DNA from: a virus
DNA: 47,767 nt
Virus record (IMG/VR): IMGVR_UViG_3300030061_000503
Coordinates: 1-47,767 of that record
Direction: 5' to 3' (one strand)
Part shown: positions 1-47,767 of the stretch, piece after piece
Numbering within the stretch: position 1 is the stretch's first letter
Layout of the letters: each line of letters begins with the position of its first letter
Position numbers and translations under genes: made by a program
The notes under the pieces: model-generated
The model's database searches: none
What the model saw: the letters and a program-made list of their open reading frames with translations, nothing else
Told to the model about the DNA's origin: nothing

Positions 1-1
1 A

Positions 2-1870
2 CCGAAACCTGATAAAGCTCTTCCGTATCTAGTCGCTGGTGCAGCATTAATTAACTCAGGTGAAAAAGGTGACAGTTGGGGCACAGCTTTATCTAATGCA
101 TTTTTACAATATGCGGTAGGTTCTAATAAAGAGAAAAAAGAATATCGTGATGCATTAGCCAGTATGGATATGAACAAAGCTAAAGCTATGCAAGGTCTTG
201 CTAGTAGTTTATTGCTTGAAGACGCAAAAACACAAAAACAGTTTGCTCAAAAGTTGGTAACTGGTGATGTTGGATTATATAAAATAGAACAAAACGGAGA
301 AGTATTAAATAGACCAGCAGCATTTAGAGATTTTGATTTAACGTTCTATCAAAACAACCCGCAACTGGGTGTAAAAGTAATCGGTAAGTGGAGACCAGAA
401 GACGGTAATTTAAAAAACTACACCGTAACAGATAAAAACGGTAGAAAATCGCTTGCAATGATGACACAAGATCAGGTTAAACAGTACGTGGCTAATGATA
501 CATTTGCAAATATCACAGAAGGTAATGAATTAACTGGTATGAAATTATACACTGTTGATGGGCAAGATGCAATGATGACAACTGTGGAGGCTAGACAAGC
601 ACAAGACGATGGTAAAGAGATCTCGTTAGCAGGTCGTATGATGGAAGTAACAGACACTAAGGATAACATAACTACTTTTATTTCAGAGGGTCAAATTAGA
701 GCTCAAGCTAAAGCAGGCACAGGTCGATACATTGTAGCGAATCAAACCTTCTTAAGTATGTCAGATGGTCAAGGTGGGCAGACTATAGCTTATGGAACTC
801 CAGATCAAATATACGGTATAACAGGTCAACAAGGTGCTCGAAAAGCCAGAGAGGTTTTTGATACTCAATACCAAGCTGCAACTATGAATAGAGATAGAAT
901 CCTTTCAACTATAGACACTTTGAAAGACATACACAAGTACGCAGAAGACCAAGGATCAGACATACTTTTCGGTCTTGCAGGAGATGGTGTTAAACTAGGT
1001 AGAGCTGTGCTCACTACTGCAGACCAGTTAGGGCAGTTATTTACTAAAGGTAATAATTTTAATTTCTACCAGAGTAAAACTGCAGACGGAGAGATCGTAC
1101 AAGGTACGTCTGTGAAAATGAATCAAGGTAATTTTAAAAATATGATTTATGACAGTCCTGAATTTCAAGAAGCCATGAGCTCAGGTATGGGTCAGTATTT
1201 AATAGAGTCTGGATTAAATAAAGTAGAAGCAGAAAATTTAATATTTAGACTTGCTTTATCAAGTGCTATGTTAGAAGGTCAAAAAGGAAGAGACATATCG
1301 GATAGAGATATCATACTCTGGTTGAGACAAGCTGGAGAAGGTGCGAATGACAAAAGAGAATTTTTTAGAATAATAGATAACTTAGAGTATTACGCTGTTG
1401 ACTATGTGGATAAACTAGAGCAACAAGTAAGCAGAAGTCCGTACAGAAAAGCTAACCCTGATGGACCAGGCACAATAGGTGTGTTAGAGGATGCTTACGG
1501 GAGAGAAAATGGTATTTTCGCTAAAGATAAAACGTATATTCCAACTCCAGGAAATAGAATAGACGGTAATCCGTATGAATCAATAGAAGAAAGAAGGGTA
1601 CGTTTACGAGATAGAAGAGGTCCAGGGAGAACAGCTACGGGTTCAACAGGAGAACAGTTTGTAGTTCCAGAATCAGGTATGGCACCGTCTGGTGTAGGTA
1701 ATACAACAGTCGATGGACTAATGAGAGAAGTTTTAAAAAGTTCAGTACCGTTAGGAAGAATGGCAAGTTTGAGACAAAACAATCGACAAAGTTATGAATT
1801 ATTAAGAAAGTATATATTAGAGCTAAAAGATAAAGACCCAGAAGTTATGAAATTACTAGGAGCACAGTAG
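2..1870 (+). CDS. Large virion-type protein, 5' end cut by the window
   Basis: The frame is open from base 2, so the true start lies outside the window; 622 residues are visible. There is no transmembrane segment or enzyme motif. It is a soluble, helix-rich protein; around residue 415 is a stretch (EGQKGRDISDRD) that I recall from structural proteins of marine podoviruses. It is followed with a one-base overlap (TAG/GTG) by another very large protein and then a third, a layout typical of internal or ejection virion proteins at the end of the late operon. The role as an internal virion protein is inferred from context and family memory, not from a defined domain. Confidence 0.75.
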   Translation, partial: PKPDKALPYLVAGAALINSGEKGDSWGTALSNAFLQYAVGSNKEKKEYRDALASMDMNKAKAMQGLASSLLLEDAKTQKQFAQKLVTGDVGLYKIEQNGEVLNRPAAFRDFDLTFYQNNPQLGVKVIGKWRPEDGNLKNYTVTDKNGRKSLAMMTQDQVKQYVANDTFANITEGNELTGMKLYTVDGQDAMMTTVEARQAQDDGKEISLAGRMMEVTDTKDNITTFISEGQIRAQAKAGTGRYIVANQTFLSMSDGQGGQTIAYGTPDQIYGITGQQGARKAREVFDTQYQAATMNRDRILSTIDTLKDIHKYAEDQGSDILFGLAGDGVKLGRAVLTTADQLGQLFTKGNNFNFYQSKTADGEIVQGTSVKMNQGNFKNMIYDSPEFQEAMSSGMGQYLIESGLNKVEAENLIFRLALSSAMLEGQKGRDISDRDIILWLRQAGEGANDKREFFRIIDNLEYYAVDYVDKLEQQVSRSPYRKANPDGPGTIGVLEDAYGRENGIFAKDKTYIPTPGNRIDGNPYESIEERRVRLRDRRGPGRTATGSTGEQFVVPESGMAPSGVGNTTVDGLMREVLKSSVPLGRMASLRQNNRQSYELLRKYILELKDKDPEVMKLLGAQ

Positions 1871-4830
1871 TGGCTGGTCCACAAGACAATATAGTAGATC
1901 AAATACTGGACGATTATTTAGCTAATCAAGCTAAACCTGAGATAGTTCCCTTCACAGGTGCTTCATCAGGAACAGGTTCTAAATTTGATCCAATAAATCA
2001 ACAAATTTTGAGTGATTATGGCTATCAAAGACAGTTTATTGGTCCACGCGGTGGTCAAAATATCGGTGCTCAACAAGATGCTTTTAATAGAGCAATACTA
2101 GCAGATGATCCTAGAGCTTTACAAAATTATCAACTAGCTGATCCAGAGACTTTATCTCAATACACAGGTGTAGATCTTGAACAAGGTCCAACTCCTGGTA
2201 GAGCTATAAGAGATTTAACATTTTTACCTGACGCTATCAAATTAGATCCTGAAAAAGGTCCAGATGCTGTGACTCGAATATTACAAGATAATTACAGAGA
2301 AGCAGGTGTAGACTTCCCACCAGATTTTGACTGGAATGTTCGTACTGACCCGACTATGGACAATCAATTTATATTTAACGATCCTGTAACAGGATCCGTC
2401 AGACCAGTAAATCCTCCAGGAATGAATCTAGAAGATATCAAAGCGTTCTCTACTCCATTAGCAGCAGAAATATTACCAGCGATCGGTACAATGGCTCTTA
2501 CTAAAAATGTTCCAGCTTCAATATTAGCAGAAGCAGGCGGTCATTACGCATGGAGAAAATATAATTTAGAATCTCAAAAAGAAAAAGGATACATACCTGA
2601 TAACTACCCCGTAGATGCTCAAGCTATGAAAGATGCGGGTTGGGTTGCACTTTTTAGCGGTAGTGCTGCTGGTGCTTATTCGTTATATAAAACTATAAAT
2701 CAAATAGGTGGCTTATCTTCAACTTTAGATCAATCTGCGTTTATGAACTCTTGGGATCAACTTAATGCGGAAGGATTAATTGACCCTAAAACAATGACTA
2801 GTCCTCAAGTTCTTATGGCGGGGGGTGTAGATACTCAAGGCATACCGTTAGAGCAGTATTTAAAAAATAGAAGTGCCGAGCCTGGGAAATGGGGAAAACT
2901 TTTATCTGAAAAATACAGAGATCAAGAACAACAACTAGCTGTTATAGTAGATAATTTAATTAATGATTTCGGTATATCTAGGGAACAAGCAGACGCAATG
3001 GCTGGTCAGTATATAAAGAAAGAAGCAGGTGAAGATATACAGGCAGTTGTACAAACAGATATAAGTCAGCTTAAAGGATCTTTTGAAGAAGAGATTACTA
3101 ACCTTACATCTCAGGCAGATAACATACTAACAGATCTAACAGCTGGTAAAGTCACTCCTCAAGAAGCAGGTTTAGCTATTCGCAATACAGCAGTAACAGC
3201 TAAAGCATTAAATAGATCTAAATTCGATGAAGCATTTGAAGACGCTTATAAAATGGCAGGTTTCAAAGGGAATGCTAAACCTTTTGATTACTCTTCTTTA
3301 GTTCCTCTTTTAGACAGAGCATTGAAAAAAGAAAGTGAACGAGCACTTCCTGACACAAAACTTATAGGTACTCTTAATTTAATAAAAGGTCAAATAGATA
3401 GTGCTCGTAATGCTAAGTTTTCATTTGATGCTTTTACAAAAGATTTAAGAGGTATACAAGGCGAGATAAACAAACTAGCTAATATGGGCGGTGAGTACGG
3501 AGAGTTAGTAACTCTACGAGACGAACTTGTAGAAATACGCAAAAACGCATTACAGAATAAAAACCCAAAAGCACTTGAAAGATATCAAGAAGGTGAAGAA
3601 CTTTTTAAACGGAATAGAGCAGAGTTTGATAATGATATTATCAAACGAATAACTAATACGCAAGAAGCCAGTAAAGATTTGTTTAAAATGGGGGATAAAG
3701 AAGCCTACAATAATTTAGTAACAGTTCTGCGTAATAATGTAGACACAAGTTATTTAAGTAAACTTATAGACGATCCTGAAAATACAGGTGCTTTTTACGG
3801 TATACGAGACGGTCTTCGTGGTGATTTTTATTCTAAAATAGTGGATGATACTAATCCAGATGGTTTATTAAGACCGAAAGGCGGTAATCAATATAACAAA
3901 TGGATGGGAGAGAATGAGACTTTACTCAAAAGGTTTTTTAACGAAGATGAGTTATCTGAGTTTACAAGTCCAGGAGATTTTATAAATAATTTCAATAACA
4001 GAATAAAAGAACAACAAGATTTAATAGATGCTGTCGGAAATAATAACACTTTAAAATCGATCGTAAAATCAGATACTCCAGAAACAATATTTGATAGCAC
4101 ATGGAACAGAACCAATGCTACACCGACTATGGAACTTAAAGAAGTTCTTGACCGACAAGGTGCTAATGAACTTATCGACACTTACAAAAGTTATATCGCT
4201 AGAGACCTTTTAAACAATGTTCAAAAACCTTCAAAGTTTATTTTAGGTGATAAAGCAATCAACGGTAATTCGCTTATAAAATATGCGAATGATTATAGCG
4301 ATCAGTTAACTGAGTGGTATGGTCGACCATTTGTGAATGGGTTATTAAAAATCGGTAACAGATTAAGAGTATTTGACGACGCTAATATAGCTGAGTTAGG
4401 TGTAGATGAAGGTAGTTTATTTAAAATACTAAACCAAGGTGCTCGTACTTATGTAGGTTTATTCACTACTGCAGGTCGATTATTAACATCTGTGAAACTT
4501 GCTAAAGCTAGTATAGAGCGAGCAAGATATATGAATCTATTAGTAAATCCAGATAAATTAGCAGAAGCTATCTCGAGAGCTAAAACATTTGATCATCCAG
4601 CAACAAATCTTTTAGTACGAACTTTAGGTAGAGAAGGTCAAGAAAATATTTTTGAAGGCGACACTGTTTATTCTGACGAAACACCACGGGCACCAGTCAC
4701 AACAGAAGGGCTTATGATGCTTGGTCCAGGTGCTCAACAAGACGAAGAAACAGTCGAGGCTTTATATAATCGTGGTGGGCACGTAATAAAAACTTTAACC
4801 GTTCCTCTAAAATATGGATTTAGTAAGTAA
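1870..4830 (+). CDS. Large probable internal/ejection virion protein
   Basis: 986 residues starting at GTG, which overlaps the previous stop codon by one base (translational coupling). Two short hydrophobic, alanine/glycine-rich stretches lie near residues 197-222 and 255-275. The middle third is charged and heptad-like, so coiled coil is likely. No catalytic motif was recognised; in particular there is no lytic transglycosylase signature. Size, position next to two other large late genes and membrane-prone segments fit a podoviral ejection protein, but this is inference. Confidence 0.7.
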   Translation: MAGPQDNIVDQILDDYLANQAKPEIVPFTGASSGTGSKFDPINQQILSDYGYQRQFIGPRGGQNIGAQQDAFNRAILADDPRALQNYQLADPETLSQYTGVDLEQGPTPGRAIRDLTFLPDAIKLDPEKGPDAVTRILQDNYREAGVDFPPDFDWNVRTDPTMDNQFIFNDPVTGSVRPVNPPGMNLEDIKAFSTPLAAEILPAIGTMALTKNVPASILAEAGGHYAWRKYNLESQKEKGYIPDNYPVDAQAMKDAGWVALFSGSAAGAYSLYKTINQIGGLSSTLDQSAFMNSWDQLNAEGLIDPKTMTSPQVLMAGGVDTQGIPLEQYLKNRSAEPGKWGKLLSEKYRDQEQQLAVIVDNLINDFGISREQADAMAGQYIKKEAGEDIQAVVQTDISQLKGSFEEEITNLTSQADNILTDLTAGKVTPQEAGLAIRNTAVTAKALNRSKFDEAFEDAYKMAGFKGNAKPFDYSSLVPLLDRALKKESERALPDTKLIGTLNLIKGQIDSARNAKFSFDAFTKDLRGIQGEINKLANMGGEYGELVTLRDELVEIRKNALQNKNPKALERYQEGEELFKRNRAEFDNDIIKRITNTQEASKDLFKMGDKEAYNNLVTVLRNNVDTSYLSKLIDDPENTGAFYGIRDGLRGDFYSKIVDDTNPDGLLRPKGGNQYNKWMGENETLLKRFFNEDELSEFTSPGDFINNFNNRIKEQQDLIDAVGNNNTLKSIVKSDTPETIFDSTWNRTNATPTMELKEVLDRQGANELIDTYKSYIARDLLNNVQKPSKFILGDKAINGNSLIKYANDYSDQLTEWYGRPFVNGLLKIGNRLRVFDDANIAELGVDEGSLFKILNQGARTYVGLFTTAGRLLTSVKLAKASIERARYMNLLVNPDKLAEAISRAKTFDHPATNLLVRTLGREGQENIFEGDTVYSDETPRAPVTTEGLMMLGPGAQQDEETVEALYNRGGHVIKTLTVPLKYGFSK

Positions 4831-4831
4831 T

Positions 4832-5947
4832 ATGGGAATACTAGCAGACATAAAATCAAATATAGAAACTAGAAGAGATATGCCATCTGTCGGTGGCGGT
4901 ATCATGGATAATTTTAAAAACACTAGTCGCTTTACCACAGAAGATTTAGTCAATTCAAGTCAAAATAATCTAATGCCTATACCAGATCAACTTGGTTTGA
5001 ATGCTATGCAGAGAAACACATATGGTAATTTTCTAGCAAACAGAGTCCCTGAACCAGAGCCTGTTGACCCTACTACAGATCCACTTACAGAATCTATAAC
5101 AGGTAAAGAAACAATGTACGGTGTCCCTGGAGCAGCAAGTGCAGCAGTCAACATGGGCGGTAGTCTTAGTGGCGGTGGGTTAGGTGGTTTCGTTGCACCT
5201 GTGAGTGCTCGTGATATGTTTGTAACTGACCAAGCTCAATCGTATGAAAAAAGTTTTGAGATAGATCCTGAACAAGATCAAGTACCGTCAGGAACATCTC
5301 TAGCACCTATGCCTACAAAATTCAGCGATGTTGGTCCAGGAACACAGTTTTCTAACAAAGGTGAGATGATACAACAAGGTCCAAATGTGACCTCTGGTAA
5401 GTATGCTTCTTCAAAAGGTCCAAAAGGTGGTCGAAATTATTTAAAAGCATTAGGTGAGTCTCACGCTGCATTGAAGGCACAGATGGAAGCGAGCAGAAGA
5501 AACGATTTAGCAAGTGCTATGCAAACTTTGTATGGTGCTGCTGGTTCTAGTTTCGAGTCTGGTCGTAACGAGTACACTGAGTCTGGTGATTACGCTAGAG
5601 ACAAAGCAATCAGAGATGCTGAGTTTGATGCGATGCGTGCAGGTAATGCACCTCCTACTCGTGAAGAAACTGCTAGAAGATTAGCAGAACTACAGGCTTC
5701 AATAGGTTTCGGTGGAGCTATGGCACCTGCTAATGATCCAATGAGTACAAGAGTTGAGCCAAACCCAGTGCCTACTAATTTTGAGTTAGTGTCTGGGTAT
5801 AATGTGCCAGCTCCAATCCAAGGTATCCCATCACTGTCAACAGTGAACGAAACAACAATGTCCCCCGTAGAAAGAAATCGTAGAGCTAGGTTAGGTCGTG
5901 GTCGTATGATGATGAACTATGGCGGTATAGCTACTTTCGGTCTATAA
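4832..5947 (+). CDS. Late virion-type protein with C-terminal NYGG tail
   Basis: 371 residues from ATG 4832, which sits one base after the preceding stop; an in-frame ATG at 4814 would overlap the previous gene by 17 bases and has no better ribosome site. The protein is low in complexity, with Gly/Ser/Pro-rich and Ala-rich stretches and a charged helix near residues 195-285. It ends in Arg/Gly and MMMNYGG-type residues. The same MNYGG string begins the small protein at 37981, and such tails are common in marine phage structural proteins. Its last 6 bases overlap the end of the convergent helicase gene. Function unknown; structural role inferred. Confidence 0.65.
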   Translation: MGILADIKSNIETRRDMPSVGGGIMDNFKNTSRFTTEDLVNSSQNNLMPIPDQLGLNAMQRNTYGNFLANRVPEPEPVDPTTDPLTESITGKETMYGVPGAASAAVNMGGSLSGGGLGGFVAPVSARDMFVTDQAQSYEKSFEIDPEQDQVPSGTSLAPMPTKFSDVGPGTQFSNKGEMIQQGPNVTSGKYASSKGPKGGRNYLKALGESHAALKAQMEASRRNDLASAMQTLYGAAGSSFESGRNEYTESGDYARDKAIRDAEFDAMRAGNAPPTREETARRLAELQASIGFGGAMAPANDPMSTRVEPNPVPTNFELVSGYNVPAPIQGIPSLSTVNETTMSPVERNRRARLGRGRMMMNYGGIATFGL

Positions 5948-7387
5948 TAACCAATCTTTCCATTGTTCTTCGCCCAGTACTGTCTGTGCTATATTCTGTT
6001 TTTGACGTAGTGCTTTCACTATCTTCTCGTCTACTGTACGTTCACAGACTATATCTATATAAGTAACTTTATTCGTTTGACCTATACGGTGCGCTCTGTC
6101 CTCTGACTGTAACCTTTTTTCTAGGTCGTAGTTATTAGAGTAATACACTACTGTACTTGCAGCAGTCAGTGTGATGCCGTAGCCACCTGTTTGTGTATTA
6201 CCTACAAAAAACCTAAGAGGATGTTCTTTATCTTGAAAATTATTAATAACATCTTCTCTATCTTCTTGACTGACGTCACCGTAATAAGTGCCCACGGACT
6301 CTGCACCGTAGAGTTTTGTAAGTTCTTTCTCTATCTTTTGTATGTCGTGTCTGTAGTTTGCCCAGATAATTACTTTGCCGTCTGTTTCTTCTATCACGCT
6401 TAATAACTCAGGCATCCTATATGATGGTAGTTCTGTGAGAGCACCGTTATCTAGTTTTATAAAACCACAGGATATTTGATGCAGTCGTATAACCTGAGTA
6501 ATCAAATGTGTTATAGTAACCTTACTACCTGCTAGTAAAGATTGGGCTTTCTTTTGTAGATCTTTATATATTCTTTTTTGCTCATCTGTCATTTGTATGA
6601 CACGTTTCAAATAAACTTTATCTGGTAGATCTAAACAATCTTTTTTGAGTACCCTGTAACTAAATGCGTTCAGTAACTCATTCAATTCATTTAAGTTTTT
6701 ATACCCTGTGACTAGTTTAAATGACCTACCGCCTGCGGAACTGTCGACTAGGTTAGCGTATCTAGTTCTAAATGCGTAATAACTATTGAACCCTAGTAAT
6801 GCTGGGTCTAGAAAGTAGCATTGACTATATAAATCTAATGGGCTTTTAGTTACAGGACTGCCTGTTAATATTCTTTTATAATGTGCGTATTTACCTATGC
6901 GTACAGCGTTCACAGTCCTCTTAGCTTTATGATTTTTAATCGTTGTACTTTCGTCTATAACAAACATAGTCTTACGTTTAAATAAAAAATTAGTAGCGAA
7001 CTGAGTACCTTTCTTCGTGCTCAATGCCTCAGTGTTCATAACTAATATACTCAGTTTATTAGGATCTTCATACAGAGAATTTAATAATTCTTTGTTTTTC
7101 TTAGAACCTGAGTTTGACCATTTAACTAAAACAGTTTCTACTTCATCTTCTGGTAGGTGTGCTGGTATTTCTTTACTGTACCATGTGTCGTAAACACCTT
7201 TAGAGGCTATGATTAAAACACCGTTTATTAAATTTTGTTTATACAGATAGACAAAATTATCTATGACTACTTTAGATTTACCACAACCCATCTCCATAAA
7301 CAATGCAAAGTTTTCTTTGTCGTAAGATATGTTTAAAGCATCTAATTGATGGTCATAAGGTTTAGTTTTGAAATAAAATTGATTCAA
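5942..7387 (-). CDS. SNF2/SWI2-type DEAD-like helicase
   Basis: 481 residues. Superfamily 2 motifs are in order: Walker A-like MGCGKS (33-38), motif II DEST (145-148), motif III LTGSPV (174-179) and motif VI SEDRAHRIGQ (428-437). The last is diagnostic of the SNF2 family, so this is an ATP-dependent DNA translocase/helicase, probably for replication or recombination. The start is TTG (bases 7385-7387), with AAAGGA six bases upstream. It is the only long minus-strand gene. It has its own promoter in the divergent region and runs head-on into the late genes, overlapping their 3' end by 6 bp. Family assignment is firm; the exact process is not. Confidence 0.93.
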   Translation of the reverse strand: MNQFYFKTKPYDHQLDALNISYDKENFALFMEMGCGKSKVVIDNFVYLYKQNLINGVLIIASKGVYDTWYSKEIPAHLPEDEVETVLVKWSNSGSKKNKELLNSLYEDPNKLSILVMNTEALSTKKGTQFATNFLFKRKTMFVIDESTTIKNHKAKRTVNAVRIGKYAHYKRILTGSPVTKSPLDLYSQCYFLDPALLGFNSYYAFRTRYANLVDSSAGGRSFKLVTGYKNLNELNELLNAFSYRVLKKDCLDLPDKVYLKRVIQMTDEQKRIYKDLQKKAQSLLAGSKVTITHLITQVIRLHQISCGFIKLDNGALTELPSYRMPELLSVIEETDGKVIIWANYRHDIQKIEKELTKLYGAESVGTYYGDVSQEDREDVINNFQDKEHPLRFFVGNTQTGGYGITLTAASTVVYYSNNYDLEKRLQSEDRAHRIGQTNKVTYIDIVCERTVDEKIVKALRQKQNIAQTVLGEEQWKDWLL

Positions 7388-7414
7388 GAGTAGTCCTTTA
7401 TATATAGGGTTATA

Positions 7415-7450
7415 GCATATATATTAAATAAACCATTAACTAGCATCATG
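7415..7450 (-). promoter_or_regulatory. Promoter of the helicase gene
   Basis: On the minus strand CATGATGCTA (7441-7450) is followed after 18 bases by TATATATGCTAT. This is the same layout (ATGCTA, 18-19 bp, AT-rich -10 box) found before many plus-strand genes here. It lies about 30 bases upstream of the TTG start's ribosome site. Confidence 0.5.
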
Positions 7451-7495
7451 TTTTAGTATTACTTATTAATAGGTAATAGGTAGGTAATAGTTGTT

Positions 7496-7550
7496 CCAAT
7501 AACCTATCTTAGACCTTACACAGAGAGCGATACGAAAAGTTGGTTATTGG
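7496..7550. repeat. CCAATAACC inverted repeat, 43-nt core spacing
   Basis: CCAATAACC (7496-7504) and GGTTATTGG (7542-7550) are perfect reverse complements. The CCAATA and TATTGG cores are separated by exactly 43 bases, the same distance as in the similar repeat at 30191-30245. Probably a protein-binding site for an initiator or regulator; the protein is unknown. Confidence 0.65.
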
Positions 7551-7574
7551 CATATTAGTTTATTTTAATTATTT

Positions 7575-7612
7575 TAGCATAAGTGCTTTATAAATTTTTA
7601 TTTCTATATAAT
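7575..7612 (+). promoter_or_regulatory. Early promoter upstream of replication operon
   Basis: A degenerate TAGCAT-AAG-TGCT element (7575-7587) is followed after 19 bases by a perfect TATAAT (7607-7612). The spacing matches the other copies of this promoter. Transcription would start near 7618, giving a leader of about 140 bases that contains the folded element at 7642-7725. Confidence 0.6.
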
Positions 7613-7641
7613 ACTAATAGCGTTAGTTAGTAGTAAAGGTG

Positions 7642-7725
7642 GTTGACGGTGCTACCTAAAGTCCGTGTTACTCAAGCGAGCAGCATAAAAACATACCCTT
7701 AATAGCTTGCGGACACATCGTCAAT
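7642..7725 (+). ncRNA. Structured 5' leader RNA of the replication operon
   Basis: A 10-bp outer stem pairs 7642-7651 (GTTGACGGTG) with 7716-7725 (CATCGTCAAT), with two G-U pairs. Inside it GTCCG (7661-7665) pairs with CGGAC (7710-7714), and after a 7-base one-sided bulge CAAGC (7673-7677) pairs with GCTTG (7705-7709). The apical loop is 27 bases. It lies between promoter and first gene, 32 bases before the ATG, as expected of a cis-regulatory RNA. It matches no riboswitch class I can name. Confidence 0.55.
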
Positions 7726-7756
7726 ATTATTAACTATTAAATAAGGTAAATTAACT

Positions 7757-8323
7757 ATGAGACCTAAAGAAAACATTGCCGATAAATTCGAAGAAGATAC
7801 TAAACAGCAAACAGATATCAAAGAAAAAGATTTAAGTAACATAAGCGAACTAGGTAGAGAACTAGAAGCTATGCAAACTATTATAGAAGCAGAAGAAAAA
7901 AGACTTAAAGAATTAAAAGAAGAGTATCGTAAATTAAGTGAAGATACACTACCTAATAAACTCAGAGAGATAGGCATAAGCGAGTTTAAATTAGAAGACG
8001 GTACACAAATGTCTATACAGCAATATTACTCCGCTAAAATAACTCCCGAGAATCGTGAAATATGTTTTAACTGGTTAGAACATAATGGACTCGGTGACGT
8101 TATTAAGAATACAGTTTCAGCTAACTTCGGTAGAGGTGAAGACGAAGTGGCACAAGAACTTATGGCAACGCTAGAGAAAGAAGGACATTCACTTACTCAA
8201 AGAAAGTGGGTGGAACCTATGACTCTAAAAGCACTTGTCCGTGAGCAGGTGGAACAAGGGAACGACCTACCCTTGGAAACCTTTAATGTTTATATAGGTC
8301 AAAAAATCAAGGTAAAGAAATAA
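7757..8323 (+). CDS. Conserved phage replication-module protein with N-terminal coiled coil
   Basis: 188 residues. Residues 25-68 form a strongly charged coiled coil. The C-terminal two thirds (FKLEDGT, YYSAKITPENRE, NTVSANFGRGEDE, LKALVREQ) match a conserved family I recall from many phages, always beside a protein like the next gene; no biochemical function is known to me. First gene of the early operon; its stop overlaps the ATG of the next gene by one base, so the two are probably made in fixed ratio. A partner or loader of the SSB-like protein is a guess. Confidence 0.75.
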   Translation: MRPKENIADKFEEDTKQQTDIKEKDLSNISELGRELEAMQTIIEAEEKRLKELKEEYRKLSEDTLPNKLREIGISEFKLEDGTQMSIQQYYSAKITPENREICFNWLEHNGLGDVIKNTVSANFGRGEDEVAQELMATLEKEGHSLTQRKWVEPMTLKALVREQVEQGNDLPLETFNVYIGQKIKVKK

Positions 8324-9102
8324 TGACTGATAACAAAGAAGAAAATGACAAGAAAGAAGTAACTAAGAAAACTTCAACAGACGTAGCTATCTCTTCTGCA
8401 TTCGAAGAGGATGCAGGCGGTGGTTTAGAAAATATGACAGCGGATGATTTTACTATCCCTCGTTTAAAAATTCTACAAGCATTGAGTCCTGAGGTTAACA
8501 AACGAGATGGTAAATACCTAGATGGTGCAGCAGCAGGTGATATCACCAACACTGTGACTAAAGAGTTATACACAGAGGACAGTGTATGTACAGTAATACC
8601 TGTAGCGTATAAACGTATGTATCTGGAGTGGCAACCTCGTGAGAGCGGTGGTGGTTTAGTTAACCAACACACAGATGCAAGTATCTTAGCTGAAACTAAG
8701 AAAGATGCTAATTACGCAGACGTATTGCCTAATGGTAACTACATACAGACTTCTGCTACTCACTACTGCTTAGTAGTAGGTGCGGGTGATTCCTTTCAGC
8801 AAGTGATGATTCCTATGGCAGGAACACAGTTAAAGAAATCACGTACGTGGAACTCTGTTATGTCTAGTATCAAAACTAAATCTAGTAAAGGTAATGTTTT
8901 TACTCCCCCTTCCTACAGCCAGAAATACAAACTTTCTACAGTCCAAGAGTCTAATGACCGTGGTAATTGGTTTGGTTGGAATATTGAGTTGATAGGCGCG
9001 TTGACAGAAACAGAGATGCATCTCTATGAATCTGCTAAGTATTTTGCTAATACAGTAACTGCAGATGCCCCTGCAACAGCAAGCGAAGACGTACCGTTTT
9101 AA
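8323..9102 (+). CDS. Probable single-stranded DNA-binding protein
   Basis: 259 residues. It ends in an acidic tail, SEDVPF, the hallmark protein-interaction tip of bacterial-type SSBs (D-x-PF), preceded by a flexible Ala/Thr/Pro linker. The body (about 45-235) is beta-rich with a YLEWQPRE segment typical of a phage family found beside primases and polymerases. The N-terminal 35 residues are charged and disordered. Role inferred: coats single-stranded DNA and recruits replication partners through the tail. I see no clear OB-fold signature by eye, so the fold remains open. Confidence 0.65.
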   Translation: MTDNKEENDKKEVTKKTSTDVAISSAFEEDAGGGLENMTADDFTIPRLKILQALSPEVNKRDGKYLDGAAAGDITNTVTKELYTEDSVCTVIPVAYKRMYLEWQPRESGGGLVNQHTDASILAETKKDANYADVLPNGNYIQTSATHYCLVVGAGDSFQQVMIPMAGTQLKKSRTWNSVMSSIKTKSSKGNVFTPPSYSQKYKLSTVQESNDRGNWFGWNIELIGALTETEMHLYESAKYFANTVTADAPATASEDVPF

Positions 9103-9118
9103 CTTAATTATCGATGCT

Positions 9119-9149
9119 CCTTTACTTTCCTTTTTAGGTAAAGGAAAGT
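9119..9149. repeat. Overlapping alternative hairpins before primase gene
   Basis: CCTTTAC (9119-9125) pairs with GTAAAGG (9138-9144), or ACTTTCC (9124-9130) with GGAAAGT (9143-9149); the two stems exclude each other. A related element (GATGCT, ACTTTCC, a CTTTACTAGTAAAG palindrome) lies at 12211-12236 behind the UvrD-like helicase, so the primase-helicase block is bracketed by similar elements. There is no T-run typical of a terminator. Confidence 0.45.
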
Positions 9150-9189
9150 AGAGGGCTCGGTTTTAATCCAAAAAACAAAGGAGATTTTG

Positions 9190-10701
9190 TTGGATACTGC
9201 AGAAAAACTACACGAAATATTTTACGGCTCTGCTAGGGCGCATGGTAGTTTTATTGTAGGTACTAGTTCCTTTGGTCAGAAAACACAAGGTACTGCTAAA
9301 ACTATAAAGACTATGGGGTCTAGTGTCAAGCACTGGCAGGATCATTTAAAAGGTGTTCGTGGACTAGGCGTAGTACCCATAGATGAGGAGAATTATGTTA
9401 GGTGGGGAGCTGTCGATATAGATACATACTCCTTAGATATCAAAAAGTTAGTATTAAAAATAGAAGAATTTAAACTACCGCTAGTTGTCTGTAGAAGCAA
9501 AAGCGGTGGTGCTCATGTATATTGTTTCCTAAAAGATAAAGCACCTGCTGGAGACATGCAGGATAAACTTAGAGAAATTTCTGCTGGTTTAGGTTACGGT
9601 GGTGTCGAGATATTTCCTAAACAACGAGAAGTATTAGTGGATAGAGGGGATATAGGCTCTTGGTTAAATATGCCATATTTTGAAGGCGATGAATCATTAA
9701 GGTATGGTTACGATACTAAGGGCGAAGCTTTGACAGTGGTTGATTTTATAAAATTTGTAGAAGAAAGATCACTTACTTATGAAGAACTAACAGGTCTAGA
9801 GGTTCCTACTCTCGACGATATAAAAGATGGTCCACCTTGTCTACAAGTATTACTTAAACAAGGGTTTCCACAAGGCACTAGAAATAATGGTTTATTTAAT
9901 GTCGGGGTATATCTTAAAAAGTCTACACCTGAAACATGGCAAACAGACATAGAAGAATACAACCGTAAGTATGTCCAACCACCATTACCTGCCCAAGAAG
10001 TTATGACTTTGATAGGTACGCTCAAGAAAAAAGAATACAATTATAAGTGTAGTGATGAACCTATTAGATCTTACTGTAACGTGGCTAAATGTCGTGGGTG
10101 TAAGTTCGGTATAGGTGGTAGTAATGCTACACCTACCTTTTCTAGTCTATCTAAATTAGACACTAAACCACCGTTATGGTTTTTATCTATAGATGATAAA
10201 AGATTAGAACTTACTACAGAACAATTACAGAATCAAATTAAGTTTCAGAGAGCGTGTATGGAAATACTTAATATGATGCCTCCTAAAATGCAAGAAAGAG
10301 CATGGCAAACTTTGATACAAACTTTAATGGACGGTGGTATGGAAATTATAGAGGTCAGTGATGACGTCACCATTGAAGGTCAGTTTATGGAATTACTTGA
10401 ATCTTTCTGCACAGATATGGCTCAAGCTAATACTCGAGACGAGATACTATTGGGTAAACCGTACACAGAAGAGGGTAAAACCTACTTTAGAATCAAAGAC
10501 TTAAAAGAGTATTTAGTGAAGCACAGGTTTACAGATATGGAAACTAACCGCATCGCCTCTAAGTTAAGGGATTTAAAAGCAGAACATAAGTTTTGGAATA
10601 TAAAAGGTAGAGGAACTAATGTCTGGTATATTAATGAGTTTGAGTATAGGACTGAGGATACTTCTTTAGAAACTAAGAACTTTACAGAAGGCGGTTTATA
10701 A
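9190..10701 (+). CDS. Archaeo-eukaryotic-type (AEP) DNA primase
   Basis: 503 residues from TTG 9190; the SD AAAGGAG ends six bases upstream, while the in-frame TTG at 9187 would be only three bases away. Primase motifs: DID (76-78) as metal-binding motif I, SKSGGAH (103-109) as the S-x-H motif, and EIFPKQ (140-145) as the third region. A four-cysteine cluster at 287, 296, 301 and 304 likely binds zinc. The C-terminal third is helical and may be a PriCT-like or winged-helix part. It should make primers for the family A polymerase; the UvrD-like helicase gene follows directly with a one-base overlap. Confidence 0.85.
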   Translation: MDTAEKLHEIFYGSARAHGSFIVGTSSFGQKTQGTAKTIKTMGSSVKHWQDHLKGVRGLGVVPIDEENYVRWGAVDIDTYSLDIKKLVLKIEEFKLPLVVCRSKSGGAHVYCFLKDKAPAGDMQDKLREISAGLGYGGVEIFPKQREVLVDRGDIGSWLNMPYFEGDESLRYGYDTKGEALTVVDFIKFVEERSLTYEELTGLEVPTLDDIKDGPPCLQVLLKQGFPQGTRNNGLFNVGVYLKKSTPETWQTDIEEYNRKYVQPPLPAQEVMTLIGTLKKKEYNYKCSDEPIRSYCNVAKCRGCKFGIGGSNATPTFSSLSKLDTKPPLWFLSIDDKRLELTTEQLQNQIKFQRACMEILNMMPPKMQERAWQTLIQTLMDGGMEIIEVSDDVTIEGQFMELLESFCTDMAQANTRDEILLGKPYTEEGKTYFRIKDLKEYLVKHRFTDMETNRIASKLRDLKAEHKFWNIKGRGTNVWYINEFEYRTEDTSLETKNFTEGGL

Positions 10702-12194
10702 TGTGGAACATTGTCCTTGGTCCACCTGGAACTGGTAAAACCACATACCTATTAAATAAAGTAGAAGAGTATCTAGACTCTGGTGTGAGACCAGATAAGC
10801 TAGGTTATATAGCGTTTACTAAGAAAGCAGCAAATGAAGCATTAGTGAGAGCAGTAGGTAGGTTTGGTTATGACCCTGAAGAGTTAACATATTTTAGAAC
10901 ACTACACTCACTTTGTTATGGTTGGTTAGGTATGACTAGAACTGATGTAATGGCTAGAAATAATTTAAGAGATTTTAGTAGAAGCATCGGAGAAAGAATT
11001 AACTCTGCTTGGGACGGAGAAAATATCATGTCTCTTAACAGCAAGGGTGATAGAATGCTTTTCTTAGAAAACATGGCACGTAATCAATGTATGGGGCACA
11101 AAGAAATATGGAACAACTCTGGCTCTAATATATCTTGGATGCATTTTGAGTGGTTTATTAAAAACTATTCTAAATATAAAGAGTCATATTTTTTAATAGA
11201 CTACACAGATATGTTAGAAATGTTTGTATCTTCAAAAGGTAAGCCAGAACTAGACGTATTGATAATAGATGAAGCACAGGATTTATCTACACTACAGTGG
11301 CGATGTGTAGAGAAACTAGCTAAAGGTGTGGAACACGTATTTATAGCAGGAGATGACGACCAAGCTATATATAAATGGGCAGGTGCTGATGTAGAATATT
11401 TCATAAATTTACAAGGTAATCATACATATCTTAAACAGTCCTACAGAGTACCTAGAAAGATACACGATGTGGCATTAAAAGTTGTCAGTAGGATAGGTAG
11501 TAGAAAAGAAAAAGTTTGGGAACCTAAAGTAGAGGAGGGTAATGTTTATCACCACAACAGTTTTGAGCATGTTGATTTATCTAAGGGTGAGTGGTTATTC
11601 TTAGCGAGAAATAACTACCTATTAAACAATGTAGAAAACTATCTCAAATTGAACGGTAAAGTTTTTCAGAAAAATAATAAACCCTCTGTTTCAGAGACTC
11701 TAGTGAATGCAATAAAAGACTGGGAACAATTAAGGAAGGGTAATAAGATCAGCGCGGAAAGGATACGTAAGGTTTTTAAATATATAAAGTCTGGTAAGGG
11801 TATTAAAAAAGGTTTTAAGACGCTTAAAACGGTAAATGCTAACGCTCTACTAAGTATGGATAACTTAAAAGCCGACTACGGTTTACTAGTAGACAATATA
11901 TGGCATGAAACCTTTGATCTCATAGGTAATACGCAAAGAGAATATCTAATATCCTGTTTACGTCAAGGAGAAAATCTTGTATCTTCTAAAATCAAACTGA
12001 ACACGATACATGCTGCTAAAGGCGGTGAATGTGAGAACGTAGTGCTTCTCACGGACTTAGCTACGCGGACATGGGAAGAACTGTACACTAACCCAGATAA
12101 TGAGTGCCGAGCATTTTATGTTGGAGTTACTCGCACTAAAAATAACTTACACATCATACGAGGAAAAACAAGAAAAGAGTTTCTTTTCGTTTAA
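10701..12194 (+). CDS. UvrD/Rep-type superfamily 1 DNA helicase
   Basis: 497 residues. Walker A GPPGTGKTT (7-15), Q-like AFTKKAANE (38-46), motif II IIDEAQD (188-194), motif III GDDDQAIYKWAGAD (217-230), motif IV SYRVP, motif V NTIHAAKGGE and motif VI YVGVTRTKNNL are all present, so this is an active 3'-5' SF1A helicase. It is shorter than UvrD (about 720) because the 1B/2B insertions are reduced, as usual in phages. Its ATG overlaps the primase stop (TAATG). It probably serves as the replicative or recombination helicase. Confidence 0.93.
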   Translation: MWNIVLGPPGTGKTTYLLNKVEEYLDSGVRPDKLGYIAFTKKAANEALVRAVGRFGYDPEELTYFRTLHSLCYGWLGMTRTDVMARNNLRDFSRSIGERINSAWDGENIMSLNSKGDRMLFLENMARNQCMGHKEIWNNSGSNISWMHFEWFIKNYSKYKESYFLIDYTDMLEMFVSSKGKPELDVLIIDEAQDLSTLQWRCVEKLAKGVEHVFIAGDDDQAIYKWAGADVEYFINLQGNHTYLKQSYRVPRKIHDVALKVVSRIGSRKEKVWEPKVEEGNVYHHNSFEHVDLSKGEWLFLARNNYLLNNVENYLKLNGKVFQKNNKPSVSETLVNAIKDWEQLRKGNKISAERIRKVFKYIKSGKGIKKGFKTLKTVNANALLSMDNLKADYGLLVDNIWHETFDLIGNTQREYLISCLRQGENLVSSKIKLNTIHAAKGGECENVVLLTDLATRTWEELYTNPDNECRAFYVGVTRTKNNLHIIRGKTRKEFLFV

Positions 12195-12222
12195 AATTAT
12201 TACGAGGATGCTATACTTTCCC

Positions 12223-12236
12223 TTTACTAGTAAAGT
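12223..12236. repeat. CTTTACTAGTAAAG perfect palindrome
   Basis: A 14-bp perfect palindrome just upstream of the modification cluster, where the next gene has no visible Shine-Dalgarno sequence. Operator or start-region structure is possible. Confidence 0.4.
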
Positions 12237-12247
12237 AAAATATAAAC

Positions 12248-12709
12248 ATGAATATATTTAAACTAGACAATACTATACAAGGCTGTGCTCAAATGCACTG
12301 CGATAAACACGTATCTAAAATGATACTTGAGTCTGCTCAAATGTTATGTACAGCTATGTGGTCTAATGATGAAGAAGCACCTTACAAACCTGTACATGCT
12401 AAACACCCTTGTACCTTATGGGCTGGAGCTAGTCTTGATAACTGGCTGTGGTTAAAAGACTTAACTATATACTTAAACGAGGAGTTTTGCTGGCGATACG
12501 ATAGAACTGTCAATCATAAATCAGCAGACGTTGTACTTTCTTTACCTAACCCGAATATAAAAAGTAAAGGATTACAACAGCACCCTCAGTGTATGCCTGA
12601 TGAGTACAAAGTTGAAAATGACGCAATAAAAGCGTATCGTAATTATTATATAGGAGAAAAGCATTTCGCTAAGTGGACTAAACGAGGAGTACCAGAATGG
12701 TATATGTAA
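12248..12709 (+). CDS. Conserved phage protein, first gene of modification cluster
   Basis: 153 residues. The N-terminal CDKHVSKMILESAQMLCTA stretch (18-36), the HPCTLWAG segment and the C-terminal MPDEYK, AYRNYY, FAKW and P-x-W blocks are a conserved phage family I recognise, often found beside thymidylate synthase-like and DNA-modification genes. Some databases loosely label it a pyrimidine-dimer glycosylase, but I see no catalytic match to DenV, so function is unassigned. Start ATG 12248 has no clear ribosome site. It overlaps the next gene by 13 bases. Confidence 0.7.
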   Translation: MNIFKLDNTIQGCAQMHCDKHVSKMILESAQMLCTAMWSNDEEAPYKPVHAKHPCTLWAGASLDNWLWLKDLTIYLNEEFCWRYDRTVNHKSADVVLSLPNPNIKSKGLQQHPQCMPDEYKVENDAIKAYRNYYIGEKHFAKWTKRGVPEWYM

Positions 12710-13539
12710 ATACAAAGTGGGATAACGTAGAAAATTTTTTCGGTTATATAAACGAAAGACATTTTATATATTTAAAACGACAGGACAATGAAAAACCGCC
12801 TTGGACTGAGGACAAGATAATACAGACCTATAGTTTCTGTAATGTTTATAGGGAATTAGATAAGGTTACTATATGGATAAGGGAGAACTGGAAAGAACCA
12901 TATAAAGACCACCCCCATATACCTTTCGCTATGTCTGTGGCACGTCAGATAAACCACCCACCAACTTTAAAAGCGATAGGTTTTCCTGAGTCATGGGATC
13001 CTACACGTGTAAAAGCTATAATGCAGGATAGAATGGATAATAAAAAGAAAGTGTACACTGGTGCGTATATGTTAACTGGCACTTTAGGAGGAACTAAGGT
13101 AGAACAAACTATAGATAAAATACTCACACCTTTATTCAATAACCCACCGAAACTTTACGAAGACAGTTTAGAAAAAACTTGGAAAGAATATCTACCGTAT
13201 GCTGGATTCAGTGGTTTTATGGCTTATGAGGTTGTAACTGATTTGAGATTTACAAAGCATTTAGAAAATGCTAAAGATATCATGACATGGGCTAATGCTG
13301 GTCCAGGAGCGAAACGTGGACTCAATAGAATACATAATAGAAAATTAGAGCAAACTATAAAGAAAGACCAGTTGACCGCAGAGATGAAAGAACTGTTAGA
13401 TGTCTCTGATGATTACCTAGACTTAGCGTTACCGCGTTTAGAAATGAGAGAAATAGAGCATTGCTTGTGTGAGTTTGATAAGTATGAGAGAGTACGTTTA
13501 GGTGAAGGCAGACCGAGGTCAAAATATAAGTATGGATAA
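12697..13539 (+). CDS. 5-hmdU DNA kinase helical-domain / aGPT-PPlase-like base-modification protein
   Basis: 280 residues. The conserved run is INERHFIYLKR (18-28), PWT, SFCNVYRELDKVTIWIRENW (46-65), FAMSVARQINHP (77-88), VYTGAYM (119-125), GFMAYEVVTDLR (173-184) and TWANAGPGAKRGLNRI (197-212). This fits the helical family that Iyer, Aravind and colleagues placed in phage thymine-hypermodification operons (5-hmdU DNA kinase helical domain, related to the alpha-glutamyl/putrescinyl thymine pyrophosphorylases). The GPGAKRGLNRI stretch resembles a helix-hairpin-helix DNA contact. There is no P-loop, so it is not itself a kinase. Neighbours (TAGT-like, Nmad1-like, ThyA-like) support a role on hydroxymethyluracil in DNA. 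Exact reaction unknown. Confidence 0.7.
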   Translation: MVYVNTKWDNVENFFGYINERHFIYLKRQDNEKPPWTEDKIIQTYSFCNVYRELDKVTIWIRENWKEPYKDHPHIPFAMSVARQINHPPTLKAIGFPESWDPTRVKAIMQDRMDNKKKVYTGAYMLTGTLGGTKVEQTIDKILTPLFNNPPKLYEDSLEKTWKEYLPYAGFSGFMAYEVVTDLRFTKHLENAKDIMTWANAGPGAKRGLNRIHNRKLEQTIKKDQLTAEMKELLDVSDDYLDLALPRLEMREIEHCLCEFDKYERVRLGEGRPRSKYKYG

Positions 13540-14038
13540 TTTAGATAATTTATTTGAGGTAGTGCGTGGCGGTACAATAAAAAGGTATCACACGCTAGAA
13601 ACCATTGGTGAACAGTCCGTAGGTGCTCACTCTTGGGGTGTGGCTATAATACTACAGTATCTAGAACCTAATATAAGTAAGATAGCTATATTAAAGGCAC
13701 TTACCCATGATGTAGCTGAACTATATACAGGAGATATTCCCGCACCTGTTAAATGGGATAACCCTGATTTAATCAAATCATTAAAATCAATAGAGCTTGC
13801 TTACGAGAAGAAACTAGACATAGATTACAGCACTGTTTTAGGAAAAAAGGAAGCACTTTTATTTAAACAAGCCGACATGTTTGAACTGTTATTTTTCTGT
13901 ATGCGTCAAAGAAAAATGGGTAACACTAATATGAACATGGTATTTAGCAACGGTGTTGAATACTTAGCAAATCAAAAGTTAAATAAACGCGGTTCAAATC
14001 TACTCGGTAAACTTATAGAGGAGTATGGAGGCATATGA
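13532..14038 (+). CDS. HD-domain 5'-nucleotidase-like hydrolase (YfbR type)
   Basis: 168 residues from ATG 13532, which overlaps the previous stop; an in-frame GTG at 13502 adds ten unlikely residues. HD-superfamily metal ligands: H33 in AHSW, H59-D60 in THDVAEL, then GDIPAPVK, and a later Asp in KQADMFE. The layout resembles YfbR/HDDC2 deoxynucleoside 5'-monophosphatases. In this cluster it could remove canonical dTMP or recycle nucleotides so that a modified pyrimidine replaces thymine; that is inference from context. Confidence 0.75.
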   Translation: MDNLDNLFEVVRGGTIKRYHTLETIGEQSVGAHSWGVAIILQYLEPNISKIAILKALTHDVAELYTGDIPAPVKWDNPDLIKSLKSIELAYEKKLDIDYSTVLGKKEALLFKQADMFELLFFCMRQRKMGNTNMNMVFSNGVEYLANQKLNKRGSNLLGKLIEEYGGI

Positions 14039-14355
14039 AAAAGCAGAAAAAATTTCAAGAAATGCTAGACATAGTTGAACAAGATGTAGACGAGCTTGTA
14101 GAAGCAGAGAAAAGTTATGGCAATAGTTGGCGTAAGCGTGGCGGTATCGGTGCGTTTATGATGCTGGCTCGTAAATGGGATAGGATAGAGAATCAAGTTA
14201 GATGCCATAACTTTGATATATTCTCTGCGATAAGAAATGATACAAGACCAGAAGGTATCATGGACGACATACACGATTTAAGAAGATATTTAATATTAGT
14301 AGAGCAGTACGCAACTAGGAGCGATGATGAAGATATACATACCGACGAGGGGTAG
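14035..14355 (+). CDS. Nmad1-like (DUF1599) nucleotide-modification-associated protein
   Basis: 106 residues. SYGNSWRKRGGIGAFMML (23-40), ARKWDRIENQV and the C-terminal GIMDDIHDLRRYLILVE helix match, from memory, the DUF1599 family renamed nucleotide modification associated domain 1. It starts at ATG inside an ATGA overlap with the HD gene and its end overlaps the glycosyltransferase start, so all are co-translated. The family's chemistry is not established; a role in making or handling modified nucleotides is presumed from its repeated linkage to such genes. Confidence 0.65.
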   Translation: MKKQKKFQEMLDIVEQDVDELVEAEKSYGNSWRKRGGIGAFMMLARKWDRIENQVRCHNFDIFSAIRNDTRPEGIMDDIHDLRRYLILVEQYATRSDDEDIHTDEG

Positions 14356-15118
14356 ACCCGATAACCAAGAAACACTCAAGTGGTTTCCAGAAAGCATGAT
14401 TAAAGATGGAACAGTAGTGTTAGCCATAGATGAAGACGAGCAGGATAAATACACTAAATACCCAGATGTAGAAAAGTTGATAGTCCCTTCATTCATTAAA
14501 GGTATTAGTTATAAAAGAAAATACATAATAGAACAAAGTTACGATCCACGTGTAGTTATGCTAGACGATGATTTACGGTTTTATGTCCGTAAGAGCGCGG
14601 ACGATTGGCATTTAAGATATGCAGAGCCAGAAGAATATCCTGCTTTATTTGGGTTACTTGATGAATGGATGGATAAAGGTTACGCTCATGTAGGGATAAG
14701 TGCTAGAGAAGGTAATAATCGAGTAGAAGAGTTAGCCGTAGAGAATACTAGATATATGAGAGTATTGGGGTATAATCTAGAAGCTTTCCCTAAAGATATT
14801 GAGTGGGGTAGAACTCGGGTGATGGAAGATTTTGATATATCTTTACAACTGCTTAGGAGAGGTAAATCCTGTAAGGTAAGTTATTTCTATGCTCAGGGTC
14901 AAAAGTCTTCTAATGCTGACGGTGGCTGTAGTGAGTGGAGAACTATCGACGTACATAACGCAGGTGCTGATAGGCTACATGAACTCCACCCTAATTGTGT
15001 TAGGGTGGTAGAAAAACAAACTAAAACTGCGTGGAATGGTTTACCTCGTAGGGATGTAATAGTAGGATGGAAAAAAGCATACAAGGAAGGTGTAGAATAT
15101 GCAAACAATAACAGTTAG
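14327..15118 (+). CDS. TAGT-like (TET-associated) GT-A glycosyltransferase
   Basis: 263 residues. ATG 14327 is preferred over ATG 14324 because the AGGAG is five bases away. N-terminal KIYIPTRGRP (2-11) is the GT-A nucleotide-sugar start; MLDDDL (78-83) gives the metal-binding DxD; GISAREGNN (123-131), MEDFD (166-170), GGCSEWRT (199-206) and a C-terminal VGWKKAYKEG follow. This pattern resembles the TAGT family described beside TET/JBP enzymes in phages, which transfers sugars to hydroxymethylated pyrimidines in DNA. No TET/JBP gene is visible here, so the hydroxymethyl group would have to come from the nucleotide pool. Glycosyltransferase fold is fairly sure; DNA as acceptor is inferred. Confidence 0.7.
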   Translation: MKIYIPTRGRPDNQETLKWFPESMIKDGTVVLAIDEDEQDKYTKYPDVEKLIVPSFIKGISYKRKYIIEQSYDPRVVMLDDDLRFYVRKSADDWHLRYAEPEEYPALFGLLDEWMDKGYAHVGISAREGNNRVEELAVENTRYMRVLGYNLEAFPKDIEWGRTRVMEDFDISLQLLRRGKSCKVSYFYAQGQKSSNADGGCSEWRTIDVHNAGADRLHELHPNCVRVVEKQTKTAWNGLPRRDVIVGWKKAYKEGVEYANNNS

Positions 15119-16136
15119 AAATGTACATGAAGCACTGCCCAGAGGTCTAGATTATCTAGATCAAAGCGGAGTATTATTAGACAGTAGGAACGGTATGATG
15201 TATGAAGCACCGTGTCCCGTCACCACTGTTTATAAAAAACCTGATGAACGAGTAGTTTTCTGGGCGCATCGTAACGCTAACCCTTATTTTCATTTTATAG
15301 AAGGGTTATGGATGTTGAAAGGCGGTAAAGATTTAGAAACTGTAGAGTGGTATGCTAAAAGCATGAGAAACTACAGTGACGATGGTAATATTTTGTGGGG
15401 AGCCTATGGTTGGAGGTGGCGTAGTTTTTTCCAGCAAGACCAGTTAAAAGTAATTATTGGGATGCTTAGGAAAAACCCAGACGATAGGAGAGCGGTCTTA
15501 CAAATGTGGAGTATAAAAGATTTAGCTCGTCAAGGTAAAGATGTGCCTTGTAATACTTGTATATATTTTAAGATACGAGATGGTTTACTAAACATGACTG
15601 TATCTAACAGGTCTAATGATGTAATATGGGGTGCGTATGGTGCTAACGCAGTACACATGTCCATGCTTCAAGAATATATGGCACGTAGGATTGGTGTAGG
15701 GATAGGTGTGTATAATCAAGTGAGCGACAGCTATCACGCATATAAAGATATTTTCGATGATCTTTTACAGAAGTTTGCTGAAGATGATATACTAGACTAC
15801 TATGTTCAATCATTACCGCAAAGCGTATCAAGCATGAATCCCTACAGAACTGGGCAGGTAGAACCTTACCCCATGATATCTCAGTACTGTACAGAAACAT
15901 GGGATTATGAGTTAGGGTTATTTTTCCGCAGAAAGCCACTAGAAAAGTCAAGTCTTAAACATAAAGATAAGTTTAGAAAAGCAGATCCTTTCTGGGCAGA
16001 AGTAGCCATACCTATACAAGACTCTTGGGAATACTGGAAGGAAGGTAACATAAGTTCTGCCATAGATAAACTAGAGGATTGTAAAGCTACTGACTGGAAA
16101 AAAGCATGCGTGGAGTGGCTAGAGAGGAAAGTATGA
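15099..16136 (+). CDS. ThyA-family enzyme: thymidylate synthase or dUMP hydroxymethylase
   Basis: 345 residues. ThyA-fold motifs: FIEGLWML with E68, NILWGAYGWRWR (97-108), RRAVLQMW, catalytic C151 in VPCNTCIYF, NRSNDVIWGAYGAN (170-183) and SYHAY (211-215). Two things differ from ordinary thymidylate synthase. The PCHxxxQF box is PCNTCIYF, closer to T4 dCMP hydroxymethylase, and the usual C-terminal Met-Ala-Val lid is replaced by an 80-residue helical tail. The base-selecting Asn (N183) is kept, which favours dUMP over dCMP. With its neighbours this suggests 5-hydroxymethyl-dUMP synthesis, but plain dTMP synthesis cannot be excluded. It overlaps the glycosyltransferase gene by 20 bases. Confidence 0.88.
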   Translation: MQTITVRNVHEALPRGLDYLDQSGVLLDSRNGMMYEAPCPVTTVYKKPDERVVFWAHRNANPYFHFIEGLWMLKGGKDLETVEWYAKSMRNYSDDGNILWGAYGWRWRSFFQQDQLKVIIGMLRKNPDDRRAVLQMWSIKDLARQGKDVPCNTCIYFKIRDGLLNMTVSNRSNDVIWGAYGANAVHMSMLQEYMARRIGVGIGVYNQVSDSYHAYKDIFDDLLQKFAEDDILDYYVQSLPQSVSSMNPYRTGQVEPYPMISQYCTETWDYELGLFFRRKPLEKSSLKHKDKFRKADPFWAEVAIPIQDSWEYWKEGNISSAIDKLEDCKATDWKKACVEWLERKV

Positions 16137-16813
16137 TACCACAATGGTCGTATAGTAGGTTAGGCTGTTATGAAAGATGCCCTAAGCAAGCAGAATTTAA
16201 GTTTATAAAGAAGATAAAAGAACCTCAACATCCTGCAATGGAAAGAGGTAAAAATATACATCAATTATGTGAAGATTACATAAGAGGAAATATAGAAGAA
16301 ATACCTAAAGAGTTATCAGAGTTTGAAGACGCATTTGATATGCTTAAAGATTTATATCTACACGGTCATGTTATATGTGAAAGTGACTGGGCAATAACTA
16401 CTGAGTGGTCAAAAACAGGGTGGTTTGCTGAAGACACTTGGGGTAGAGCTAAAGTAGATGCGTTTGTATATGAAGAAGGTTTAAGTAAAGAGGCAAGAGT
16501 GATAGATTTTAAAACTGGTAGGTATCAGGGTAATCAAGAAGCACATAGAGAACAGTGTGAATTTTATGGATCTGTGGCTTTGAACAGATACCCCGAGCTA
16601 GAAAGTATAATCACAGAGATGTGGTATTTAGATCATGGTAAGATAGATAGATATGTTTACACACCTGCGAGTATAAAATTTAAGCAAGAAAGGATACATA
16701 ACCGAGCTATGGCTATGACTACTGCAACAGAGTTCCCTGCTAAACCTTCTAAATTTGGTTGTAAATGGTGTTATTTCGGACAACAAAACATGTGTAGAGA
16801 GGCAATTAGTTAA
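16133..16813 (+). CDS. Cas4/RecB-like PD-(D/E)XK nuclease with Cys cluster
   Basis: 226 residues from ATG 16133 (ATGA overlap with the ThyA stop; AGAGG upstream); a longer start at 16106 is unlikely. WSYSRLGCYERCP at the start, ERGKNIH (37-43), AKVDA with D109, and VIDFKTGR with D125 and K127 form the nuclease core. C12/C16 plus C210, C213 and C221 match the iron-sulfur pattern of Cas4/AddB nucleases. There are no cas1/cas2 genes or CRISPR array, so it is a phage exonuclease for recombination or end processing. DNA polymerase follows with a one-base overlap. Confidence 0.87.
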   Translation: MIPQWSYSRLGCYERCPKQAEFKFIKKIKEPQHPAMERGKNIHQLCEDYIRGNIEEIPKELSEFEDAFDMLKDLYLHGHVICESDWAITTEWSKTGWFAEDTWGRAKVDAFVYEEGLSKEARVIDFKTGRYQGNQEAHREQCEFYGSVALNRYPELESIITEMWYLDHGKIDRYVYTPASIKFKQERIHNRAMAMTTATEFPAKPSKFGCKWCYFGQQNMCREAIS

Positions 16814-18696
16814 TGCAGAATCCACTGTTTCCACCTGACGTAGACTGGTCACCGCCTACCTCGTTCCCTGATTTAAGAGGGCAAAAGACCATAGCGATTG
16901 ATTTAGAAACTAAAGATCCATGGCTCATGTCCCATGGTCCAGGTTGGGCATTTAAGGATAGAGGTTTTATTATAGGTATTGCGATAGCTACCGAGGGATA
17001 TAAAGCATACTTTCCTGTGGCTCATGAAGTAGGTGGTAATTTAGATAAAACAGTGGTTTATAGATGGTTGAAAAAACAACTAGAAGCACCTAATGAAAAA
17101 GTATTTCATAACGCTCAGTACGACGTAGGTTGGTTAATGAGAGAAGGATTTACTATCAATGGTAAAATACACGATACTATGATGGCAGCTCCATTGCTCA
17201 ATGAGAATCAGTATGGGTATTCTTTAAACAAGGTAGGTAAAGAATATTTAGGTGAAGAAAAAGATGAGTCCATGTTGATAGAGGCTGCACAGGTGTACGG
17301 TATAAACCCGAAAGCAGAAATGTATAGGCTACCGCCAGAGTATGTAGGAAACTACGCTGAGCAGGACGCAGATTTAACCTACAGGCTATGGAATAAGCTA
17401 AAGGTAAGTATGGCTGGAGAAAATATTCAACCTATATACGAACTAGAGAGTTCTTTATTACCTGTGTTGGTAGATATGCGTATGAGGGGAGTCAGGATAG
17501 ATGTAGATAAATCTCAACAGGTCAAGAAAAAATTAAGACAAGCAGAAAATAAAATAGTCTCTGAAATAAAAAGGTGGTATGGACTAAAACCAGATTTATG
17601 GGCAGCACAATCACTATCACAAGTGTTCGATAGGGCAGGTCTTGAGTATCCTAAAACACCTAAGACCAATGCACCTAGTTTTCAAGCTAAGTGGCTTGAA
17701 GAACATACACACAAACTACCACTAGCGATAGCTAAAGCAAGAAAATTAAACAAAGCACGTACCACATTTATAGACAAGATGATACTAGAACATTTAGTAG
17801 ACGGTAGGATACACGGAGAACTTCACCCTCTCAGGTCTGATGATGGCGGTACTGTTACTGGTAGATTTAGTTGCTCTAAACCTAACCTTCAACAAGTGCC
17901 TGCTAGAGATCCTGAGATTGGTCCACTTATACGAGGTTTATTTATACCAGAAGAGGATTGTCACTGGGGGTGTTTTGATTACTCTCAACAAGAACCTAGA
18001 CTAACGGTGCATTACTCAGTATTAACGCATCAAGAAGGAGCAGAGGAGGCAGCAGCAGATTACTCGGGTGATGCTGACTTTCATCAGATAGTAGCTGATA
18101 TGGCTAATATAACTCGTAAAGAGGCTAAGATTATTAACTTAGGATTAAGTTATGGTATGGGTAAAGAAAAGCTAACCCATCAGCTAGGTATAAGCCCAGA
18201 AGAAGCAGAAGTATTATTTGACCAGTATCATAAGCGAGTGCCTTTTGTCCGTGGATTACGGGACTCTGCAGCTCGTCAGGGGTCAAATAGGGGGTATGTC
18301 AACACTATACTTGGTCGTAAGTGTCGATTTAACCTTTATGAACCAGTAGACAGAAGAGCTCTACCACAACCTTATGAAAAGGCAGTTGAGGAGTACGGAA
18401 CTCAGTTAAGACGTGCGTACACATATAAAGCTATGAATCGTCTTATACAAGGTTCAGCAGCAGATATGACAAAACAAGCAATGCTGGATCTACACAACGA
18501 AGGTATTTTAGCGCATACACAAGTACATGATGAGTTAAATATATCTGTGAAAGATAAACCTGAGTGTGAAAAAGTAATGGAAATAATGCGAGACTGTGTT
18601 AAGTTAAAAGTACCAAACAAAGTTGATGGAGAGATAGGTAAAAACTGGGCAGATGTAACAGACTACAGGAAATATTTCAATGATGAAAAAAGCTAA
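16813..18696 (+). CDS. Family A DNA polymerase with 3'-5' exonuclease
   Basis: 627 residues. Proofreading motifs: D30-E32 in AIDLET, N100/D104 in HNAQYD, Y181/D185 in YAEQD. Polymerase motif A is DYSQQEPR (389-396); motif B is RKEAKIINLGLSYG (435-448), with K439 and Y447 at the E. coli K758 and Y766 positions; motif C is HDEL (572-575). The residue matching E. coli F762 is L443. There is no N-terminal 5'-3' exonuclease domain. This is the replicative polymerase, paired with the AEP primase and SSB-like protein upstream. ATG overlaps the preceding stop (TAATG). Confidence 0.96.
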   Translation: MQNPLFPPDVDWSPPTSFPDLRGQKTIAIDLETKDPWLMSHGPGWAFKDRGFIIGIAIATEGYKAYFPVAHEVGGNLDKTVVYRWLKKQLEAPNEKVFHNAQYDVGWLMREGFTINGKIHDTMMAAPLLNENQYGYSLNKVGKEYLGEEKDESMLIEAAQVYGINPKAEMYRLPPEYVGNYAEQDADLTYRLWNKLKVSMAGENIQPIYELESSLLPVLVDMRMRGVRIDVDKSQQVKKKLRQAENKIVSEIKRWYGLKPDLWAAQSLSQVFDRAGLEYPKTPKTNAPSFQAKWLEEHTHKLPLAIAKARKLNKARTTFIDKMILEHLVDGRIHGELHPLRSDDGGTVTGRFSCSKPNLQQVPARDPEIGPLIRGLFIPEEDCHWGCFDYSQQEPRLTVHYSVLTHQEGAEEAAADYSGDADFHQIVADMANITRKEAKIINLGLSYGMGKEKLTHQLGISPEEAEVLFDQYHKRVPFVRGLRDSAARQGSNRGYVNTILGRKCRFNLYEPVDRRALPQPYEKAVEEYGTQLRRAYTYKAMNRLIQGSAADMTKQAMLDLHNEGILAHTQVHDELNISVKDKPECEKVMEIMRDCVKLKVPNKVDGEIGKNWADVTDYRKYFNDEKS

Positions 18697-18976
18697 GTTG
18701 CGTAAAATGTATTTCGACATATACATGAAATATACAAACAACGACACTAGTTTAGAAGACATAGGTTTAAATTACAACATTTCAAAACAGAGAGTATGGC
18801 AAATAATCAGGTTCTGTAAACTTGGTAATGGTGATTATTACACAGGGCTGAAAGACTATAATGAAAGAATCAAAAAGATAAAACATTACTATCCTTCAGC
18901 TTCCGCAAAAGAAATAAATCAATTAATGAGACAGTGGTTAAGAATAAATAATATAAGGTTAATTAAAAATGGGTAA
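18680..18976 (+). CDS. Small helix-turn-helix DNA-binding protein
   Basis: 98 residues, basic. Residues 22-44 (SLEDIGLNYNISKQRVWQII) look like a sigma-70 region 4 or GerE-type helix-turn-helix: acidic helix, Gly/Asn turn, then SKQRVWQI recognition helix. Start ATG 18680 overlaps the polymerase gene by 17 bases; AGGA lies nine bases upstream. It could be a transcription factor that helps host RNA polymerase use the phage promoters, but no target is known. Confidence 0.65.
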   Translation: MMKKAKLRKMYFDIYMKYTNNDTSLEDIGLNYNISKQRVWQIIRFCKLGNGDYYTGLKDYNERIKKIKHYYPSASAKEINQLMRQWLRINNIRLIKNG

Positions 18977-19391
18977 AATAAATTCAAGGAATAAAGGCGC
19001 ATCATTTGAGAGAGAAATAGCCAGTAAAATCAATGAGTTTTTAGAAGAAAACAGTAATAACTTTCCTAAATTTAAAGACGTACCCAAAGTCAAAAGAAAT
19101 CTAGACCAATACCAAGAAAAAGGTTTAGGTGATTTAGAGCTACCAAACCACATTATTGAATGTAAACGATATGCCTCTGGTAACTGGTACAAACAAGACT
19201 GGTGGGAACAGACAGTAACATCACGAGCAGGCAACATACCTGTTCTGATATGGAAATATAATCGACAACCTATACGAGTTTGCCTACCTTTGAATGTACT
19301 GAGTAAACAGTGGCAGTACAGAGAAAACACAGACAGGACTGCTGTAGTAGAGTTTGATACATGGTTGTGGACTCTTGTTTATAATCTTTAA
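18969..19391 (+). CDS. Hjc-like PD-(D/E)XK Holliday-junction resolvase
   Basis: 140 residues. NKGASFEREI (8-17) matches the N-terminal helix with catalytic Glu of archaeal Hjc-type resolvases. D55 in GLGDLEL and E64-x-K66 in IIECK complete the nuclease core; TSRAG-PVLIWK is the following conserved strand. It likely cleaves branched replication or recombination intermediates before packaging. It overlaps the HTH gene by 8 bases and ends the replication operon; a new promoter follows at once. Confidence 0.75.
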   Translation: MGKINSRNKGASFEREIASKINEFLEENSNNFPKFKDVPKVKRNLDQYQEKGLGDLELPNHIIECKRYASGNWYKQDWWEQTVTSRAGNIPVLIWKYNRQPIRVCLPLNVLSKQWQYRENTDRTAVVEFDTWLWTLVYNL

Positions 19392-19395
19392 GAAC

Positions 19396-19430
19396 ATGCT
19401 TTTATCATAGTTAGCGTATATATATTATAT
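19396..19430 (+). promoter_or_regulatory. Promoter of the DUF932 gene
   Basis: ATGCT (19396-19400), 18 bases, then TATATATTATAT (from 19419), the same layout as the other phage promoters. GGAGAG precedes the ATG at 19477. Confidence 0.5.
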
Positions 19431-19476
19431 ATGTAAGTTTGGTAATTAAGCCAAACAGTAACTAAAGGAGAGCGAT

Positions 19477-20505
19477 ATGGCTCATGCAGTAGAAACAATG
19501 GCTTACGCTGGGGAAGTTCCTTGGCACGGTCTAGGTGTGCAGGTTGATCCTAACCTATCACCGCAAGAGATGCTAGTTGCTGCTGAACTTGATTGGACAG
19601 TTAGTAAACGCCATCTATTTACGCACGAACAGCCTGATTTAGATTCGTCTAGTGACGTAATCGCTGTCCCCAATTATTACGTTATTACTCGTGATAGCGA
19701 TAATAAAACCTTTGGACCATGTGGTAAACGATTCATACCTACCCAGAACGCTGAGGCTTTTGAGTTTTTCAAAAAGTTTACAGATGCTGGACATATGAAG
19801 ATGGAAACTGCAGGTTCATTAAAAGGTGGGGAACAGGTTTGGGGTTTAGCTAATGTCAGTAAAGACTTTACACTACCAGGAGATGACCGTGTACTAGGTT
19901 ATTTATTAGTAAGCGTATCTCATAAATGGGGTAAGTCTAATGAGATTAAGTTTACACCGATTCGTGTAGTTTGCAACAACACTCTAACCATGGCTTTGTC
20001 TGGTGATAGGCAGAACTCGTTTAGAGTACCTCACGTTAAGGCTCTAGACACTGAACTTTTCGTCGCTGCCGAAGAAGCCTTAGGATTGGCTGGCGATCGT
20101 ATGAAAGACTTTCAGGAGAGTGCAGAGTTTCTTAGTCGTAAGAAGTTTAACAAAGATACGGTTGTTACTTACATCGCCGACGTATTTCAACCTGAGTTAT
20201 TAAAAGCGCAGGAAGAGATAGAAAATATGACTGAGGTAAGAGCGATAGCTACTCGTCAGTCAATGGTTGATGACTTTAAACGTATCCCCTCGCTAGTCCA
20301 TCAAGCTATTGATGAACAGCCAGGAGCTAAACTCAAGTCGTCTAAAGGTACTTGGTGGGGAGCTATGAATGCTGTTACTTTCGTAGTTGACCATAAGTGG
20401 GGACATGACAGAGATGCGTCGTTACATAACGCATGGTTCGGGAACCGTGCTTCTCTTAAGCAGAAAGCTATGAATAAAGCCATAGAATACGCTGAGGCAG
20501 CATAG
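19477..20505 (+). CDS. DUF932 / phage-plasmid primase-like accessory protein (TIGR03299 type)
   Basis: 342 residues. The N-terminal MAHAVETMAYAGEVPWHGLG (1-20) is the signature of DUF932 proteins, widespread on phages and plasmids; RVVCNNTL, and a C-terminal KGTWWGAMNAVTFVVDHKWG block, are also family features. Biochemical role unproven in the family; effects on plasmid or phage persistence have been suggested. It stands alone, with its own promoter and a likely terminator behind it. Confidence 0.85.
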   Translation: MAHAVETMAYAGEVPWHGLGVQVDPNLSPQEMLVAAELDWTVSKRHLFTHEQPDLDSSSDVIAVPNYYVITRDSDNKTFGPCGKRFIPTQNAEAFEFFKKFTDAGHMKMETAGSLKGGEQVWGLANVSKDFTLPGDDRVLGYLLVSVSHKWGKSNEIKFTPIRVVCNNTLTMALSGDRQNSFRVPHVKALDTELFVAAEEALGLAGDRMKDFQESAEFLSRKKFNKDTVVTYIADVFQPELLKAQEEIENMTEVRAIATRQSMVDDFKRIPSLVHQAIDEQPGAKLKSSKGTWWGAMNAVTFVVDHKWGHDRDASLHNAWFGNRASLKQKAMNKAIEYAEAA

Positions 20506-20528
20506 TACCGCATCCATACCTATCTTTT

Positions 20529-20577
20529 GCCCAGTCGGGATAGAACGGATTAAAAAGCGCAGGCTGGGTTATTTTTT
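20529..20577 (+). terminator. Probable terminator after the DUF932 gene
   Basis: GCCCAG (20529-20534) pairs with CTGGGT (20564-20569) around a 29-base loop, followed by TATTTTTTAG. The stem is short for so large a loop, so confidence is limited. Confidence 0.45.
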
Positions 20578-20616
20578 AGCATTATGCTTTTACATCATTT
20601 ACTCTACTTATATACT
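20577..20616 (+). promoter_or_regulatory. Promoter before zinc-ribbon gene
   Basis: TAGCATTATGCT (20577-20588), 19 bases, then TTATATACTT (20608-20617). Near-perfect copy of the repeated promoter. Confidence 0.6.
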
Positions 20617-20651
20617 TTAAGTTAACTATTAATAAGGGTAAAATAAAACAA

Positions 20652-21149
20652 ATGCAATATAAGCCAAATAAAATAAATAAGCCGTTTTGTGAAGGTTGTG
20701 GAGTCATCATGGAGGGTCGTAAAAGAAAGTATTGCACACCTAAATGTAGGCAAGATACTATGCATGAAATAAATAGAGTGGGCTTCGGTTATACGGGTAC
20801 ATGTCATAGCGAAGCTGGCTCAGTACACGAAGCTGGTATAGAGTCAGTTTCTATACCTCACCATATATTAGAGCAGGCAAAATTTTACGATGATTGTACC
20901 AACCCAATGGGTCATGTAGTAGTAGAAGACCCAGAAGATATAAATAAAGCTATGATGATTTTACATAGAGCGACTATGCCGAAGAAAAAACCAAGACTAA
21001 ATACAAAATGTGTGTGGTGTAATACAACACTAACCAACAGTTGGAAAGGTCGAAGCAAGAAATATTGTGACAAAACTTGTCAGGTACACTATATTACCCA
21101 ACAAAACAAAAAAGAAAGAGAATTTAACAAAAGACTAAAGAGGTATTAA
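20652..21149 (+). CDS. Protein with two zinc ribbons
   Basis: 165 residues. Two similar Cys4 modules lie at either end: FCEGCG-x-KYCTPKC (about 12-32) and KCVWCN-x-KYCDKTC (about 119-143), each C-x2-C then C-x3-C with a basic KYC start to the second pair. The middle is charged with no motif. Likely an RNA- or DNA-binding host-takeover protein; not assigned to a known family. Good promoter upstream but no clear SD. Confidence 0.65.
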   Translation: MQYKPNKINKPFCEGCGVIMEGRKRKYCTPKCRQDTMHEINRVGFGYTGTCHSEAGSVHEAGIESVSIPHHILEQAKFYDDCTNPMGHVVVEDPEDINKAMMILHRATMPKKKPRLNTKCVWCNTTLTNSWKGRSKKYCDKTCQVHYITQQNKKEREFNKRLKRY

Positions 21150-21150
21150 A

Positions 21151-21552
21151 ATGGATGAATTAGATGAATTAGATGAATATTTACCAGGAACAAGACGAAG
21201 TGATTACATCTCCCTTAAAATGAAAGATCCTAATAAATTGATGTATTGGGGAGATATAGAGATGGCTAATTTGTTAGCAAAGAAACGTGATTATAACAGG
21301 CAACTAGATACAGAAGCAATAAAAACTCTAGTAGAAGATATGATAGCGAAATCTGGCTACAAAGTACAACTAGATACTATGCGATTTCCCGCAACTGCTC
21401 TTATGGTACATAGCCATAAAAACGGTGAAGAATGCATGCCACACATGAGGATATCTATAAACATGGGTGAAGCAAGAGTTATGTTAGACTGTGACATGGA
21501 TTTGTGGGAATCTTTTACTAAATTTGACTTAGAGGATATAGAAAATGTATGA
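21151..21552 (+). CDS. Acidic hypothetical protein with DEL repeats at start
   Basis: 133 residues beginning MDELDELDEY, encoded by three tandem GATGAATTA-like 9-mers (a possible slippage site). No domain recognised. It overlaps the next gene by 8 bases, so it belongs to the small operon leading to the terminase small subunit. Confidence 0.6.
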   Translation: MDELDELDEYLPGTRRSDYISLKMKDPNKLMYWGDIEMANLLAKKRDYNRQLDTEAIKTLVEDMIAKSGYKVQLDTMRFPATALMVHSHKNGEECMPHMRISINMGEARVMLDCDMDLWESFTKFDLEDIENV

Positions 21553-21784
21553 AATAACAGATGAAGTACCTATACCAGACCGTACTACACCTAGAAATAA
21601 TAAGTACGATCTACATAAAATGGGAATAGGCGACAGCTTTTCATTGCCCTATGACGGAGAAGCGGTGCAGAGGGTGAGAGTTGCAGTTTCTAACTACGGT
21701 ACTAGGAACGATAAAAAATTCACCACTCGTAAACTTGTAGAAGATAGCGGTGAACCTGTGTTTAGGGTTTGGAGAGTAGCGTGA
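21545..21784 (+). CDS. Small conserved-type phage hypothetical protein
   Basis: 79 residues. DKYDLHKMGIGDSF-like beginning and a basic, beta-rich second half (VRVAVSNYGTRNDKKFTTRK) look like a small folded phage protein of unknown role. ATG overlaps the previous gene and its stop overlaps the next start (GTGA). Confidence 0.6.
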   Translation: MYEITDEVPIPDRTTPRNNKYDLHKMGIGDSFSLPYDGEAVQRVRVAVSNYGTRNDKKFTTRKLVEDSGEPVFRVWRVA

Positions 21785-22254
21785 ATGATAAAAAACTCAC
21801 ACCTAAACAAGAAAAGTTTGCTCAGAACGTAGCGAAAGGTATGAAGAAAAAAGACGCTGCGAAAAAAGCAGGGTATAGTGATAAGAATGCAAGTAGAGCA
21901 GGAACTGTATTGGCAAGCAACAAAAATCCTGTAGTCAAGAAACGCATACAAGAGTTACAGACCAAAGCAGCAGATAAAGCGGTGGTAGATTTGACTACCC
22001 ATTTAACTGATCTCAAAGATATTCGTGACGGTGCTATGCGTAATGGAGCGTGGTCTGCTGCCGTAACAGCCGAGGTCAATAGAGGTAAAGCAGCAGGATT
22101 GTATGTGAATCGTAGTGAGATAGTCGTAAACAAAGTAGAGACTATGAACAAAGATCAAATACTTGCAAGAATGAAAGAAATATACCATGAAACAGGCGGT
22201 ATATTACCTACAGGAACACTTATAGAGGGCGACTATGAAGAAAAAACTGATTAA
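21781..22254 (+). CDS. Terminase small subunit (TerS)
   Basis: 157 residues from GTG 21781 (GTGA overlap; GGAGAG four bases upstream), preferred over TTG 21769. N-terminal LTPKQEKFAQNVAKGMKKKD-AAKKAGYS is the helix-turn-helix of the Terminase_2 family, followed by NPVVKKRIQEL and a helical oligomerisation region. It should bind the packaging site on phage DNA. Unusually it sits about 12 kb before terL, in the accessory region rather than in the packaging operon. Confidence 0.8.
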   Translation: MNDKKLTPKQEKFAQNVAKGMKKKDAAKKAGYSDKNASRAGTVLASNKNPVVKKRIQELQTKAADKAVVDLTTHLTDLKDIRDGAMRNGAWSAAVTAEVNRGKAAGLYVNRSEIVVNKVETMNKDQILARMKEIYHETGGILPTGTLIEGDYEEKTD

Positions 22255-22300
22255 GCATAGTCCTTTATTTTCATATAGTTATAAGTTTTAATATAGTTAA

Positions 22301-22437
22301 GGTTAGTAATAACCTAGGATTGAGGAGTGCTCGGTGGCTAGAGATCTCGAAGGTAAACAGAACCCAGCAGCCAGTTTACAGAGCTCCTTTCTCCGCTTTG
22401 GGGCATACGGGGTTAACGCAGTCCCATAAAATAATGG
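22301..22437 (+). ncRNA. Candidate structured RNA with pseudoknot potential
   Basis: In the 286-base gap behind TerS. Hairpin GGTTA-GTAA-TAACC (22301-22314); an outer stem pairing 22323-22332 with 22381-22388 (8 bp, two-base bulge); inside it GTAAAC (22353-22358) with GTTTAC (22374-22379); and TGGCT (22335-22339) can pair with AGCCA (22369-22373) in that hairpin's loop, forming a pseudoknot. A CCAT/ATGG hairpin follows (22424-22437). It matches no RNA family I can name. It may be the leader of the small gene at 22541. Confidence 0.4.
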
Positions 22438-22540
22438 TACTTACAGAATCGTTGAACTGATCATTCGTATGAGGGTAAGCTAAGTTAGTCATTAAACAAA
22501 GATCGAAGATGACAAGCCATTTTTAACTAAGAGAATATAA

Positions 22541-22678
22541 ATGACTAAGAAAACTAAAACTAAGAACCAGAAACCAACCAAAAAATCAAATAAATTAGGT
22601 GTCAAGAGAGTTGTTCATTCCTATAAGGTGGGTAAATCTGGTCGTTTAGAAGACGTACTCATTACGGAAGATACCTAA
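22541..22678 (+). CDS. 45-residue lysine-rich basic protein
   Basis: A 45-codon gene with ATG 22541 preceded by AAGAGAA. The first 20 residues are nearly all Lys, Thr, Asn and Pro; the rest (GVKRVVHSYKVGKSGRLEDV) looks like a short beta-hairpin. Probably nucleic-acid binding. It lies in the long leader behind TerS and before the Api92-like gene. Short length limits certainty. Confidence 0.5.
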   Translation: MTKKTKTKNQKPTKKSNKLGVKRVVHSYKVGKSGRLEDVLITEDT

Positions 22679-22733
22679 TTCTAATTTTAATGTAGGTTAT
22701 TATATACCTACTTATAAAATAAAAGGAATTATA

Positions 22734-23306
22734 ATGTCTGATAAATACGACTGTGCTAATACAGTCACTTTTCGATCGACCCCTAAAACCCTTGGAAATA
22801 TCATGACACATTTGACGGGTGAGCAGGGTGTTTTCGATTTCAATAAACTTATACCTATACCAACTGAACTTCTAGATATCAAACTATTCGCTATAGGTGA
22901 TAAAGATTATTACTACTCTAGTAAAAAGTATATGGGTACAACACTCCTAGGACCACCAACTGTAGAGTGGCTTGAGGATAACTGTTTAGACCCTTTTACA
23001 CTACGTCGTCTAAAAACTACGCATGGCTTTTTATCGCGTAACGACTGGTGCGTTAAAAACTGGGGCATAGTAGATAACTCAGCTAATGCTTCTTATACCT
23101 ATAATGAGGCAGTCGTCGAGCCCACTACACGCACTGAGTTAACCTACACGTTCGATACTGTGTGGTCTGAGCCTCAACCTATCTATAATGCTTTGTGTGA
23201 GTATGTATCTAATCATGATTCTAATGATAATATTGAGTTTCAGTGGTACTTTGACGACAGTGTACAAGACTATAAGGGGTATATGAGTTTACAGCTTGAT
23301 CAGTAA
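22734..23306 (+). CDS. Api92/YubB-like protein (DUF1281 type)
   Basis: 190 residues. ANTVTF-RS, DFNKLIPIPTEL (36-47), NWGIVDNSAN and LTYTFDTVWSEPQPIYNALCEY (about 135-157) match the Api92-like family: ferredoxin-like N-terminus and a WGT/W-x-P pattern. These are common on phages and plasmids, with unknown function. ATG preceded by AAAAGGAA. Confidence 0.7.
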   Translation: MSDKYDCANTVTFRSTPKTLGNIMTHLTGEQGVFDFNKLIPIPTELLDIKLFAIGDKDYYYSSKKYMGTTLLGPPTVEWLEDNCLDPFTLRRLKTTHGFLSRNDWCVKNWGIVDNSANASYTYNEAVVEPTTRTELTYTFDTVWSEPQPIYNALCEYVSNHDSNDNIEFQWYFDDSVQDYKGYMSLQLDQ

Positions 23307-23383
23307 TTAGGTATATTGATTTAGGAATATGTATATACTTCTAGTTTATGTTTAAGTATATTATAAATAGGCGGTAAATTTAT

Positions 23384-23863
23384 ATGAAAAAACCAGTTAC
23401 AGACACAGTATTAGTTACAAAATATGATGACTCTGACTGGTACGAAGCAGAAGTAAATAGTCTGTTGAGCGTACAGTTTACTGCCTCTTTAACTAACGAT
23501 GTGGTCGGTATAAGATTTTTCTTTTACAGAGACTACAACATAACTTGGAGAGATCCAGAGGAGATAAACATGGGTGCAATGAAACAAGCAGCACTAAAAG
23601 CTACAAGTAAACCAACTAAGTTGAAAGTATCGAAGACTAACCTTAAAAAAGCAGTAGACAAATCTAAAGATAAGGTGGCTGTGAAAGGTCTTGATTTAGA
23701 TTCAATAATTATCAAGACTGCTAAACAAGCTAGGTCTAAGGAGAATCGCGAACGCCACGAGGAGTTAAGTGGTATGACAGTAAAGGAAGCTCTCGCCACT
23801 CGTAGAGTAGAGGGTAAGGATTTACGATACGACCTTGAAAAAGGTTTCATGCAGTACAAGTAG
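23384..23863 (+). CDS. Hypothetical protein with C-terminal ERHEE domain
   Basis: 159 residues: an N-terminal beta-rich part (1-60), a lysine-rich linker (70-105), and a C-terminal block, ENRERHEELSGMTVKEAL then YDLEKGFMQY (about 120-159). This block is shared with the proteins at 30761 and, on the minus strand, 31260. The N-terminal half is absent from those, so this is a domain fusion within one local family. Function unknown. Confidence 0.65.
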   Translation: MKKPVTDTVLVTKYDDSDWYEAEVNSLLSVQFTASLTNDVVGIRFFFYRDYNITWRDPEEINMGAMKQAALKATSKPTKLKVSKTNLKKAVDKSKDKVAVKGLDLDSIIIKTAKQARSKENRERHEELSGMTVKEALATRRVEGKDLRYDLEKGFMQYK

Positions 23864-23870
23864 TTAGTAT

Positions 23871-23914
23871 ATTGGAAGGAGCATTTTCGATTCTCCTGTT
23901 TAGTTTCTTCCAAT
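23871..23914 (+). repeat. Stable stem-loop after the 23384 gene
   Basis: ATTGGAAG (23871-23878) pairs perfectly with CTTCCAAT (23907-23914), extendable to 10 bp. It begins eight bases after the stop codon. There is no T-run directly behind it, so it is a 3' stabiliser or the first arm of the RNA that follows rather than a terminator. Confidence 0.5.
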
Positions 23915-23916
23915 TA

Positions 23917-24051
23917 GAGAGAGGTACATACTGAGGTATTTGAAAGGACAAAGTTCAGGGATTCGAAAAAGTTGCCCTGAATCGTGCTAAGTTGAGAGTT
24001 AAAGTAAATTCCAAAGTGTAGCCAGACTCCAAGCCTCTCTCGCCTTTTTTT
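23917..24051 (+). ncRNA. Candidate small RNA closed by a long-range stem and T-run
   Basis: GAGAGAGG (23917-23924) pairs with CCTCTCTC (24034-24041) to close a 109-base interior. Inside, TTCAGGG (23954-23960) pairs with CCCTGAA (23975-23981) over a 14-base loop. The 3' arm is followed by TTTTTTT (24045-24051), an intrinsic terminator. A promoter for the next gene begins only four bases later, so this RNA is an independent 3' product or sRNA rather than that gene's leader. No known family recognised. Confidence 0.5.
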
Positions 24052-24054
24052 ATT

Positions 24055-24092
24055 TAGCATTATGCTAGTTAATCATATACCTGCTTATATAC
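24055..24092 (+). promoter_or_regulatory. Promoter with perfect TAGCATTATGCTA palindrome
   Basis: Palindrome at 24055-24067; 18 bases after GCT comes TTATATACTT. A GGGGAA ribosome site precedes ATG 24130. Confidence 0.6.
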
Positions 24093-24129
24093 TTATATTA
24101 AGTATAAATATTAACTTTAGGGGAACAGT

Positions 24130-24318
24130 ATGTCACTTACCAAAGAGCAAACACTAGAACTATATAGAGCTATTGAAAACGTAGCTACAGCACACAAAGC
24201 ACTTGATGACCTCAAAGCTGAACATAAACAGTTAAACAAAGAGTATTTACAAAATCAAGAATTACAAAATCAATATAACGATATGTCGCAGAGGTTGAGT
24301 GATGAAGAAACAGGATGA
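24130..24318 (+). CDS. Small coiled-coil protein
   Basis: 62 residues, almost entirely one charged heptad-repeat helix (TKEQTLELYRAIENV through QNQYNDMSQRL). No family recognised. It overlaps the next gene by 17 bases. First gene of a three-gene mini-operon ending in a small membrane protein. Confidence 0.6.
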   Translation: MSLTKEQTLELYRAIENVATAHKALDDLKAEHKQLNKEYLQNQELQNQYNDMSQRLSDEETG

Positions 24319-24541
24319 CCGTCTCACTGGTAAACTCAAAGACGTAATTAAAAGTAAGTTTGATGTAGTTTTTGTTTATAGAGCAGCCAATAAGCATCAG
24401 GAAGCAACTAAACAGATGAACAAACTATACGAGATAATTGAACAGATACCAGACGACATAAAGTATGACTCAAAACGATTATCTAATAGGAAGATTTTTT
24501 GGAGAGAGGATAAATGCACGAAGAAGAAGCATATCTGTTAG
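24302..24541 (+). CDS. Small basic hypothetical protein
   Basis: 79 residues from ATG 24302 (AGAGG seven bases upstream; GTG 24299 is also in frame). Lysine-rich, helical, no motif. Its tail overlaps the small membrane protein gene at 24514 by 28 bases. Confidence 0.5.
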   Translation: MKKQDDRLTGKLKDVIKSKFDVVFVYRAANKHQEATKQMNKLYEIIEQIPDDIKYDSKRLSNRKIFWREDKCTKKKHIC

Positions 24542-24639
24542 AGCTAGCCACTCTAGCAACTTTAAACGATTCTATTACTCTAGCCTTCGTAGTCTCTATT
24601 CTATTAGGTATATACTTTTACGGAACAAAAGACGATTAG
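24514..24639 (+). CDS. 41-residue single-span membrane protein
   Basis: ATG 24514 has a strong ribosome site (GGAGAGAGG) and encodes 41 residues: an acidic N-terminus (MHEEEAY), then one hydrophobic segment at about 20-37 (ITLAFVVSILLGIYFYG) and a charged KDD end. This N-in-acidic, one-span layout could be a holin-like or superinfection protein; no endolysin is visible in the window, so lysis is only one possibility. It is shorter than usual gene-calling cut-offs. Confidence 0.6.
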   Translation: MHEEEAYLLELATLATLNDSITLAFVVSILLGIYFYGTKDD

Positions 24640-24640
24640 T

Positions 24641-24690
24641 TGATTACGCATCATGCTAGGTGATGTAGTAATCACTAGTATTATTAATAT
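24641..24690 (+). promoter_or_regulatory. Promoter inside a TGATTAC/GTAATCA stem
   Basis: GCATCATGCTAGGTGAT is flanked by TGATTAC (24641-24647) and GTAATCA (24668-24674), which can form a 7-bp stem. TATTAATAT follows as -10. AAGGAGAA precedes ATG 24721. Confidence 0.55.
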
Positions 24691-24720
24691 ACGCTAAATA
24701 AATATAAGGAGAACCAGCGT

Positions 24721-24924
24721 ATGATGTTACTAAACTATACAAGTAAGAAACAGCTCAAAGAAGCAGTCGGTCAACGACTCAGTTACACAGAGACATCTTT
24801 CTTTGGTGATGAGTACAAATCTACAGGTAGTTTTATCGGTGCCCATCGTCCACACTTACAGGGTGGTCGCGAGTGGTTTGCCAAAGTTACTATGCAAGAC
24901 GATATAATCGTCAAGGTGGTGTAG
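24721..24924 (+). CDS. Small conserved phage protein (LNYTSKKQLKE family)
   Basis: 67 residues. LNYTSKKQLKEAVGQRLSYTETS, FGDEYKS and REWFAKVTM-DDIIVKV match a small family I recall from many unrelated phages (function unknown). ATG ATG start with AAGGAG upstream; stop overlaps the next GTG. Confidence 0.65.
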   Translation: MMLLNYTSKKQLKEAVGQRLSYTETSFFGDEYKSTGSFIGAHRPHLQGGREWFAKVTMQDDIIVKVV

Positions 24925-25094
24925 TGAAGAAATCACTATTCTATAAATATTTTAAAATACCTTGCGGCAGGCACGGTGGTGAGTACAGCCATTACTGTGC
25001 TGCCAAAAGTCGAGGTTGCCAACTATTCAAACGAAGGGGGAATCATGGCAGAGTCAAACGAAGCAACAATAACGGTCAGCACGTTTTTCAGTGA
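24924..25094 (+). CDS. Possible small Cys/His-rich protein
   Basis: 56 residues from GTG 24924, which overlaps the previous stop by one base and has AAGGTGG four bases upstream. PCGRHGGEYSHYC and a further Cys could bind metal. It overlaps the next gene by 50 bases, which is large, so only its first 40 residues look convincing. Confidence 0.35.
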   Translation: MKKSLFYKYFKIPCGRHGGEYSHYCAAKSRGCQLFKRRGNHGRVKRSNNNGQHVFQ

Positions 25095-25305
25095 TGAAGT
25101 ACAGGTTACTCGTAAAGAGTTTACAGATAGGTGGGTGCGTTCTGTCAAAGATATCGGGTTTTATAGAATTATGGCGCACGGTTACGGAACAGATATGTAC
25201 GACGCAGACAAGAAAAAACTAGAAGACTTTGAAATATGGGTCGAGGATATGGCTGGTCGTGAGTTCGATCATTTACTAACTAACAGACAGGAGAATCAAT
25301 CATGA
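25045..25305 (+). CDS. Hypothetical phage protein
   Basis: 86 residues from ATG 25045, which has AAGGGGG upstream; a longer in-frame start at 24976 lacks one. The C-terminal half is acidic/aromatic (FYRIMAHGYGTDMYDADKKK, EIWVEDMAGREFDHL). No family recognised. ATGA overlap with the next gene. Confidence 0.55.
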   Translation: MAESNEATITVSTFFSDEVQVTRKEFTDRWVRSVKDIGFYRIMAHGYGTDMYDADKKKLEDFEIWVEDMAGREFDHLLTNRQENQS

Positions 25306-25619
25306 CAGGTATATACCGTCACCCATTACATTCACGAAAAGAAGAGCATAAACTACTGCGTGATAAATTAGAACAACACTTGACCGATTTAGACGAGGGT
25401 GAAGTATTTGAAGCAGGTAAAACCAAAGTCATCTATGTGCGTGATTTAGGTTATTTTGTTTTTAAAGAGCACGAAAAATCTAAAAACAATGGGTATTTTA
25501 AAAGCATAAGCGACATCCCAGAGTTCGGTTATTACTGGATTAGAACATACCCTCATGAAGCATTGAGCCTTATTCCTTTAAAACATTTAAAACAAGCAGC
25601 AGAATATTACGAGATTTAA
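25302..25619 (+). CDS. Hypothetical phage protein
   Basis: 105 residues. A charged N-terminal helix (KEEHKLLRDKLEQHLTDL), then a small beta-rich domain (VFEAGKTKVIYVRDLGYFVF, YYWIRTYPHE). No family recognised. Co-translated with the previous gene. Confidence 0.55.
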   Translation: MTGIYRHPLHSRKEEHKLLRDKLEQHLTDLDEGEVFEAGKTKVIYVRDLGYFVFKEHEKSKNNGYFKSISDIPEFGYYWIRTYPHEALSLIPLKHLKQAAEYYEI

Positions 25620-25621
25620 CA

Positions 25622-25660
25622 ATATGCTAGGTAATGAAATTAATGTATTTTATTATATAT
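25622..25660 (+). promoter_or_regulatory. Promoter copy (degenerate)
   Basis: AATATGCTAGGTAATG then, after about 20 bases, TTTATTATATATAGG. The left half of the palindrome is degenerate; CAGGAG precedes ATG 25694. Confidence 0.4.
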
Positions 25661-25693
25661 AGGTAATATAAACTAACTAACAGGAGAAAAAAC

Positions 25694-25864
25694 ATGGTTG
25701 TTAAGAAAAAACAATTATTGATTAACTGCTCTCACGATGCTAAACTAATTGCCAATTTTAATAAAGTAAGATTAGATCTTGAAGCAGAAACAGGACTGAA
25801 AATGTCCACCGCGAATGTATTACGATATCTAGTACATAGTCACTTAACTAAAAAGGGGAAATAA
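25694..25864 (+). CDS. 56-residue ribbon-helix-helix-like protein
   Basis: ATG 25694 has AGGAGAA upstream. Residues 1-12 (MVVKKKQLLINC) could form the DNA-binding strand, 16-34 a first helix, and 38-52 (MSTANVLRYLVHSHL) a second, as in CopG/Arc-type regulators. Assignment is by shape only. It ends three bases before the next start. Confidence 0.5.
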   Translation: MVVKKKQLLINCSHDAKLIANFNKVRLDLEAETGLKMSTANVLRYLVHSHLTKKGK

Positions 25865-25866
25865 CA

Positions 25867-26103
25867 GTGTTTACAGTACCAGAGTTAGAAAAAGTATTTT
25901 TGAATGAAGACCAATACACCGTAGAAAATGTAGCTGGTGGAATCGATCACGCGATTGTAGAACTTATGAGTCATGAAGAAGGTTTCGATGTCAAAGTATG
26001 GCAGAGGGAGAGCGATTATCACTACTACACAATCACTAGCTTTAACCAAAATGGTGATGGTCACTGGGTTAGTTGGAACTCAATTATGAGGTATGAAAAA
26101 TAA
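25867..26103 (+). CDS. Small acidic hypothetical protein
   Basis: 78 residues from GTG 25867, with AAGGGGAA upstream. Aromatic-rich C-terminal half (YHYYTITSFNQNGDGHWVSW). No family recognised. Confidence 0.5.
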   Translation: MFTVPELEKVFLNEDQYTVENVAGGIDHAIVELMSHEEGFDVKVWQRESDYHYYTITSFNQNGDGHWVSWNSIMRYEK

Positions 26104-26129
26104 TTTTAAATAAAAAGAGGAAAACATAA

Positions 26130-26351
26130 ATGGACGAAGCAATAATATTAACAGGTAAGCAAGTACCTTTAGCTAGATTACTGGCTATGAAAGCAGCATT
26201 GAAGATGGAAATCATAGGGCTAACTAGAAGTAGAGGTCAGTCTATGTATTCATTAATTAAACAAGAACTAGGTTTAAAAGGCAATAAGCAAAATGTATTG
26301 TCTCAACTAGAAGACTACATAGGCGAGGAGATGATAAATGGGCACTCGTAG
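26130..26351 (+). CDS. Small conserved phage protein (LARLLAMKAALKMEI family)
   Basis: 73 residues. LARLLAMKAALKMEIIGLTR, GQSMYSLIKQELGLKGNKQ and a C-terminal helix match a short family seen in very many phages, function unknown to me. Its end overlaps the next gene by 14 bases. Confidence 0.65.
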   Translation: MDEAIILTGKQVPLARLLAMKAALKMEIIGLTRSRGQSMYSLIKQELGLKGNKQNVLSQLEDYIGEEMINGHS

Positions 26352-26916
26352 TTATATAGGGTACAGCTCGTGGGACGAGGACGGTATTACCGCATCTTAT
26401 TGTCATTATGATGGCTACTTACAATACAATGGTCTTATGTTGTATGGTTTTTATTCTGACATAATAAAAGTTAGAAGACTCGTAGGTACGGGGTACATCT
26501 CTAGTTTAGAACTCACCACAGCAGAGTCAAACACTAAACAACAAGAACCAGAGAAATACGAGGATTTGAACAGTTTTATGAAGGCTCTCAGCCCTCTGCA
26601 CATCGAGTATGTTTACTTGTTTATTGATAAACCGCAGATCGACGCTAAAGGTTGGTTCGTGGCTCGTAGTGACCAGCAGAATAATGGCTTCTTTAGGTTT
26701 GGTGATGAGGAGGCTTTCTTTCATACCTGTTTTAAACCTCTAGGTCATGCGCTGAAGAATATTGAACTGCCTGACTGGTATGACAGCTGGCGATTACCGA
26801 AGAACTGGGTCGAAGACAGTAAAGAAAATGTACCTATGAGCGCGAACGGTGAGTATAGTGTACTTACCTCGCAGACTCAGTGGCATGTGCCTACGGTCAT
26901 TAGCGATCATGCTTAG
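26338..26916 (+). CDS. Conserved phage protein (MGTRSYIGY family)
   Basis: 192 residues. MGTRSYIGY, ITASYCHYDGYLQYNG (18-33), LMLYGFYSD-KVRRLVGTGYISSL and a C-terminal WYDSWRLP block match a widespread phage family with unknown function. The last codons contain a copy of the promoter/hairpin element, so the sequence is constrained both as code and as signal. Confidence 0.7.
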   Translation: MGTRSYIGYSSWDEDGITASYCHYDGYLQYNGLMLYGFYSDIIKVRRLVGTGYISSLELTTAESNTKQQEPEKYEDLNSFMKALSPLHIEYVYLFIDKPQIDAKGWFVARSDQQNNGFFRFGDEEAFFHTCFKPLGHALKNIELPDWYDSWRLPKNWVEDSKENVPMSANGEYSVLTSQTQWHVPTVISDHA

Positions 26917-26940
26917 TGATGACTATACTCTATATTATTA
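26896..26940 (+). promoter_or_regulatory. Promoter with flanking GTCAT/ATGAC arms
   Basis: GATCATGCTTAGTGATGAC is flanked by GTCAT (26896-26900) and ATGAC (26919-26923); a TATATTATTATTTATA box follows. It overlaps the 3' end of the preceding gene. AAGGAG follows at 26970-26975. Confidence 0.5.
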
Positions 26941-26982
26941 TTTATACGCTTTTTAAATAACTAACTATTAAGGAGAACTGTC

Positions 26983-27414
26983 ATCAAAAAAGCAATCATA
27001 AAAAACGGTTGGGAAATACTCCCTACAACAGAAACGCAGTCAGGTCTTTTCATGCAGGAAAACTGGATGTACAACGAAGGTCAGGCTAAACTAGAACAAG
27101 ATATCCTTCTCGATATGCTTAAACTATTCATCACTAATAAGGCTGAAGAGTACGGGTACTTTTTCAGTGAGATTCATGAGCATAAACGTCCAGAAGATAT
27201 ACCTACTCAGTGGTCAACTGTATACTACTCACCTGTGCATCACTATTACGACTCTGGTGAATATAATATTATAGAAACTGCCTCAACTAAGGATTATGTT
27301 TACTATAGTATTTCGTTGCATGGTAGTAGTTTTGCCTCCGCTCTTACCGAGTATGTGAGGTTAGCTACTCCTAACGGTCGTGCTAAACTCAATGATGCGT
27401 ATTTAGGTAAGTGA
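26983..27414 (+). CDS. Hypothetical phage protein, apparent AUC start
   Basis: 143 residues if it starts at ATC 26983, placed seven bases after a strong AAGGAG; the first ATG is at 27052 and has only a weak site. No ATG, GTG or TTG lies in frame between the upstream stop (26962-26964) and 27052. The N-terminal text (KKAIIKNGWEILP) reads like real protein. Rest: acidic, aromatic, no recognised domain. A sequencing error at the start codon is an alternative. It ends in a GTGA overlap with the next gene. Confidence 0.55.
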   Translation: MKKAIIKNGWEILPTTETQSGLFMQENWMYNEGQAKLEQDILLDMLKLFITNKAEEYGYFFSEIHEHKRPEDIPTQWSTVYYSPVHHYYDSGEYNIIETASTKDYVYYSISLHGSSFASALTEYVRLATPNGRAKLNDAYLGK

Positions 27415-27593
27415 AGAGTAACGTAACCTGCACGAGCTGTCATAGGCTCGTGCAGGAAAAACGTGCTGCTTTAGGCTATACCACCTGCCTCTCTTGCGGT
27501 AGTGCTAAACGTGTATTCACCGTGGCACCTGCTTATAATAAGGGAGCGTACCAACTCATTGGTATCAATAATATAAAAGACATCGGCAGGTAA
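27411..27593 (+). CDS. Small zinc-ribbon protein
   Basis: 60 residues from GTG 27411. CTSC (7-10) and CLSC (26-29) form a Cys4 ribbon; QEKRAALGYTTCLSCG and FTVAP-YNKGAYQLI match a phage zinc-ribbon family common beside early genes. Its first codons contain a perfect 11-bp hairpin (27427-27456). Confidence 0.7.
   Translation: MKSNVTCTSCHRLVQEKRAALGYTTCLSCGSAKRVFTVAPAYNKGAYQLIGINNIKDIGR
27427..27456 (+). repeat. Perfect 11-bp GC-rich hairpin inside coding sequence
   Basis: CCTGCACGAGC (27427-27437) pairs with GCTCGTGCAGG (27446-27456) over an 8-base loop, followed by five A. It lies six codons into the zinc-ribbon gene, where it should slow translation or transcription. Confidence 0.7.
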
Positions 27594-27810
27594 GTCAACC
27601 TAGTCGAGCGTGTTTTTACTACCCCTAACCCTAGTATTACCCTATAAAGATGAATTACTGGAGCGTAAATAAAAGCCGATCCACCGCGGTCAACCCTAGT
27701 AAAACCGCCTATATATAAGGGTATATGTGATTAGTGATCGTCCTAGTTAGGGAATAAGTTCTTAGTTATTATATATTTATAAGTTAATTAACTAACAGGA
27801 GGAATAACTT

Positions 27811-28116
27811 ATGGCAGTAAAATATACTATGAAAGACTATGAATATTTAATCGGTGAAGGCGGTGATATTCATGTATATAACGGTACTTCGTTGCCACGT
27901 ATGTCTTGGAAAAAACTAACTAAGTCAGCAGCGAAAAGTGAGTTTAAGAAATACTTACCGCCCGTTGATGAGTTATGGCTAGAATATACTGAAGAAGCTA
28001 AAGCGGTATATGAAGGTATACGGGATGAGTACGTAGAAAAAGTAGGAGATATCGGGATGCTTTATTACCGCTTTGAATTTAGTGACCGTAGAAAAATATT
28101 TAGGGTGACTCCATGA
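27811..28116 (+). CDS. Hypothetical phage protein
   Basis: 101 residues; CAGGAGG precedes ATG 27811. MKDYEYLIGEGGDIHVYNG, then a helical basic/acidic part. No family recognised. ATGA overlap with the next gene. The 217 bases before it hold a weak promoter-like copy (27727-27780, GTGATTAGTGAT, TATTATATATTTATAAG) and nothing else clear. Confidence 0.55.
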   Translation: MAVKYTMKDYEYLIGEGGDIHVYNGTSLPRMSWKKLTKSAAKSEFKKYLPPVDELWLEYTEEAKAVYEGIRDEYVEKVGDIGMLYYRFEFSDRRKIFRVTP

Positions 28117-28502
28117 GTAAAATATATGAGTTTACGCTACATCCTAGCGGTTATGATCCAAAGTCGCCTCGCTTTTATCGTATAGGAGCAGGCACTTTGA
28201 ATGATGGCATAGCTATAATAAAAGATATGGAGAAGCAGTTCGTTGCGTGGTGTGACGGTCAGGAGATAGCTGGTTCTCCTCCCTCGATGTCGCTAGAGCA
28301 AAATATGAAGCAAATGTTTAAACTCCGTATACCTGCAGATCCTACACCTATATGGCTGTGGGAAGGTGCTGACCTGTACGCTACAGGTGGTCCATTCGGT
28401 GAGTACTGGAAACAACACATCACCAATGACTTTGAATGTGACGCGCCTAGTCTCGAAAAGTATTACTTCACTTACCCATATAAATGGGAGAAAGATACAT
28501 GA
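28113..28502 (+). CDS. Hypothetical phage protein
   Basis: 129 residues. Beta-rich start (KIYEFTLHPSGYDP), then a helix with DGIAIIKDMEKQFVAWCDG, then PADPTPIWLWEG. The order strand, helix with ...KDMEKQ..AW, then TPIW resembles the protein at 29679 (VVRDIETQHEEW, YIPIYTLE), so the two may be paralogues; weak evidence. ATGA overlap with the next gene. Confidence 0.55.
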   Translation: MSKIYEFTLHPSGYDPKSPRFYRIGAGTLNDGIAIIKDMEKQFVAWCDGQEIAGSPPSMSLEQNMKQMFKLRIPADPTPIWLWEGADLYATGGPFGEYWKQHITNDFECDAPSLEKYYFTYPYKWEKDT

Positions 28503-28675
28503 GTAAACCTAAACTTAAAGAATATAAATTAACCAGAACAACTCACACAGTAGAAGACTGTTTCGTGATGGCTACAGACTGGGAAGAAGCTGAAGAGAAA
28601 GGATATCTTGAAGAACAAAAGTGGAACTTTTTAGAGGACCAAGCAGATATAGAGGCAGAAGAAATGGATATGTGA
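28499..28675 (+). CDS. Small acidic hypothetical protein
   Basis: 58 residues from ATG 28499 (ATGA overlap, GGGAGAAAG upstream). EYKLTRTTHTVEDCFVMATDWEEAEEKG suggests a strand-then-helix fold of a type often seen in phage accessory proteins. No function. Confidence 0.55.
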   Translation: MSKPKLKEYKLTRTTHTVEDCFVMATDWEEAEEKGYLEEQKWNFLEDQADIEAEEMDM

Positions 28676-28720
28676 TTAGTGATTTGTGCTAGGTGATCTA
28701 GTATTCATTAGTTATTATTT
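28673..28720 (+). promoter_or_regulatory. Promoter with 10-bp flanking stem
   Basis: TGCTAGGTGATC (28687-28698) lies between arms 28673-28682 and 28705-28714, which can form a 10-bp stem with G-U pairs. A GTTATTATTTATTTA box follows; AAAGGGGAA precedes GTG 28752. Confidence 0.5.
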
Positions 28721-28751
28721 ATTTACGTTAATTAAATAAAGGGGAATAAAA

Positions 28752-28928
28752 GTGAAGCAGTTATATAAGATAATACGGTTTAAAGCATCTCAAAAAGCTA
28801 AGAACAGAGTTATTAAAAGAAACCTGACCTTATTTGAAGCACAAAAACATTGCAACGACCCAAAGAGTCGCGAGCAAGGAAAGTGGTTCGATGGCTATAC
28901 TAAACAAACAATGCCAAAAACTAGTTAG
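28752..28928 (+). CDS. 58-residue conserved phage protein (YKIIRF...WFDGY family)
   Basis: GTG start with AAAGGGGAA upstream. YKIIRFKA, VIKRNLTLFEAQKHCNDPKS and KWFDGY match a short family present in many phages (usually Y-x-V-IRF, I-KRGLTLEEAQ-HC, WFDGYE). Function unknown. It is below common length cut-offs and easily missed. It ends in a TAGTTAGTTAG run with stops in all frames. Confidence 0.7.
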   Translation: MKQLYKIIRFKASQKAKNRVIKRNLTLFEAQKHCNDPKSREQGKWFDGYTKQTMPKTS

Positions 28929-28939
28929 TTAGTTAGTAA

Positions 28940-28995
28940 TGATGCCCCTTTCATTTAGCACTATGCTAGGTGATCGGGGTTTTCGTTTATATAAT
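28940..28995 (+). promoter_or_regulatory. Promoter in CCCC/GGGG stem
   Basis: TTAGCACTATGCTAGGTGATC (from 28951) is enclosed by CCCC (28941-28944) and GGGG (28972-28975); 19 bases after GCT comes TTATATAAT with a perfect TATAAT (28986-28991). GGGG is followed by TTTTCGTTT, so on RNA it may also terminate the upstream transcript. Confidence 0.6.
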
Positions 28996-29028
28996 TATAA
29001 AGTAAGTTAAATAATAAAGGAGAATGTA

Positions 29029-29583
29029 GTGAACAATCTACAAATATATGTGGACCATGTTCAGCCAGTAGTCAAGACTATTAATAAACACCACAATGAG
29101 TTTTATACTCTTTGGTATTATAACCTTAGTCCTGAAGATTTGTTTACTGAAGACTGCTTAGTAGAATTCATGACTCAAGATACAGGTCTGCCTGAACACT
29201 TTAGTGGTAATATGCCTATGGTCTATGCTCAGTGGGGTGAAGAGACTGGTGCTAGTATGGTGTTAGAATTATCACCAGAGAATCGTAAGTTACTCAGTCC
29301 AGAAGTTACTAAGGTGCTGTCGGGTGAGTATCATCGTGAAGCTAGTCAAGTAGGTGAGGACTGGGAGAAGTCTGCTGATGAAACTGTATATGTGCTTATG
29401 GATCACCAGTACTATTCAACCTGTGCTGGTTTTGAACCTGCCGATGATTATAGTTACATCAGTAGTGATACTGTTGAACATGCTCTAGATTTCCTGTCTA
29501 ATCGTCTAGGTATTAACTACCTGAACATTGATGAGGCACGAACCGATCTTGAGTGGAAATTACAACCATCTAGAATAGTTTAG
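29029..29583 (+). CDS. Acidic hypothetical phage protein
   Basis: 184 residues from GTG 29029 with AAGGAG upstream. Very acidic, rich in Tyr/Trp, no cysteine motif or signal. No family recognised. Acidity and isolated promoter suggest a host-inhibition or DNA-mimic type role only as speculation. Confidence 0.55.
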   Translation: MNNLQIYVDHVQPVVKTINKHHNEFYTLWYYNLSPEDLFTEDCLVEFMTQDTGLPEHFSGNMPMVYAQWGEETGASMVLELSPENRKLLSPEVTKVLSGEYHREASQVGEDWEKSADETVYVLMDHQYYSTCAGFEPADDYSYISSDTVEHALDFLSNRLGINYLNIDEARTDLEWKLQPSRIV

Positions 29584-29591
29584 TTAGTGGT

Positions 29592-29645
29592 GGGGGCTTC
29601 ATTTAGCATTATGCTAGGTGATCACCCCCTTCTTTACTATAGTTA
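29592..29645 (+). promoter_or_regulatory. Promoter in GGGGG/CCCCC stem
   Basis: Perfect palindrome TAGCATTATGCTA (29604-29616) between GGGGG (29592-29596) and CCCCC (29625-29629); 19 bases after GCT follows TACTATAGTTATAAAG. Nearly identical to the copy at 28940 except that the arms are swapped (C/G becomes G/C) with pairing kept. Confidence 0.65.
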
Positions 29646-29678
29646 TAAAGTAAGTTAATTAAATAAAGGGGAATACGT

Positions 29679-30047
29679 ATGACAACATACATGATAGGTT
29701 TACAGTTAGTACCAGCTCAATTTAGAAGCGACCGACGTCGTGACCTTATGAAGAAGGCTGACTTTAAACTAAAAGACCATTACATCGTAGCGTTTAACAA
29801 AACTCTCAACGAAGCTGTTAAGGTAGTGCGTGATATAGAGACTCAACATGAAGAGTGGAAAAATGATGAGGACGGTATATTAGCCGAGGACGAAAACTTT
29901 TACTTACCCGAGGTGAGTGAACTAAATTATATACCTATATATACTCTTGAAGTATATACACCTGTGGCAGTTTCCGTTAGAATGAGTGACTACCCTGACT
30001 ATGTGTGGGAGTCTGGACCAGATGGATATTGGCGAAAAAATAATTAG
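29679..30047 (+). CDS. Hypothetical phage protein
   Basis: 122 residues; AAAGGGGAA precedes ATG 29679. Basic start (FRSDRRRDLMKKADFKLKDHY), a helix EAVKVVRDIETQHEEW, then an acidic stretch and YIPIYTLEVYTPVAV. Possible paralogue of the 28113 protein. It ends in ATTAGTTAGTTAG. Confidence 0.55.
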   Translation: MTTYMIGLQLVPAQFRSDRRRDLMKKADFKLKDHYIVAFNKTLNEAVKVVRDIETQHEEWKNDEDGILAEDENFYLPEVSELNYIPIYTLEVYTPVAVSVRMSDYPDYVWESGPDGYWRKNN

Positions 30048-30760
30048 TTAGTTAGTCGGTAGGGATCCTCCACATTCCCTTTTTAAACAAGTTTGGTGCA
30101 CTTGCCCGACGAAGAAGCACCCCTTTCTATATTACCTCTCACGAATTCTACTTAATAATTTTACACAAATCTTTGCGTTTAGCCAATAAGCCAATAGCCT
30201 TCTCTCTGTATCCATCGCAGCTTGTCCTTTTTTAAGGGCTATTGGCTATCGTATTGGCGACCTATTGGCTTGGAACAGGTAATACGACCATTGTCCATGG
30301 TCCATGGTAACTTGATGGTAAGAATGGCATAGGTGTGATAAAGCATGTGAAAGATCTTTAGACAGTGGTTTGTGGACTGTGGGAGATTATATATAGAAAC
30401 TAGGATCGAACGGACACTGATCTACGGACAGAAATCCTACAGAAATGTACCATGGACCACGAAACATGGACTTTTAGCCAATAGGGTAATAGGTTATGAT
30501 CAGATCTGAATGTCCTCTGTAAACTAATTGGGTAAATAATGATCAGATCGGATCTGAAGATGCCACGGTCCATGGTCCATGTGCTCGCATGCGATAGATC
30601 ACACTGTGATCGCACTGTGATCTGAACTGTTTATTCATAAATTAATTAATGATCTTGCTTTACTTCTTATATACTTTACTTTACTATATAAGGGTAGGTT
30701 ATAGTTATAAGGGTACTATAACTTCAACTAACTAACTAACCCTTTATATAGGTGATTAAG
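30048..30760. other. Repeat-rich non-coding region before the late module
   Basis: About 710 bases with no convincing gene. Contents: an inverted repeat GCCAATAGCC / GGCTATTGGC (30189-30246) with further CCAATA/TATTGG copies at 30183, 30252, 30263 and 30478; CCATGGTCCATGG (30295-30307) and related CCATGG sites at 30450 and 30570; TGATCAGATC palindromes (30497-30509, 30540-30557); TCGCATGCGA (30585-30594); GATCACACTGTGATC (30598-30612); and CACTGTGATC twice, 11 bp apart. Density of palindromes and iterons suggests an origin, packaging site or regulatory hub; which of these is not decidable here. Confidence 0.55.
30189..30246. repeat. GCCAATAGCC inverted repeat, 43-nt core spacing
   Basis: GCCAATAGCC (30189-30198) and GGCTATTGGC (30237-30246) are perfect reverse complements. 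The CCAATA and TATTGG cores are 43 bases apart, exactly as at 7496-7550. Adjacent extra cores (30183, 30252, 30263) make this the fuller copy. Confidence 0.65.
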
Positions 30761-30991
30761 ATGGCTAAAAAAGCTACTGATCAAAAAACTAAACCCGTAG
30801 CTACGGGACCGTTCGATCCCGCTGGTATATATACCGCTACTGGGAAAATAGCCCGCGCGCCTCACAACGCGGAACGCCATGAAGAGTTTAATGGCAAAAC
30901 TATTAAAGAAATCCTAAGTATTAAACCTACTAGGATGACCGTCGCAGATATTAAGTACGATCTAAAAACGGGCTTTATAACTATTGAATAA
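30761..30991 (+). CDS. Small ERHEE-domain protein, plus-strand copy
   Basis: 76 residues from ATG 30761 (AGGTG six bases upstream; GTG 30752 also in frame). AGIYTATGKIARAPHNAERHEE then YDLKTGFITIE is nearly the same as the minus-strand protein at 31260 and shares its C-terminal half with the 23384 protein. No known domain. It ends in its own terminator. The conserved His, Arg and Glu could be functional. Confidence 0.65.
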   Translation: MAKKATDQKTKPVATGPFDPAGIYTATGKIARAPHNAERHEEFNGKTIKEILSIKPTRMTVADIKYDLKTGFITIE

Positions 30992-30998
30992 ATAGTTA

Positions 30999-31024
30999 GG
31001 GGGACTACGGTCCCCCATCTTTTT
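30999..31024 (+). terminator. Terminator of the 30761 gene
   Basis: GGGGGAC (30999-31005), TACG loop, GTCCCCC (31010-31016), then ATCTTTTT. A strong 7-bp GC stem with U-run eight bases after the stop codon. Confidence 0.85.
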
Positions 31025-31221
31025 ACCTTTACTAATCGCATCTGAACTGTAAACTCTGATCCTCTGTAAACTATTAATGGGATTTTATTACCGACCATGA
31101 TCTATAGTCACAGTCAAAGTCTAAGTATAGTTCTCTGTAAACTATTTTCGGAATATTATTTCTGATCTGAACTCTGACCTCCGACCCTAAGGGTATTCAG
31201 AGTTCTGAGGTTTTTAAAAAT

Positions 31222-31250
31222 AAAAAAAGGGCTACCTTTACGGTAGCCCT
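31222..31250 (-). terminator. Minus-strand terminator of the 31260 gene
   Basis: GGGCTACC (31229-31236) and GGTAGCCC (31242-31249) pair over a 5-base loop. Read on the minus strand, the stem is followed by seven T (complement of 31222-31228). There is no T-run on the plus strand, so it serves the minus-strand gene. Confidence 0.8.
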
Positions 31251-31259
31251 AGTATTACG

Positions 31260-31508
31260 CTATTTTACTTCAAGCGTAATAAACCCCGTTTTTAGGTCAT
31301 ACTTTATATCGGCGGGGGTTAATACCGTAGGCTTAATACCTAAAATATAACTTACCGTTTTACCGCTATATAACTTATGGCGCTCAGCGTTATGGGGCGC
31401 CCTAGCTAGCTTACCCGTAGCGGTATAAATAGCGTTACCGTTTAAACCGCCTAGGTTAACCTTAGGCGCGTTAGTTTTTACTTTTTTAGTTTTAGTATTA
31501 ATAATAAT
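31260..31508 (-). CDS. Minus-strand ERHEE-domain paralogue with AUU start
   Basis: Up to 82 residues on the minus strand. From residue 26 (AIYTATGKLARAPHNAERHK, then ADIKYDLKTGFITLE) it is a close paralogue of the plus-strand protein at 30761; the two genes face each other. No ATG, GTG or TTG precedes the conserved part. Instead, AAAGGGG (31510-31516) is followed by three tandem in-frame ATT codons (31506-31508, 31503-31505, 31500-31502); the third has ideal 7-base spacing. A perfect minus-strand terminator follows the stop. It is either a gene with AUU start or a recently start-damaged copy; the intact frame and signals favour a working gene. Confidence 0.65.
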   Translation of the reverse strand: MIINTKTKKVKTNAPKVNLGGLNGNAIYTATGKLARAPHNAERHKLYSGKTVSYILGIKPTVLTPADIKYDLKTGFITLEVK

Positions 31509-31630
31509 ACCCCTTTATTTAATTACGGTTTAGTTAGTTAGTAATATTAAATTAGTACCGTTTAACTTATTTAATATACCTAGTATTTTAACCCTAAACG
31601 TATATAAAAGTAAAGTAAAAACTAAAAAAT

Positions 31631-31655
31631 AACCCTATTATTTAAAGGGTTTTTT
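31631..31655. terminator. Bidirectional hairpin terminator
   Basis: AACCCT (31631-31636) pairs with AGGGTT (31646-31651); T-run on the plus side, and TATTTTTTAG on the minus side. The stem is only 6 bp, so strength is uncertain. Confidence 0.5.
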
Positions 31656-31683
31656 AACCCCCGTACCCCCCTTACGGACACCG

Positions 31684-31703
31684 CTAAAGCCGAAAGGCTT
31701 TAG
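31684..31703 (+). repeat. GAAA-tetraloop hairpin before the late operon
   Basis: CTAAAGCC, GAAA, GGCTTTAG: 8 bp closed by a GNRA tetraloop; extendable by GACA/TGTC across a bulge. TTTT follows shortly after, so it may end early transcripts. Confidence 0.6.
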
Positions 31704-31833
31704 TGTCGGTTTTAAAGATACATTCCAGTATAGTTTTACTTTTCGACAATAGTGAACTACACTATGGGGAGAGACAGTGGTACAAAAAATATTTTGCAAA
31801 AATTTTTTAACATATGAGGTCACTACCTGAGCC

Positions 31834-34050
31834 ATGGCAGAAATGAAAACTTCAAAGAGAATGCCATTATCATTACTGAACTATGGTTATCTTCCCGAAG
31901 ACTATGAAGTAAAAGCAGAACCAGTCGTGTCCCCTGGACAAGTGGCATGGTTCGGTACTCAAATGGTTCCTGGTTCATCGGCACCAGACTTAGCAGGCAG
32001 AATGCCTGGACCACCGTCCTATGACCAACCAGCATCAGAGTTCATGTCTGGCGAACCAATGCCCAGTTACGCAGAAAACATAGAACAAGGTAATTACTTC
32101 GACGCCACAATGCAAGCAATCGGTGGCGCAGGAGATGCAATAAGTTATGCCGCACCGATCTTTGGACCATTCTCCGTTCTCCCGTATGGACTAGGAAGAG
32201 GAATGAAAGGACTCGGCACAGCGGGACAGATGCTAAAAGCAACTGCCAATATGCCAAAAGTAGATAACACGTTGGTATTCACAGGCGATAGAAAAACGAA
32301 AAACATTGTAGAAGAAGAAGATGCAGCAACTGCATCAAGTCGAACTAACAATAGAAACATAGAAACAGTTTCGGAACGAGGAGTTATCTCTCTTTTAAAT
32401 GATCAAGACTACCTTAAAAAGAAAGGCATAAAATACGACGACCCTACCCAAAAATATGATGTGTTAGATGTAGTGAATCGATCACTCGATAGAATACCTA
32501 AAAATAATAGTGGTCAAAGAAACCACCTACAAAGACAGTTCGACGAATATTTACCTGACGAGTTTGTCAATGGACCACCGCGAACCATCGATGAAATAAT
32601 GCAAGAGTTAGCTAGAAACAAACCGACAGTAAAAGAACACGTAAACATACAAGATCTTAAACCCGACCCAGAAAAACCACTTGCGTATCAATTCTCAAGT
32701 CAAGCACCAGCCACACCTATAGTACCTGCCGAACTTGACGAATACACAACTGTTAGCGACGTCTACGCACAAATACAACCTAAATCTTATGGCACAACAA
32801 GTTTTTCTATACACGGTGGTAAGTATGGGGATCAAAAACTTTTCACAAGTGCTCATGAAAGTTTCGGTGGATATAATCCTAGAGTTATTCCTGGTGAGGA
32901 CATCGAGGTTAAGTTCAACAGCAGAAATAGATTATTTCATAATCGTTTCGCAGTGTATGATATGCCAGACGGAAAAGTAGACTATGTCGCTGTAGAAAGT
33001 CAATCAGATCCATATCAGTTAACCACAAAAAGCGACATGTATAGATCAAGAGGAGGTAAGGGTTCTGTTCAACAACAATTACTGGACGAAGGATTTACAG
33101 ATCTAACATATACAAATACAATGACAAAAGAAGAAATTCCTATGTCACAGCATCCATTAAACCCTAAAAGACTTGAAGAAGAATGGTTACCAGACCTAGA
33201 CAGTATGTATATACGAGGCACCCGTGTAGATTATAAAGGCGGTGTAGACGGTCATCCTTATGAAGACGGATTTTTCGGCGCGAGAGCGAAAGGGTTTAGA
33301 AACACTTTTTCAATGGACGGTAGCCTAGTAGAGCACGGATATGAACACCCAATGCAGAATGTGATACAAGAATACTTTGACGATATTGTGGGAGAACATG
33401 TACCGTTTGAAGAATGGAGCGAAGTAAATAAAGTACAAGAATCTATTCAAGAAGACTGGCTAGATATTGTAGATGATTGGAGAGATCAGTACTATTCAGA
33501 CGGAATAGATCCCGCAGAATTAAACTTTGATGAAGCTGGCTTAACAGGCTTTTTAGAGCGGTCTTTTGAATCTTTAAAACCATTGATGAGTAAACTGAAA
33601 ATAGCGGAAGCACCTGTACCTATGATAGATGATTGGTATCACATATCAACAAAATCTCATATTCAAAATGCTATAGCAGAAGGCGCAGACAGAATCAAAT
33701 TCCCTATAAACGATAGAGCTTTAACCGAACAAATGATGGGGGCAGGTGTTCTACCGCCTCAAATGAGAAATTTTGACCGACCTATGCAACTTAGAAATGA
33801 TACAATTTTTACAAAAGATTCAGCAGTAGAATTAGGTAAAAAACACAAAAAATTCAACAAACAAGCACTCAACACTATTGAACAAGAGTACGGAATTAAC
33901 CTTAACCGTAAAACAGTAAAAGACAGGTTTGATCAAGAGTTTATAGAAATAGAAATTACTCCAGAAATTAAAGAAGCATTTCAAACTCTACTACTCTCAC
34001 GAGGCGGTCTCGTAAGACAACCACTTATGAATTTAAAGTATGACAGATGA
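31834..34050 (+). CDS. Large late protein before TerL, possible polyvalent/virion protein
   Basis: 738 residues. N-terminal Gly/Pro-rich region, then GGAGDAISYAAPIFGPFSVLP (about 95-115, mildly hydrophobic), charged middle, and around 380 YVAVESQSDPYQ, which resembles the EIQSD motif of large polyvalent phage proteins. The C-terminal LLLSRGGLVRQPLM is a tail often seen in marine phage virion proteins. It overlaps terL by 11 bases, so it is co-expressed with packaging genes. Role as injected or head-associated protein is inference. Start ATG has a weak ribosome site. Confidence 0.65.
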   Translation: MAEMKTSKRMPLSLLNYGYLPEDYEVKAEPVVSPGQVAWFGTQMVPGSSAPDLAGRMPGPPSYDQPASEFMSGEPMPSYAENIEQGNYFDATMQAIGGAGDAISYAAPIFGPFSVLPYGLGRGMKGLGTAGQMLKATANMPKVDNTLVFTGDRKTKNIVEEEDAATASSRTNNRNIETVSERGVISLLNDQDYLKKKGIKYDDPTQKYDVLDVVNRSLDRIPKNNSGQRNHLQRQFDEYLPDEFVNGPPRTIDEIMQELARNKPTVKEHVNIQDLKPDPEKPLAYQFSSQAPATPIVPAELDEYTTVSDVYAQIQPKSYGTTSFSIHGGKYGDQKLFTSAHESFGGYNPRVIPGEDIEVKFNSRNRLFHNRFAVYDMPDGKVDYVAVESQSDPYQLTTKSDMYRSRGGKGSVQQQLLDEGFTDLTYTNTMTKEEIPMSQHPLNPKRLEEEWLPDLDSMYIRGTRVDYKGGVDGHPYEDGFFGARAKGFRNTFSMDGSLVEHGYEHPMQNVIQEYFDDIVGEHVPFEEWSEVNKVQESIQEDWLDIVDDWRDQYYSDGIDPAELNFDEAGLTGFLERSFESLKPLMSKLKIAEAPVPMIDDWYHISTKSHIQNAIAEGADRIKFPINDRALTEQMMGAGVLPPQMRNFDRPMQLRNDTIFTKDSAVELGKKHKKFNKQALNTIEQEYGINLNRKTVKDRFDQEFIEIEITPEIKEAFQTLLLSRGGLVRQPLMNLKYDR

Positions 34051-35563
34051 TTTTATAGAAAACGCAGAAGAGATTCCTCTCGACGTTTTAAAAGAACACT
34101 TAGAACTTACTGAGCGGTTAAAACAACTCAAAGACGTAGAGAAAGCTCAGACAGGGTTTCTTCCTTTCGTCAAAAGTCAATGGCCATCGTTTATACAAGG
34201 TCAGCACCATAAAACCATGGCAGATGCTTTTGATCGTATCGCAGACGGTAAGATAAAAAGATTAATTATAAACATGCCACCACGACACACGAAGAGTGAG
34301 TTTGCGAGCCACATGTTTCCTGCGTATCTTGTAGGTCGTAACCCTTCTCTCAAAATACTACAAGCCACACACACTGCCGACCTTGCGGTAAAGTTTGGTC
34401 GTAAGATTCGTGACTTAATGTTAACAGAAGATTTTCAAGCTGTGTTTGACAATGTGCTTATAAACCCAGACTCAAAAGCAGCAGGTAAATGGGAAACGCA
34501 AGATAAACGCAATACAAAACTTAGGGGTGAGTACTATGCTGCTGGTGTGGGTGGTGCACTAGCTGGTCGTGGTGCGGATCTATTTATTATTGACGACCCA
34601 CACTCAGAGCAAGACGCCATGAACCCCAAGTCCATGGACGATACTTACGAGTGGTACACTTCTGGACCACGTCAACGACTACAACCTGGAGGCGCGATCG
34701 TAATCGTGATGACAAGGTGGAACGTCAATGATCTTACAGGTAGATTACTCAAAGATGCGGCACGAGACCCTAAAGCAGATCAGTGGGAAGTTATAGAACT
34801 GCCAGCTATAATGCCGAGTGGTAAGCCACTCTGGCCAGAGTACTGGCGAATAGAAGAACTCGAAAGTGTCAAAGCATCCTTGCGCGGTGGACCAAAATGG
34901 CACGCGCAATATATGCAGAATCCGACCTCTGAAGAGGGCGCACTTATTAAACGAGAATGGTGGCAAGAATGGACAAGAGATAAACCACCACCGTGCGATT
35001 ATCTCATACAGAGTTATGATACAGCATTTTTAAAAAGTCAAATGGCTGACTATTCAGCTATCACAACTTGGGGAGTATTTTACCCAGAAGGTAGATTTGG
35101 GGATGAGATATATGACGGCACAGCACCACACATTATTTTATTAGATGTGCTAAAAGGTAGGTACAACTTCCCTGAATTAAAAGGTGTCGCATTAAAACAA
35201 TACGAAGAATGGAGCCCTGACGTAGTGATAATAGAAGGCAAAGCATCAGGAGTACCACTCACACAAGAACTACGGAACATAGGTATTCCTGTACAAAATT
35301 TTACGCCATCTCGAGGAAATGACAAAGTCGCAAGGGTAAATGCGTCAGCACCGTTATTTGAGTCTGGCATGGTATGGTATCCTGATACAAACTGGGCACA
35401 TGATGTGATAGAGGAGTGTGCTGCCTTTCCAGCAGGGGATCACGACGATTTAGTCGATTCAACAACACAGGCTCTACTACGTTTTAGACAAGGTGGTTTT
35501 GTTAAATTGCCGAGTGATTACGAGGAAGAGGTTTTATATCGCAAGAAAATGAGTTACTATTGA
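34040..35563 (+). CDS. Terminase large subunit (TerL)
   Basis: 507 residues. ATPase: MPPRHTKSE (79-87) as Walker A, LFIIDDPH (181-188) as Walker B, VMTRW (223-227) as coupling motif. Nuclease (RNase H fold): D327 in QSYDTAF, E399 in VIIEGKASG and D469/D470/D473 in GDHDDLVDS. It pumps DNA into the prohead and cuts it. Portal follows 22 bases later. The matching small subunit appears to be the gene at 21781. Confidence 0.95.
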   Translation: MTDDFIENAEEIPLDVLKEHLELTERLKQLKDVEKAQTGFLPFVKSQWPSFIQGQHHKTMADAFDRIADGKIKRLIINMPPRHTKSEFASHMFPAYLVGRNPSLKILQATHTADLAVKFGRKIRDLMLTEDFQAVFDNVLINPDSKAAGKWETQDKRNTKLRGEYYAAGVGGALAGRGADLFIIDDPHSEQDAMNPKSMDDTYEWYTSGPRQRLQPGGAIVIVMTRWNVNDLTGRLLKDAARDPKADQWEVIELPAIMPSGKPLWPEYWRIEELESVKASLRGGPKWHAQYMQNPTSEEGALIKREWWQEWTRDKPPPCDYLIQSYDTAFLKSQMADYSAITTWGVFYPEGRFGDEIYDGTAPHIILLDVLKGRYNFPELKGVALKQYEEWSPDVVIIEGKASGVPLTQELRNIGIPVQNFTPSRGNDKVARVNASAPLFESGMVWYPDTNWAHDVIEECAAFPAGDHDDLVDSTTQALLRFRQGGFVKLPSDYEEEVLYRKKMSYY

Positions 35564-35585
35564 TCAATAAATAAAGGTTTCTATT

Positions 35586-37979
35586 ATGGCGATTGAAGTA
35601 CAAAGATATCCAAACAAAGGTGTAGATCCTCTAGAAGAGCAACCACCAGAGGCACTGACAATAGAACTTCCTGAAGAAATGAATATTCAGGGAGAAACAG
35701 CAGCAGAGTTTGATATTTCTCCAGACGGACAAGCTGTACCAGTACAGATGACAGAAGAAATAGTTGCAACAGAGCATAATATAAATTTGGCAGACGTTTT
35801 AGAAGAAACTGAATTATCTAGAATAAGTTCTGAGCTCATATCTTCATACGATGAAGATAAATCTTCTAGGGAAGAATGGCTAAAAACATTTTCTGATGGT
35901 TTAGACTTACTCGGAATCAAAGCAGAAGAAAGAGACACACCTTTTCCTGGAGCCAGTGGGGTAACTCACCCTATTTTAAGTGAAGCAGCAACACAATTTC
36001 AAGCACAAGCGTACAAAGAACTGCTTCCACCAGGAGGTCCAGTCAAAACTCGGGTAGTTGGAGCCGAAAATCAAGAAACTATGGACCAATGTAAGCGCGT
36101 AAAAGAGTTTATGAACTACCAAATCACGGAAATCATGCAAGAATACGACCCAGATATGGATAGTTTACTATTTTACCTCCCTTTAGCAGGATCTGCGTTC
36201 AAAAAAGTGTATTTCGACTCACTTTTAAACCGTGCTACAGCCAGTTTCGTCAAAGCAGAGGATTTAGTCGTTAGTTATGACACTACAAACCTAGAAACTA
36301 GCCCTAGAATCACTCATGTCCTCAATATGACAGGAAATGACGTCCGAAAAATGCAATTAAGCGGTGTTTATCGTGATATTTCAATAGGAAGCCCTGGAGA
36401 AATAGAATATGATGACGCAAAAGAGAAAATGGACGAATTACAAGGGTTAAGTAAGCCTACAAGTGATTATAACGAGTATACACTACTAGAAGTACACGTA
36501 AATCTAGAATTAGAAGGCATAGATGAGTACGATTATGCTGTACCTTACATAGTTACTATATTAGAGGATTCTGGTGAAATACTCGCTATAAGACGTAATT
36601 GGGACGTAAATGACGAATTATTTAGCAAAAAAGAGTACTTTGTACACTATAAATTCCTTCCAGGACTCGGTTTTTACGGTTTTGGGTTAATTCACATGAT
36701 AGGTGGGCTAACTAAGTCCGCGACTTCATTACTAAGACAACTTATTGACGCAGGTACGTTATCTAACTTACCAGCTGGGTTTAAAGCACGCGGTATGAGA
36801 GTACAGGGCGAAGACGAACCTTTACGTCCTGGAGAATTTAGAGATGTTGATGTTCCAGGAGGAGTTATCAGAGATGCGATGATGCCTCTGCCCTATAAAG
36901 AACCAAGCGCAGTATTAAGTCAATTACTTGGATTACTTATAGATTCAGGTAGAAGATTTGCTAGTATCGCAGATATGCAAGTAGGTGACATAGGCAGTCA
37001 GCAACTTCCAGTAGGAACTACAGTAGCTATGTTAGAACGTGGCACTAAAGTTATGTCGGCTATACATAAACGATGCCACTATGCACAGAAAAAAGAATTT
37101 AGATTATTAGCTAAAGTATTTGCTAGGTCATTACCACCAGTTTACCCATATGCTGTAGAAGGCGCAGATCAAGCAATTAAACAAACAGACTTTGACAACA
37201 GAGTAGATGTAATTCCTGTGAGCGACCCTAATATATTTAGTATGGCACAGCGTGTTATGCTTGCTCAACAAGAACTTCAAATGGCGCAATCAGCACCAGA
37301 AATACATAATCTACGTGAAGCGTATAAAAGAATGTACGAAGCACTAGAGATTAAAAATATAGACCTATTATTACCTGAAATGCAAGAAGTGCCTCCAAGA
37401 GACCCTATAAGTGAGCAACAAGCAGCATTGATGGGGCAACCTATAAAAGCATTTGAGTTTCAAAACCATGAAGCATATATTGCTGCGCACTCATCATTTT
37501 TACAGAATCCAATGACTCAACAGAATCAAGTAGCAGCAACAGCGATACAGTCAAACATACAAGAACATCAAGCTATGCTTTATAAGATTCAGATAGAACA
37601 AGCAATGGGACAGAAACTACCAGAGATGCAAGATGGTCAAATGCCTCCAGAAGTTATGAATGAGATAGCATTAGCAGCAGCAACCGCTACGCAACAAGTT
37701 ACTGGTCAAGCGCAAGCTATGGCTCAAGCAATACAACAAGCACAAGTTGATCCAGTGGTAGAGGTCAAGAAAGAAGAAATTGCACAAAAAGCTCAATCAG
37801 ACGCTTTACGAAGCGAGGTAGATTTAGCTAGAATAGAATCACAAGAAGCAATAGCTGAAATGAAAGTTGCACAAGATAGAGAAGAAGCAATGATGCGAGC
37901 GCAAAATGATGCGAATAAAACCTACGGTCAAATATTGAAAGATGTAAGATCGGCAGATACGAAAACTAAAGGGGAGTAA
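35586..37979 (+). CDS. Portal protein (P22-like)
   Basis: 797 residues, long for a portal, with an acidic N-terminal part, the core block FPGASGVTHPILSEAATQFQ (about 120-140), KVYFDSLLNRA, AEDLVVSYDTTNLETSPRITH, and a C-terminal 150-residue Gln/Ala-rich helix (AQAMAQAIQQAQ...), like the P22 barrel. It forms the dodecameric DNA channel bound by TerL and adaptors. AAAGG precedes ATG. Confidence 0.9.
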   Translation: MAIEVQRYPNKGVDPLEEQPPEALTIELPEEMNIQGETAAEFDISPDGQAVPVQMTEEIVATEHNINLADVLEETELSRISSELISSYDEDKSSREEWLKTFSDGLDLLGIKAEERDTPFPGASGVTHPILSEAATQFQAQAYKELLPPGGPVKTRVVGAENQETMDQCKRVKEFMNYQITEIMQEYDPDMDSLLFYLPLAGSAFKKVYFDSLLNRATASFVKAEDLVVSYDTTNLETSPRITHVLNMTGNDVRKMQLSGVYRDISIGSPGEIEYDDAKEKMDELQGLSKPTSDYNEYTLLEVHVNLELEGIDEYDYAVPYIVTILEDSGEILAIRRNWDVNDELFSKKEYFVHYKFLPGLGFYGFGLIHMIGGLTKSATSLLRQLIDAGTLSNLPAGFKARGMRVQGEDEPLRPGEFRDVDVPGGVIRDAMMPLPYKEPSAVLSQLLGLLIDSGRRFASIADMQVGDIGSQQLPVGTTVAMLERGTKVMSAIHKRCHYAQKKEFRLLAKVFARSLPPVYPYAVEGADQAIKQTDFDNRVDVIPVSDPNIFSMAQRVMLAQQELQMAQSAPEIHNLREAYKRMYEALEIKNIDLLLPEMQEVPPRDPISEQQAALMGQPIKAFEFQNHEAYIAAHSSFLQNPMTQQNQVAATAIQSNIQEHQAMLYKIQIEQAMGQKLPEMQDGQMPPEVMNEIALAAATATQQVTGQAQAMAQAIQQAQVDPVVEVKKEEIAQKAQSDALRSEVDLARIESQEAIAEMKVAQDREEAMMRAQNDANKTYGQILKDVRSADTKTKGE

Positions 37980-37980
37980 C

Positions 37981-38268
37981 ATGTATCGCAAAACTATGAA
38001 TTACGGTGGTGAAGCAACAAAAAAGAAAAAGAAAAAGAATATGGCTGGCGGTGGCGAGTATAAAATGGCTGGCGGTGGCGAATATCGTGAAGGAATGAAA
38101 GAAGGCGGTCGTCCTGGTCTTTGGGCAAACATCCACGCAAAACGTGCAAGAATAAAAGCAGGTAGTGGAGAAAGAATGCGGGATAAAGGTGACAAAGGCG
38201 CACCAACTGCTGCCAATATGAGAGCAGCACAGAAAGGAACTAAGAAAAGGAAAACTAAAAATGCCTAA
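37981..38268 (+). CDS. Small basic marine-phage protein with MAGGGEY repeats
   Basis: 95 residues. MYRKTMNYGG, a six-lysine run, two MAGGGEY repeats (24-bp direct repeats in DNA), then GLWANIHAKRARIKAGSGERMR, which I recall from many marine podoviruses next to portal. Highly positive; possibly packaged with or bound to DNA. Overlaps the next gene by 8 bases. Confidence 0.7.
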   Translation: MYRKTMNYGGEATKKKKKKNMAGGGEYKMAGGGEYREGMKEGGRPGLWANIHAKRARIKAGSGERMRDKGDKGAPTAANMRAAQKGTKKRKTKNA

Positions 38269-38458
38269 AAGTAAATATTCAGCTAAACAGAAAAAATTAG
38301 CAGCAGTTGCAGAACCTAGAGACAGTATAACTGGTGCGGATTTTAAAGCAATGAAGAAGGGGCAATCCTTCAATGTGGGCGGTGCTGTAGCTTCTGGTAT
38401 GCATAGAGGATGCGGTGCTGTAATGGATAATAAAAGAAAAAGAACTAAATACTCATAG
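38261..38458 (+). CDS. Small marine-phage protein (KYSAKQKK...RGCGAVM)
   Basis: 65 residues. KYSAKQKKLAAVAEP, ITGADFKAMK, then GGAVASGMHRGCGAVM and a basic RKRTKYS end: a family frequent between portal and scaffold genes of marine phages. Function unknown; head-associated by context. Confidence 0.7.
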   Translation: MPKSKYSAKQKKLAAVAEPRDSITGADFKAMKKGQSFNVGGAVASGMHRGCGAVMDNKRKRTKYS

Positions 38459-38466
38459 GGGTGATT

Positions 38467-38655
38467 ATGAAAGATACAACTAAATATAAAACAGTTAGTG
38501 TACCAGGACCAGATCGAATAAATCTTGCTAAACCTGTAACTTCTGGGACAGCTTTATACAAAGATGTTTTTGGTAAAGGTCAAAGTACGGTGCAAGGTGG
38601 CGGTGCTGCAACTAAAGGTTTAAAATACAATACGAGCTCAAGCGGTAAAAGATAG
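38467..38655 (+). CDS. Small head-region hypothetical protein
   Basis: 62 residues from ATG 38467 (AGGGG upstream; GTG 38461 also in frame). Gly/Lys/Thr-rich, no motif. Its stop overlaps the GTG of the nuclease gene by one base. Confidence 0.6.
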   Translation: MKDTTKYKTVSVPGPDRINLAKPVTSGTALYKDVFGKGQSTVQGGGAATKGLKYNTSSSGKR

Positions 38656-39053
38656 TGAGTGCTCCAGAAGCATTTGTTTATAATGCTACATTAGATAGAA
38701 TTATTGATGGAGACACATTTGATTGTGTTATAGATTTAGGGTTTGATGTGAGATTACATAAACAAAGAGTACGTTTAGCAGGAATTGATACACCCGAATC
38801 GAGAATCAACACAAAGAGATACCCAGAACGAGCTCAAGAAAAAGTTATGGGCAAAGCAGCAAAAGAAAGGTTAAAAGAACTTTGTACTGGTTCCTTCAAA
38901 GTTAAATCGTTAGGCAAAGGCAAGTATGGCAGAATATTAGGAGTTCCATACACAGAAGACGGTGAGGATATTTGCGCTAAATTAATAGAAGAAGGGCACG
39001 CTGTAGAGTATTGGGGTGGATCTAAAACTAAAGTATGGGGGCAAAATGGCTGA
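38655..39053 (+). CDS. Staphylococcal-nuclease-like (SNase) endonuclease
   Basis: 132 residues. DRIIDGDTF (14-22), VRLAGIDTPES (39-49) and KYGRILGVPY (87-96), with LIEEGHAVEY at the end, match thermonuclease: calcium-binding Asp residues and the two catalytic Arg (VR, GR) with Glu. No signal peptide, so it acts inside the cell or in the virion. Such nucleases occur in head regions of marine phages; host DNA degradation is likely. GTG start. Confidence 0.87.
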   Translation: MSAPEAFVYNATLDRIIDGDTFDCVIDLGFDVRLHKQRVRLAGIDTPESRINTKRYPERAQEKVMGKAAKERLKELCTGSFKVKSLGKGKYGRILGVPYTEDGEDICAKLIEEGHAVEYWGGSKTKVWGQNG

Positions 39054-39312
39054 GTATCAAGGTAAAACAGTAAAATTAAACACACCGAGAGCACTCCGTA
39101 AAGGAGAAACTGGGCACGGTAAAAAACGTAAAGTCGTTTTTGTAAAAGACCCAAGTACAGGCAGAGTTAAAAAAATTACATTTGGTGATGCTAACTTAGG
39201 CATGCACAAAGGTGACAAAAAACGCAAAAAGTCATATTGCGCACGTAGTGCTGGAATGGGAAGCGATAGAACTAAAGCTAACTATTGGGCACGTAGAGAT
39301 TGGGGTTGTTAA
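39046..39312 (+). CDS. Small basic conserved marine-phage protein
   Basis: 88 residues from ATG 39046. KKRKVVFVKDPSTGRVKKITFGD, KGDKKRKKSYCARSAGMG and a terminal NYWARRDWGC match a family commonly found in marine phage head modules (basic, Cys/Trp-ended). Function unknown. Overlaps neighbours by 8 bases and 1 base. Confidence 0.65.
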   Translation: MAEYQGKTVKLNTPRALRKGETGHGKKRKVVFVKDPSTGRVKKITFGDANLGMHKGDKKRKKSYCARSAGMGSDRTKANYWARRDWGC

Positions 39313-39542
39313 TGGATCCTATATATCTAATGGAAAAATTTTTAAAAGAACTCCGTCTAAGACAAGCAGACTTAACTGAAGTCTTAAAAACAGGAGGTGT
39401 TCAAGATTGGGAAGGATATCAAAAAGTTCTCGGTGAGTTGACAGGTCTAAGCTCAGCCGAGAGAATATTATTAGACCTGCAAAAAAGTAATGAGGAAAAT
39501 AATGTCAGTAAAGGAAGTTTTGGGAAACGATCCCGCAGGTAG
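39312..39542 (+). CDS. Small helical hypothetical protein
   Basis: 76 residues from ATG 39312, overlapping the previous stop (TAATG). Helical (MEKFLKELRLRQADLTEVL, YQKVLGELTGLSSAERILLDL). Similar short helical proteins occur before GroES in marine phages. It overlaps the next gene by 41 bases. Confidence 0.6.
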   Translation: MDPIYLMEKFLKELRLRQADLTEVLKTGGVQDWEGYQKVLGELTGLSSAERILLDLQKSNEENNVSKGSFGKRSRR

Positions 39543-39969
39543 TTCTATACCAGACCACGTAGATAATTCAAGTCGGTTTAAAAAGAAAGAAACTATAATA
39601 TCTCCTGAATCAGTGGAAGAGGATGAAAGTTTGCTAGAACAACTTCCTTCCCCAACTGGTTATAGAATATTAATTTTACCGTTTAGTCAAAAAGCTATGA
39701 CTAAAGGCGGTATAGCTTTAGCAGAATCCTATGTTGAAAAAGAAAGATTGTCGACTAATGTAGGTTATGTAGTCAGTGTTGGTCCAGATGCATATAAAGA
39801 TAAAAATAAGTTCCCGAACGGTGCTTGGTGTCAAGAAAAGGATTGGGTTATTTTTGGCAGATACGCAGGCGCAAGAATTAAAATAGAGGGTGGCGACTTA
39901 CGTTTATTAAACGACGATGAAATATTAGCCGTAATAGATAACCCAGAAGACGTAAAAACTCCCGTGTAA
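39502..39969 (+). CDS. Phage GroES-like co-chaperonin
   Basis: 155 residues from ATG 39502 (GAGGA upstream; ATG 39490 also in frame). After a 45-residue charged extension comes the Cpn10 fold: TGYRILILPFSQKAMTKGGIAL, then VGYVVSVGPDAYKD, WVIFGRYAGARIKIEGGDLRLL and DEILAVI. It likely caps host GroEL to help fold the capsid protein encoded shortly after. The N-terminal extension is not part of standard GroES. Confidence 0.88.
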   Translation: MSVKEVLGNDPAGSSIPDHVDNSSRFKKKETIISPESVEEDESLLEQLPSPTGYRILILPFSQKAMTKGGIALAESYVEKERLSTNVGYVVSVGPDAYKDKNKFPNGAWCQEKDWVIFGRYAGARIKIEGGDLRLLNDDEILAVIDNPEDVKTPV

Positions 39970-39993
39970 CCACGCAAATAAGAGGATAGTATC

Positions 39994-40893
39994 ATGGCAG
40001 AACCCATGCAAGAAGAAAACGAAGAGGTAGAGATAGAACTAGAAGCACCAGAGGCAGCAGAAAATGAACAACCAGAAGTTGAGTCTGTTGAGGAAGAAGT
40101 TGTTGATAAAGAAAGCAGTGATAAAAAAGAAGATAAACCAGAAGAAGAAATAGCAGATTACAGTGAATCAGTCAAGAAAAGAATCAATAAATTAACTTAT
40201 AAGATACGAGAAGCCGAAAGAAGAGAGAAAGCAGCGATTGAGTATGCACAAAATGTGCAGGAAAAATTAAATAATACTCAAGCAACCCTTTCACAAAAAG
40301 ATAAAAACCTATATGATGAATATAGTGCAAGAGTCCAGAGTCAGTTGAGCTCAGCAGAATCAGCGTATAAAAAAGCGCATGATATCGGTGATACAGATGC
40401 TATGCTTGAGTCTCAAAAAGAAGTTGCGAAACTTGCAGTAGAGTTAGAAAGTTTAAAAAGAGTTAAACCAGAGGAGAAGAAAGAAGTAAAGGTTGAGCAA
40501 GCAACACAAACAGAAACTGCTCCACCTGTACAACCTCCAACCCCAGACCCACAAGCACAGGAATGGGCTAAGAAGAATAAGTGGTTTGGTTCTGATTTAG
40601 CTATGACTACAAGTGCTTTTGCTTTTCATAAAGAACTTGTAGAGAAAGAAGGATTTGATCCTGCTTCTGATGAATATTATAAGCAGATCGATGATAGAAT
40701 GGCAGATGCTTTTCCGCATAAATTGGGAAAAACTACACCAAAAAACGTTCAAGAGAATGTTGCGAACTCAAGCCGAGGGGCGAGAGGGAAAACAGGAAAA
40801 GGACGCACAGTCAAGTTGACACCTAGTCAGGTAGCAATAGCTAAAAGACTAAATGTTCCGCTTGAAGAATATGCAAAACACGTTAAATCGTGA
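39994..40893 (+). CDS. Scaffolding protein
   Basis: 299 residues. Very acidic N-terminal 70 residues (Glu-rich), a long coiled coil (about 75-160), a Pro/Gln linker, and a basic C-terminus with TPSQVAIAKRLNVPLEEYAKH that would contact capsid protein. Position directly before decoration and capsid genes is the usual one. GAGGA precedes ATG. Confidence 0.82.
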   Translation: MAEPMQEENEEVEIELEAPEAAENEQPEVESVEEEVVDKESSDKKEDKPEEEIADYSESVKKRINKLTYKIREAERREKAAIEYAQNVQEKLNNTQATLSQKDKNLYDEYSARVQSQLSSAESAYKKAHDIGDTDAMLESQKEVAKLAVELESLKRVKPEEKKEVKVEQATQTETAPPVQPPTPDPQAQEWAKKNKWFGSDLAMTTSAFAFHKELVEKEGFDPASDEYYKQIDDRMADAFPHKLGKTTPKNVQENVANSSRGARGKTGKGRTVKLTPSQVAIAKRLNVPLEEYAKHVKS

Positions 40894-40903
40894 AGGAGTT
40901 AAA

Positions 40904-41383
40904 ATGGTAGATAAAAATAGTAATACCGTAACAGATCGATCTCCTCGATCTGCAGACAGTCGAGAGAAAAAGTCTCGTACCAAGACATGGCAACCACCGT
41001 CTTTATTAGACGCACCAACACCTCCAGATGGATATGTTTACAGGTGGTTACGAGAAGCAATGGTCGGAGTAGACGACAAAGCGAATATGTCAAAACGTAT
41101 TCGTGAAGGTTGGGAACCTGTGAGAGCAGAAGACCACCCTGAGTTTGAAGCACCAACTGTTGATGATGGTAAACACGCTGGCGTAATCGGAGTAGGAGGA
41201 TTGATACTTGCAAAGATGCCTCAAGAACTCGTTGATCAAAGACGAGAATACTATGATCGACAAGCTGCTGACCAAATGCAGGCTGTTGATAACAATCTTA
41301 TGCGAGAAAGTGACAGCAGAATGCCTATTAGTGACCCTAATAGAAGATCTCAAGTCACATTTGGTAAAGGAAATGATTCTTAG
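40904..41383 (+). CDS. Conserved head protein next to capsid
   Basis: 159 residues from ATG 40904, with AAGGAG upstream. PPDGYVYRWLREAMVG, REGWEPVRAEDHPEF, GVGGLILAKMPQELVDQRREYY match a family that I recall immediately upstream of capsid genes in marine podoviruses. Function unknown; virion or assembly role by context. Confidence 0.7.
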   Translation: MVDKNSNTVTDRSPRSADSREKKSRTKTWQPPSLLDAPTPPDGYVYRWLREAMVGVDDKANMSKRIREGWEPVRAEDHPEFEAPTVDDGKHAGVIGVGGLILAKMPQELVDQRREYYDRQAADQMQAVDNNLMRESDSRMPISDPNRRSQVTFGKGNDS

Positions 41384-41424
41384 GAATCATTATTTATTAA
41401 TATGACAATAAAAGGTAAAATACA

Positions 41425-41964
41425 ATGGCGAATGTAAATAGCCCCAACGGTTTTACTCCTGCTTATCATATGTCTGGTGGTACTATAAGACCTTCAGAAT
41501 TCGCAATCGCAAGTGCGACTAACGCATCTATCTTTAGTGGTGATGTTGTTAATCTATCTAGTGGTTACGTTATTCAAGGGACAGCGACTGGTGCTCCTCT
41601 AGGTGTATTCGCAGGTGTAGAATATACAGCTACTGACGGTTCTATCGTTTTTTCGAAAATGTGGACAGCCGACACAGCTACTCTCGGATCTGCTGATGCG
41701 AAAGCGTATGTTTATGCCGACCCTGATATTGTGTACGAGGCGCAGGGATCTGCAACTCCAACACAAGCAACAATCGGTACTACAAACACTATCACAACAA
41801 CAGCAGGTGATTCTTCAACAGGTCGATCAAAAGAAGCAGTGACAGCTACTACTTCTAGTGGGATCGCGACAGTAGTGGGGTTTGTAGATAGACCCGACAA
41901 CTCAATCGGTCAATACGCTAGAATGTATGTAATATTCCCAGCTTCTGTATTCGGCAATAACTAA
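41425..41964 (+). CDS. Probable capsid decoration/structural protein
   Basis: 179 residues. PNGFTPAYHMSGGTIRPSEF, then a beta-rich Ala/Thr/Gly body ending YARMYVIFPASVFG. Fits small beta-rich head proteins encoded just before the capsid gene. The AAAGGTAA of the next gene lies 4 bases behind its stop. Confidence 0.72.
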   Translation: MANVNSPNGFTPAYHMSGGTIRPSEFAIASATNASIFSGDVVNLSSGYVIQGTATGAPLGVFAGVEYTATDGSIVFSKMWTADTATLGSADAKAYVYADPDIVYEAQGSATPTQATIGTTNTITTTAGDSSTGRSKEAVTATTSSGIATVVGFVDRPDNSIGQYARMYVIFPASVFGNN

Positions 41965-41977
41965 AAGGTAATTTAAA

Positions 41978-42886
41978 ATGGCGATTAATAGAGCGCAATT
42001 AGTAAAAGAACTCGAGCCAGGACTAAATGCACTTTTTGGTCTCGAGTACAACCGTTACGAGAATGAGCACTCTGAAATTTTTGATACTGAAAATTCAGAC
42101 AGAGCATTTGAAGAGGAAGTGATGTTATCAGGTTTCGCACAAGCTCCAGTTAAAGGAGAAGGTGCTATGGTAACTTATGATACAGCGCAAGAAACCTTCA
42201 CATCTCGTTACACCCACGAAACAGTAGCCCTCGCATTTGCGTTGACAGAAGAAGCAATCGAAGATAATCTCTACGATACACTTTCTTCAAGATACACAAG
42301 AGCTTTGGCTAGATCGATGGCAACCACAAAACAAGTTAAAGCAGCAAACGTGCTTAACAATGGCTTCTCTACTTCCTTCCCAGGAGGAGATAGTAAGCCT
42401 CTTATGACAACTGATCACCCAACTTTGACAGCTGGTGACCAGTCTAATGAGCCAAGCACAGCAGCAGATCTTAACGAAACTTCGTTAGAAAATGCTTTAA
42501 TTGATATTTCTTCGTTTAAAGACGAAAGAGGTATTAAAGTTAACGTGCAAGCTAGAAAACTGATCATACCACCACAACTACAGTTTGTGGCAGATAGGAT
42601 CTTAAACTCTCCAGGAAGAGTATCTACTTCTGATAACGACATCAACGCTATGAAAAACATGGGGATGTTGCCAGAAGGTTATGTAGTAAACCACTACTTA
42701 ACTGATACTGATGCATTTTTCATTAAGACAGATGCACCTAACGGCTTGAAACATTTTGAAAGAGCAGCCATGACTACAGGTATGGAAGGCGATTTTGAAA
42801 CAGGTAACGTTCGTTACAAAGCTCGTGAGAGATATTCCTTCGGGTTTAGTGATTGGCGTGGAATCTACGGATCTCCAGGCGCATAA
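41978..42886 (+). CDS. Major capsid protein (Mu gpT / HK97-fold type)
   Basis: 302 residues. LVKELEPGLNALFGLEYNRYE (7-27), AFALTEEAIEDNLYD (85-99), PLMTTDHPT, RKLIIPPQLQFVADRIL and a C-terminal RYKARERYSFGFSDWRGIYGSPG are features of the Mu gpT-like HK97-fold family. Its size matches. A strong terminator follows, so it ends the most abundant late transcript. Confidence 0.92.
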   Translation: MAINRAQLVKELEPGLNALFGLEYNRYENEHSEIFDTENSDRAFEEEVMLSGFAQAPVKGEGAMVTYDTAQETFTSRYTHETVALAFALTEEAIEDNLYDTLSSRYTRALARSMATTKQVKAANVLNNGFSTSFPGGDSKPLMTTDHPTLTAGDQSNEPSTAADLNETSLENALIDISSFKDERGIKVNVQARKLIIPPQLQFVADRILNSPGRVSTSDNDINAMKNMGMLPEGYVVNHYLTDTDAFFIKTDAPNGLKHFERAAMTTGMEGDFETGNVRYKARERYSFGFSDWRGIYGSPGA

Positions 42887-42908
42887 GCTAAAAACAATCT
42901 GGAATGTT

Positions 42909-42938
42909 GAAAGGGGTCTTCGGATCCCTTTCTTTTTT
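42909..42938 (+). terminator. Strong terminator after the capsid gene
   Basis: GAAAGGGGTC (42909-42918), a TTCG tetraloop and GATCCCTTTC (42923-42932) form a 10-bp stem with one G-U, followed by TTTTTT. C(UUCG)G makes it unusually stable. Confidence 0.92.
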
Positions 42939-43043
42939 ATGTTTAATAATATATGATTAAATTACTAGGATAACTTTTACTCACCGACTGACCTAGCAGA
43001 CAAGCCAAGACGGTGAATTATTATTCTCATAGGAGGGAATAAA

Positions 43044-43550
43044 ATGGCAAAATCAACATTTTCAGGTCCAGTTAGGTCACTCGCTGGATTCATAGCAGCA
43101 GGTAATGCTAACGTAGTTAGTCTTACTGCTGATACAACTCTAACTGTTGCAGCACACGCAGGTAAAGTTCTTTTAACTAACGACGCAGACGGTAAATTTA
43201 CCCTACCTACTATTGTTGCTACTGCTCCAGGACGTGATGACGATCCGAGTCAAACTAACAATTTAGGTGCTGTTTTTACATTTGTAGTAGTTACTGCAGC
43301 AACAGACATGGATATTTTAACCGACGGCACAGATAAATTTGTTGGTGGTACTTACACTGGTGTAACTGATGCGACAGGTAAAACTTTTATTTCTGGTGCA
43401 AGTAACGATGTTATCACCATGAATGGATCAACTAAAGGTGGACTAGCTGGTAGTATTGTGAGATGTACTGCAATAGCTTCTGCTAAATATGCGGTAGAAG
43501 GATTAATACTTGGTTCAGGAACTCTAGTAACTCCATTCGCTGACGCTTAA
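43044..43550 (+). CDS. Head structural/decoration protein
   Basis: 168 residues; AGGAGGGAA precedes ATG. MAKSTFSGPVRSLAGFIAAG is a start I recall from marine phage virion proteins; the rest is beta-rich with Gly/Thr/Ala. First gene after the capsid terminator, so it may have its own promoter in the 157-base gap, where I could not define one. Confidence 0.7.
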   Translation: MAKSTFSGPVRSLAGFIAAGNANVVSLTADTTLTVAAHAGKVLLTNDADGKFTLPTIVATAPGRDDDPSQTNNLGAVFTFVVVTAATDMDILTDGTDKFVGGTYTGVTDATGKTFISGASNDVITMNGSTKGGLAGSIVRCTAIASAKYAVEGLILGSGTLVTPFADA

Positions 43551-43563
43551 TCGGAGGTGACAT

Positions 43564-43971
43564 ATGGCAGATGCAGTAACTTCAACAACTATCGTAGATG
43601 ATGATAGAAAAGCTGTTATACAGTTAACTAACACATCTGATGGAACAGGCGAAGCAGCAGTAACTAAAATAGACGTAAGTGCTTTAGCTGCAAGAAGTAC
43701 AGATGGTGCAGCATGTACAGGTTGTAAAGTAGAAAAAATTAATTACTCAACATTCGGTATGAGCGTAAAACTTTTGTGGAACGCTGATACAAACACGATT
43801 TGTTGGGATTTAAATTCTGATTATAGTGACGATGTAGATTTTTCATATATGGGTGGTTTACAGAACACTGCTGCTTCTAGTGGAAAAACAGGAGACATCA
43901 AACTAACAACCACAGGTCATGCGAGCGCAGATTCTTATGTTATTGTTTTAACAGTAATTAAAGAATTTTAA
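43564..43971 (+). CDS. Virion structural protein
   Basis: 135 residues. VEKINYSTFGMSVKLLWNAD, CWDLNSDYSDDVDFSYMGGL, then TGDIKLTTTGHASADSYVIVLTV: beta-sandwich type found between capsid and adaptor genes in marine phages. Overlaps the next ATG by one base (TAATG). Confidence 0.68.
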   Translation: MADAVTSTTIVDDDRKAVIQLTNTSDGTGEAAVTKIDVSALAARSTDGAACTGCKVEKINYSTFGMSVKLLWNADTNTICWDLNSDYSDDVDFSYMGGLQNTAASSGKTGDIKLTTTGHASADSYVIVLTVIKEF

Positions 43972-44645
43972 TGGCGACTTCGGGTACTAAAACTTTTCAG
44001 TTAACGATTGCGGACACAATAGAGGAAGCATACGAGTTAGCTGGTTTAGAACTTAGAACAGGTTATGATGCAGAGACTGCTCGGCGATCATTAAATATTA
44101 TGTTCGCCGATTGGTCTAACAGGGGTGTAAACCTCTGGACGATAGATCAAATTACAACAAGTTTAACGTCAGGAACTAATAGTTATACTTTAAACGCATA
44201 CGACATAGACATAGTTTCCGCTATCATACGACAAGTAGACAATAGCACTACAACAGATCTGCAAATTACACGTATAGGAAGAACAGAATATTTAAACATA
44301 CCCGACAAGGATTCTACTGGAAGACCAACTCAATACTTTTTAGATAGGCAAACCACGCCAGTAGTGAAACTATACCCAACACCAGATTCTGTAGCAACAT
44401 ACTCATTTGTAGCAAACACTATACAACGCATAGACGATGTATCTGCTTCCGCTCAAGATCCAGAAGTACCTTCAAGGTTTATGCCTTGCATGGCTAGTGG
44501 TTTAGCATATTATATAGCAATGAAAAGAAACCCAGAAAGAGTGCCTTTACTGAAACAACAGTATGAACAAGATTTTAAACTTGCAGCAGATGAGGATAGA
44601 AGTAGAGTTTCTCTACATCTGGTTCCCCGTAGGAGTTATTTATAA
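43971..44645 (+). CDS. Head-tail adaptor (P22 gp4-like)
   Basis: 224 residues. IEEAYELAGLELRTGYDAETARRSLNIMFADWSNRGVNLW (16-55) then RIGRTEYLNIPDK, GRPTQYFLDRQ and VKLYPTPD match the gp4-type tail accessory family that attaches below the portal in podoviruses. The C-terminal helix LKQQYEQDFKLAADEDRSR would line the portal. Confidence 0.78.
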   Translation: MATSGTKTFQLTIADTIEEAYELAGLELRTGYDAETARRSLNIMFADWSNRGVNLWTIDQITTSLTSGTNSYTLNAYDIDIVSAIIRQVDNSTTTDLQITRIGRTEYLNIPDKDSTGRPTQYFLDRQTTPVVKLYPTPDSVATYSFVANTIQRIDDVSASAQDPEVPSRFMPCMASGLAYYIAMKRNPERVPLLKQQYEQDFKLAADEDRSRVSLHLVPRRSYL

Positions 44646-45007
44646 TGGGGTATGCAGTTGGTAAATATTCTCAAGCTCAGTGCGATAGGTGCGGTTTCGT
44701 ATACAAATACCTACAATTGAAAAAAGAGTGGAATGGTTTGAAAGTTTGCAGTACTTGTTTTGAACCTAAACACCCACAGTTAGAACCTATTATAACACCT
44801 ACAGACCCAGAAGCTCTTATACAACCTAGAGGAACTGAGTCTGCTCCCACAACAGGTTATGGGGTAGTAAAAACAGAAAACACTAAAAACAGTTTAGGAG
44901 TTACTGCTCCTTCTATGTTTGTATCTCATAACGACACGATAGGATCAAGTCTTTTTACAGATAGTTTAGTTGGAGAAGTTGGAGAAGTAACAGTTACAAC
45001 AGGATAA
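44645..45007 (+). CDS. Zinc-ribbon structural-module protein
   Basis: 120 residues. CDRCGFVYKYLQLKKEWNGLKVCSTCFEP (13-41) is a Cys4 ribbon (C-x2-C, C-x2-C). The C-terminal half is Ser/Thr/Gly-rich. Common between gp4-like adaptor and the next gene in marine phages; probably virion or assembly. Confidence 0.7.
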   Translation: MGYAVGKYSQAQCDRCGFVYKYLQLKKEWNGLKVCSTCFEPKHPQLEPIITPTDPEALIQPRGTESAPTTGYGVVKTENTKNSLGVTAPSMFVSHNDTIGSSLFTDSLVGEVGEVTVTTG

Positions 45008-45011
45008 TATT

Positions 45012-45662
45012 ATGAGTTGGACATACGCTACACTAAAAACAGCAATACAAGATTATGCTGAGTCTACAGAATCTTCTTTTGTTACACATTTACCAGATTT
45101 TATTAAAACAGCAGAAGAGCGAATTTTAAAAGCTGTACAGTTAGATGATTTTATCAAGAACGTAACAGGAACAGCAACTGCTAGTTCTGCTTATTTAGGC
45201 GCACCTAGTGATTTTTTATCTTCTTTCAGTTTAGCGGTTATAGACAGTTCTTCTAACTACAACTATTTAAAATTGAAACATCCAAGTTTTATTCGGGATT
45301 TTACACCTGCATCCGCTACCACAGGGACACCAAAGTATTATGCAGAGTTTGATGATGATACTTTCATATTGGCACCAACACCATCTACTAATTTTACTTT
45401 TGAGTTACACTATTTTTATAGACCCTCATCCCTTACTTCGGCAGGTGATTCTGGCACAACTTGGCTATCTACCAATGCTCCTAATGCAATGTTGTATGGT
45501 AGTTTAGCAGAAGCCATGATGTATTTAAAAAATTATGAGACATCACCGATCTATGAAACCAGATTTCAAGAGGCACTCGCCTTAATGAAAAATCTTGGGG
45601 AAGGTAAATCTACCCGAGATCAATATAGATATGACCAAGTAAGGAGAACACCACAGGCATGA
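45012..45662 (+). CDS. Phage adaptor/connector-type protein
   Basis: 216 residues. MSWTYATLKTAIQDYAES, FVTHLPDFIKTAEERILKAV, then a beta middle with DTFILAPTPS and FYRPSSL, and a helical end with MLYGSLAEAMMYLKNY. This pattern matches a connector family found beside gp4-like adaptors. Overlaps the next gene by 4 bases (ATGA). Confidence 0.7.
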   Translation: MSWTYATLKTAIQDYAESTESSFVTHLPDFIKTAEERILKAVQLDDFIKNVTGTATASSAYLGAPSDFLSSFSLAVIDSSSNYNYLKLKHPSFIRDFTPASATTGTPKYYAEFDDDTFILAPTPSTNFTFELHYFYRPSSLTSAGDSGTTWLSTNAPNAMLYGSLAEAMMYLKNYETSPIYETRFQEALALMKNLGEGKSTRDQYRYDQVRRTPQA

Positions 45663-46393
45663 AAATACAGACATTGGACGGGGCGAATGTCGCCATCGTC
45701 GCTATGGGCGAGAGTCAGTTAGACTATCACCTATCTGTTTCACACGGACAAGAATACGACGAAGTCTGGGCGATAAACGCTATGGCAGGTATAGCTAGAC
45801 AAGTTGATAGAACATTTATGTTAGATCCAGCAAGCAGATTCCTCGATAGTGATGATTCAGGCAGTCAAACACATCTAATGCGTAAAGTTTTAAAATCTCA
45901 TCCTGGACCAATATACACTTGTGAACTAGATAAAAGATGTGATAATTTAGTAGAGTTTCCCTTACTTGATGTTGTAAAAGAAACAGGATCTAATTATTTA
46001 AACAACACAGTTTGTTTTGCTATTGCTTTTGCTTTATATAATAAAGTAGGTAGGTTAAATATGTTTGGAGTAGATTTTACCTATAAAGGTAATCTGCACT
46101 TTGCAGAAGCAGGAAGAGCTTGCGTAGAGTTTTGGTTATCTAAATGTATAACTGCAGGAATGGTGGTCAGTGTAGCACCTCGTTCTGGTTTACTAGATAC
46201 AGATGTACCGTTAAAAGATAAAATATATGGATATCATAGACTAGATAACCCACCATTAGTGATGATTGACCCAAAAACTAAGGAGTTCTATGAAGTTAGT
46301 TATAATAACTACATAGAGACTAAAGAAAAAGAATTACGAAATGGAGATCTTGTTCCTGTATTGAACACACCACCAGAGGCAAAAAGATATTGA
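45659..46393 (+). CDS. Rossmann-like DUF115/MptE-type protein in the tail module
   Basis: 244 residues. VAIVAMGESQLDY (11-23), DEVWAINAM, VDRTFMLDP, then NNTVCFAIAFALY and LNMFGVDFTYKG resemble DUF115/MptE-like nucleotide- or sugar-binding folds: an alpha/beta domain that reads a shared identifier. Such genes sit in structural regions of marine phages; enzymatic role unproven. Confidence 0.6.
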   Translation: MKIQTLDGANVAIVAMGESQLDYHLSVSHGQEYDEVWAINAMAGIARQVDRTFMLDPASRFLDSDDSGSQTHLMRKVLKSHPGPIYTCELDKRCDNLVEFPLLDVVKETGSNYLNNTVCFAIAFALYNKVGRLNMFGVDFTYKGNLHFAEAGRACVEFWLSKCITAGMVVSVAPRSGLLDTDVPLKDKIYGYHRLDNPPLVMIDPKTKEFYEVSYNNYIETKEKELRNGDLVPVLNTPPEAKRY

Positions 46394-46394
46394 T

Positions 46395-46688
46395 ATGATA
46401 GAAATAGACACAGTAAGTACTTTAGGAAGTATAACAGTAGACACTGAACAAAATAGAGGACATCCCCCTGAATACTGGGCACAGAGGGCAACAGAAAGAA
46501 TATGTGGAATATCCGAAGATGCTGCACCACACATTAAACAACAAGCTGAGGCATTTAGAGTAGCTATTTACAACACAATACTTTATTATATTAAACAGGG
46601 CATTAATAGTGAAAGATGCACTATGAAAAATGTTTTAATAAAACAAGGACACGAAAATTTAGCTAAAATACTTACGGAGTTAAAATAA
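46395..46688 (+). CDS. Small conserved tail-module protein
   Basis: 97 residues. HPPEYWAQRATERICGISEDAAPHIKQQAEAFRVAI is a conserved block I recall in marine phages just before tail genes. Helical; function unknown, maybe assembly. Confidence 0.65.
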   Translation: MIEIDTVSTLGSITVDTEQNRGHPPEYWAQRATERICGISEDAAPHIKQQAEAFRVAIYNTILYYIKQGINSERCTMKNVLIKQGHENLAKILTELK

Positions 46689-46689
46689 A

Positions 46690-47118
46690 ATGGCTATAAC
46701 ATCAACATTAACTACGAGTTTTAAAAAAGAACTACTAGAAGCAAAACATAATTTTTTAGCTTCTGGAGGCAACTCTTTTAAACTAGCTCTATACACAAGT
46801 TCTGCTACAATGGGTGCAGCAACAACTGCGTACACTACCACTAACCAAGTTACTGGTACTAATTACACAGCTGGTGGTGCAGCTCTGACTAATATCAACC
46901 CATCGAGCGGTGGAACAACAGGTTTCACTGATTTTGCAGATTTAACATTTGGTACAGCTACTGTTACCGCCAGAGGATGCTTAATTTATAATGATACAAA
47001 TTCTGATGTATCTGTAGCAACTATTGATTTCGGTGGAGATAAAACTTCTACAGCAGGAGACTTTACAATAGTCTTCCCTGCGGCAGCAGCAAGTACAGCG
47101 ATTATAAGAATAGCGTAG
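46690..47118 (+). CDS. Tail/virion structural protein
   Basis: 142 residues. TTSFKKELLEAKHNFLASGG (9-28), FKLALYTS, then a beta-rich Gly/Thr/Ala body (ADLTFGTATVTARGCLIYND, TIDFGGDKTSTAGDFTIVFP). Typical of phage proteins that sit at the tail or fibre base. Ends 8 bases before the next ATG. Confidence 0.7.
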   Translation: MAITSTLTTSFKKELLEAKHNFLASGGNSFKLALYTSSATMGAATTAYTTTNQVTGTNYTAGGAALTNINPSSGGTTGFTDFADLTFGTATVTARGCLIYNDTNSDVSVATIDFGGDKTSTAGDFTIVFPAAAASTAIIRIA

Positions 47119-47126
47119 TTTAAAAA

Positions 47127-47767
47127 ATGGCAGCGATCACGGGTTGGGGTCGAGGCACATGGGGCTCGGATACTTGGGGTGAACCCAATCCTGTCACCCT
47201 TTCAGGTCTTGCAGCTACCTCTGCATTAGGTACTGTAACTCTTAAATGCGATAACAATATAGCTGTTTCAGGTCTTGCAGCCACAGCAGGTGCGCCAACA
47301 GCAGGCGTAAATGCACAAGCTATAGCTGTTATAACAGGTGCTGTTGGAACAGTTGGTTCTGTCACTGTAGATGTAGACGGAGAAGCAAATGTTTCTGTGA
47401 CTGGAGTCACAGCTACTAGTGCTGTAGGTGCTTTCACATTCATAGGTAAAGCTAATTTAACACTTGCTGGTCAAAGTGCTACTGGCGCAGTCGGTTCTCC
47501 AGTTCCAAAAGCTGCATCAAATACAACTCTCACAGGTTTATCGAGCACAAGCACAGTAGGAAGTGTAAGTACAGATGCTGAATCTAATACTACAATTGCT
47601 GGTCAAAGTGCTACTGGCGCAGTGGGATCACCAACAATAACATTCGGAATAAATGTTAACATAGACAGTGTATCAGCATCAGGTAGTTTAGGTACTTTAA
47701 CTGTTTCTAGTAAAGCAAATGTTTCTTTAACAGGAGTAGAAGCAACAGCAGGAGTTCCTTCGGTGAA
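47127..47767 (+). CDS. Tail-type protein made of 22-residue repeats, 3' end cut
   Basis: From ATG 47127 the frame stays open to the window end (213 codons). After MAAITGWGRGTWGSDTWGE it is built of 22-residue units, at least eight visible, with consensus V-x-[LV]-x-G-x-x-A-T-x-A-V-G then a variable strand ending A-N. One unit pair repeats with 28 identical bases 132 bp apart (47464 and 47596). Likely a fibrous tail or virion surface protein whose length can change by recombination. The end is outside the window. Confidence 0.75.
   Translation, partial: MAAITGWGRGTWGSDTWGEPNPVTLSGLAATSALGTVTLKCDNNIAVSGLAATAGAPTAGVNAQAIAVITGAVGTVGSVTVDVDGEANVSVTGVTATSAVGAFTFIGKANLTLAGQSATGAVGSPVPKAASNTTLTGLSSTSTVGSVSTDAESNTTIAGQSATGAVGSPTITFGINVNIDSVSASGSLGTLTVSSKANVSLTGVEATAGVPSV

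Follow-up and report, generated by a model that had tools for sequence, protein, structure and literature searches.

The window, by which we mean the whole stretch of 47,767 nucleotides analysed here, contains two copies of one DNA element, a rigid array of six short half-sites. One copy precedes the replication module and the other the late module; both contexts had been named in the sequence-only reading and both recur in related phages. With a probability of roughly 0.55 we suggest that the two copies are transcription-control arrays for the operons lying outward of them and that their regulator, for which we have a candidate, is made by the phage. The interpretation offered earlier, an origin initiator or an early/late switch, is thereby partly supported, and the choice between its two branches is beyond what sequence can decide.

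Architecture and distribution of the array

The starting point was the proposal that two control regions share inverted repeats with an identical spacing of 43 nt. In fact the pattern CCAATA-N43-TATTGG matches the window exactly twice, at 7496–7550 (region 1, arms CCAATAACC/GGTTATTGG) and at 30191–30245 (region 2, arms AGCCAATAGCC/GGCTATTGGCT), and dinucleotide shuffles of the window do not contain it at all. Each of these perfect inverted repeats is the centre of an array of six half-sites with the core AATA (F) or TATT (R) and a fuller consensus of about GSYAATAGG. The order and the steps, F1 +8 F2 +47 R1 +12 R2 +11 R3 +18 F3, are identical in both regions (Table 1). Thus, the two sites do have one architecture, but it is an asymmetric array of six sites and not a single inverted pair. 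The AATAGG runs that had been noticed beside the repeats are present as well: those at about 7470 are R2 and R3 of the region-1 array, and those at 30480 and 30488 form an extra tandem with a spacing of 8 bp. About a fifth of the relatives have such a tandem at a comparable offset. Helical phasing of the contacts, which had also been proposed, holds in part, as the steps of 8, 12, 11, and 18 bp are only partly helical. When the window was searched with a half-site weight matrix that had been built without it, four of the five best matches were sites of the region-2 array, the other being a site of the tandem at 30480.

Within the window alone the coincidence is weak and unconvincing evidence. 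Seventeen pairs of a 6-mer core and a gap recur (shuffle mean 4.6), and for perfect 9-nt inverted repeats with gaps of this kind the count in the window (15) falls within the range of the shuffles (2–20). Relatives had therefore to decide, and it is the comparative evidence that carries the array. Relatives were fetched via the helicase and via the large terminase; the first 106 fetched loci together with the window gave 40 matches to the full geometry, a number that includes the window's own two sites more than once, and the reversed-sequence control gave none. A geometry scan of 2.9 million viral contigs yielded 98 stretches, or 100 places when the window is counted. According to their neighbouring genes, 31 of these places correspond to region 1, flanked by the replication operon and the helicase gene and facing the latter, and 69 lie in the late-gene context and face the late genes, some of the latter being assigned there by default because their flank is too short for a marker gene. 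The pair is thus conserved at the same two places and there are almost no matches besides them, so that neither of the two outcomes named in the sequence-only reading as refuting it, absence from close relatives or many matches elsewhere, was observed when both were checked, and chance as the origin of the paired arrays is ruled out by these scans.

Across the relatives conservation concerns the AATA/TATT cores and the way in which these are oriented and spaced, and the perfect arms of 9–11 bp are peculiar to the lineage of the window. The spacing between the F2 and R1 cores is 42–44 nt, rarely 40 nt. As had been claimed from the two copies, the spacing is fixed although the sequence between differs: the spacer keeps its length while most of its sequence changes, with some positions retained in region 2. 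The F3 site was part of none of the search patterns, yet its AATA lies exactly 14 nt past R3 in all 25 distinct region-2 arrays. Among 17 region-1 arrays, six have AATA there and several others AATT.

A census anchored on proteins and independent of the motif found the array beside all 11 helicases with at least 70% identity and beside none of the eight with at most 56%. Nearly all terminases with at least 70% identity and at least 4.9 kb of upstream sequence likewise have an array, the exception being L083; the control of this census gave no arrays. HTVC023P, HTVC027P, 023Pt_psg01, and DSL-LC04 contain none, and the main text of a study on HTVC023P-type phages (PMC9599517) uses none of the terms inverted repeat, promoter, intergenic, palindrom, or origin of replication. 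The array-bearing phages are a large group that is uncultivated and mostly marine.

The repeats might be thought to act in RNA, as a hairpin or a structured leader. A comparison of the flanks across arrays revealed no compensatory changes between the repeat arms: the identity of the F2 and R1 flanks is the same within a genome as across genomes (4.04 and 3.99 of 8 positions). No Rfam family matched, and a possible structure around 7620–7740 folds no better than shuffled sequences. The absent covariation and the missing Rfam match rule out the RNA alternative, and as the arms do not covary, the array acts as a DNA site.

Table 1. Positions of the arrays and of associated features in the window
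Feature	Position	Strand	Remark
Superfamily II helicase gene, downstream of region-1 array	5942–7387	−	phrog_62, E 2e-117
Putative −10 of helicase promoter	7418–7423	−	
Box B, region 1	7447–7455	−	
Region-1 array with box B, towards helicase gene	7447–7556	−	31 homologous places, same context
Region-1 half-sites	F1 7553–7556, F2 7545–7548, R1 7498–7501, R2 7486–7489, R3 7475–7478, F3 7457–7460	−	
Putative replication-operon promoter	7572–7612	+	TTTTAGCATA, then TATAAT (7607–7612)
Candidate array binder, helix-turn-helix protein of 98 aa	18680–18976	+	sigma-70 region 4/UPF0122/Mor-like
Region-2 array, towards late genes	30185–30284	+	69 homologous places
Region-2 half-sites	F1 30185–30188, F2 30193–30196, R1 30240–30243, R2 30252–30255, R3 30263–30266, F3 30281–30284	+	
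Box B TAAAGCATG, downstream of region-2 array	30339–30347	+	Offset from array conserved across genomes
TATATATA box, putative −10 of late promoter	30388–30395	+	40–42 nt past box B
Extra F-8-F tandem GCCAATAGGGTAATAGG	30480–30491	+	213 nt past region-2 array
First gene past region-2 array, small basic protein	30752–30991	+	Several paralogues per genome
Island nearly without TG/TC/CA/GA, downstream of region-2 array	31208–31677		Linked to array by position only

Proposed transcription control and its alternatives

Region 1 does stand before the replication module, but it is a putative divergent promoter region that separates the helicase gene from the replication operon. Downstream of the arrays a second motif, box B (TAAARCATG), is found at narrow offsets in 22 of the 31 region-1 places and in 51 of the 69 region-2 places. 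In the window it occurs only at the two arrays, although a count of two is not above the chance expectation of 1.47. In most places box B is followed by a TATA-like box, after about 25 nt in region 1, where many relatives have GATACT/TATAAT, and after 40–42 nt in region 2; given this difference in distance, the two putative promoters are not built alike. R3 lies 72–108 bp from the helicase gene in nearly all region-1 places. An arrangement of six copies of a short motif is thus fixed near a putative promoter, the nearness resting on promoter-like motifs. Around both regions the sigma-70 consensus is not matched clearly more often than it is in shuffles.

The combination of box B with a TATA-like box, the narrow range of distances to the helicase gene, and the outward orientation favours transcription control over a function as replication origin. 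The latter is nevertheless the main rival, though we judge it unlikely. Both arrays would then be origins, or one would be an origin and the other its helper site at a distance, and the half-sites would serve as iterons bound by a phage initiator that opens nearby AT-rich DNA. Satellite phage P4 has such a layout, with two separate cis sites, ori and crr, that carry the same iterons, are served by one protein, and have a role in replication; iterons and geometry differ from those of the arrays, and our analysis identified no alpha-type initiator. Several observations agree with an origin: iteron-like sites, both direct and inverted, at steps of 8–12 bp, AT-rich sequence flanking F1, the helicase and primase genes adjoining one of the copies, and the fact that a near-complete genome never has more than two arrays (several have a single exact match). 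This layout fits region 1, but region 2 is not beside replication genes. Moreover, the replication genes are also present in array-less relatives, and, apart from changes that go with gene strand, the GC skew does not turn at either array; as the skew follows gene strand, this is a weak test.

Two further functions can be considered for the DNA of the arrays. As the large terminase gene follows region 2 at a distance of 1.5–5 kb, the arrays could be pac or cos sites that are recognized by the small terminase, which we assign to the Terminase_2 gene at 21769–22254. However, there would be little reason to cut a second time before the helicase gene, where the identical array is found; one site per genome unit would be expected, whereas many near-complete genomes have two arrays, and the small terminase also occurs in two of four array-less relatives. 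Packaging is thus very improbable. Still harder to credit is a pair of recombination sites. In genomes with both arrays, the two lie on opposite strands and mostly at a distance of about 19–25 kb, so that the inverted copies bracket an early region of roughly 20 kb which they could invert. However, in contigs with recognizable neighbours the two contexts never mix, which means that the inverted form of the early region is not seen; in addition, the two arrays within one genome have different spacers, and there is no recombinase among the proteins scanned.

Returning to transcription control, the rigid geometry together with the variable spacer suggests one multi-subunit protein complex. One protein, probably in several molecules, would bind all six half-sites and fold about 100 bp of DNA into a defined complex. 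The region-1 copy, with the putative promoters of the helicase gene and of the replication operon diverging on its two sides, and the region-2 copy before the late operon each face the outward operon, and the bound array would switch operon transcription; we infer that the outward promoters are activated rather than repressed, and the replication promoter may be held down.

The regulator is presumed to be made by the phage. That the binder is a host protein instead appears quite unlikely: a search of 257 Gb of genomes from bacteria and archaea gave only 19 matches to the array geometry, scattered as by chance over taxa that are unrelated and mostly AT-rich, although a host protein could still use simpler sites in its own genome. 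The same matches rule out that the array is an element of host genomes. Among the phage proteins, the helix-turn-helix protein encoded at 18680–18976 is perhaps the best candidate, its link to the arrays being a correlation. The gene is present in nine of ten array-bearing genomes, the tenth having no detected copy, and in none of four array-less genomes; other clade-specific genes, including those for hypermodification, share this distribution. Invariant residues (K-Q-R, W-Q-I, and R) lie in the second helix of the motif, the recognition helix, and the structure is predicted with confidence (mean pLDDT 92). Pfam gives sub-threshold matches only (UPF0122, Sigma70_r4, and Mor), and the best Foldseek E-value is 0.49. 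Two other proteins were considered as binders. A ribbon-helix-helix-like open reading frame (25694–25864) was rejected, as it is not among the open reading frames of at least four array-bearing genomes, and the small basic protein encoded directly past the region-2 array gave no fold or sequence match.

An island without TG and TC

Positions 31394–31677, about 1.1 kb past the region-2 array, comprise 284 nt in which neither strand has a TG or TC. The longest such run in simulated sequence is at most 50 nt. Including the window, 14 islands with runs of 100–284 nt are found downstream of region-2 arrays, some of them in close relatives; other genomes have a weaker minimum or none at this position, and in other array-bearing genomes its place is taken by a TG/TC-rich repeat. 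Compared with L135, 31 substitutions have left a single dinucleotide of the TG/TC type in the island, while random substitutions create 19 on average and never fewer than nine (2,000 trials).

For the phages M6, ViI, and phiW-14, restriction-resistant sites indicate that TG and TC are the hypermodified positions (PMC6449724). The window encodes proteins of related chemistry, namely a protein with an HMUDK_hel domain, a thymidylate-synthase-like protein, and TAGT glycosyltransferase proteins. Nine phages chosen for a relative of the protein encoded at 12697–13539 (YuA, phi_M6, MW2, Pam3, Simon, LuckyBarnes, PhiW-14, and, in their first 50 kb, Ab18 and Sonora) contain no such island, their longest runs being at most 37 nt; YuA, Ab18, Sonora, and Pam3 have weak minima, some of which precede the terS or the helicase gene. 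We tentatively consider it possible, though not probable, that the region-2 array and the island form one late-control or packaging locus from which the phage excludes thymine hypermodification, leaving the DNA there unmodified for a machine that reads it, such as a polymerase, terminase, or regulator. An element of this sort would be new if the idea is true: the sequence itself would define a stretch that is exempt from modification. Phages with hypermodified thymine would then have to keep some of their DNA bare, and the island would point to the step that cannot tolerate the modification.

Comparison with known control systems

The nearest system in its way of working is the p4/p6 switch of phage phi29 (A2c-A2b-A3), in which a sequence-specific regulator acts on several sites with inverted repeats, located where early and late promoters adjoin, and about 120 bp are remodelled into a hairpin; the sites, four of CTTTTT-15 bp-AAAATG, lie in one region (PMC3100819). 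The arrays would resemble it as a multi-site control built of inverted repeats. In contrast to phi29, the arrays have six half-sites of another sequence and spacing in two copies per genome, and no p4-like protein is among the proteins scanned. With respect to the late genes the RinA/Ltr proteins of Gram-positive phages are closest, small basic DNA-binding activators of the promoter before the terminase and late genes; the gene for Ltr is directly upstream of its promoter, and four direct repeats upstream of the start are potential binding sites (PMC13123087). Repeats before the late operon and a small candidate DNA-binding protein are common to both systems. However, the candidate gene is about 11 kb away here, the sites have both orientations, and there is a second copy at the replication module. 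Plasmid R1 parC, which belongs to a ParM/ParR system, consists of two groups of direct iterons at steps of about 11 bp around a spacer of about 40 bp. Two groups and a spacer are also found in the array, but its groups are inverted, and ParM/ParR-type proteins were not seen. None of these systems, P4 included, shares the sequence, the geometry, and the two-copy layout of the arrays.

The array offers a handle on gene control in a widespread uncultured phage clade by providing a candidate regulator together with its putative sites and the two operons that it would target. In addition, it is specific enough to identify this clade in metagenomes from DNA alone.

Small proteins and the presumed late leader

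The first gene after the region-2 array, the copy of the six half-site array standing before the late genes, encodes a small basic protein. It belongs to a family with several copies per genome that share the C-terminal motif RHxxLxGKTVxEAL...DIKYDxxKGF, and a search for known relatives of this family found none. A 25-nt inverted repeat connects the presumed late leader to the start of this gene and could possibly serve in leader control.

Features in the window
Feature	Position	Remarks
Thymine hypermodification genes	12248-16136	HMUDK_hel (aG/PT-PPlase-like), HD nucleotidase, TAGT glycosyltransferase, thymidylate-synthase-like protein
Small-protein family	23384-23860	
Small-protein family	30752-30991	plus strand
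Small-protein family	about 31262-31501	minus strand, convergent to 30752-30991
Inverted repeat	30403-30427, 30795-30819	80% complementary
Island poor in TG/TC/CA/GA	31208-31677	none in 31394-31677

The TG/TC-free island

In many relatives a comparable island sits 0.5-2 kb downstream of the region-2 arrays, and the absence of TG, TC, CA and GA is kept despite substitutions. At the homologous spot of two relatives' loci, L197 and L219, a TG- and TC-rich GGTGCTC-type repeat replaces the TG/TC-free run.

When ten array-bearing genomes were set against four without arrays, most of the hypermodification genes occurred in each of the ten and in none of the four. The island may be spared thymine hypermodification.

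A paralogue without a start codon

Most of the minus-strand paralogue of gene 30752-30991 falls within the island, and no ATG, GTG or TTG start was found in it. Since TG is present in each of these three codons, the loss of the start may be a consequence of TG avoidance.

Follow-up and report, generated by a model that had tools for sequence, protein, structure and literature searches.

Hypermodified thymidines of the 5-NedU type are known from the Pseudomonas phages M6, YuA and PaMx11, which use phosphorylation and amino-acid transfer, and the amino-acid:DNA transferase (ADDT) requires the phosphate. In the T-even phages, the T6 beta-glucosyl-HMC-alpha-glucosyltransferase is a TAGT, which acts on glucosyl-HMC and adds the second sugar, not the first, and 288 of 753 phage genomes surveyed held a TAGT without an alpha- or beta-GT (PMC13216743). 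For the HTVC023P-type pelagiphages, the gene combination studied here was already reported in 2022; the part of that report available to us reads it as an M6-like thymidine hypermodification, possibly broadened by a glucosyltransferase, and contains no discussion of a missing kinase or of an exchange between kinase and glycosyltransferase (PMC9599517).

We analysed a window of 47,767 nucleotides, the whole of the stretch presented above, which is a fragment of an HTVC023P-type pelagiphage with a full genome of about 60 kb; the host of this marine phage is probably the SAR11 bacteria. The association of genes in this group is thus already known (PMC9599517). The remarkable point is that the 5-hmdU DNA kinase is absent and a glycosyltransferase stands in its place, a replacement missed by the original prediction, which was upheld in part. 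On balance, we favour the view that the cassette belongs to a branch of phage thymidine hypermodification that ends in glycosylation, with a sugar on thymine-like DNA bases as its likely predicted product.

The gene cassette and its ThyA-family enzyme

The plus strand carries a chain of five overlapping ORFs, all found where they had been predicted. These encode an HMUDK_hel (aGPT-PPlase1) protein (12697-13539; PF18723, 1.9e-45), a YfbR-like HD-domain 5'-deoxynucleotidase homologous to M6 gp59 (13502-14038; PF12917, 8.7e-16), a small conserved protein of an unnamed family (14035-14355), a TAGT, which is a GT-A glycosyltransferase with a DDD motif at D81-D83 (14324-15118; PF20691, 1.3e-26), and a ThyA-family enzyme, a proposed dUMP 5-hydroxymethylase with C151, E68 and N183 (15099-16136; Thymidylat_synt, PF00303, 1.1e-19). 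Four of the five names originally given to these proteins (helical 5-hmdU-kinase-associated/aGPT-PPlase-like protein, HD nucleotidase, TAGT-like glycosyltransferase and ThyA-family enzyme) were therefore upheld by Pfam. The fifth, Nmad1 for the 14035 protein, was not, as no Nmad model matched this protein or nine of its relatives at E<=5. The 14035 protein (YGxSWRKRG...ARKWDR...DDIRDLRRYL) has no Pfam match and belongs to a conserved family with 66 non-redundant relatives; a profile built from the short ORFs only, with the ThyA-fused ORFs left out, detected the same domain (about 1e-6) as a C-terminal extension of ThyA in four other phages (LuckyBarnes, Montesquieu, L200 and L203), where the two form one fused protein.

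The predicted span of "five genes" (12248-16136) also covers a sixth, a conserved upstream gene on the same strand (12248-12709; PHROG 624 "DNA binding protein", 2.8e-48), which is a candidate cassette member present in most pelagiphage relatives and absent from HTVC023P and HTVC027P. Downstream, also on the plus strand, the replication block continues with a PD-(D/E)XK nuclease (16106-16813; PF12705, 9.1e-16) and a family A DNA polymerase homologous to M6 gp62 (16813-18696; PF00476, 1.4e-62). Since the combination of HMUDK_hel (hereafter hel), TAGT and ThyA was seen again in dozens of contigs, and since the cassette genes are under purifying selection (dN/dS 0.03-0.18), the cassette is not a chance assembly.

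The ThyA-family enzyme shares 47% identity with M6 gp58, and its catalytic E, C, R, D, H and Y are kept in all loci compared. Sequence alone cannot separate a thymidylate synthase from a dUMP hydroxymethylase for certain; nevertheless, several features suggest that the enzyme would be specific for dUMP and would yield a hydroxymethyl product. The uracil-type Asn, N183, lies in a GAYGAN loop identical to that of M6; this loop is one residue longer than the T4 and TS loops, so that the match to these is imperfect. The same type of Asn was found in 14 of 18 TAGT loci, in all loci bearing a GT-B glycosyltransferase (5/5) and in all kinase loci (50/50). A cytosine version of the pathway on the T-even pattern, with the enzyme as a dCMP hydroxymethylase and 5-hmC as the base that receives the sugar from the TAGT, is suggested by the adjacency of the T-even TAGT to a dCMP hydroxymethylase, by the best PDB match of the window enzyme, which is the CMP 5-hydroxymethylase MilA (1.8e-24; thymidylate synthases follow at 1.9e-15), and by a cytosine-type Asp in four related hel and TAGT loci (L182, L183, L190 and L185; three with LGLPYD and one with FPYD). 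We nonetheless regard it as unlikely for the window, where the equivalent of T4 Asp179, the cytosine determinant (PMC6400193), is an Asn, and where N183 and its loop are the same as in M6, whose DNA has 5-hmdU-derived bases.

Exchange of the 5-hmdU DNA kinase for a glycosyltransferase

Kinases and glycosyltransferases are mutually exclusive across the hel lineages. Among 305 hel ORFs, a kinase was found nearby in 101 and a glycosyltransferase (TAGT or GT-B) in 158, with no ORF having both; when grouped, 59 of the 108 hel clusters had a kinase, 26 a glycosyltransferase and none both (Fisher 8e-12); in the other 23, the profiles used detected no partner of either kind. The exclusion also held in a paired sign test on a quickly built hel tree (median p 0.008-0.016), which requires at least 13 switches between the two partners, and with hel clustered at <=60% identity, kinase and glycosyltransferase loci shared clusters, never one locus. 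The ADDT (PF18724) followed the kinase, being present in 41/59 kinase clusters versus 0/26 glycosyltransferase clusters. As an independent check, a P-loop motif near hel was seen in 51/59 kinase clusters versus 5/26 glycosyltransferase clusters.

The 5-hmdU DNA kinase model PF18748, which matched M6 and other records as positive controls but has little power for kinases that have diverged (PaMx11, 9e-5), found nothing in the window, a fragment from which a distant gene could escape, nor in any TAGT-bearing record, including relatives of 59-65 kb. Likewise, PF18724 matched M6 and three other kinase records and neither the window nor the TAGT-bearing records. Our literature search, with the main thymidine-hypermodification papers outside its coverage, found no paper joining aGPT-Pplase with a glycosyltransferase.

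It could be argued that a hidden or host kinase is at work, so that hel still serves 5-hmdU phosphorylation and the TAGT sugar goes elsewhere or onto the phosphorylated base; hel is named after the kinase and can be fused to it, and phage SP-15 carries a sugar-phosphate on hypermodified thymine. We consider this improbable, given that two kinase Pfam models had no match in all other glycosyltransferase-bearing records searched whole, that 21 of the 26 glycosyltransferase clusters have no small P-loop ORF near hel, and that the ADDT is always missing where a glycosyltransferase is present.

The TAGT, the hel protein and the proposed pathway

The family identity of the TAGT is clear (94.3 bits against a curated PF20691 cut-off of 27.5), D81, D82, R89, D169 and W249 are invariant in 26 relatives, and the structure model (pLDDT 93.7) retrieves GT-A folds at probability 1.00 with a DXD-type metal site at D81-D83. 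A TAGT without an oxygenase had been put forward as unusual, and we rejected this as a novelty: T-even phages show the same ordinary arrangement, with the TAGT gene beside gene 42, and in one T-even phage the TAGT and dCMP hydroxymethylase genes overlap by 4 bases. The TET/JBP model (PF12851), uncalibrated in that no positive control matched it, had no match in the window and 44 related records.

The hel protein is 39% identical to M6 gp55 and has no P-loop. Its model (pLDDT 94.7) matches the SP10 5-hmdU kinase by structure and amino-acid:DNA transferases weakly; in the PDB, the sequence search gave no match and the fold search weak matches only. An assignment of this protein to the amino-acid:DNA transferases (PF18724) was rejected, its family being HMUDK_hel. 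In Bacillus phage Goe26, hel and the kinase form one fused protein, and hel therefore acts at the first transfer step. We propose that hel is the DNA base-presenting partner of the glycosyltransferase, the presenting role itself being putative; as the complete genome of ctUhy936 has TAGT, ThyA and HD genes without hel, hel beside a TAGT is not strictly needed.

In the pathway that we favour, the ThyA-family enzyme would convert dUMP to 5-hydroxymethyl-dUMP in the nucleotide pool, host or phage kinases would raise this to the triphosphate, and the HD nucleotidase would lower competing dNMPs. The family A DNA polymerase, which would need to accept 5-hmdUTP, would put 5-hmdU into DNA, where hel would bind 5-hmU and hand the base to the TAGT for transfer of a sugar from a nucleotide-sugar onto its hydroxyl; both DNA as the acceptor and the identity of the sugar are presumptive. 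Glycosylation would take the place that phosphorylation and amino-acid transfer hold in M6-type phages. The earlier claim of pool-made 5-hmdU later glycosylated in DNA holds as the best reading of the parts, and is partly supported overall.

The TAGT might instead act second, on a base that another, unrecognised enzyme has modified before it; hel, with its ADDT-like fold, might be that enzyme. Glucosyl-HMC is the substrate of the T6 TAGT (PMC13216743), hel has weak matches to PUGT/ADDT structures in PDB (E 1.4) and matches in BFVD at 6.7e-4, and LuckyBarnes has two tandem TAGTs; however, hel is common to kinase and glycosyltransferase systems, so that its own chemistry would have to suit both, and the window cassette has no second glycosyltransferase, which makes this order of events a poor candidate. 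Least probable is a plain thymidylate synthase for nucleotide supply next to a surface-sugar glycosyltransferase for host-surface remodelling, with no DNA modification: glycosyltransferases are common among phage genes and the TAGT fold is close to teichoic-acid and GalNAc GT-A enzymes, yet by sequence (PF20691 and PHROG 842) it belongs with the DNA glucosyltransferases of T-even phages, and many phages that are not related to one another have it together with hel and ThyA, to the exclusion of the DNA kinase.

More broadly, and with somewhat less than even confidence, we suggest that hel may not be a kinase domain but a general adaptor presenting 5-hydroxymethylpyrimidines in DNA, whose transferase (DNA kinase, GT-A TAGT or GT-B) phages swap, at times adding sugar-tailoring enzymes (PIG-L deacetylase, FkbM methyltransferase, APS-kinase-like and sulfotransferase-like). 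If so, phage genomes would hold a family of decorated glycosyl-5-hmU bases, so far undescribed, with cytosine equivalents in one clade. If the glycosylation reading is right, the Pfam family "5-hmdU DNA kinase, helical domain" would be redefined as a common target-recognition module, and a simple genomic rule would follow, a kinase or glycosyltransferase beside the hel gene predicting thymine decoration.

Comparison with known systems

The window shares with M6, YuA and PaMx11 a similar block with homologous ThyA, hel, HD nucleotidase and PolA, and differs from them in having a TAGT instead of a 5-hmdU DNA kinase, an amino-acid:DNA transferase and PLP or radical SAM tailoring enzymes, none of which was detected. 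With the T-even glucosyl-hmC system it has in common a predicted pool-made hydroxymethyl base, a TAGT beside the gene of the proposed hydroxymethylase and, as far as the uncalibrated TET/JBP search goes, no TET, whereas its ThyA is of the uracil type, hel is present and no alpha-GT or beta-GT was recognised.

The gene set suggests that phages may have their own form of "base J", the modified base of trypanosomes. As with the JBP and JGT of kinetoplastids, the predicted product is an O-glycosylated 5-hmU in DNA, but the hydroxyl would be made on the nucleotide and not by oxidising thymine in DNA, and the glycosyltransferase is another one; some widespread ocean viruses would then make glycosylated 5-hmU by a pool route and not by an oxygenase. 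The HTVC023P-type pelagiphages have the same set of genes, with TS, aG/PT-PPlase1, deoxynucleotidase and beta-glucosyl-HMC-alpha-glucosyltransferase by PolA in the available part of their description (PMC9599517). Two cultured phages, Brevibacterium phage LuckyBarnes and Microbacterium phage Morrigan, also combine hel with ThyA and TAGT, and neither PF18748 nor PF18751 found a kinase in them; Microbacterium phage Golden, by contrast, has hel with a P-loop kinase. LuckyBarnes differs in its TAGT pair and in the fusion of ThyA to the 14035-type domain, and Morrigan in its thymidylate kinase and divergent TAGT; being in culture, both make the glycosylation reading directly testable.

Phage lineage and cassette genes

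The window, a single IMG/VR virus record, encodes a terminase with 61% identity to that of Pelagibacter phage HTVC027P and 54% to that of HTVC023P, as well as a capsid protein with 67-70% identity to its counterparts in both phages. Judged by these identities, it is an HTVC023P-type pelagiphage, whose host is probably SAR11. Neither of these two cultured members carries the cassette. The association of the cassette genes has already been published for this phage group, where it was interpreted as M6-like hypermodification (PMC9599517). A GroES-like co-chaperonin (39490-39969; PF00166, 1.3e-13) is encoded in the window, and a GroES-annotated gene also occurs in HTVC023P and HTVC027P; a primase whose archaeo-eukaryotic primase domain is of the TOTE type (9187-10701; PF22548, 7.6e-9) adjoins the UvrD helicase.

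All five overlapping genes of the original prediction were found in place. Pfam upheld HMUDK_hel (hel; 12697-13539), a YfbR-like HD nucleotidase (start 13502), TAGT (start 14324) and a thymidylate-synthase family enzyme (ThyA; start 15099), but not the Nmad1 assignment of the protein starting at 14035, which, together with nine relatives, gave no match to the Nmad models. This protein belongs to a conserved family of small proteins that no Pfam model matches, and since ThyA ends in a fused C-terminal domain of this family in Brevibacterium phage LuckyBarnes, Montesquieu and two metagenomic phages, the family is tied to the same pathway as ThyA. Across all block genes, dN/dS ranged from 0.03 to 0.18 against two close relatives, and the genes are therefore maintained. 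Directly upstream of hel lies a PHROG 624 protein (12248-12709), which accompanies most cassette-bearing pelagiphages and is missing in the two cultured pelagiphages without the cassette.

Cassette enzymes and the hel protein

The TAGT model is a high-confidence GT-A fold (pLDDT 93.7) matching TarP and GalNAc transferases (probability 1.00), with invariant metal-site aspartates. A TAGT without an oxygenase, initially regarded as the oddity, proved ordinary: the T6 beta-glucosyl-HMC-alpha-glucosyltransferase is itself a TAGT, TAGT occurs without alpha- or beta-GT in 288 of 753 phage genomes surveyed (PMC13216743), and in a T-even phage the TAGT and dCMP hydroxymethylase genes overlap by 4 bases. 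The TET profile matched nothing in the window and 44 related records, in a search where no positive control rang.

Among solved structures, the CMP hydroxymethylase MilA is closest to the window ThyA, closer than thymidylate synthases, and the catalytic residues are conserved in all ThyA proteins. Asn occupies position 183 throughout the kinase and GT-B loci and in 14 of the 18 TAGT loci. Four TAGT loci from one hel clade (L182, L183, L185 and L190) carry Asp; the cytosine determinant in T4 is Asp179 (PMC6400193). This residue suggests a possible cytosine (5-hmC) version with the same partners.

The confident hel model (pLDDT 94.7) matched, in a viral structure library, the SP10 5-hmdU DNA kinase, a PhiW-14 protein and an amino-acid:DNA transferase (6.7e-4); the best PDB matches, both non-significant, were the PaMx11 glycinyltransferase PUGT, then 3-methyladenine DNA glycosylase. 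In Bacillus phage Goe26, hel and the kinase form one fused protein, which places hel at the first transfer step. Among 64 proteins, from kinase and glycosyltransferase loci alike, the invariant residues include R21, N49, R52, D55, G202, G204, C258, E259, K262 and R265. On the simplest reading, hel would be a shared protein presenting the DNA base to whichever transferase is present. It is not indispensable, since ctUhy936, a complete circular 40 kb phage with TAGT, uracil-type ThyA and HD, has no HMUDK_hel in its genome.

Kinase and glycosyltransferase neighbours of hel

Scanning IMG/VR and GenBank phages four times with hel and once with TAGT yielded 305 hel ORFs, a sample biased by the TAGT-seeded scan and by keeping the best 80 matches per scan. 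Among the 305 listed, a kinase lay within 6 kb of hel in 101, a glycosyltransferase (TAGT or GT-B) in 158, neither in 46 and both in none. Clustering at 75% identity gave 109 clusters, of which 108 were in the tree: 59 with kinase, 20 with TAGT, 5 with GT-B, 23 with neither and one with GT-B and TAGT in different members. The non-overlap was significant when kinship was ignored (Fisher P = 8e-12), independent pairs on the hel tree went in opposite directions wherever they differed (median P = 0.008 to 0.016), and this quick tree with some long branches requires kinase and glycosyltransferase to have replaced one another at least 13 times. The amino-acid:DNA transferase was close to 41 of 59 kinase clusters versus 0 of 26 glycosyltransferase clusters. 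An independent motif test found a small P-loop ORF near hel in 51 of 59 kinase versus 5 of 26 glycosyltransferase clusters; inspection by eye suggests that most of these five are nucleotide kinases or spurious hits rather than DNA kinases. A search of 45 records in full, each carrying hel or TAGT, found TAGT in 36, the kinase in 5 and both in none; the amino-acid:DNA transferase occurred in 4, each also with the kinase.

A GT-B-type gene lies immediately upstream of or near hel in L146, L169, L142, L184 and L257, those of L142 and L184 being assigned, with no Pfam match, by mutual relation and appearance. In L140, of the pelagiphage lineage, TAGT is replaced by a block of GT-B, FkbM methyltransferase, cupin-like and dUTPase-like genes between hel and ThyA (10797-13609). 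Directly upstream of hel, L257 (5848-8879) encodes a GT-B and a PIG-L de-N-acetylase (Pfam 2.9e-4, below cut-off), and its hel falls in a kinase-rich clade; this reads as a recent switch to a sugar, perhaps deacetylated GlcNAc. Three clusters with neither label (L148, L203, L211) have glycosyltransferase-like neighbours by eye. The hel gene of L148 (1-5170) is accompanied by a fragment resembling GT-B, a deacetylase that looks PIG-L-like by eye, a P-loop protein resembling APS kinase and another protein resembling sulfotransferases; ThyA and HD come next. This arrangement suggests that DNA carries a deacetylated or sulfated sugar.

Proposed pathway and comparison with phage M6

Protein identities, folds, selection and the mutual exclusion of kinase and glycosyltransferase are established by the analysis, and we infer the product, acceptor, sugar donor and role of hel as follows. 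ThyA would make 5-hm-dUMP, which would be phosphorylated and then incorporated in DNA; hel would recognise 5-hmU there, probably flipping the base, and TAGT would put a sugar onto it, while adjustment of the nucleotide pool would fall to the HD nucleotidase and the 14035 protein.

What is unusual in the window system is that the M6-type kinase and amino-acid:DNA transferase are missing. Pseudomonas phage M6 encodes a 5-hmdU DNA kinase (gp54; PF18748), HMUDK_hel (gp55) and an amino-acid:DNA transferase (gp51; PF18724). No relatives of M6 gp51-gp54 were found in the window, where the Walker A motif occurs only in the UvrD helicase; the window is a genome fragment, and its relatives of 59-65 kb gave no match to the kinase models either. 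Shared with M6 are relatives of gp55, gp58 (ThyA), gp59 (HD) and gp62 (PolA), and the ThyA N183 loop, which exceeds that of thymidylate synthase by one residue, is the same in M6.

Follow-up and report, generated by a model that had tools for sequence, protein, structure and literature searches.

A predicted dUMP hydroxymethylase and its glycosyltransferase-bearing gene neighbourhood in a virus record from IMG/VR

The synthase gene and its neighbours

The DNA studied here, hereafter the window, is the whole of the IMG/VR virus record IMGVR_UViG_3300030061_000503, a linear sequence of 47,767 bases that is probably a fragment. Its plus strand carries, at positions 15099..16136, an ATG-initiated gene for a 345-aa protein of the thymidylate synthase family, a predicted dUMP hydroxymethylase with the residues C151-N152, D148 and N183 and with a C-terminus modelled as helical. 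An earlier note, made from the sequence alone, had read a ThyA homologue at this place, and the reading is borne out by the exact open reading frame and by matches to Pfam Thymidylat_synt (PF00303; E 1.1e-19, residues 68-225) and to phrog_5131 (E 3.2e-117, residues 1-344), E-values that put the family assignment far beyond chance.

The genes upstream of the synthase lie on the same strand and overlap or nearly so. HMUDK_hel (PF18723; 12697..13539, +), a protein of 280 aa with a predicted HhH-GPD DNA-glycosylase-like fold and no P-loop, is directly preceded by a gene matching phrog_624, 'DNA binding protein' (12248..12709, +), and is followed by an HD/YfbR-like 5'-deoxynucleotidase (13502..14038, +) that probably controls the nucleotide pool, by a conserved 106-aa protein (14035..14355, +) assigned to a separate cluster (c3) with members in 70 of the 92 sequences clustered, and by a TAGT glycosyltransferase (PF20691; 14324..15118, +) of GT-A type with LDDDL as its DxD motif, the gene of which shares 20 bases with that of the hydroxymethylase. 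On the other side of the synthase lie a PD-(D/E)XK exonuclease (16106..16813, +), a conserved neighbour with a probable part in replication or recombination, and a family A DNA polymerase (16813..18696, +), which is a candidate for the insertion of hmdUTP.

The window TAGT scores 94 bits against PF20691 (cut-off 27.5), LDDDL or LDDDI is kept in 12/12 aligned TAGT sequences, and in 59 of the 61 loci with both genes the two share a strand and their starts lie within 1.2 kb of each other. Our tree separates the TAGTs that lie beside dUMP-type synthases from four T-even TAGTs (support 100/100); the TAGT of DLP6 falls on the dUMP-type side, and no synthase is annotated in the 12.8 kb of DLP6 that were examined.

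Several other features of the record and its relatives are worth mentioning. Many relatives have a dUTPase gene between the 106-aa gene and the TAGT (L008:8774-9229 and similar), where the window has the HD nucleotidase nearby instead, and an AlkB-like 2OG-Fe(II) oxygenase, not seen in the window cluster, often lies just upstream of HMUDK_hel (L008:6545-7120 and similar). Elsewhere in the window, three large ORFs (568, 986 and 377 aa) at 164-5947 match neither Pfam nor PHROGs, two proteins at 7757-9102 are related to gp33 and gp34 of cyanophage Pam3 (DUF7307, Pam3_Gp34) and are kept in most relatives, and a terminase small subunit-like gene (PF03592) lies at 21769-22254, well away from the gene for the large subunit at 34040.

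Active site, ancestry and fold of the synthase

When the window synthase was aligned with E. coli ThyA, T4 gp42, SPO1 gp29 and phage proteins, its R58, N61, M89, Y92, D148, C151-N152 and N183 corresponded to K48, H51, W80, W83, L143, C146-H147 and N177 of ThyA. C151, R171, S172, D174, H213 and Y215 are identical to the references, which preserves the residues of catalysis and phosphate binding; of the ThyA features, the PCH box, Leu143, Trp80 and His51 are absent, the synthase having N152, D148, M89 and N61. SPO1 gp29, whose own record calls it a dUMP hydroxymethylase, has the same residues at R58, N61, M89, D148, C151-N152 and N183, with Phe in place of Tyr92. The sequence therefore points to dUMP as substrate and to hydroxymethylation. 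In 80 rows, comprising the window synthase, 78 relatives and one T5-like ThyA control, C151, R171, S172, D174, N183, H213 and Y215 are invariant (80/80), and N61, D148 and N152 are each kept in 79/80, the lone variant presumably being the control.

The earlier note had given PCNT-C-IYF as the catalytic box and N183 as a retained base-selecting Asn, and both are there, the box as PCNTCIYF and the Asn in the synthase alignment. It had also compared the NRSNDVIWG motif with T4 dCMP hydroxymethylase; the motif is present, but the active site resembles those of SPO1 gp29 and M6 (PCN, Asn) more closely than that of T4 gp42 (MCT, Asp). Read directly from the motifs, which is also how the base-selecting residue of T4 gp42 was obtained, dUMP-type enzymes combine C-N with Asn, five T-even hydroxymethylases and the enzyme of phage G combine C-T with Asp, and ThyA combines C-H with Asn. 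The available text of one study names a D179N mutant of T4 dCMP hydroxymethylase (PMC6400193). Identity as a dCMP hydroxymethylase of the T4 gp42 type, which requires Asp, was rejected on the Asn and CN of the window protein. The CN and base-selecting Asn are common to the synthases of the window, LuckyBarnes, MW202897, L102 and L139, and the LuckyBarnes enzyme is, judged by these residues, of the dUMP type.

The maximum-likelihood tree of 53 proteins, built without the long-branched T5-like ThyA and without T4 gp42, groups the window synthase with those of M6, PaMx11, MW2, Sonora, Pam3 and RHph_I72 in a 44-member clade (96/98), and the four ThyA-type (PCH) proteins form a clade of their own (100/100). 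The phylogeny that the earlier note had called for thus leaves the window protein outside ThyA, although a tree that sets the window clade with ThyA against SPO1, Ackermannviridae, LuckyBarnes and phage G is not rejected by the AU test (p 0.345), so that the deep branching order is unsettled. Among named relatives, tblastn ranks Yuavirus phages first, with 47-48% identity over the full length. The DNA of M6 carries 5-(2-aminoethyl)deoxyuridine, which is thought, according to the part of the report available, to derive via 5-hmdU (PMC6449724).

The AlphaFold2 model of the synthase (38 sequences, mean pLDDT 91.4) consists solely of helices beyond residue 215, and its last three helices (297-314, 318-325 and 331-344) are well ordered. 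Its best structural neighbours are four entries of the CMP hydroxymethylase MilA (Z 33.9-34.4, 304-306 residues, up to residue 345), and Foldseek likewise puts MilA first; the FAD-dependent dCMP hydroxylase 9iqc (Z 22.7), the phage dCMP hydroxylase 9iqu (Z 22-23, the range it shares with 9iqc) and ThyAs (about 22) rank lower. The short ThyA-type tail that closes on folate is absent, as it is from T4 dCMP hydroxymethylase in the accessible portion of the literature (PMC6400193). The residues EVAI (301-304), which align by sequence with the ThyA tail PVAI, are not read as a lid, since in the model they sit within helix 297-314. That the lid is replaced by helices, as the earlier note had proposed, is what the model predicts; the stretch measures about 130 residues instead of some 80, and it is nothing out of the ordinary, as MilA superposes on it up to residue 345. 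We take the modelled C-terminus to be the MilA type of hydroxymethylase architecture.

Thymidylate synthase identity was rejected on residues, fold and tree. The proposal of dUMP as substrate and of hydroxymethylation as the reaction is supported by the residues shared with SPO1 gp29, by the Asn, by the MilA-like fold, by the separate ThyA clade and by the M6-like kin, and the 345-aa protein is very probably a dUMP hydroxymethylase. As such, it is a further member of an already known enzyme type, and it is the gene neighbourhood, a proposed kinase-free and glycosyltransferase-bearing branch of the 5-hmdU pathway, that is the more interesting part.

HMUDK_hel and its partner enzymes across loci

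The HMUDK_hel model (36 sequences, pLDDT 90.7) is almost all helical. Its top structural neighbour is PUGT, the 5-phosphomethyl-dU glycinyltransferase of PaMx11, with a Z of 11.1 over 218 residues that lies within the range common by chance for helical models, and the best Foldseek E of 0.18 is weak. All remaining neighbours listed are DNA glycosylases of the Ogg, Mag, MutY and EndoIII kind (Z 9.9-5.5, the highest being Ogg), and because the list is so uniform, all 50 rows listed being PUGT or HhH-type DNA glycosylases, a glycosylase-like fold can be argued. R21, D39, F47, R52, D55, Y124 and K134 are invariant in 21/21 sequences across all partner types, as are, for example, F174, D182, C258, E259, K262 and Y263. 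In Bacillus phage Goe26 a P-loop 5-hmdU kinase and HMUDK_hel are fused in one protein of 636 aa (L140:9128-11038); in the same phage a family A DNA polymerase is joined to a domain of the uracil-DNA-glycosylase superfamily (L140:13685-15499). It is tempting to suppose that HMUDK_hel presents the 5-hmdU base, a role that we hold tentatively. It is not always needed, since the 40-kb record of MW202897, with a TAGT and a hydroxymethylase, yielded no HMUDK_hel match.

Phages of the M6 type use a P-loop kinase to phosphorylate the 5-hmdU of their DNA, which is then loaded with amino acids. The window record, which may be incomplete, contains no match to the kinase profiles PF18748 and PF13671 and none to ADDT (PF18724). 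Fifty records were scanned, drawn from 81 (79 loci, the window and M6) mostly by leaving out contigs shorter than about 24 kb; HMUDK_hel was found in 50/50 and TAGT in 15/50, and PF18748 and ADDT each in a single record, that of M6. As a control, PF18748 matched 5/5 kinase-bearing phages (PaMx11 below the cut-off) and 0/13 others, 12 of these 13 having HMUDK_hel and LuckyBarnes, MW202897 and nACB2 being among them. The AAA_33 profile matched 4/44 records, none of them among the metagenome relatives, and missed M6 and MW2. Neither profile being fully sensitive, a Walker A scan was added, and the sole Walker A motif in the picked ORFs of the window and nine metagenome relatives belongs to a UvrD helicase. 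Nor was a kinase found in the 59- and 65-kb records of close relatives, which may themselves be incomplete. Amino-acid hypermodification of the M6 type was accordingly rejected for the window virus on the missing kinase and ADDT matches in the record.

A six-frame search, using profiles built from members of the same loci, which match by construction, gave 106 distinct loci with both HMUDK_hel and a synthase. TAGT alone accompanies the pair in 54 loci and c15, a SAM methyltransferase-like protein, alone in 38; the rest have kinase and ADDT (6), FkbM-like and GT-B-like proteins (3), TAGT and an FkbM-like protein (2), ADDT alone (1) or none of these (2), and the kinase occurs together with TAGT, c15 or GT-B in 0/106. 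Since loci were selected for their resemblance to the window synthase or TAGT, the counts describe this neighbourhood and not phages at large; L001, which is the window under another id, and 16 loci repeating counted contigs were left out. The c15 protein belongs to Methyltransf_23/11, and its 38 loci, all lacking TAGT, lie among L034-L081 (e.g., L035:8016-8864). An FkbM-like methyltransferase and a GT-B-like glycosyltransferase stand in the place of TAGT in L042 (7637-9976), L046 and L048. Of the two loci without a transferase, L040 begins at HMUDK_hel and L090 (Koji) has a P-loop kinase of another family; nACB2 is a locus with ADDT and no kinase match. We also noted that two genes recorded as 'terminase small subunit', L002:6716-7279 (M6 gp54) and L096:710-1372 (PhaxI), match PF18748 and are probably misannotated.

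On the best tree the partner type changes at least four times. The methyltransferase type as one clade is not rejected by the AU test (p 0.182), and the kinase type forms one clade with a support of 79/80; given these tests and this support, it is uncertain how often partners were swapped. The set of TAGT, HMUDK_hel and synthase recurs in the divergent contigs L102 and L139 and in Brevibacterium phage LuckyBarnes, which has consecutive genes for a 517-aa synthase, two TAGTs and HMUDK_hel (L083:7436-11451) and in whose complete isolate genome PF18748 found no kinase; used as a query, the HMUDK_hel of LuckyBarnes retrieved two loci only. One reading of these patterns, which we offer still more tentatively than the presenting role itself, is that HMUDK_hel is a common 5-hmdU-presenting subunit with exchangeable partners (P-loop kinase, TAGT, SAM methyltransferase, or GT-B with FkbM-type), the window DNA bearing glycosylated 5-hmdU and the methyltransferase clade perhaps methylated hmdU; for the c15 loci we consider such a methylated base possible.

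A proposed route to glycosylated 5-hmdU and its known counterparts

The best explanation of the locus, which we regard as fairly probable, is that 5-hmdU is made, incorporated and glycosylated. If the mechanism follows that of its homologues, C151 would attack C6 of dUMP, the one-carbon unit would come from methylene-tetrahydrofolate, and the exocyclic methylene would be quenched by water and not by hydride, giving 5-hydroxymethyl-dUMP. The pools may be tuned by the HD nucleotidase and, in some relatives, by the dUTPase, and the product would be converted to hmdUTP and enter phage DNA. There HMUDK_hel may help to present 5-hmdU, and the TAGT would add a sugar to the 5-hydroxymethyl group to form a glycosylated 5-hmdU akin to base J, a glycosyltransferase standing in for the two M6 enzymes, kinase and amino-acid transferase. 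A point against this is that the TAGT of T2 and T6, as far as the accessible text describes it, adds a second sugar (glucose) to an already glucosylated base (PMC13216743); action of a TAGT first on bare 5-hmdU would depart from that precedent and is putative. The beta-GT of T4 is described, in the part of the paper available, as glucosylating 5hmU in duplex only if it is mispaired with G (PMC4111573), which makes a presenting helper plausible for the ordinary hmU:A pair.

An alternative that we deem unlikely, yet the most serious, is that the enzyme is a dUMP hydroxymethylase and the DNA holds plain 5-hmdU or a form of it that bears phosphate or an amino acid, with a kinase supplied by the host or missing from the contig and a TAGT acting elsewhere, on the cell surface or a protein. 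The fragmentary contig would fit, as would HMUDK_hel, a known neighbour of the kinase to which it is fused in Goe26; against this, kinase profile matches are lacking in all 49 records besides M6, the three-gene set recurs in the complete genome of LuckyBarnes, in which no kinase match was found, and the TAGT gene overlaps the synthase gene. It is very improbable that the protein is a dUMP enzyme of the same fold and other chemistry, such as a thymidylate synthase or a flavin-dependent hydroxylase: the superfamily is shared, 9iqc and 9iqu appear at Z 22-23 and the AU test does not reject grouping the family with ThyA (p 0.345), but the protein shares with SPO1 gp29 a PCN instead of PCH, D148 instead of Leu, N61 instead of His and M89 instead of Trp, the match to MilA is far stronger (Z 34.4) and takes in the C-terminus, and the phage kin are known for 5-hmdU-derived DNA. 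Least probable of all is a dCMP hydroxymethylase whose 5-hmC the TAGT glycosylates in T-even style, as was published for LuckyBarnes: TAGT is known from 5-hmC systems in the accessible text of PMC13216743, and the LuckyBarnes genome was described, as far as its report is available, with a predicted dCMP hydroxymethylase and two glycosyltransferases (PMC6588365), but Asn and CN stand in all five synthases named above and Asp and CT in 5/5 T-even enzymes.

If 5-hmdU is indeed glycosylated in the window virus, a kinase-free branch of the 5-hmdU pathway would yield sugar-bearing thymine analogues in phages, HMUDK_hel would gain a role, the dCMP hydroxymethylase annotation of LuckyBarnes would be corrected, and enzymes for making base-J-like DNA would be at hand. 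At least some of the phages with solitary TAGTs would be explained as well, whose role a 2026 paper, in its accessible part, leaves open in 288 of 753 phage genomes (PMC13216743). Modified thymine is recognised by some host defences, Brig2 being one according to the available text (PMC13160076), and the sugar may therefore play a part in defence and counter-defence. Our literature search, made by title and the start of the abstract and with several key papers outside its reach, retrieved no report of glycosylated 5-hmdU in such a phage or of the pairing of HMUDK_hel with TAGT.

Among known systems, the closest are the dUMP hydroxymethylases of SPO1 (gp29) and of the Yuavirus or M6-like phages, with which the window enzyme shares its active-site residues. 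The gene order of M6 runs ADDT, PLP-type enzyme, radical SAM, P-loop kinase, HMUDK_hel, Nmad5, synthase and HD protein. In common with the thymidine hypermodification of M6 and PaMx11, the window retains the synthase, HMUDK_hel and the HD nucleotidase, and the HD and PolA neighbours are also those of M6; the rest was not found as far as tested, neither kinase or ADDT in the record nor, by Pfam in selected window ORFs, a PLP-type (PALP) or radical-SAM gene beside the synthase, and a TAGT is present instead. MilA (5jnh, 5b6d) shares the whole-chain fold including the helical C-terminus (Z 34.4, 25% identity), but its substrate is CMP, whereas the window protein carries Asn at the base-selecting position. 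A sugar on a modified uracil has a precedent in SP-15, whose DNA bears, in the accessible description, glucose and phosphoglucuronate on dihydroxypentyl-uracil (PMC5977210), although its synthases are Thy1-type and its gene set differs from that of the window. The glycosylation of 5-hmC in T-even phages (gp42, alpha/beta-GT, TAGT) likewise sets a hydroxymethylase beside a TAGT, but there the base is cytosine, where uracil is predicted for the window, the TAGT groups are separate, and HMUDK_hel is present in the window. Finally, base J, the glucosyl-hydroxymethyluracil of kinetoplastids, is made by oxidising T in DNA; it belongs to the same predicted product class, whereas the hmdU of the window virus would be made as a nucleotide.

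Follow-up and report, generated by a model that had tools for sequence, protein, structure and literature searches.

The window analysed here, the whole 47,767-nt stretch of the uncultivated virus record IMGVR_UViG_3300030061_000503, contains a gene-sized island, running from promoter to terminator, in which T before C or G (TS) is almost completely avoided on both strands, and the gene in this island possesses no NTG codon at which to start. The island has defined limits and is kept up as its sequence diverges between relatives. The best explanation, to which we assign a probability of about 0.72, is that this gene has been kept, as a transcription unit, free of hypermodified thymine. The elements of the region are the following.

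31208 to 31675, no strand assigned: TS-free island, promoter to terminator (log-odds 49.9)
31394 to 31677, both strands: stretch of 284 nt without any TC, TG, CA or GA
31585 to 31614, minus strand: sigma70-like promoter TTTACT-N18-TAAAAT, a TS-free form of the -35 and -10 boxes; the motif recurs in the family
31510 to 31516, minus strand: Shine-Dalgarno-like AAAGGGG; the GA present in the usual GGAG is absent
31500 to 31508, minus strand: tandem ATT-ATT-ATT, candidate start codons; the signature is also found in L001, L298, L299 (record G070) and L300
31260 to 31502, minus strand: protein-coding part of the TS-free gene when the third ATT is taken as the start (80 codons and the stop TAG)
31222 to 31250, minus strand: intrinsic terminator, AGGGCTACC-GTAAA-GGTAGCCCT and a T run; the island stops 14 nt past it
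30752 to 30991, plus strand: ordinary TS-containing paralogue, with ATG at 30761

The sequence-only reading of this DNA had overlooked a composition anomaly, the absence of TC, TG, CA and GA from positions 31394 to 31677. Because CA is TG read on the opposite strand, and GA likewise TC, the four reduce to one rule: no T before C or G on either strand. A chance run was rejected, since about 1.4e-30 such runs are expected in the window under its first-order Markov model. A plain composition effect was likewise rejected, since the mirrored control dinucleotides AS/ST (AC, AG, CT and GT) are not avoided; these words are common, the longest control-free run in the window being 28. The island is nearly, not wholly, TS-free. 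Its coding region contains nine TS/SA dinucleotides, the minimum for the protein being six, whereas random synonymous versions (n=2000) contained 44.5 on average and at least 31. The count is still nine in L001 after 54 substitutions in 470 aligned columns; random substitution gave a mean of 42, with 0 of 10,000 replicates at nine or fewer. When four islands were pooled, only CA/TG and GA/TC, with observed/expected ratios of 0.10 and 0.09, were found to be depleted among the ten strand-symmetric dinucleotide classes. The rule is also violated by GGAG and TTGACA, the usual forms, in whose place AAAGGGG and TTTACT stand here.

The hidden minus-strand gene that the sequence-only reading had proposed, as a paralogue of the 30761 protein that standard callers miss, is confirmed as real. 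On the minus strand, 84 codons between two stops form an open frame (31260-31514); it lacks ATG, GTG and TTG, whose absence had been claimed for the part before the conserved region, and CTG as well. The relationship to the 30761 protein amounts to 65% identity over residues 12-77, and the terminator reported at the end of the gene was located at 31250-31222. An in-frame TAA is followed by AGG GGT ATT ATT ATT AAT ACT, such that AAAGGGG (31516-31510), then T, precedes three in-frame ATT codons (31508-31500) at distances of 1, 4 and 7 nt, again in agreement with the earlier description. The third ATT (31502-31500) has the best Shine-Dalgarno spacing, 7 nt, and lies close to the ATG position of relatives. 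As the anomaly contains no TG, every NTG start is excluded; ATC contains TC, and ATT and ATA obey the rule. Judging from the sequence, ATT is the most likely start, so that AUU would be used, and the three tandem codons probably make up for weak initiation. A tRNA search of the window returned none, and hence no phage-borne initiator tRNA was found there.

Two further structures were observed near the gene. Just 5′ of the Shine-Dalgarno sequence, in the window (31520-31570, minus strand) and in the leaders of relatives, lies an inverted repeat that differs in sequence and keeps its pairing by eye (ACGGT/ACCGT, AAGGT/ACCTT, TAGGGT/ACCCTA, GCCGT/ACGGC); single-sequence folding of the leaders gave no significance except in L004. 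The island is separated from the 31834 gene by a conserved region with a hairpin (31677-31760), which is near-identical in L001, though the flanking sequence beyond it differs.

The bacterial gene infC is initiated at AUU, and here likewise AUU after a Shine-Dalgarno sequence is the likely start; unlike in infC, three AUU codons stand in tandem and the loss of AUG would have a cause at the DNA level. A regulatory AUU start limited by IF3, like that of infC, and unconnected with DNA modification, which is the kind of cause the sequence-only reading had invoked, would suit the retention of ATT-ATT-ATT after a Shine-Dalgarno sequence in two lineages. However, it leaves unexplained the loss of TC, CA and GA, also 5′ of the promoter and in the terminator, and does not account for the ATG-bearing relatives being TS-free save for the ATG. 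The ATT belongs to a ban on TG, TC, CA and GA that extends over promoter, leader, coding region and terminator. Since this ban covers far more than the start codon, a plain IF3-type start was rejected, and we consider it very unlikely.

Profile searches for the small-protein family gave 24 viral loci. L001, whose protein is 88% identical over the aligned part, keeps AAAGGGG-T-ATT-ATT-ATT; L005 is cut, so that its 5′ end is unreadable; and ATG is present in all 22 other loci with a readable 5′ end (L002, L003, L004, L006, L007 and the 17 loci L012-L028). A pattern scan found the signature AAAGGGG-T(T)-ATT-ATT-ATT also in L298, L299 (G070) and L300. This group is a divergent family member, sharing 26 of 82 residues with the window protein, and was joined to the main family with an hhalign probability of 98.2%; G071, a relative of G070, has an ATG start. 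Among relatives, then, ATG is found in 22 and the ATT signature in L001 and the G070 group. The earlier proposal of an ATT start is supported, as both L001 and a divergent lineage share the triplet; its IF3-type cause is not supported. A clear ATG in relatives together with a damaged copy here had been named as the contrary outcome; ATG is indeed usual, and the copy in the window is undamaged.

This distribution bears on whether the gene is a decaying copy, its ATG lost and its translation ended. Decay would agree with the ATG in the 22 other relatives, the adjoining intact ATG paralogue, and the weak synonymous bias of the substitutions between the window and L001 (10 synonymous, 17 nonsynonymous; P=0.19 without and 0.017 with TS constraint). 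By themselves these changes do not demonstrate purifying selection, and they suggest weak selection at the protein level. Yet neither of the two diverged copies contains a stop or frameshift, few of the TS/SA dinucleotides go beyond those forced by His, Glu and Asp codons, and promoter, Shine-Dalgarno sequence and terminator are all retained. Moreover, the ATT-start pair L298 and L299 of the second lineage differs by five base changes, all synonymous and with no amino-acid change (P=0.0015 without constraint); the coding sequences of L299 and L300 are identical. The probability that the gene is simply decaying is therefore judged to be very small. Within the window, the promoter region of the 30761 paralogue (30666-30753) is TS-poor, and a third, more distant family copy occurs at 23648-23854, forming the C-terminus of a longer protein (23384-23863). 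The motif TTTACT-N16..18-TAnnnT was found in 21 of 25 family members (expected 0.3).

Four genes of the window relate to base modification.

12697 to 13539, plus strand: 5-hmdU DNA kinase (HMUDK_hel), presumed TS-directed (PF18723, E=1.9e-45)
13502 to 14038, plus strand: YfbR-like 5′-deoxynucleotidase (PF12917)
14324 to 15118, plus strand: TAGT glycosyltransferase, a possible later modification step (PF20691, E=1.3e-26)
15099 to 16136, plus strand: thymidylate synthase homologue, presumed dUMP hydroxymethylase (PF00303)

The kinase match scores 155.8 bits against a cut-off of 25, and kinase relatives occur in 108 phage records. The window kinase is 38% identical to that of M6 and 29% to that of phiW-14, and the thymidylate synthase homologue is 47.4% identical to a phage M6 protein. 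Phages M6, ViI and phiW-14 likewise combine an HMUDK_hel kinase with a thymidylate synthase homologue, and the TS rule corresponds to their reported target, TG and TC having been inferred as the modified dinucleotides in these three phages (Flodman 2019, PMC6449724). Kinase treatment was reported to block sites with TG or TC, and a kinase test on SP8 DNA agrees with TS (PMC7653180). By analogy, the window kinase may be taken to target TS. The terminase large subunit of the window is 60.8% identical, over 99% of the query, to that of the Pelagibacter phage HTVC027P. Thymidylate synthase and kinase (aG/PT-PPlase1) have been described in clades V, VIII and IX of HTVC023P-type pelagiphages (PMC9599517). 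The HTVC023P-type genome is about 58.8 kb; the window record has 47,767 bases and may be a fragment.

The kinase searches gave 35 viral loci, and a second search 80 of 390. Islands were surveyed in 29 kinase-bearing uncultivated records longer than 30 kb, including the window (1.35 Mb). At a log-odds of at least 18, TS-free islands were detected in 9 of the 29 and control islands in none (G059 and G060 share one and the same island); the corresponding numbers were 14 versus 0 at a log-odds of at least 10 and 23 versus 2 at a log-odds of at least 8. Thus, 20 of the 29 records are without a gene-sized island, and six are without any at log-odds 8. The first 50 kb of each of four kinase-less relatives (HTVC027P, HTVC023P, DSL-LC04 and 023Pt_psg01) contained no island at any threshold and one control dinucleotide run at log-odds 8; a kinase search of their full records found none in any of the four, with M6 and phiW-14 detected as positive controls. 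Unlike the window, the cultured HTVC027P and HTVC023P have neither kinase nor islands. TS-free windows of 45 nt numbered seven, all non-coding, in five kinase-bearing records when the window's island was left out, and none was found in four kinase-less records. The kinase was not found in the shorter contigs bearing L001, L015 and L017.

No island at log-odds 18 was found in seven cultured phages that have the kinase and belong to other lineages (M6, phiW-14, SH-Ab 15599, Goe26, Pam3, RHph_I72 and Sonora; 495 kb, mostly partial sequences); at log-odds 8, one of the seven had a TS-free island and one of the seven a control island. Presence of the kinase is thus not sufficient for gene-sized islands. 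M6 and phiW-14 are known to be hypermodified and differ from the window in having no such island in the 50 kb of each that was examined, which indicates that modification alone does not require islands. Most genes of the kinase-bearing phages are full of TS, and presumably these are still transcribed.

The genome-wide TS fraction is 0.41-0.50 in kinase-bearing phages and 0.50-0.52 in their kinase-less relatives, as might be expected if modified T mutated and TS decayed by mutation bias alone. Such decay could not be local and gene-shaped, however, and the non-coding DNA adjoining the island (31000-31240) is full of TS. TS decay by mutation was rejected on these grounds; it is largely refuted, with next to no probability left.

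Eleven distinct gene-sized islands were recognized (window, L001, L015, L017, G059, G063, G064, G066, G068, G070 and G071). Their genes have ATG at the start in seven cases and ATT in three, and one has no ATG, GTG or TTG near its start. All 11 carry TTTACT-N15..18-TAnnnT (expected 0.28). A script found a terminator in nine, the exceptions being G059 and G066; in G066 an inverted repeat with a 10-nt loop and a T run was seen by eye. Six islands (window, L001, L017, G063, G070 and G071) reach 4-19 nt beyond the terminator, three (L015, G066 and G068) extend further, and two (G059 and G064) stop inside the coding region. A TS-rich ordinary ATG paralogue lies near the island gene in the window, G059/G060, G064, G070 and G071. 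In G066 and G068 (101 and 110 codons) the ATG is the only TS/SA of the coding region. The encoded proteins (L290:3826-4131 and L251:17248-17580, respectively) contain no D, E, H, Q, C or W, and no kinship to the main family was detected (hhalign probability 1.2%).

Two side observations concern individual islands. The G059/G060 gene (L238:19524-19745, L281:15542-15763) has no NTG before codon 63; its candidate starts are an AAG aligned with the paralogue's ATG and an ATA after a Shine-Dalgarno-like AAGG. L015 contains a second TS-free stretch (611-798), perhaps a TS-free small RNA: it has no evident reading frame, and its minus strand shows a sequence resembling a promoter (TTTACT-N17-TATACT), a long stem and a palindrome rich in GC.

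That the islands track the transcription unit, several ending just beyond the terminator, could also reflect a ban at the RNA level, in which the transcript evades a phage or host RNase cutting UG, UC, CA and GA. This has little probability: TS-free DNA reaches 5′ of the -35 box by about 60 nt in the window and more than 100 nt in L015, the four words make one rule only across both DNA strands, and they match the kinase target. The location of the window island upstream of the terminase-portal block might instead point to a DNA-processing site, for packaging or for the origin of replication, on which the enzymes of the phage can act only if it is unmodified. Such a site would not need synonymous choice across a whole coding region; the islands bear promoters, open frames and terminators, and those of G066 and G068 encode proteins without detectable kinship to the main family. 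We regard a processing site, too, as improbable.

Under the preferred reading, a transcription unit exempt from hypermodified thymine, the phage DNA would probably be made with 5-hydroxymethyl-dU, which the kinase would phosphorylate before G or C to begin its conversion into a bulky base. Selection would strip nearly every TS from both strands, promoter through terminator, by means of synonymous codons, a GA-free Shine-Dalgarno sequence, a TTTACT -35 box and amino-acid replacement. As ATG, GTG, TTG and CTG all contain TG, the start would have become ATT as a cost of the rule, and RNA polymerase could initiate on and cross the gene while the remaining genome is hypermodified. In the work of Vanikova et al., E. 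coli RNA polymerase transcribed kinase-treated 5hmU DNA at 37% of the normal level, and transcription of the phosphorylated 5hmU template was 10% of that of the 5hmU template (Vanikova 2019, PMC6457204). We infer three things: that virion DNA carries no modification within the island, that modification impedes transcription in this case, and that translation starts at AUU.

The small-protein family occurs in 20 of 35 kinase contigs and, in a separate search, in 14 of 15 uncultivated kinase records; the phages searched there that lack the kinase, and the cultured ones that carry it, yielded no member. No relative was found among 50,697 phage records or by a peptide-pattern search of bacterial and archaeal genomes, and the protein had no match in Pfam, PDB sequences or Rfam. 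The predicted structure (pLDDT 86.5) consists of a strand, three helices and a strand. Fold searches gave nothing significant: winged-helix-like matches were weak (best Z 5.5 and 4.5), and the best viral match, a phage PhiJL001 protein, had a non-significant E=7.8e-3. One guess, in line with the logic of exemption and the weak fold hint, is that the product acts early and helps RNA polymerase to read the remaining genome. A wider, rather doubtful proposal is that of a 'boot gene', a unit exempt from hypermodification whose product would let host RNA polymerase read the hypermodified genome. It would be the exemption that replaced AUG by AUU as the start and, in the extreme cases G066 and G068, deprived the protein of Asp, Glu, His, Gln, Cys and Trp; a modification of DNA bases would thereby have reshaped both a start codon and the set of amino acids in use.

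Phage DNA is under selection against short words in restriction-site avoidance. The islands similarly reflect selection against short words, but here the words seem to be those that the phage itself modifies, and avoidance is confined to single transcription units. No earlier report of such islands was found in a literature search limited to open-licence PMC. If the reading is correct, base modification constrains phage genes even in their choice of start codon and amino acids, and TS-free islands would provide a sequence-only sign of where modification is excluded. They would also give hypermodification a testable role in phage transcription, and would reveal a class of genes that callers miss because a standard start codon is impossible in them.
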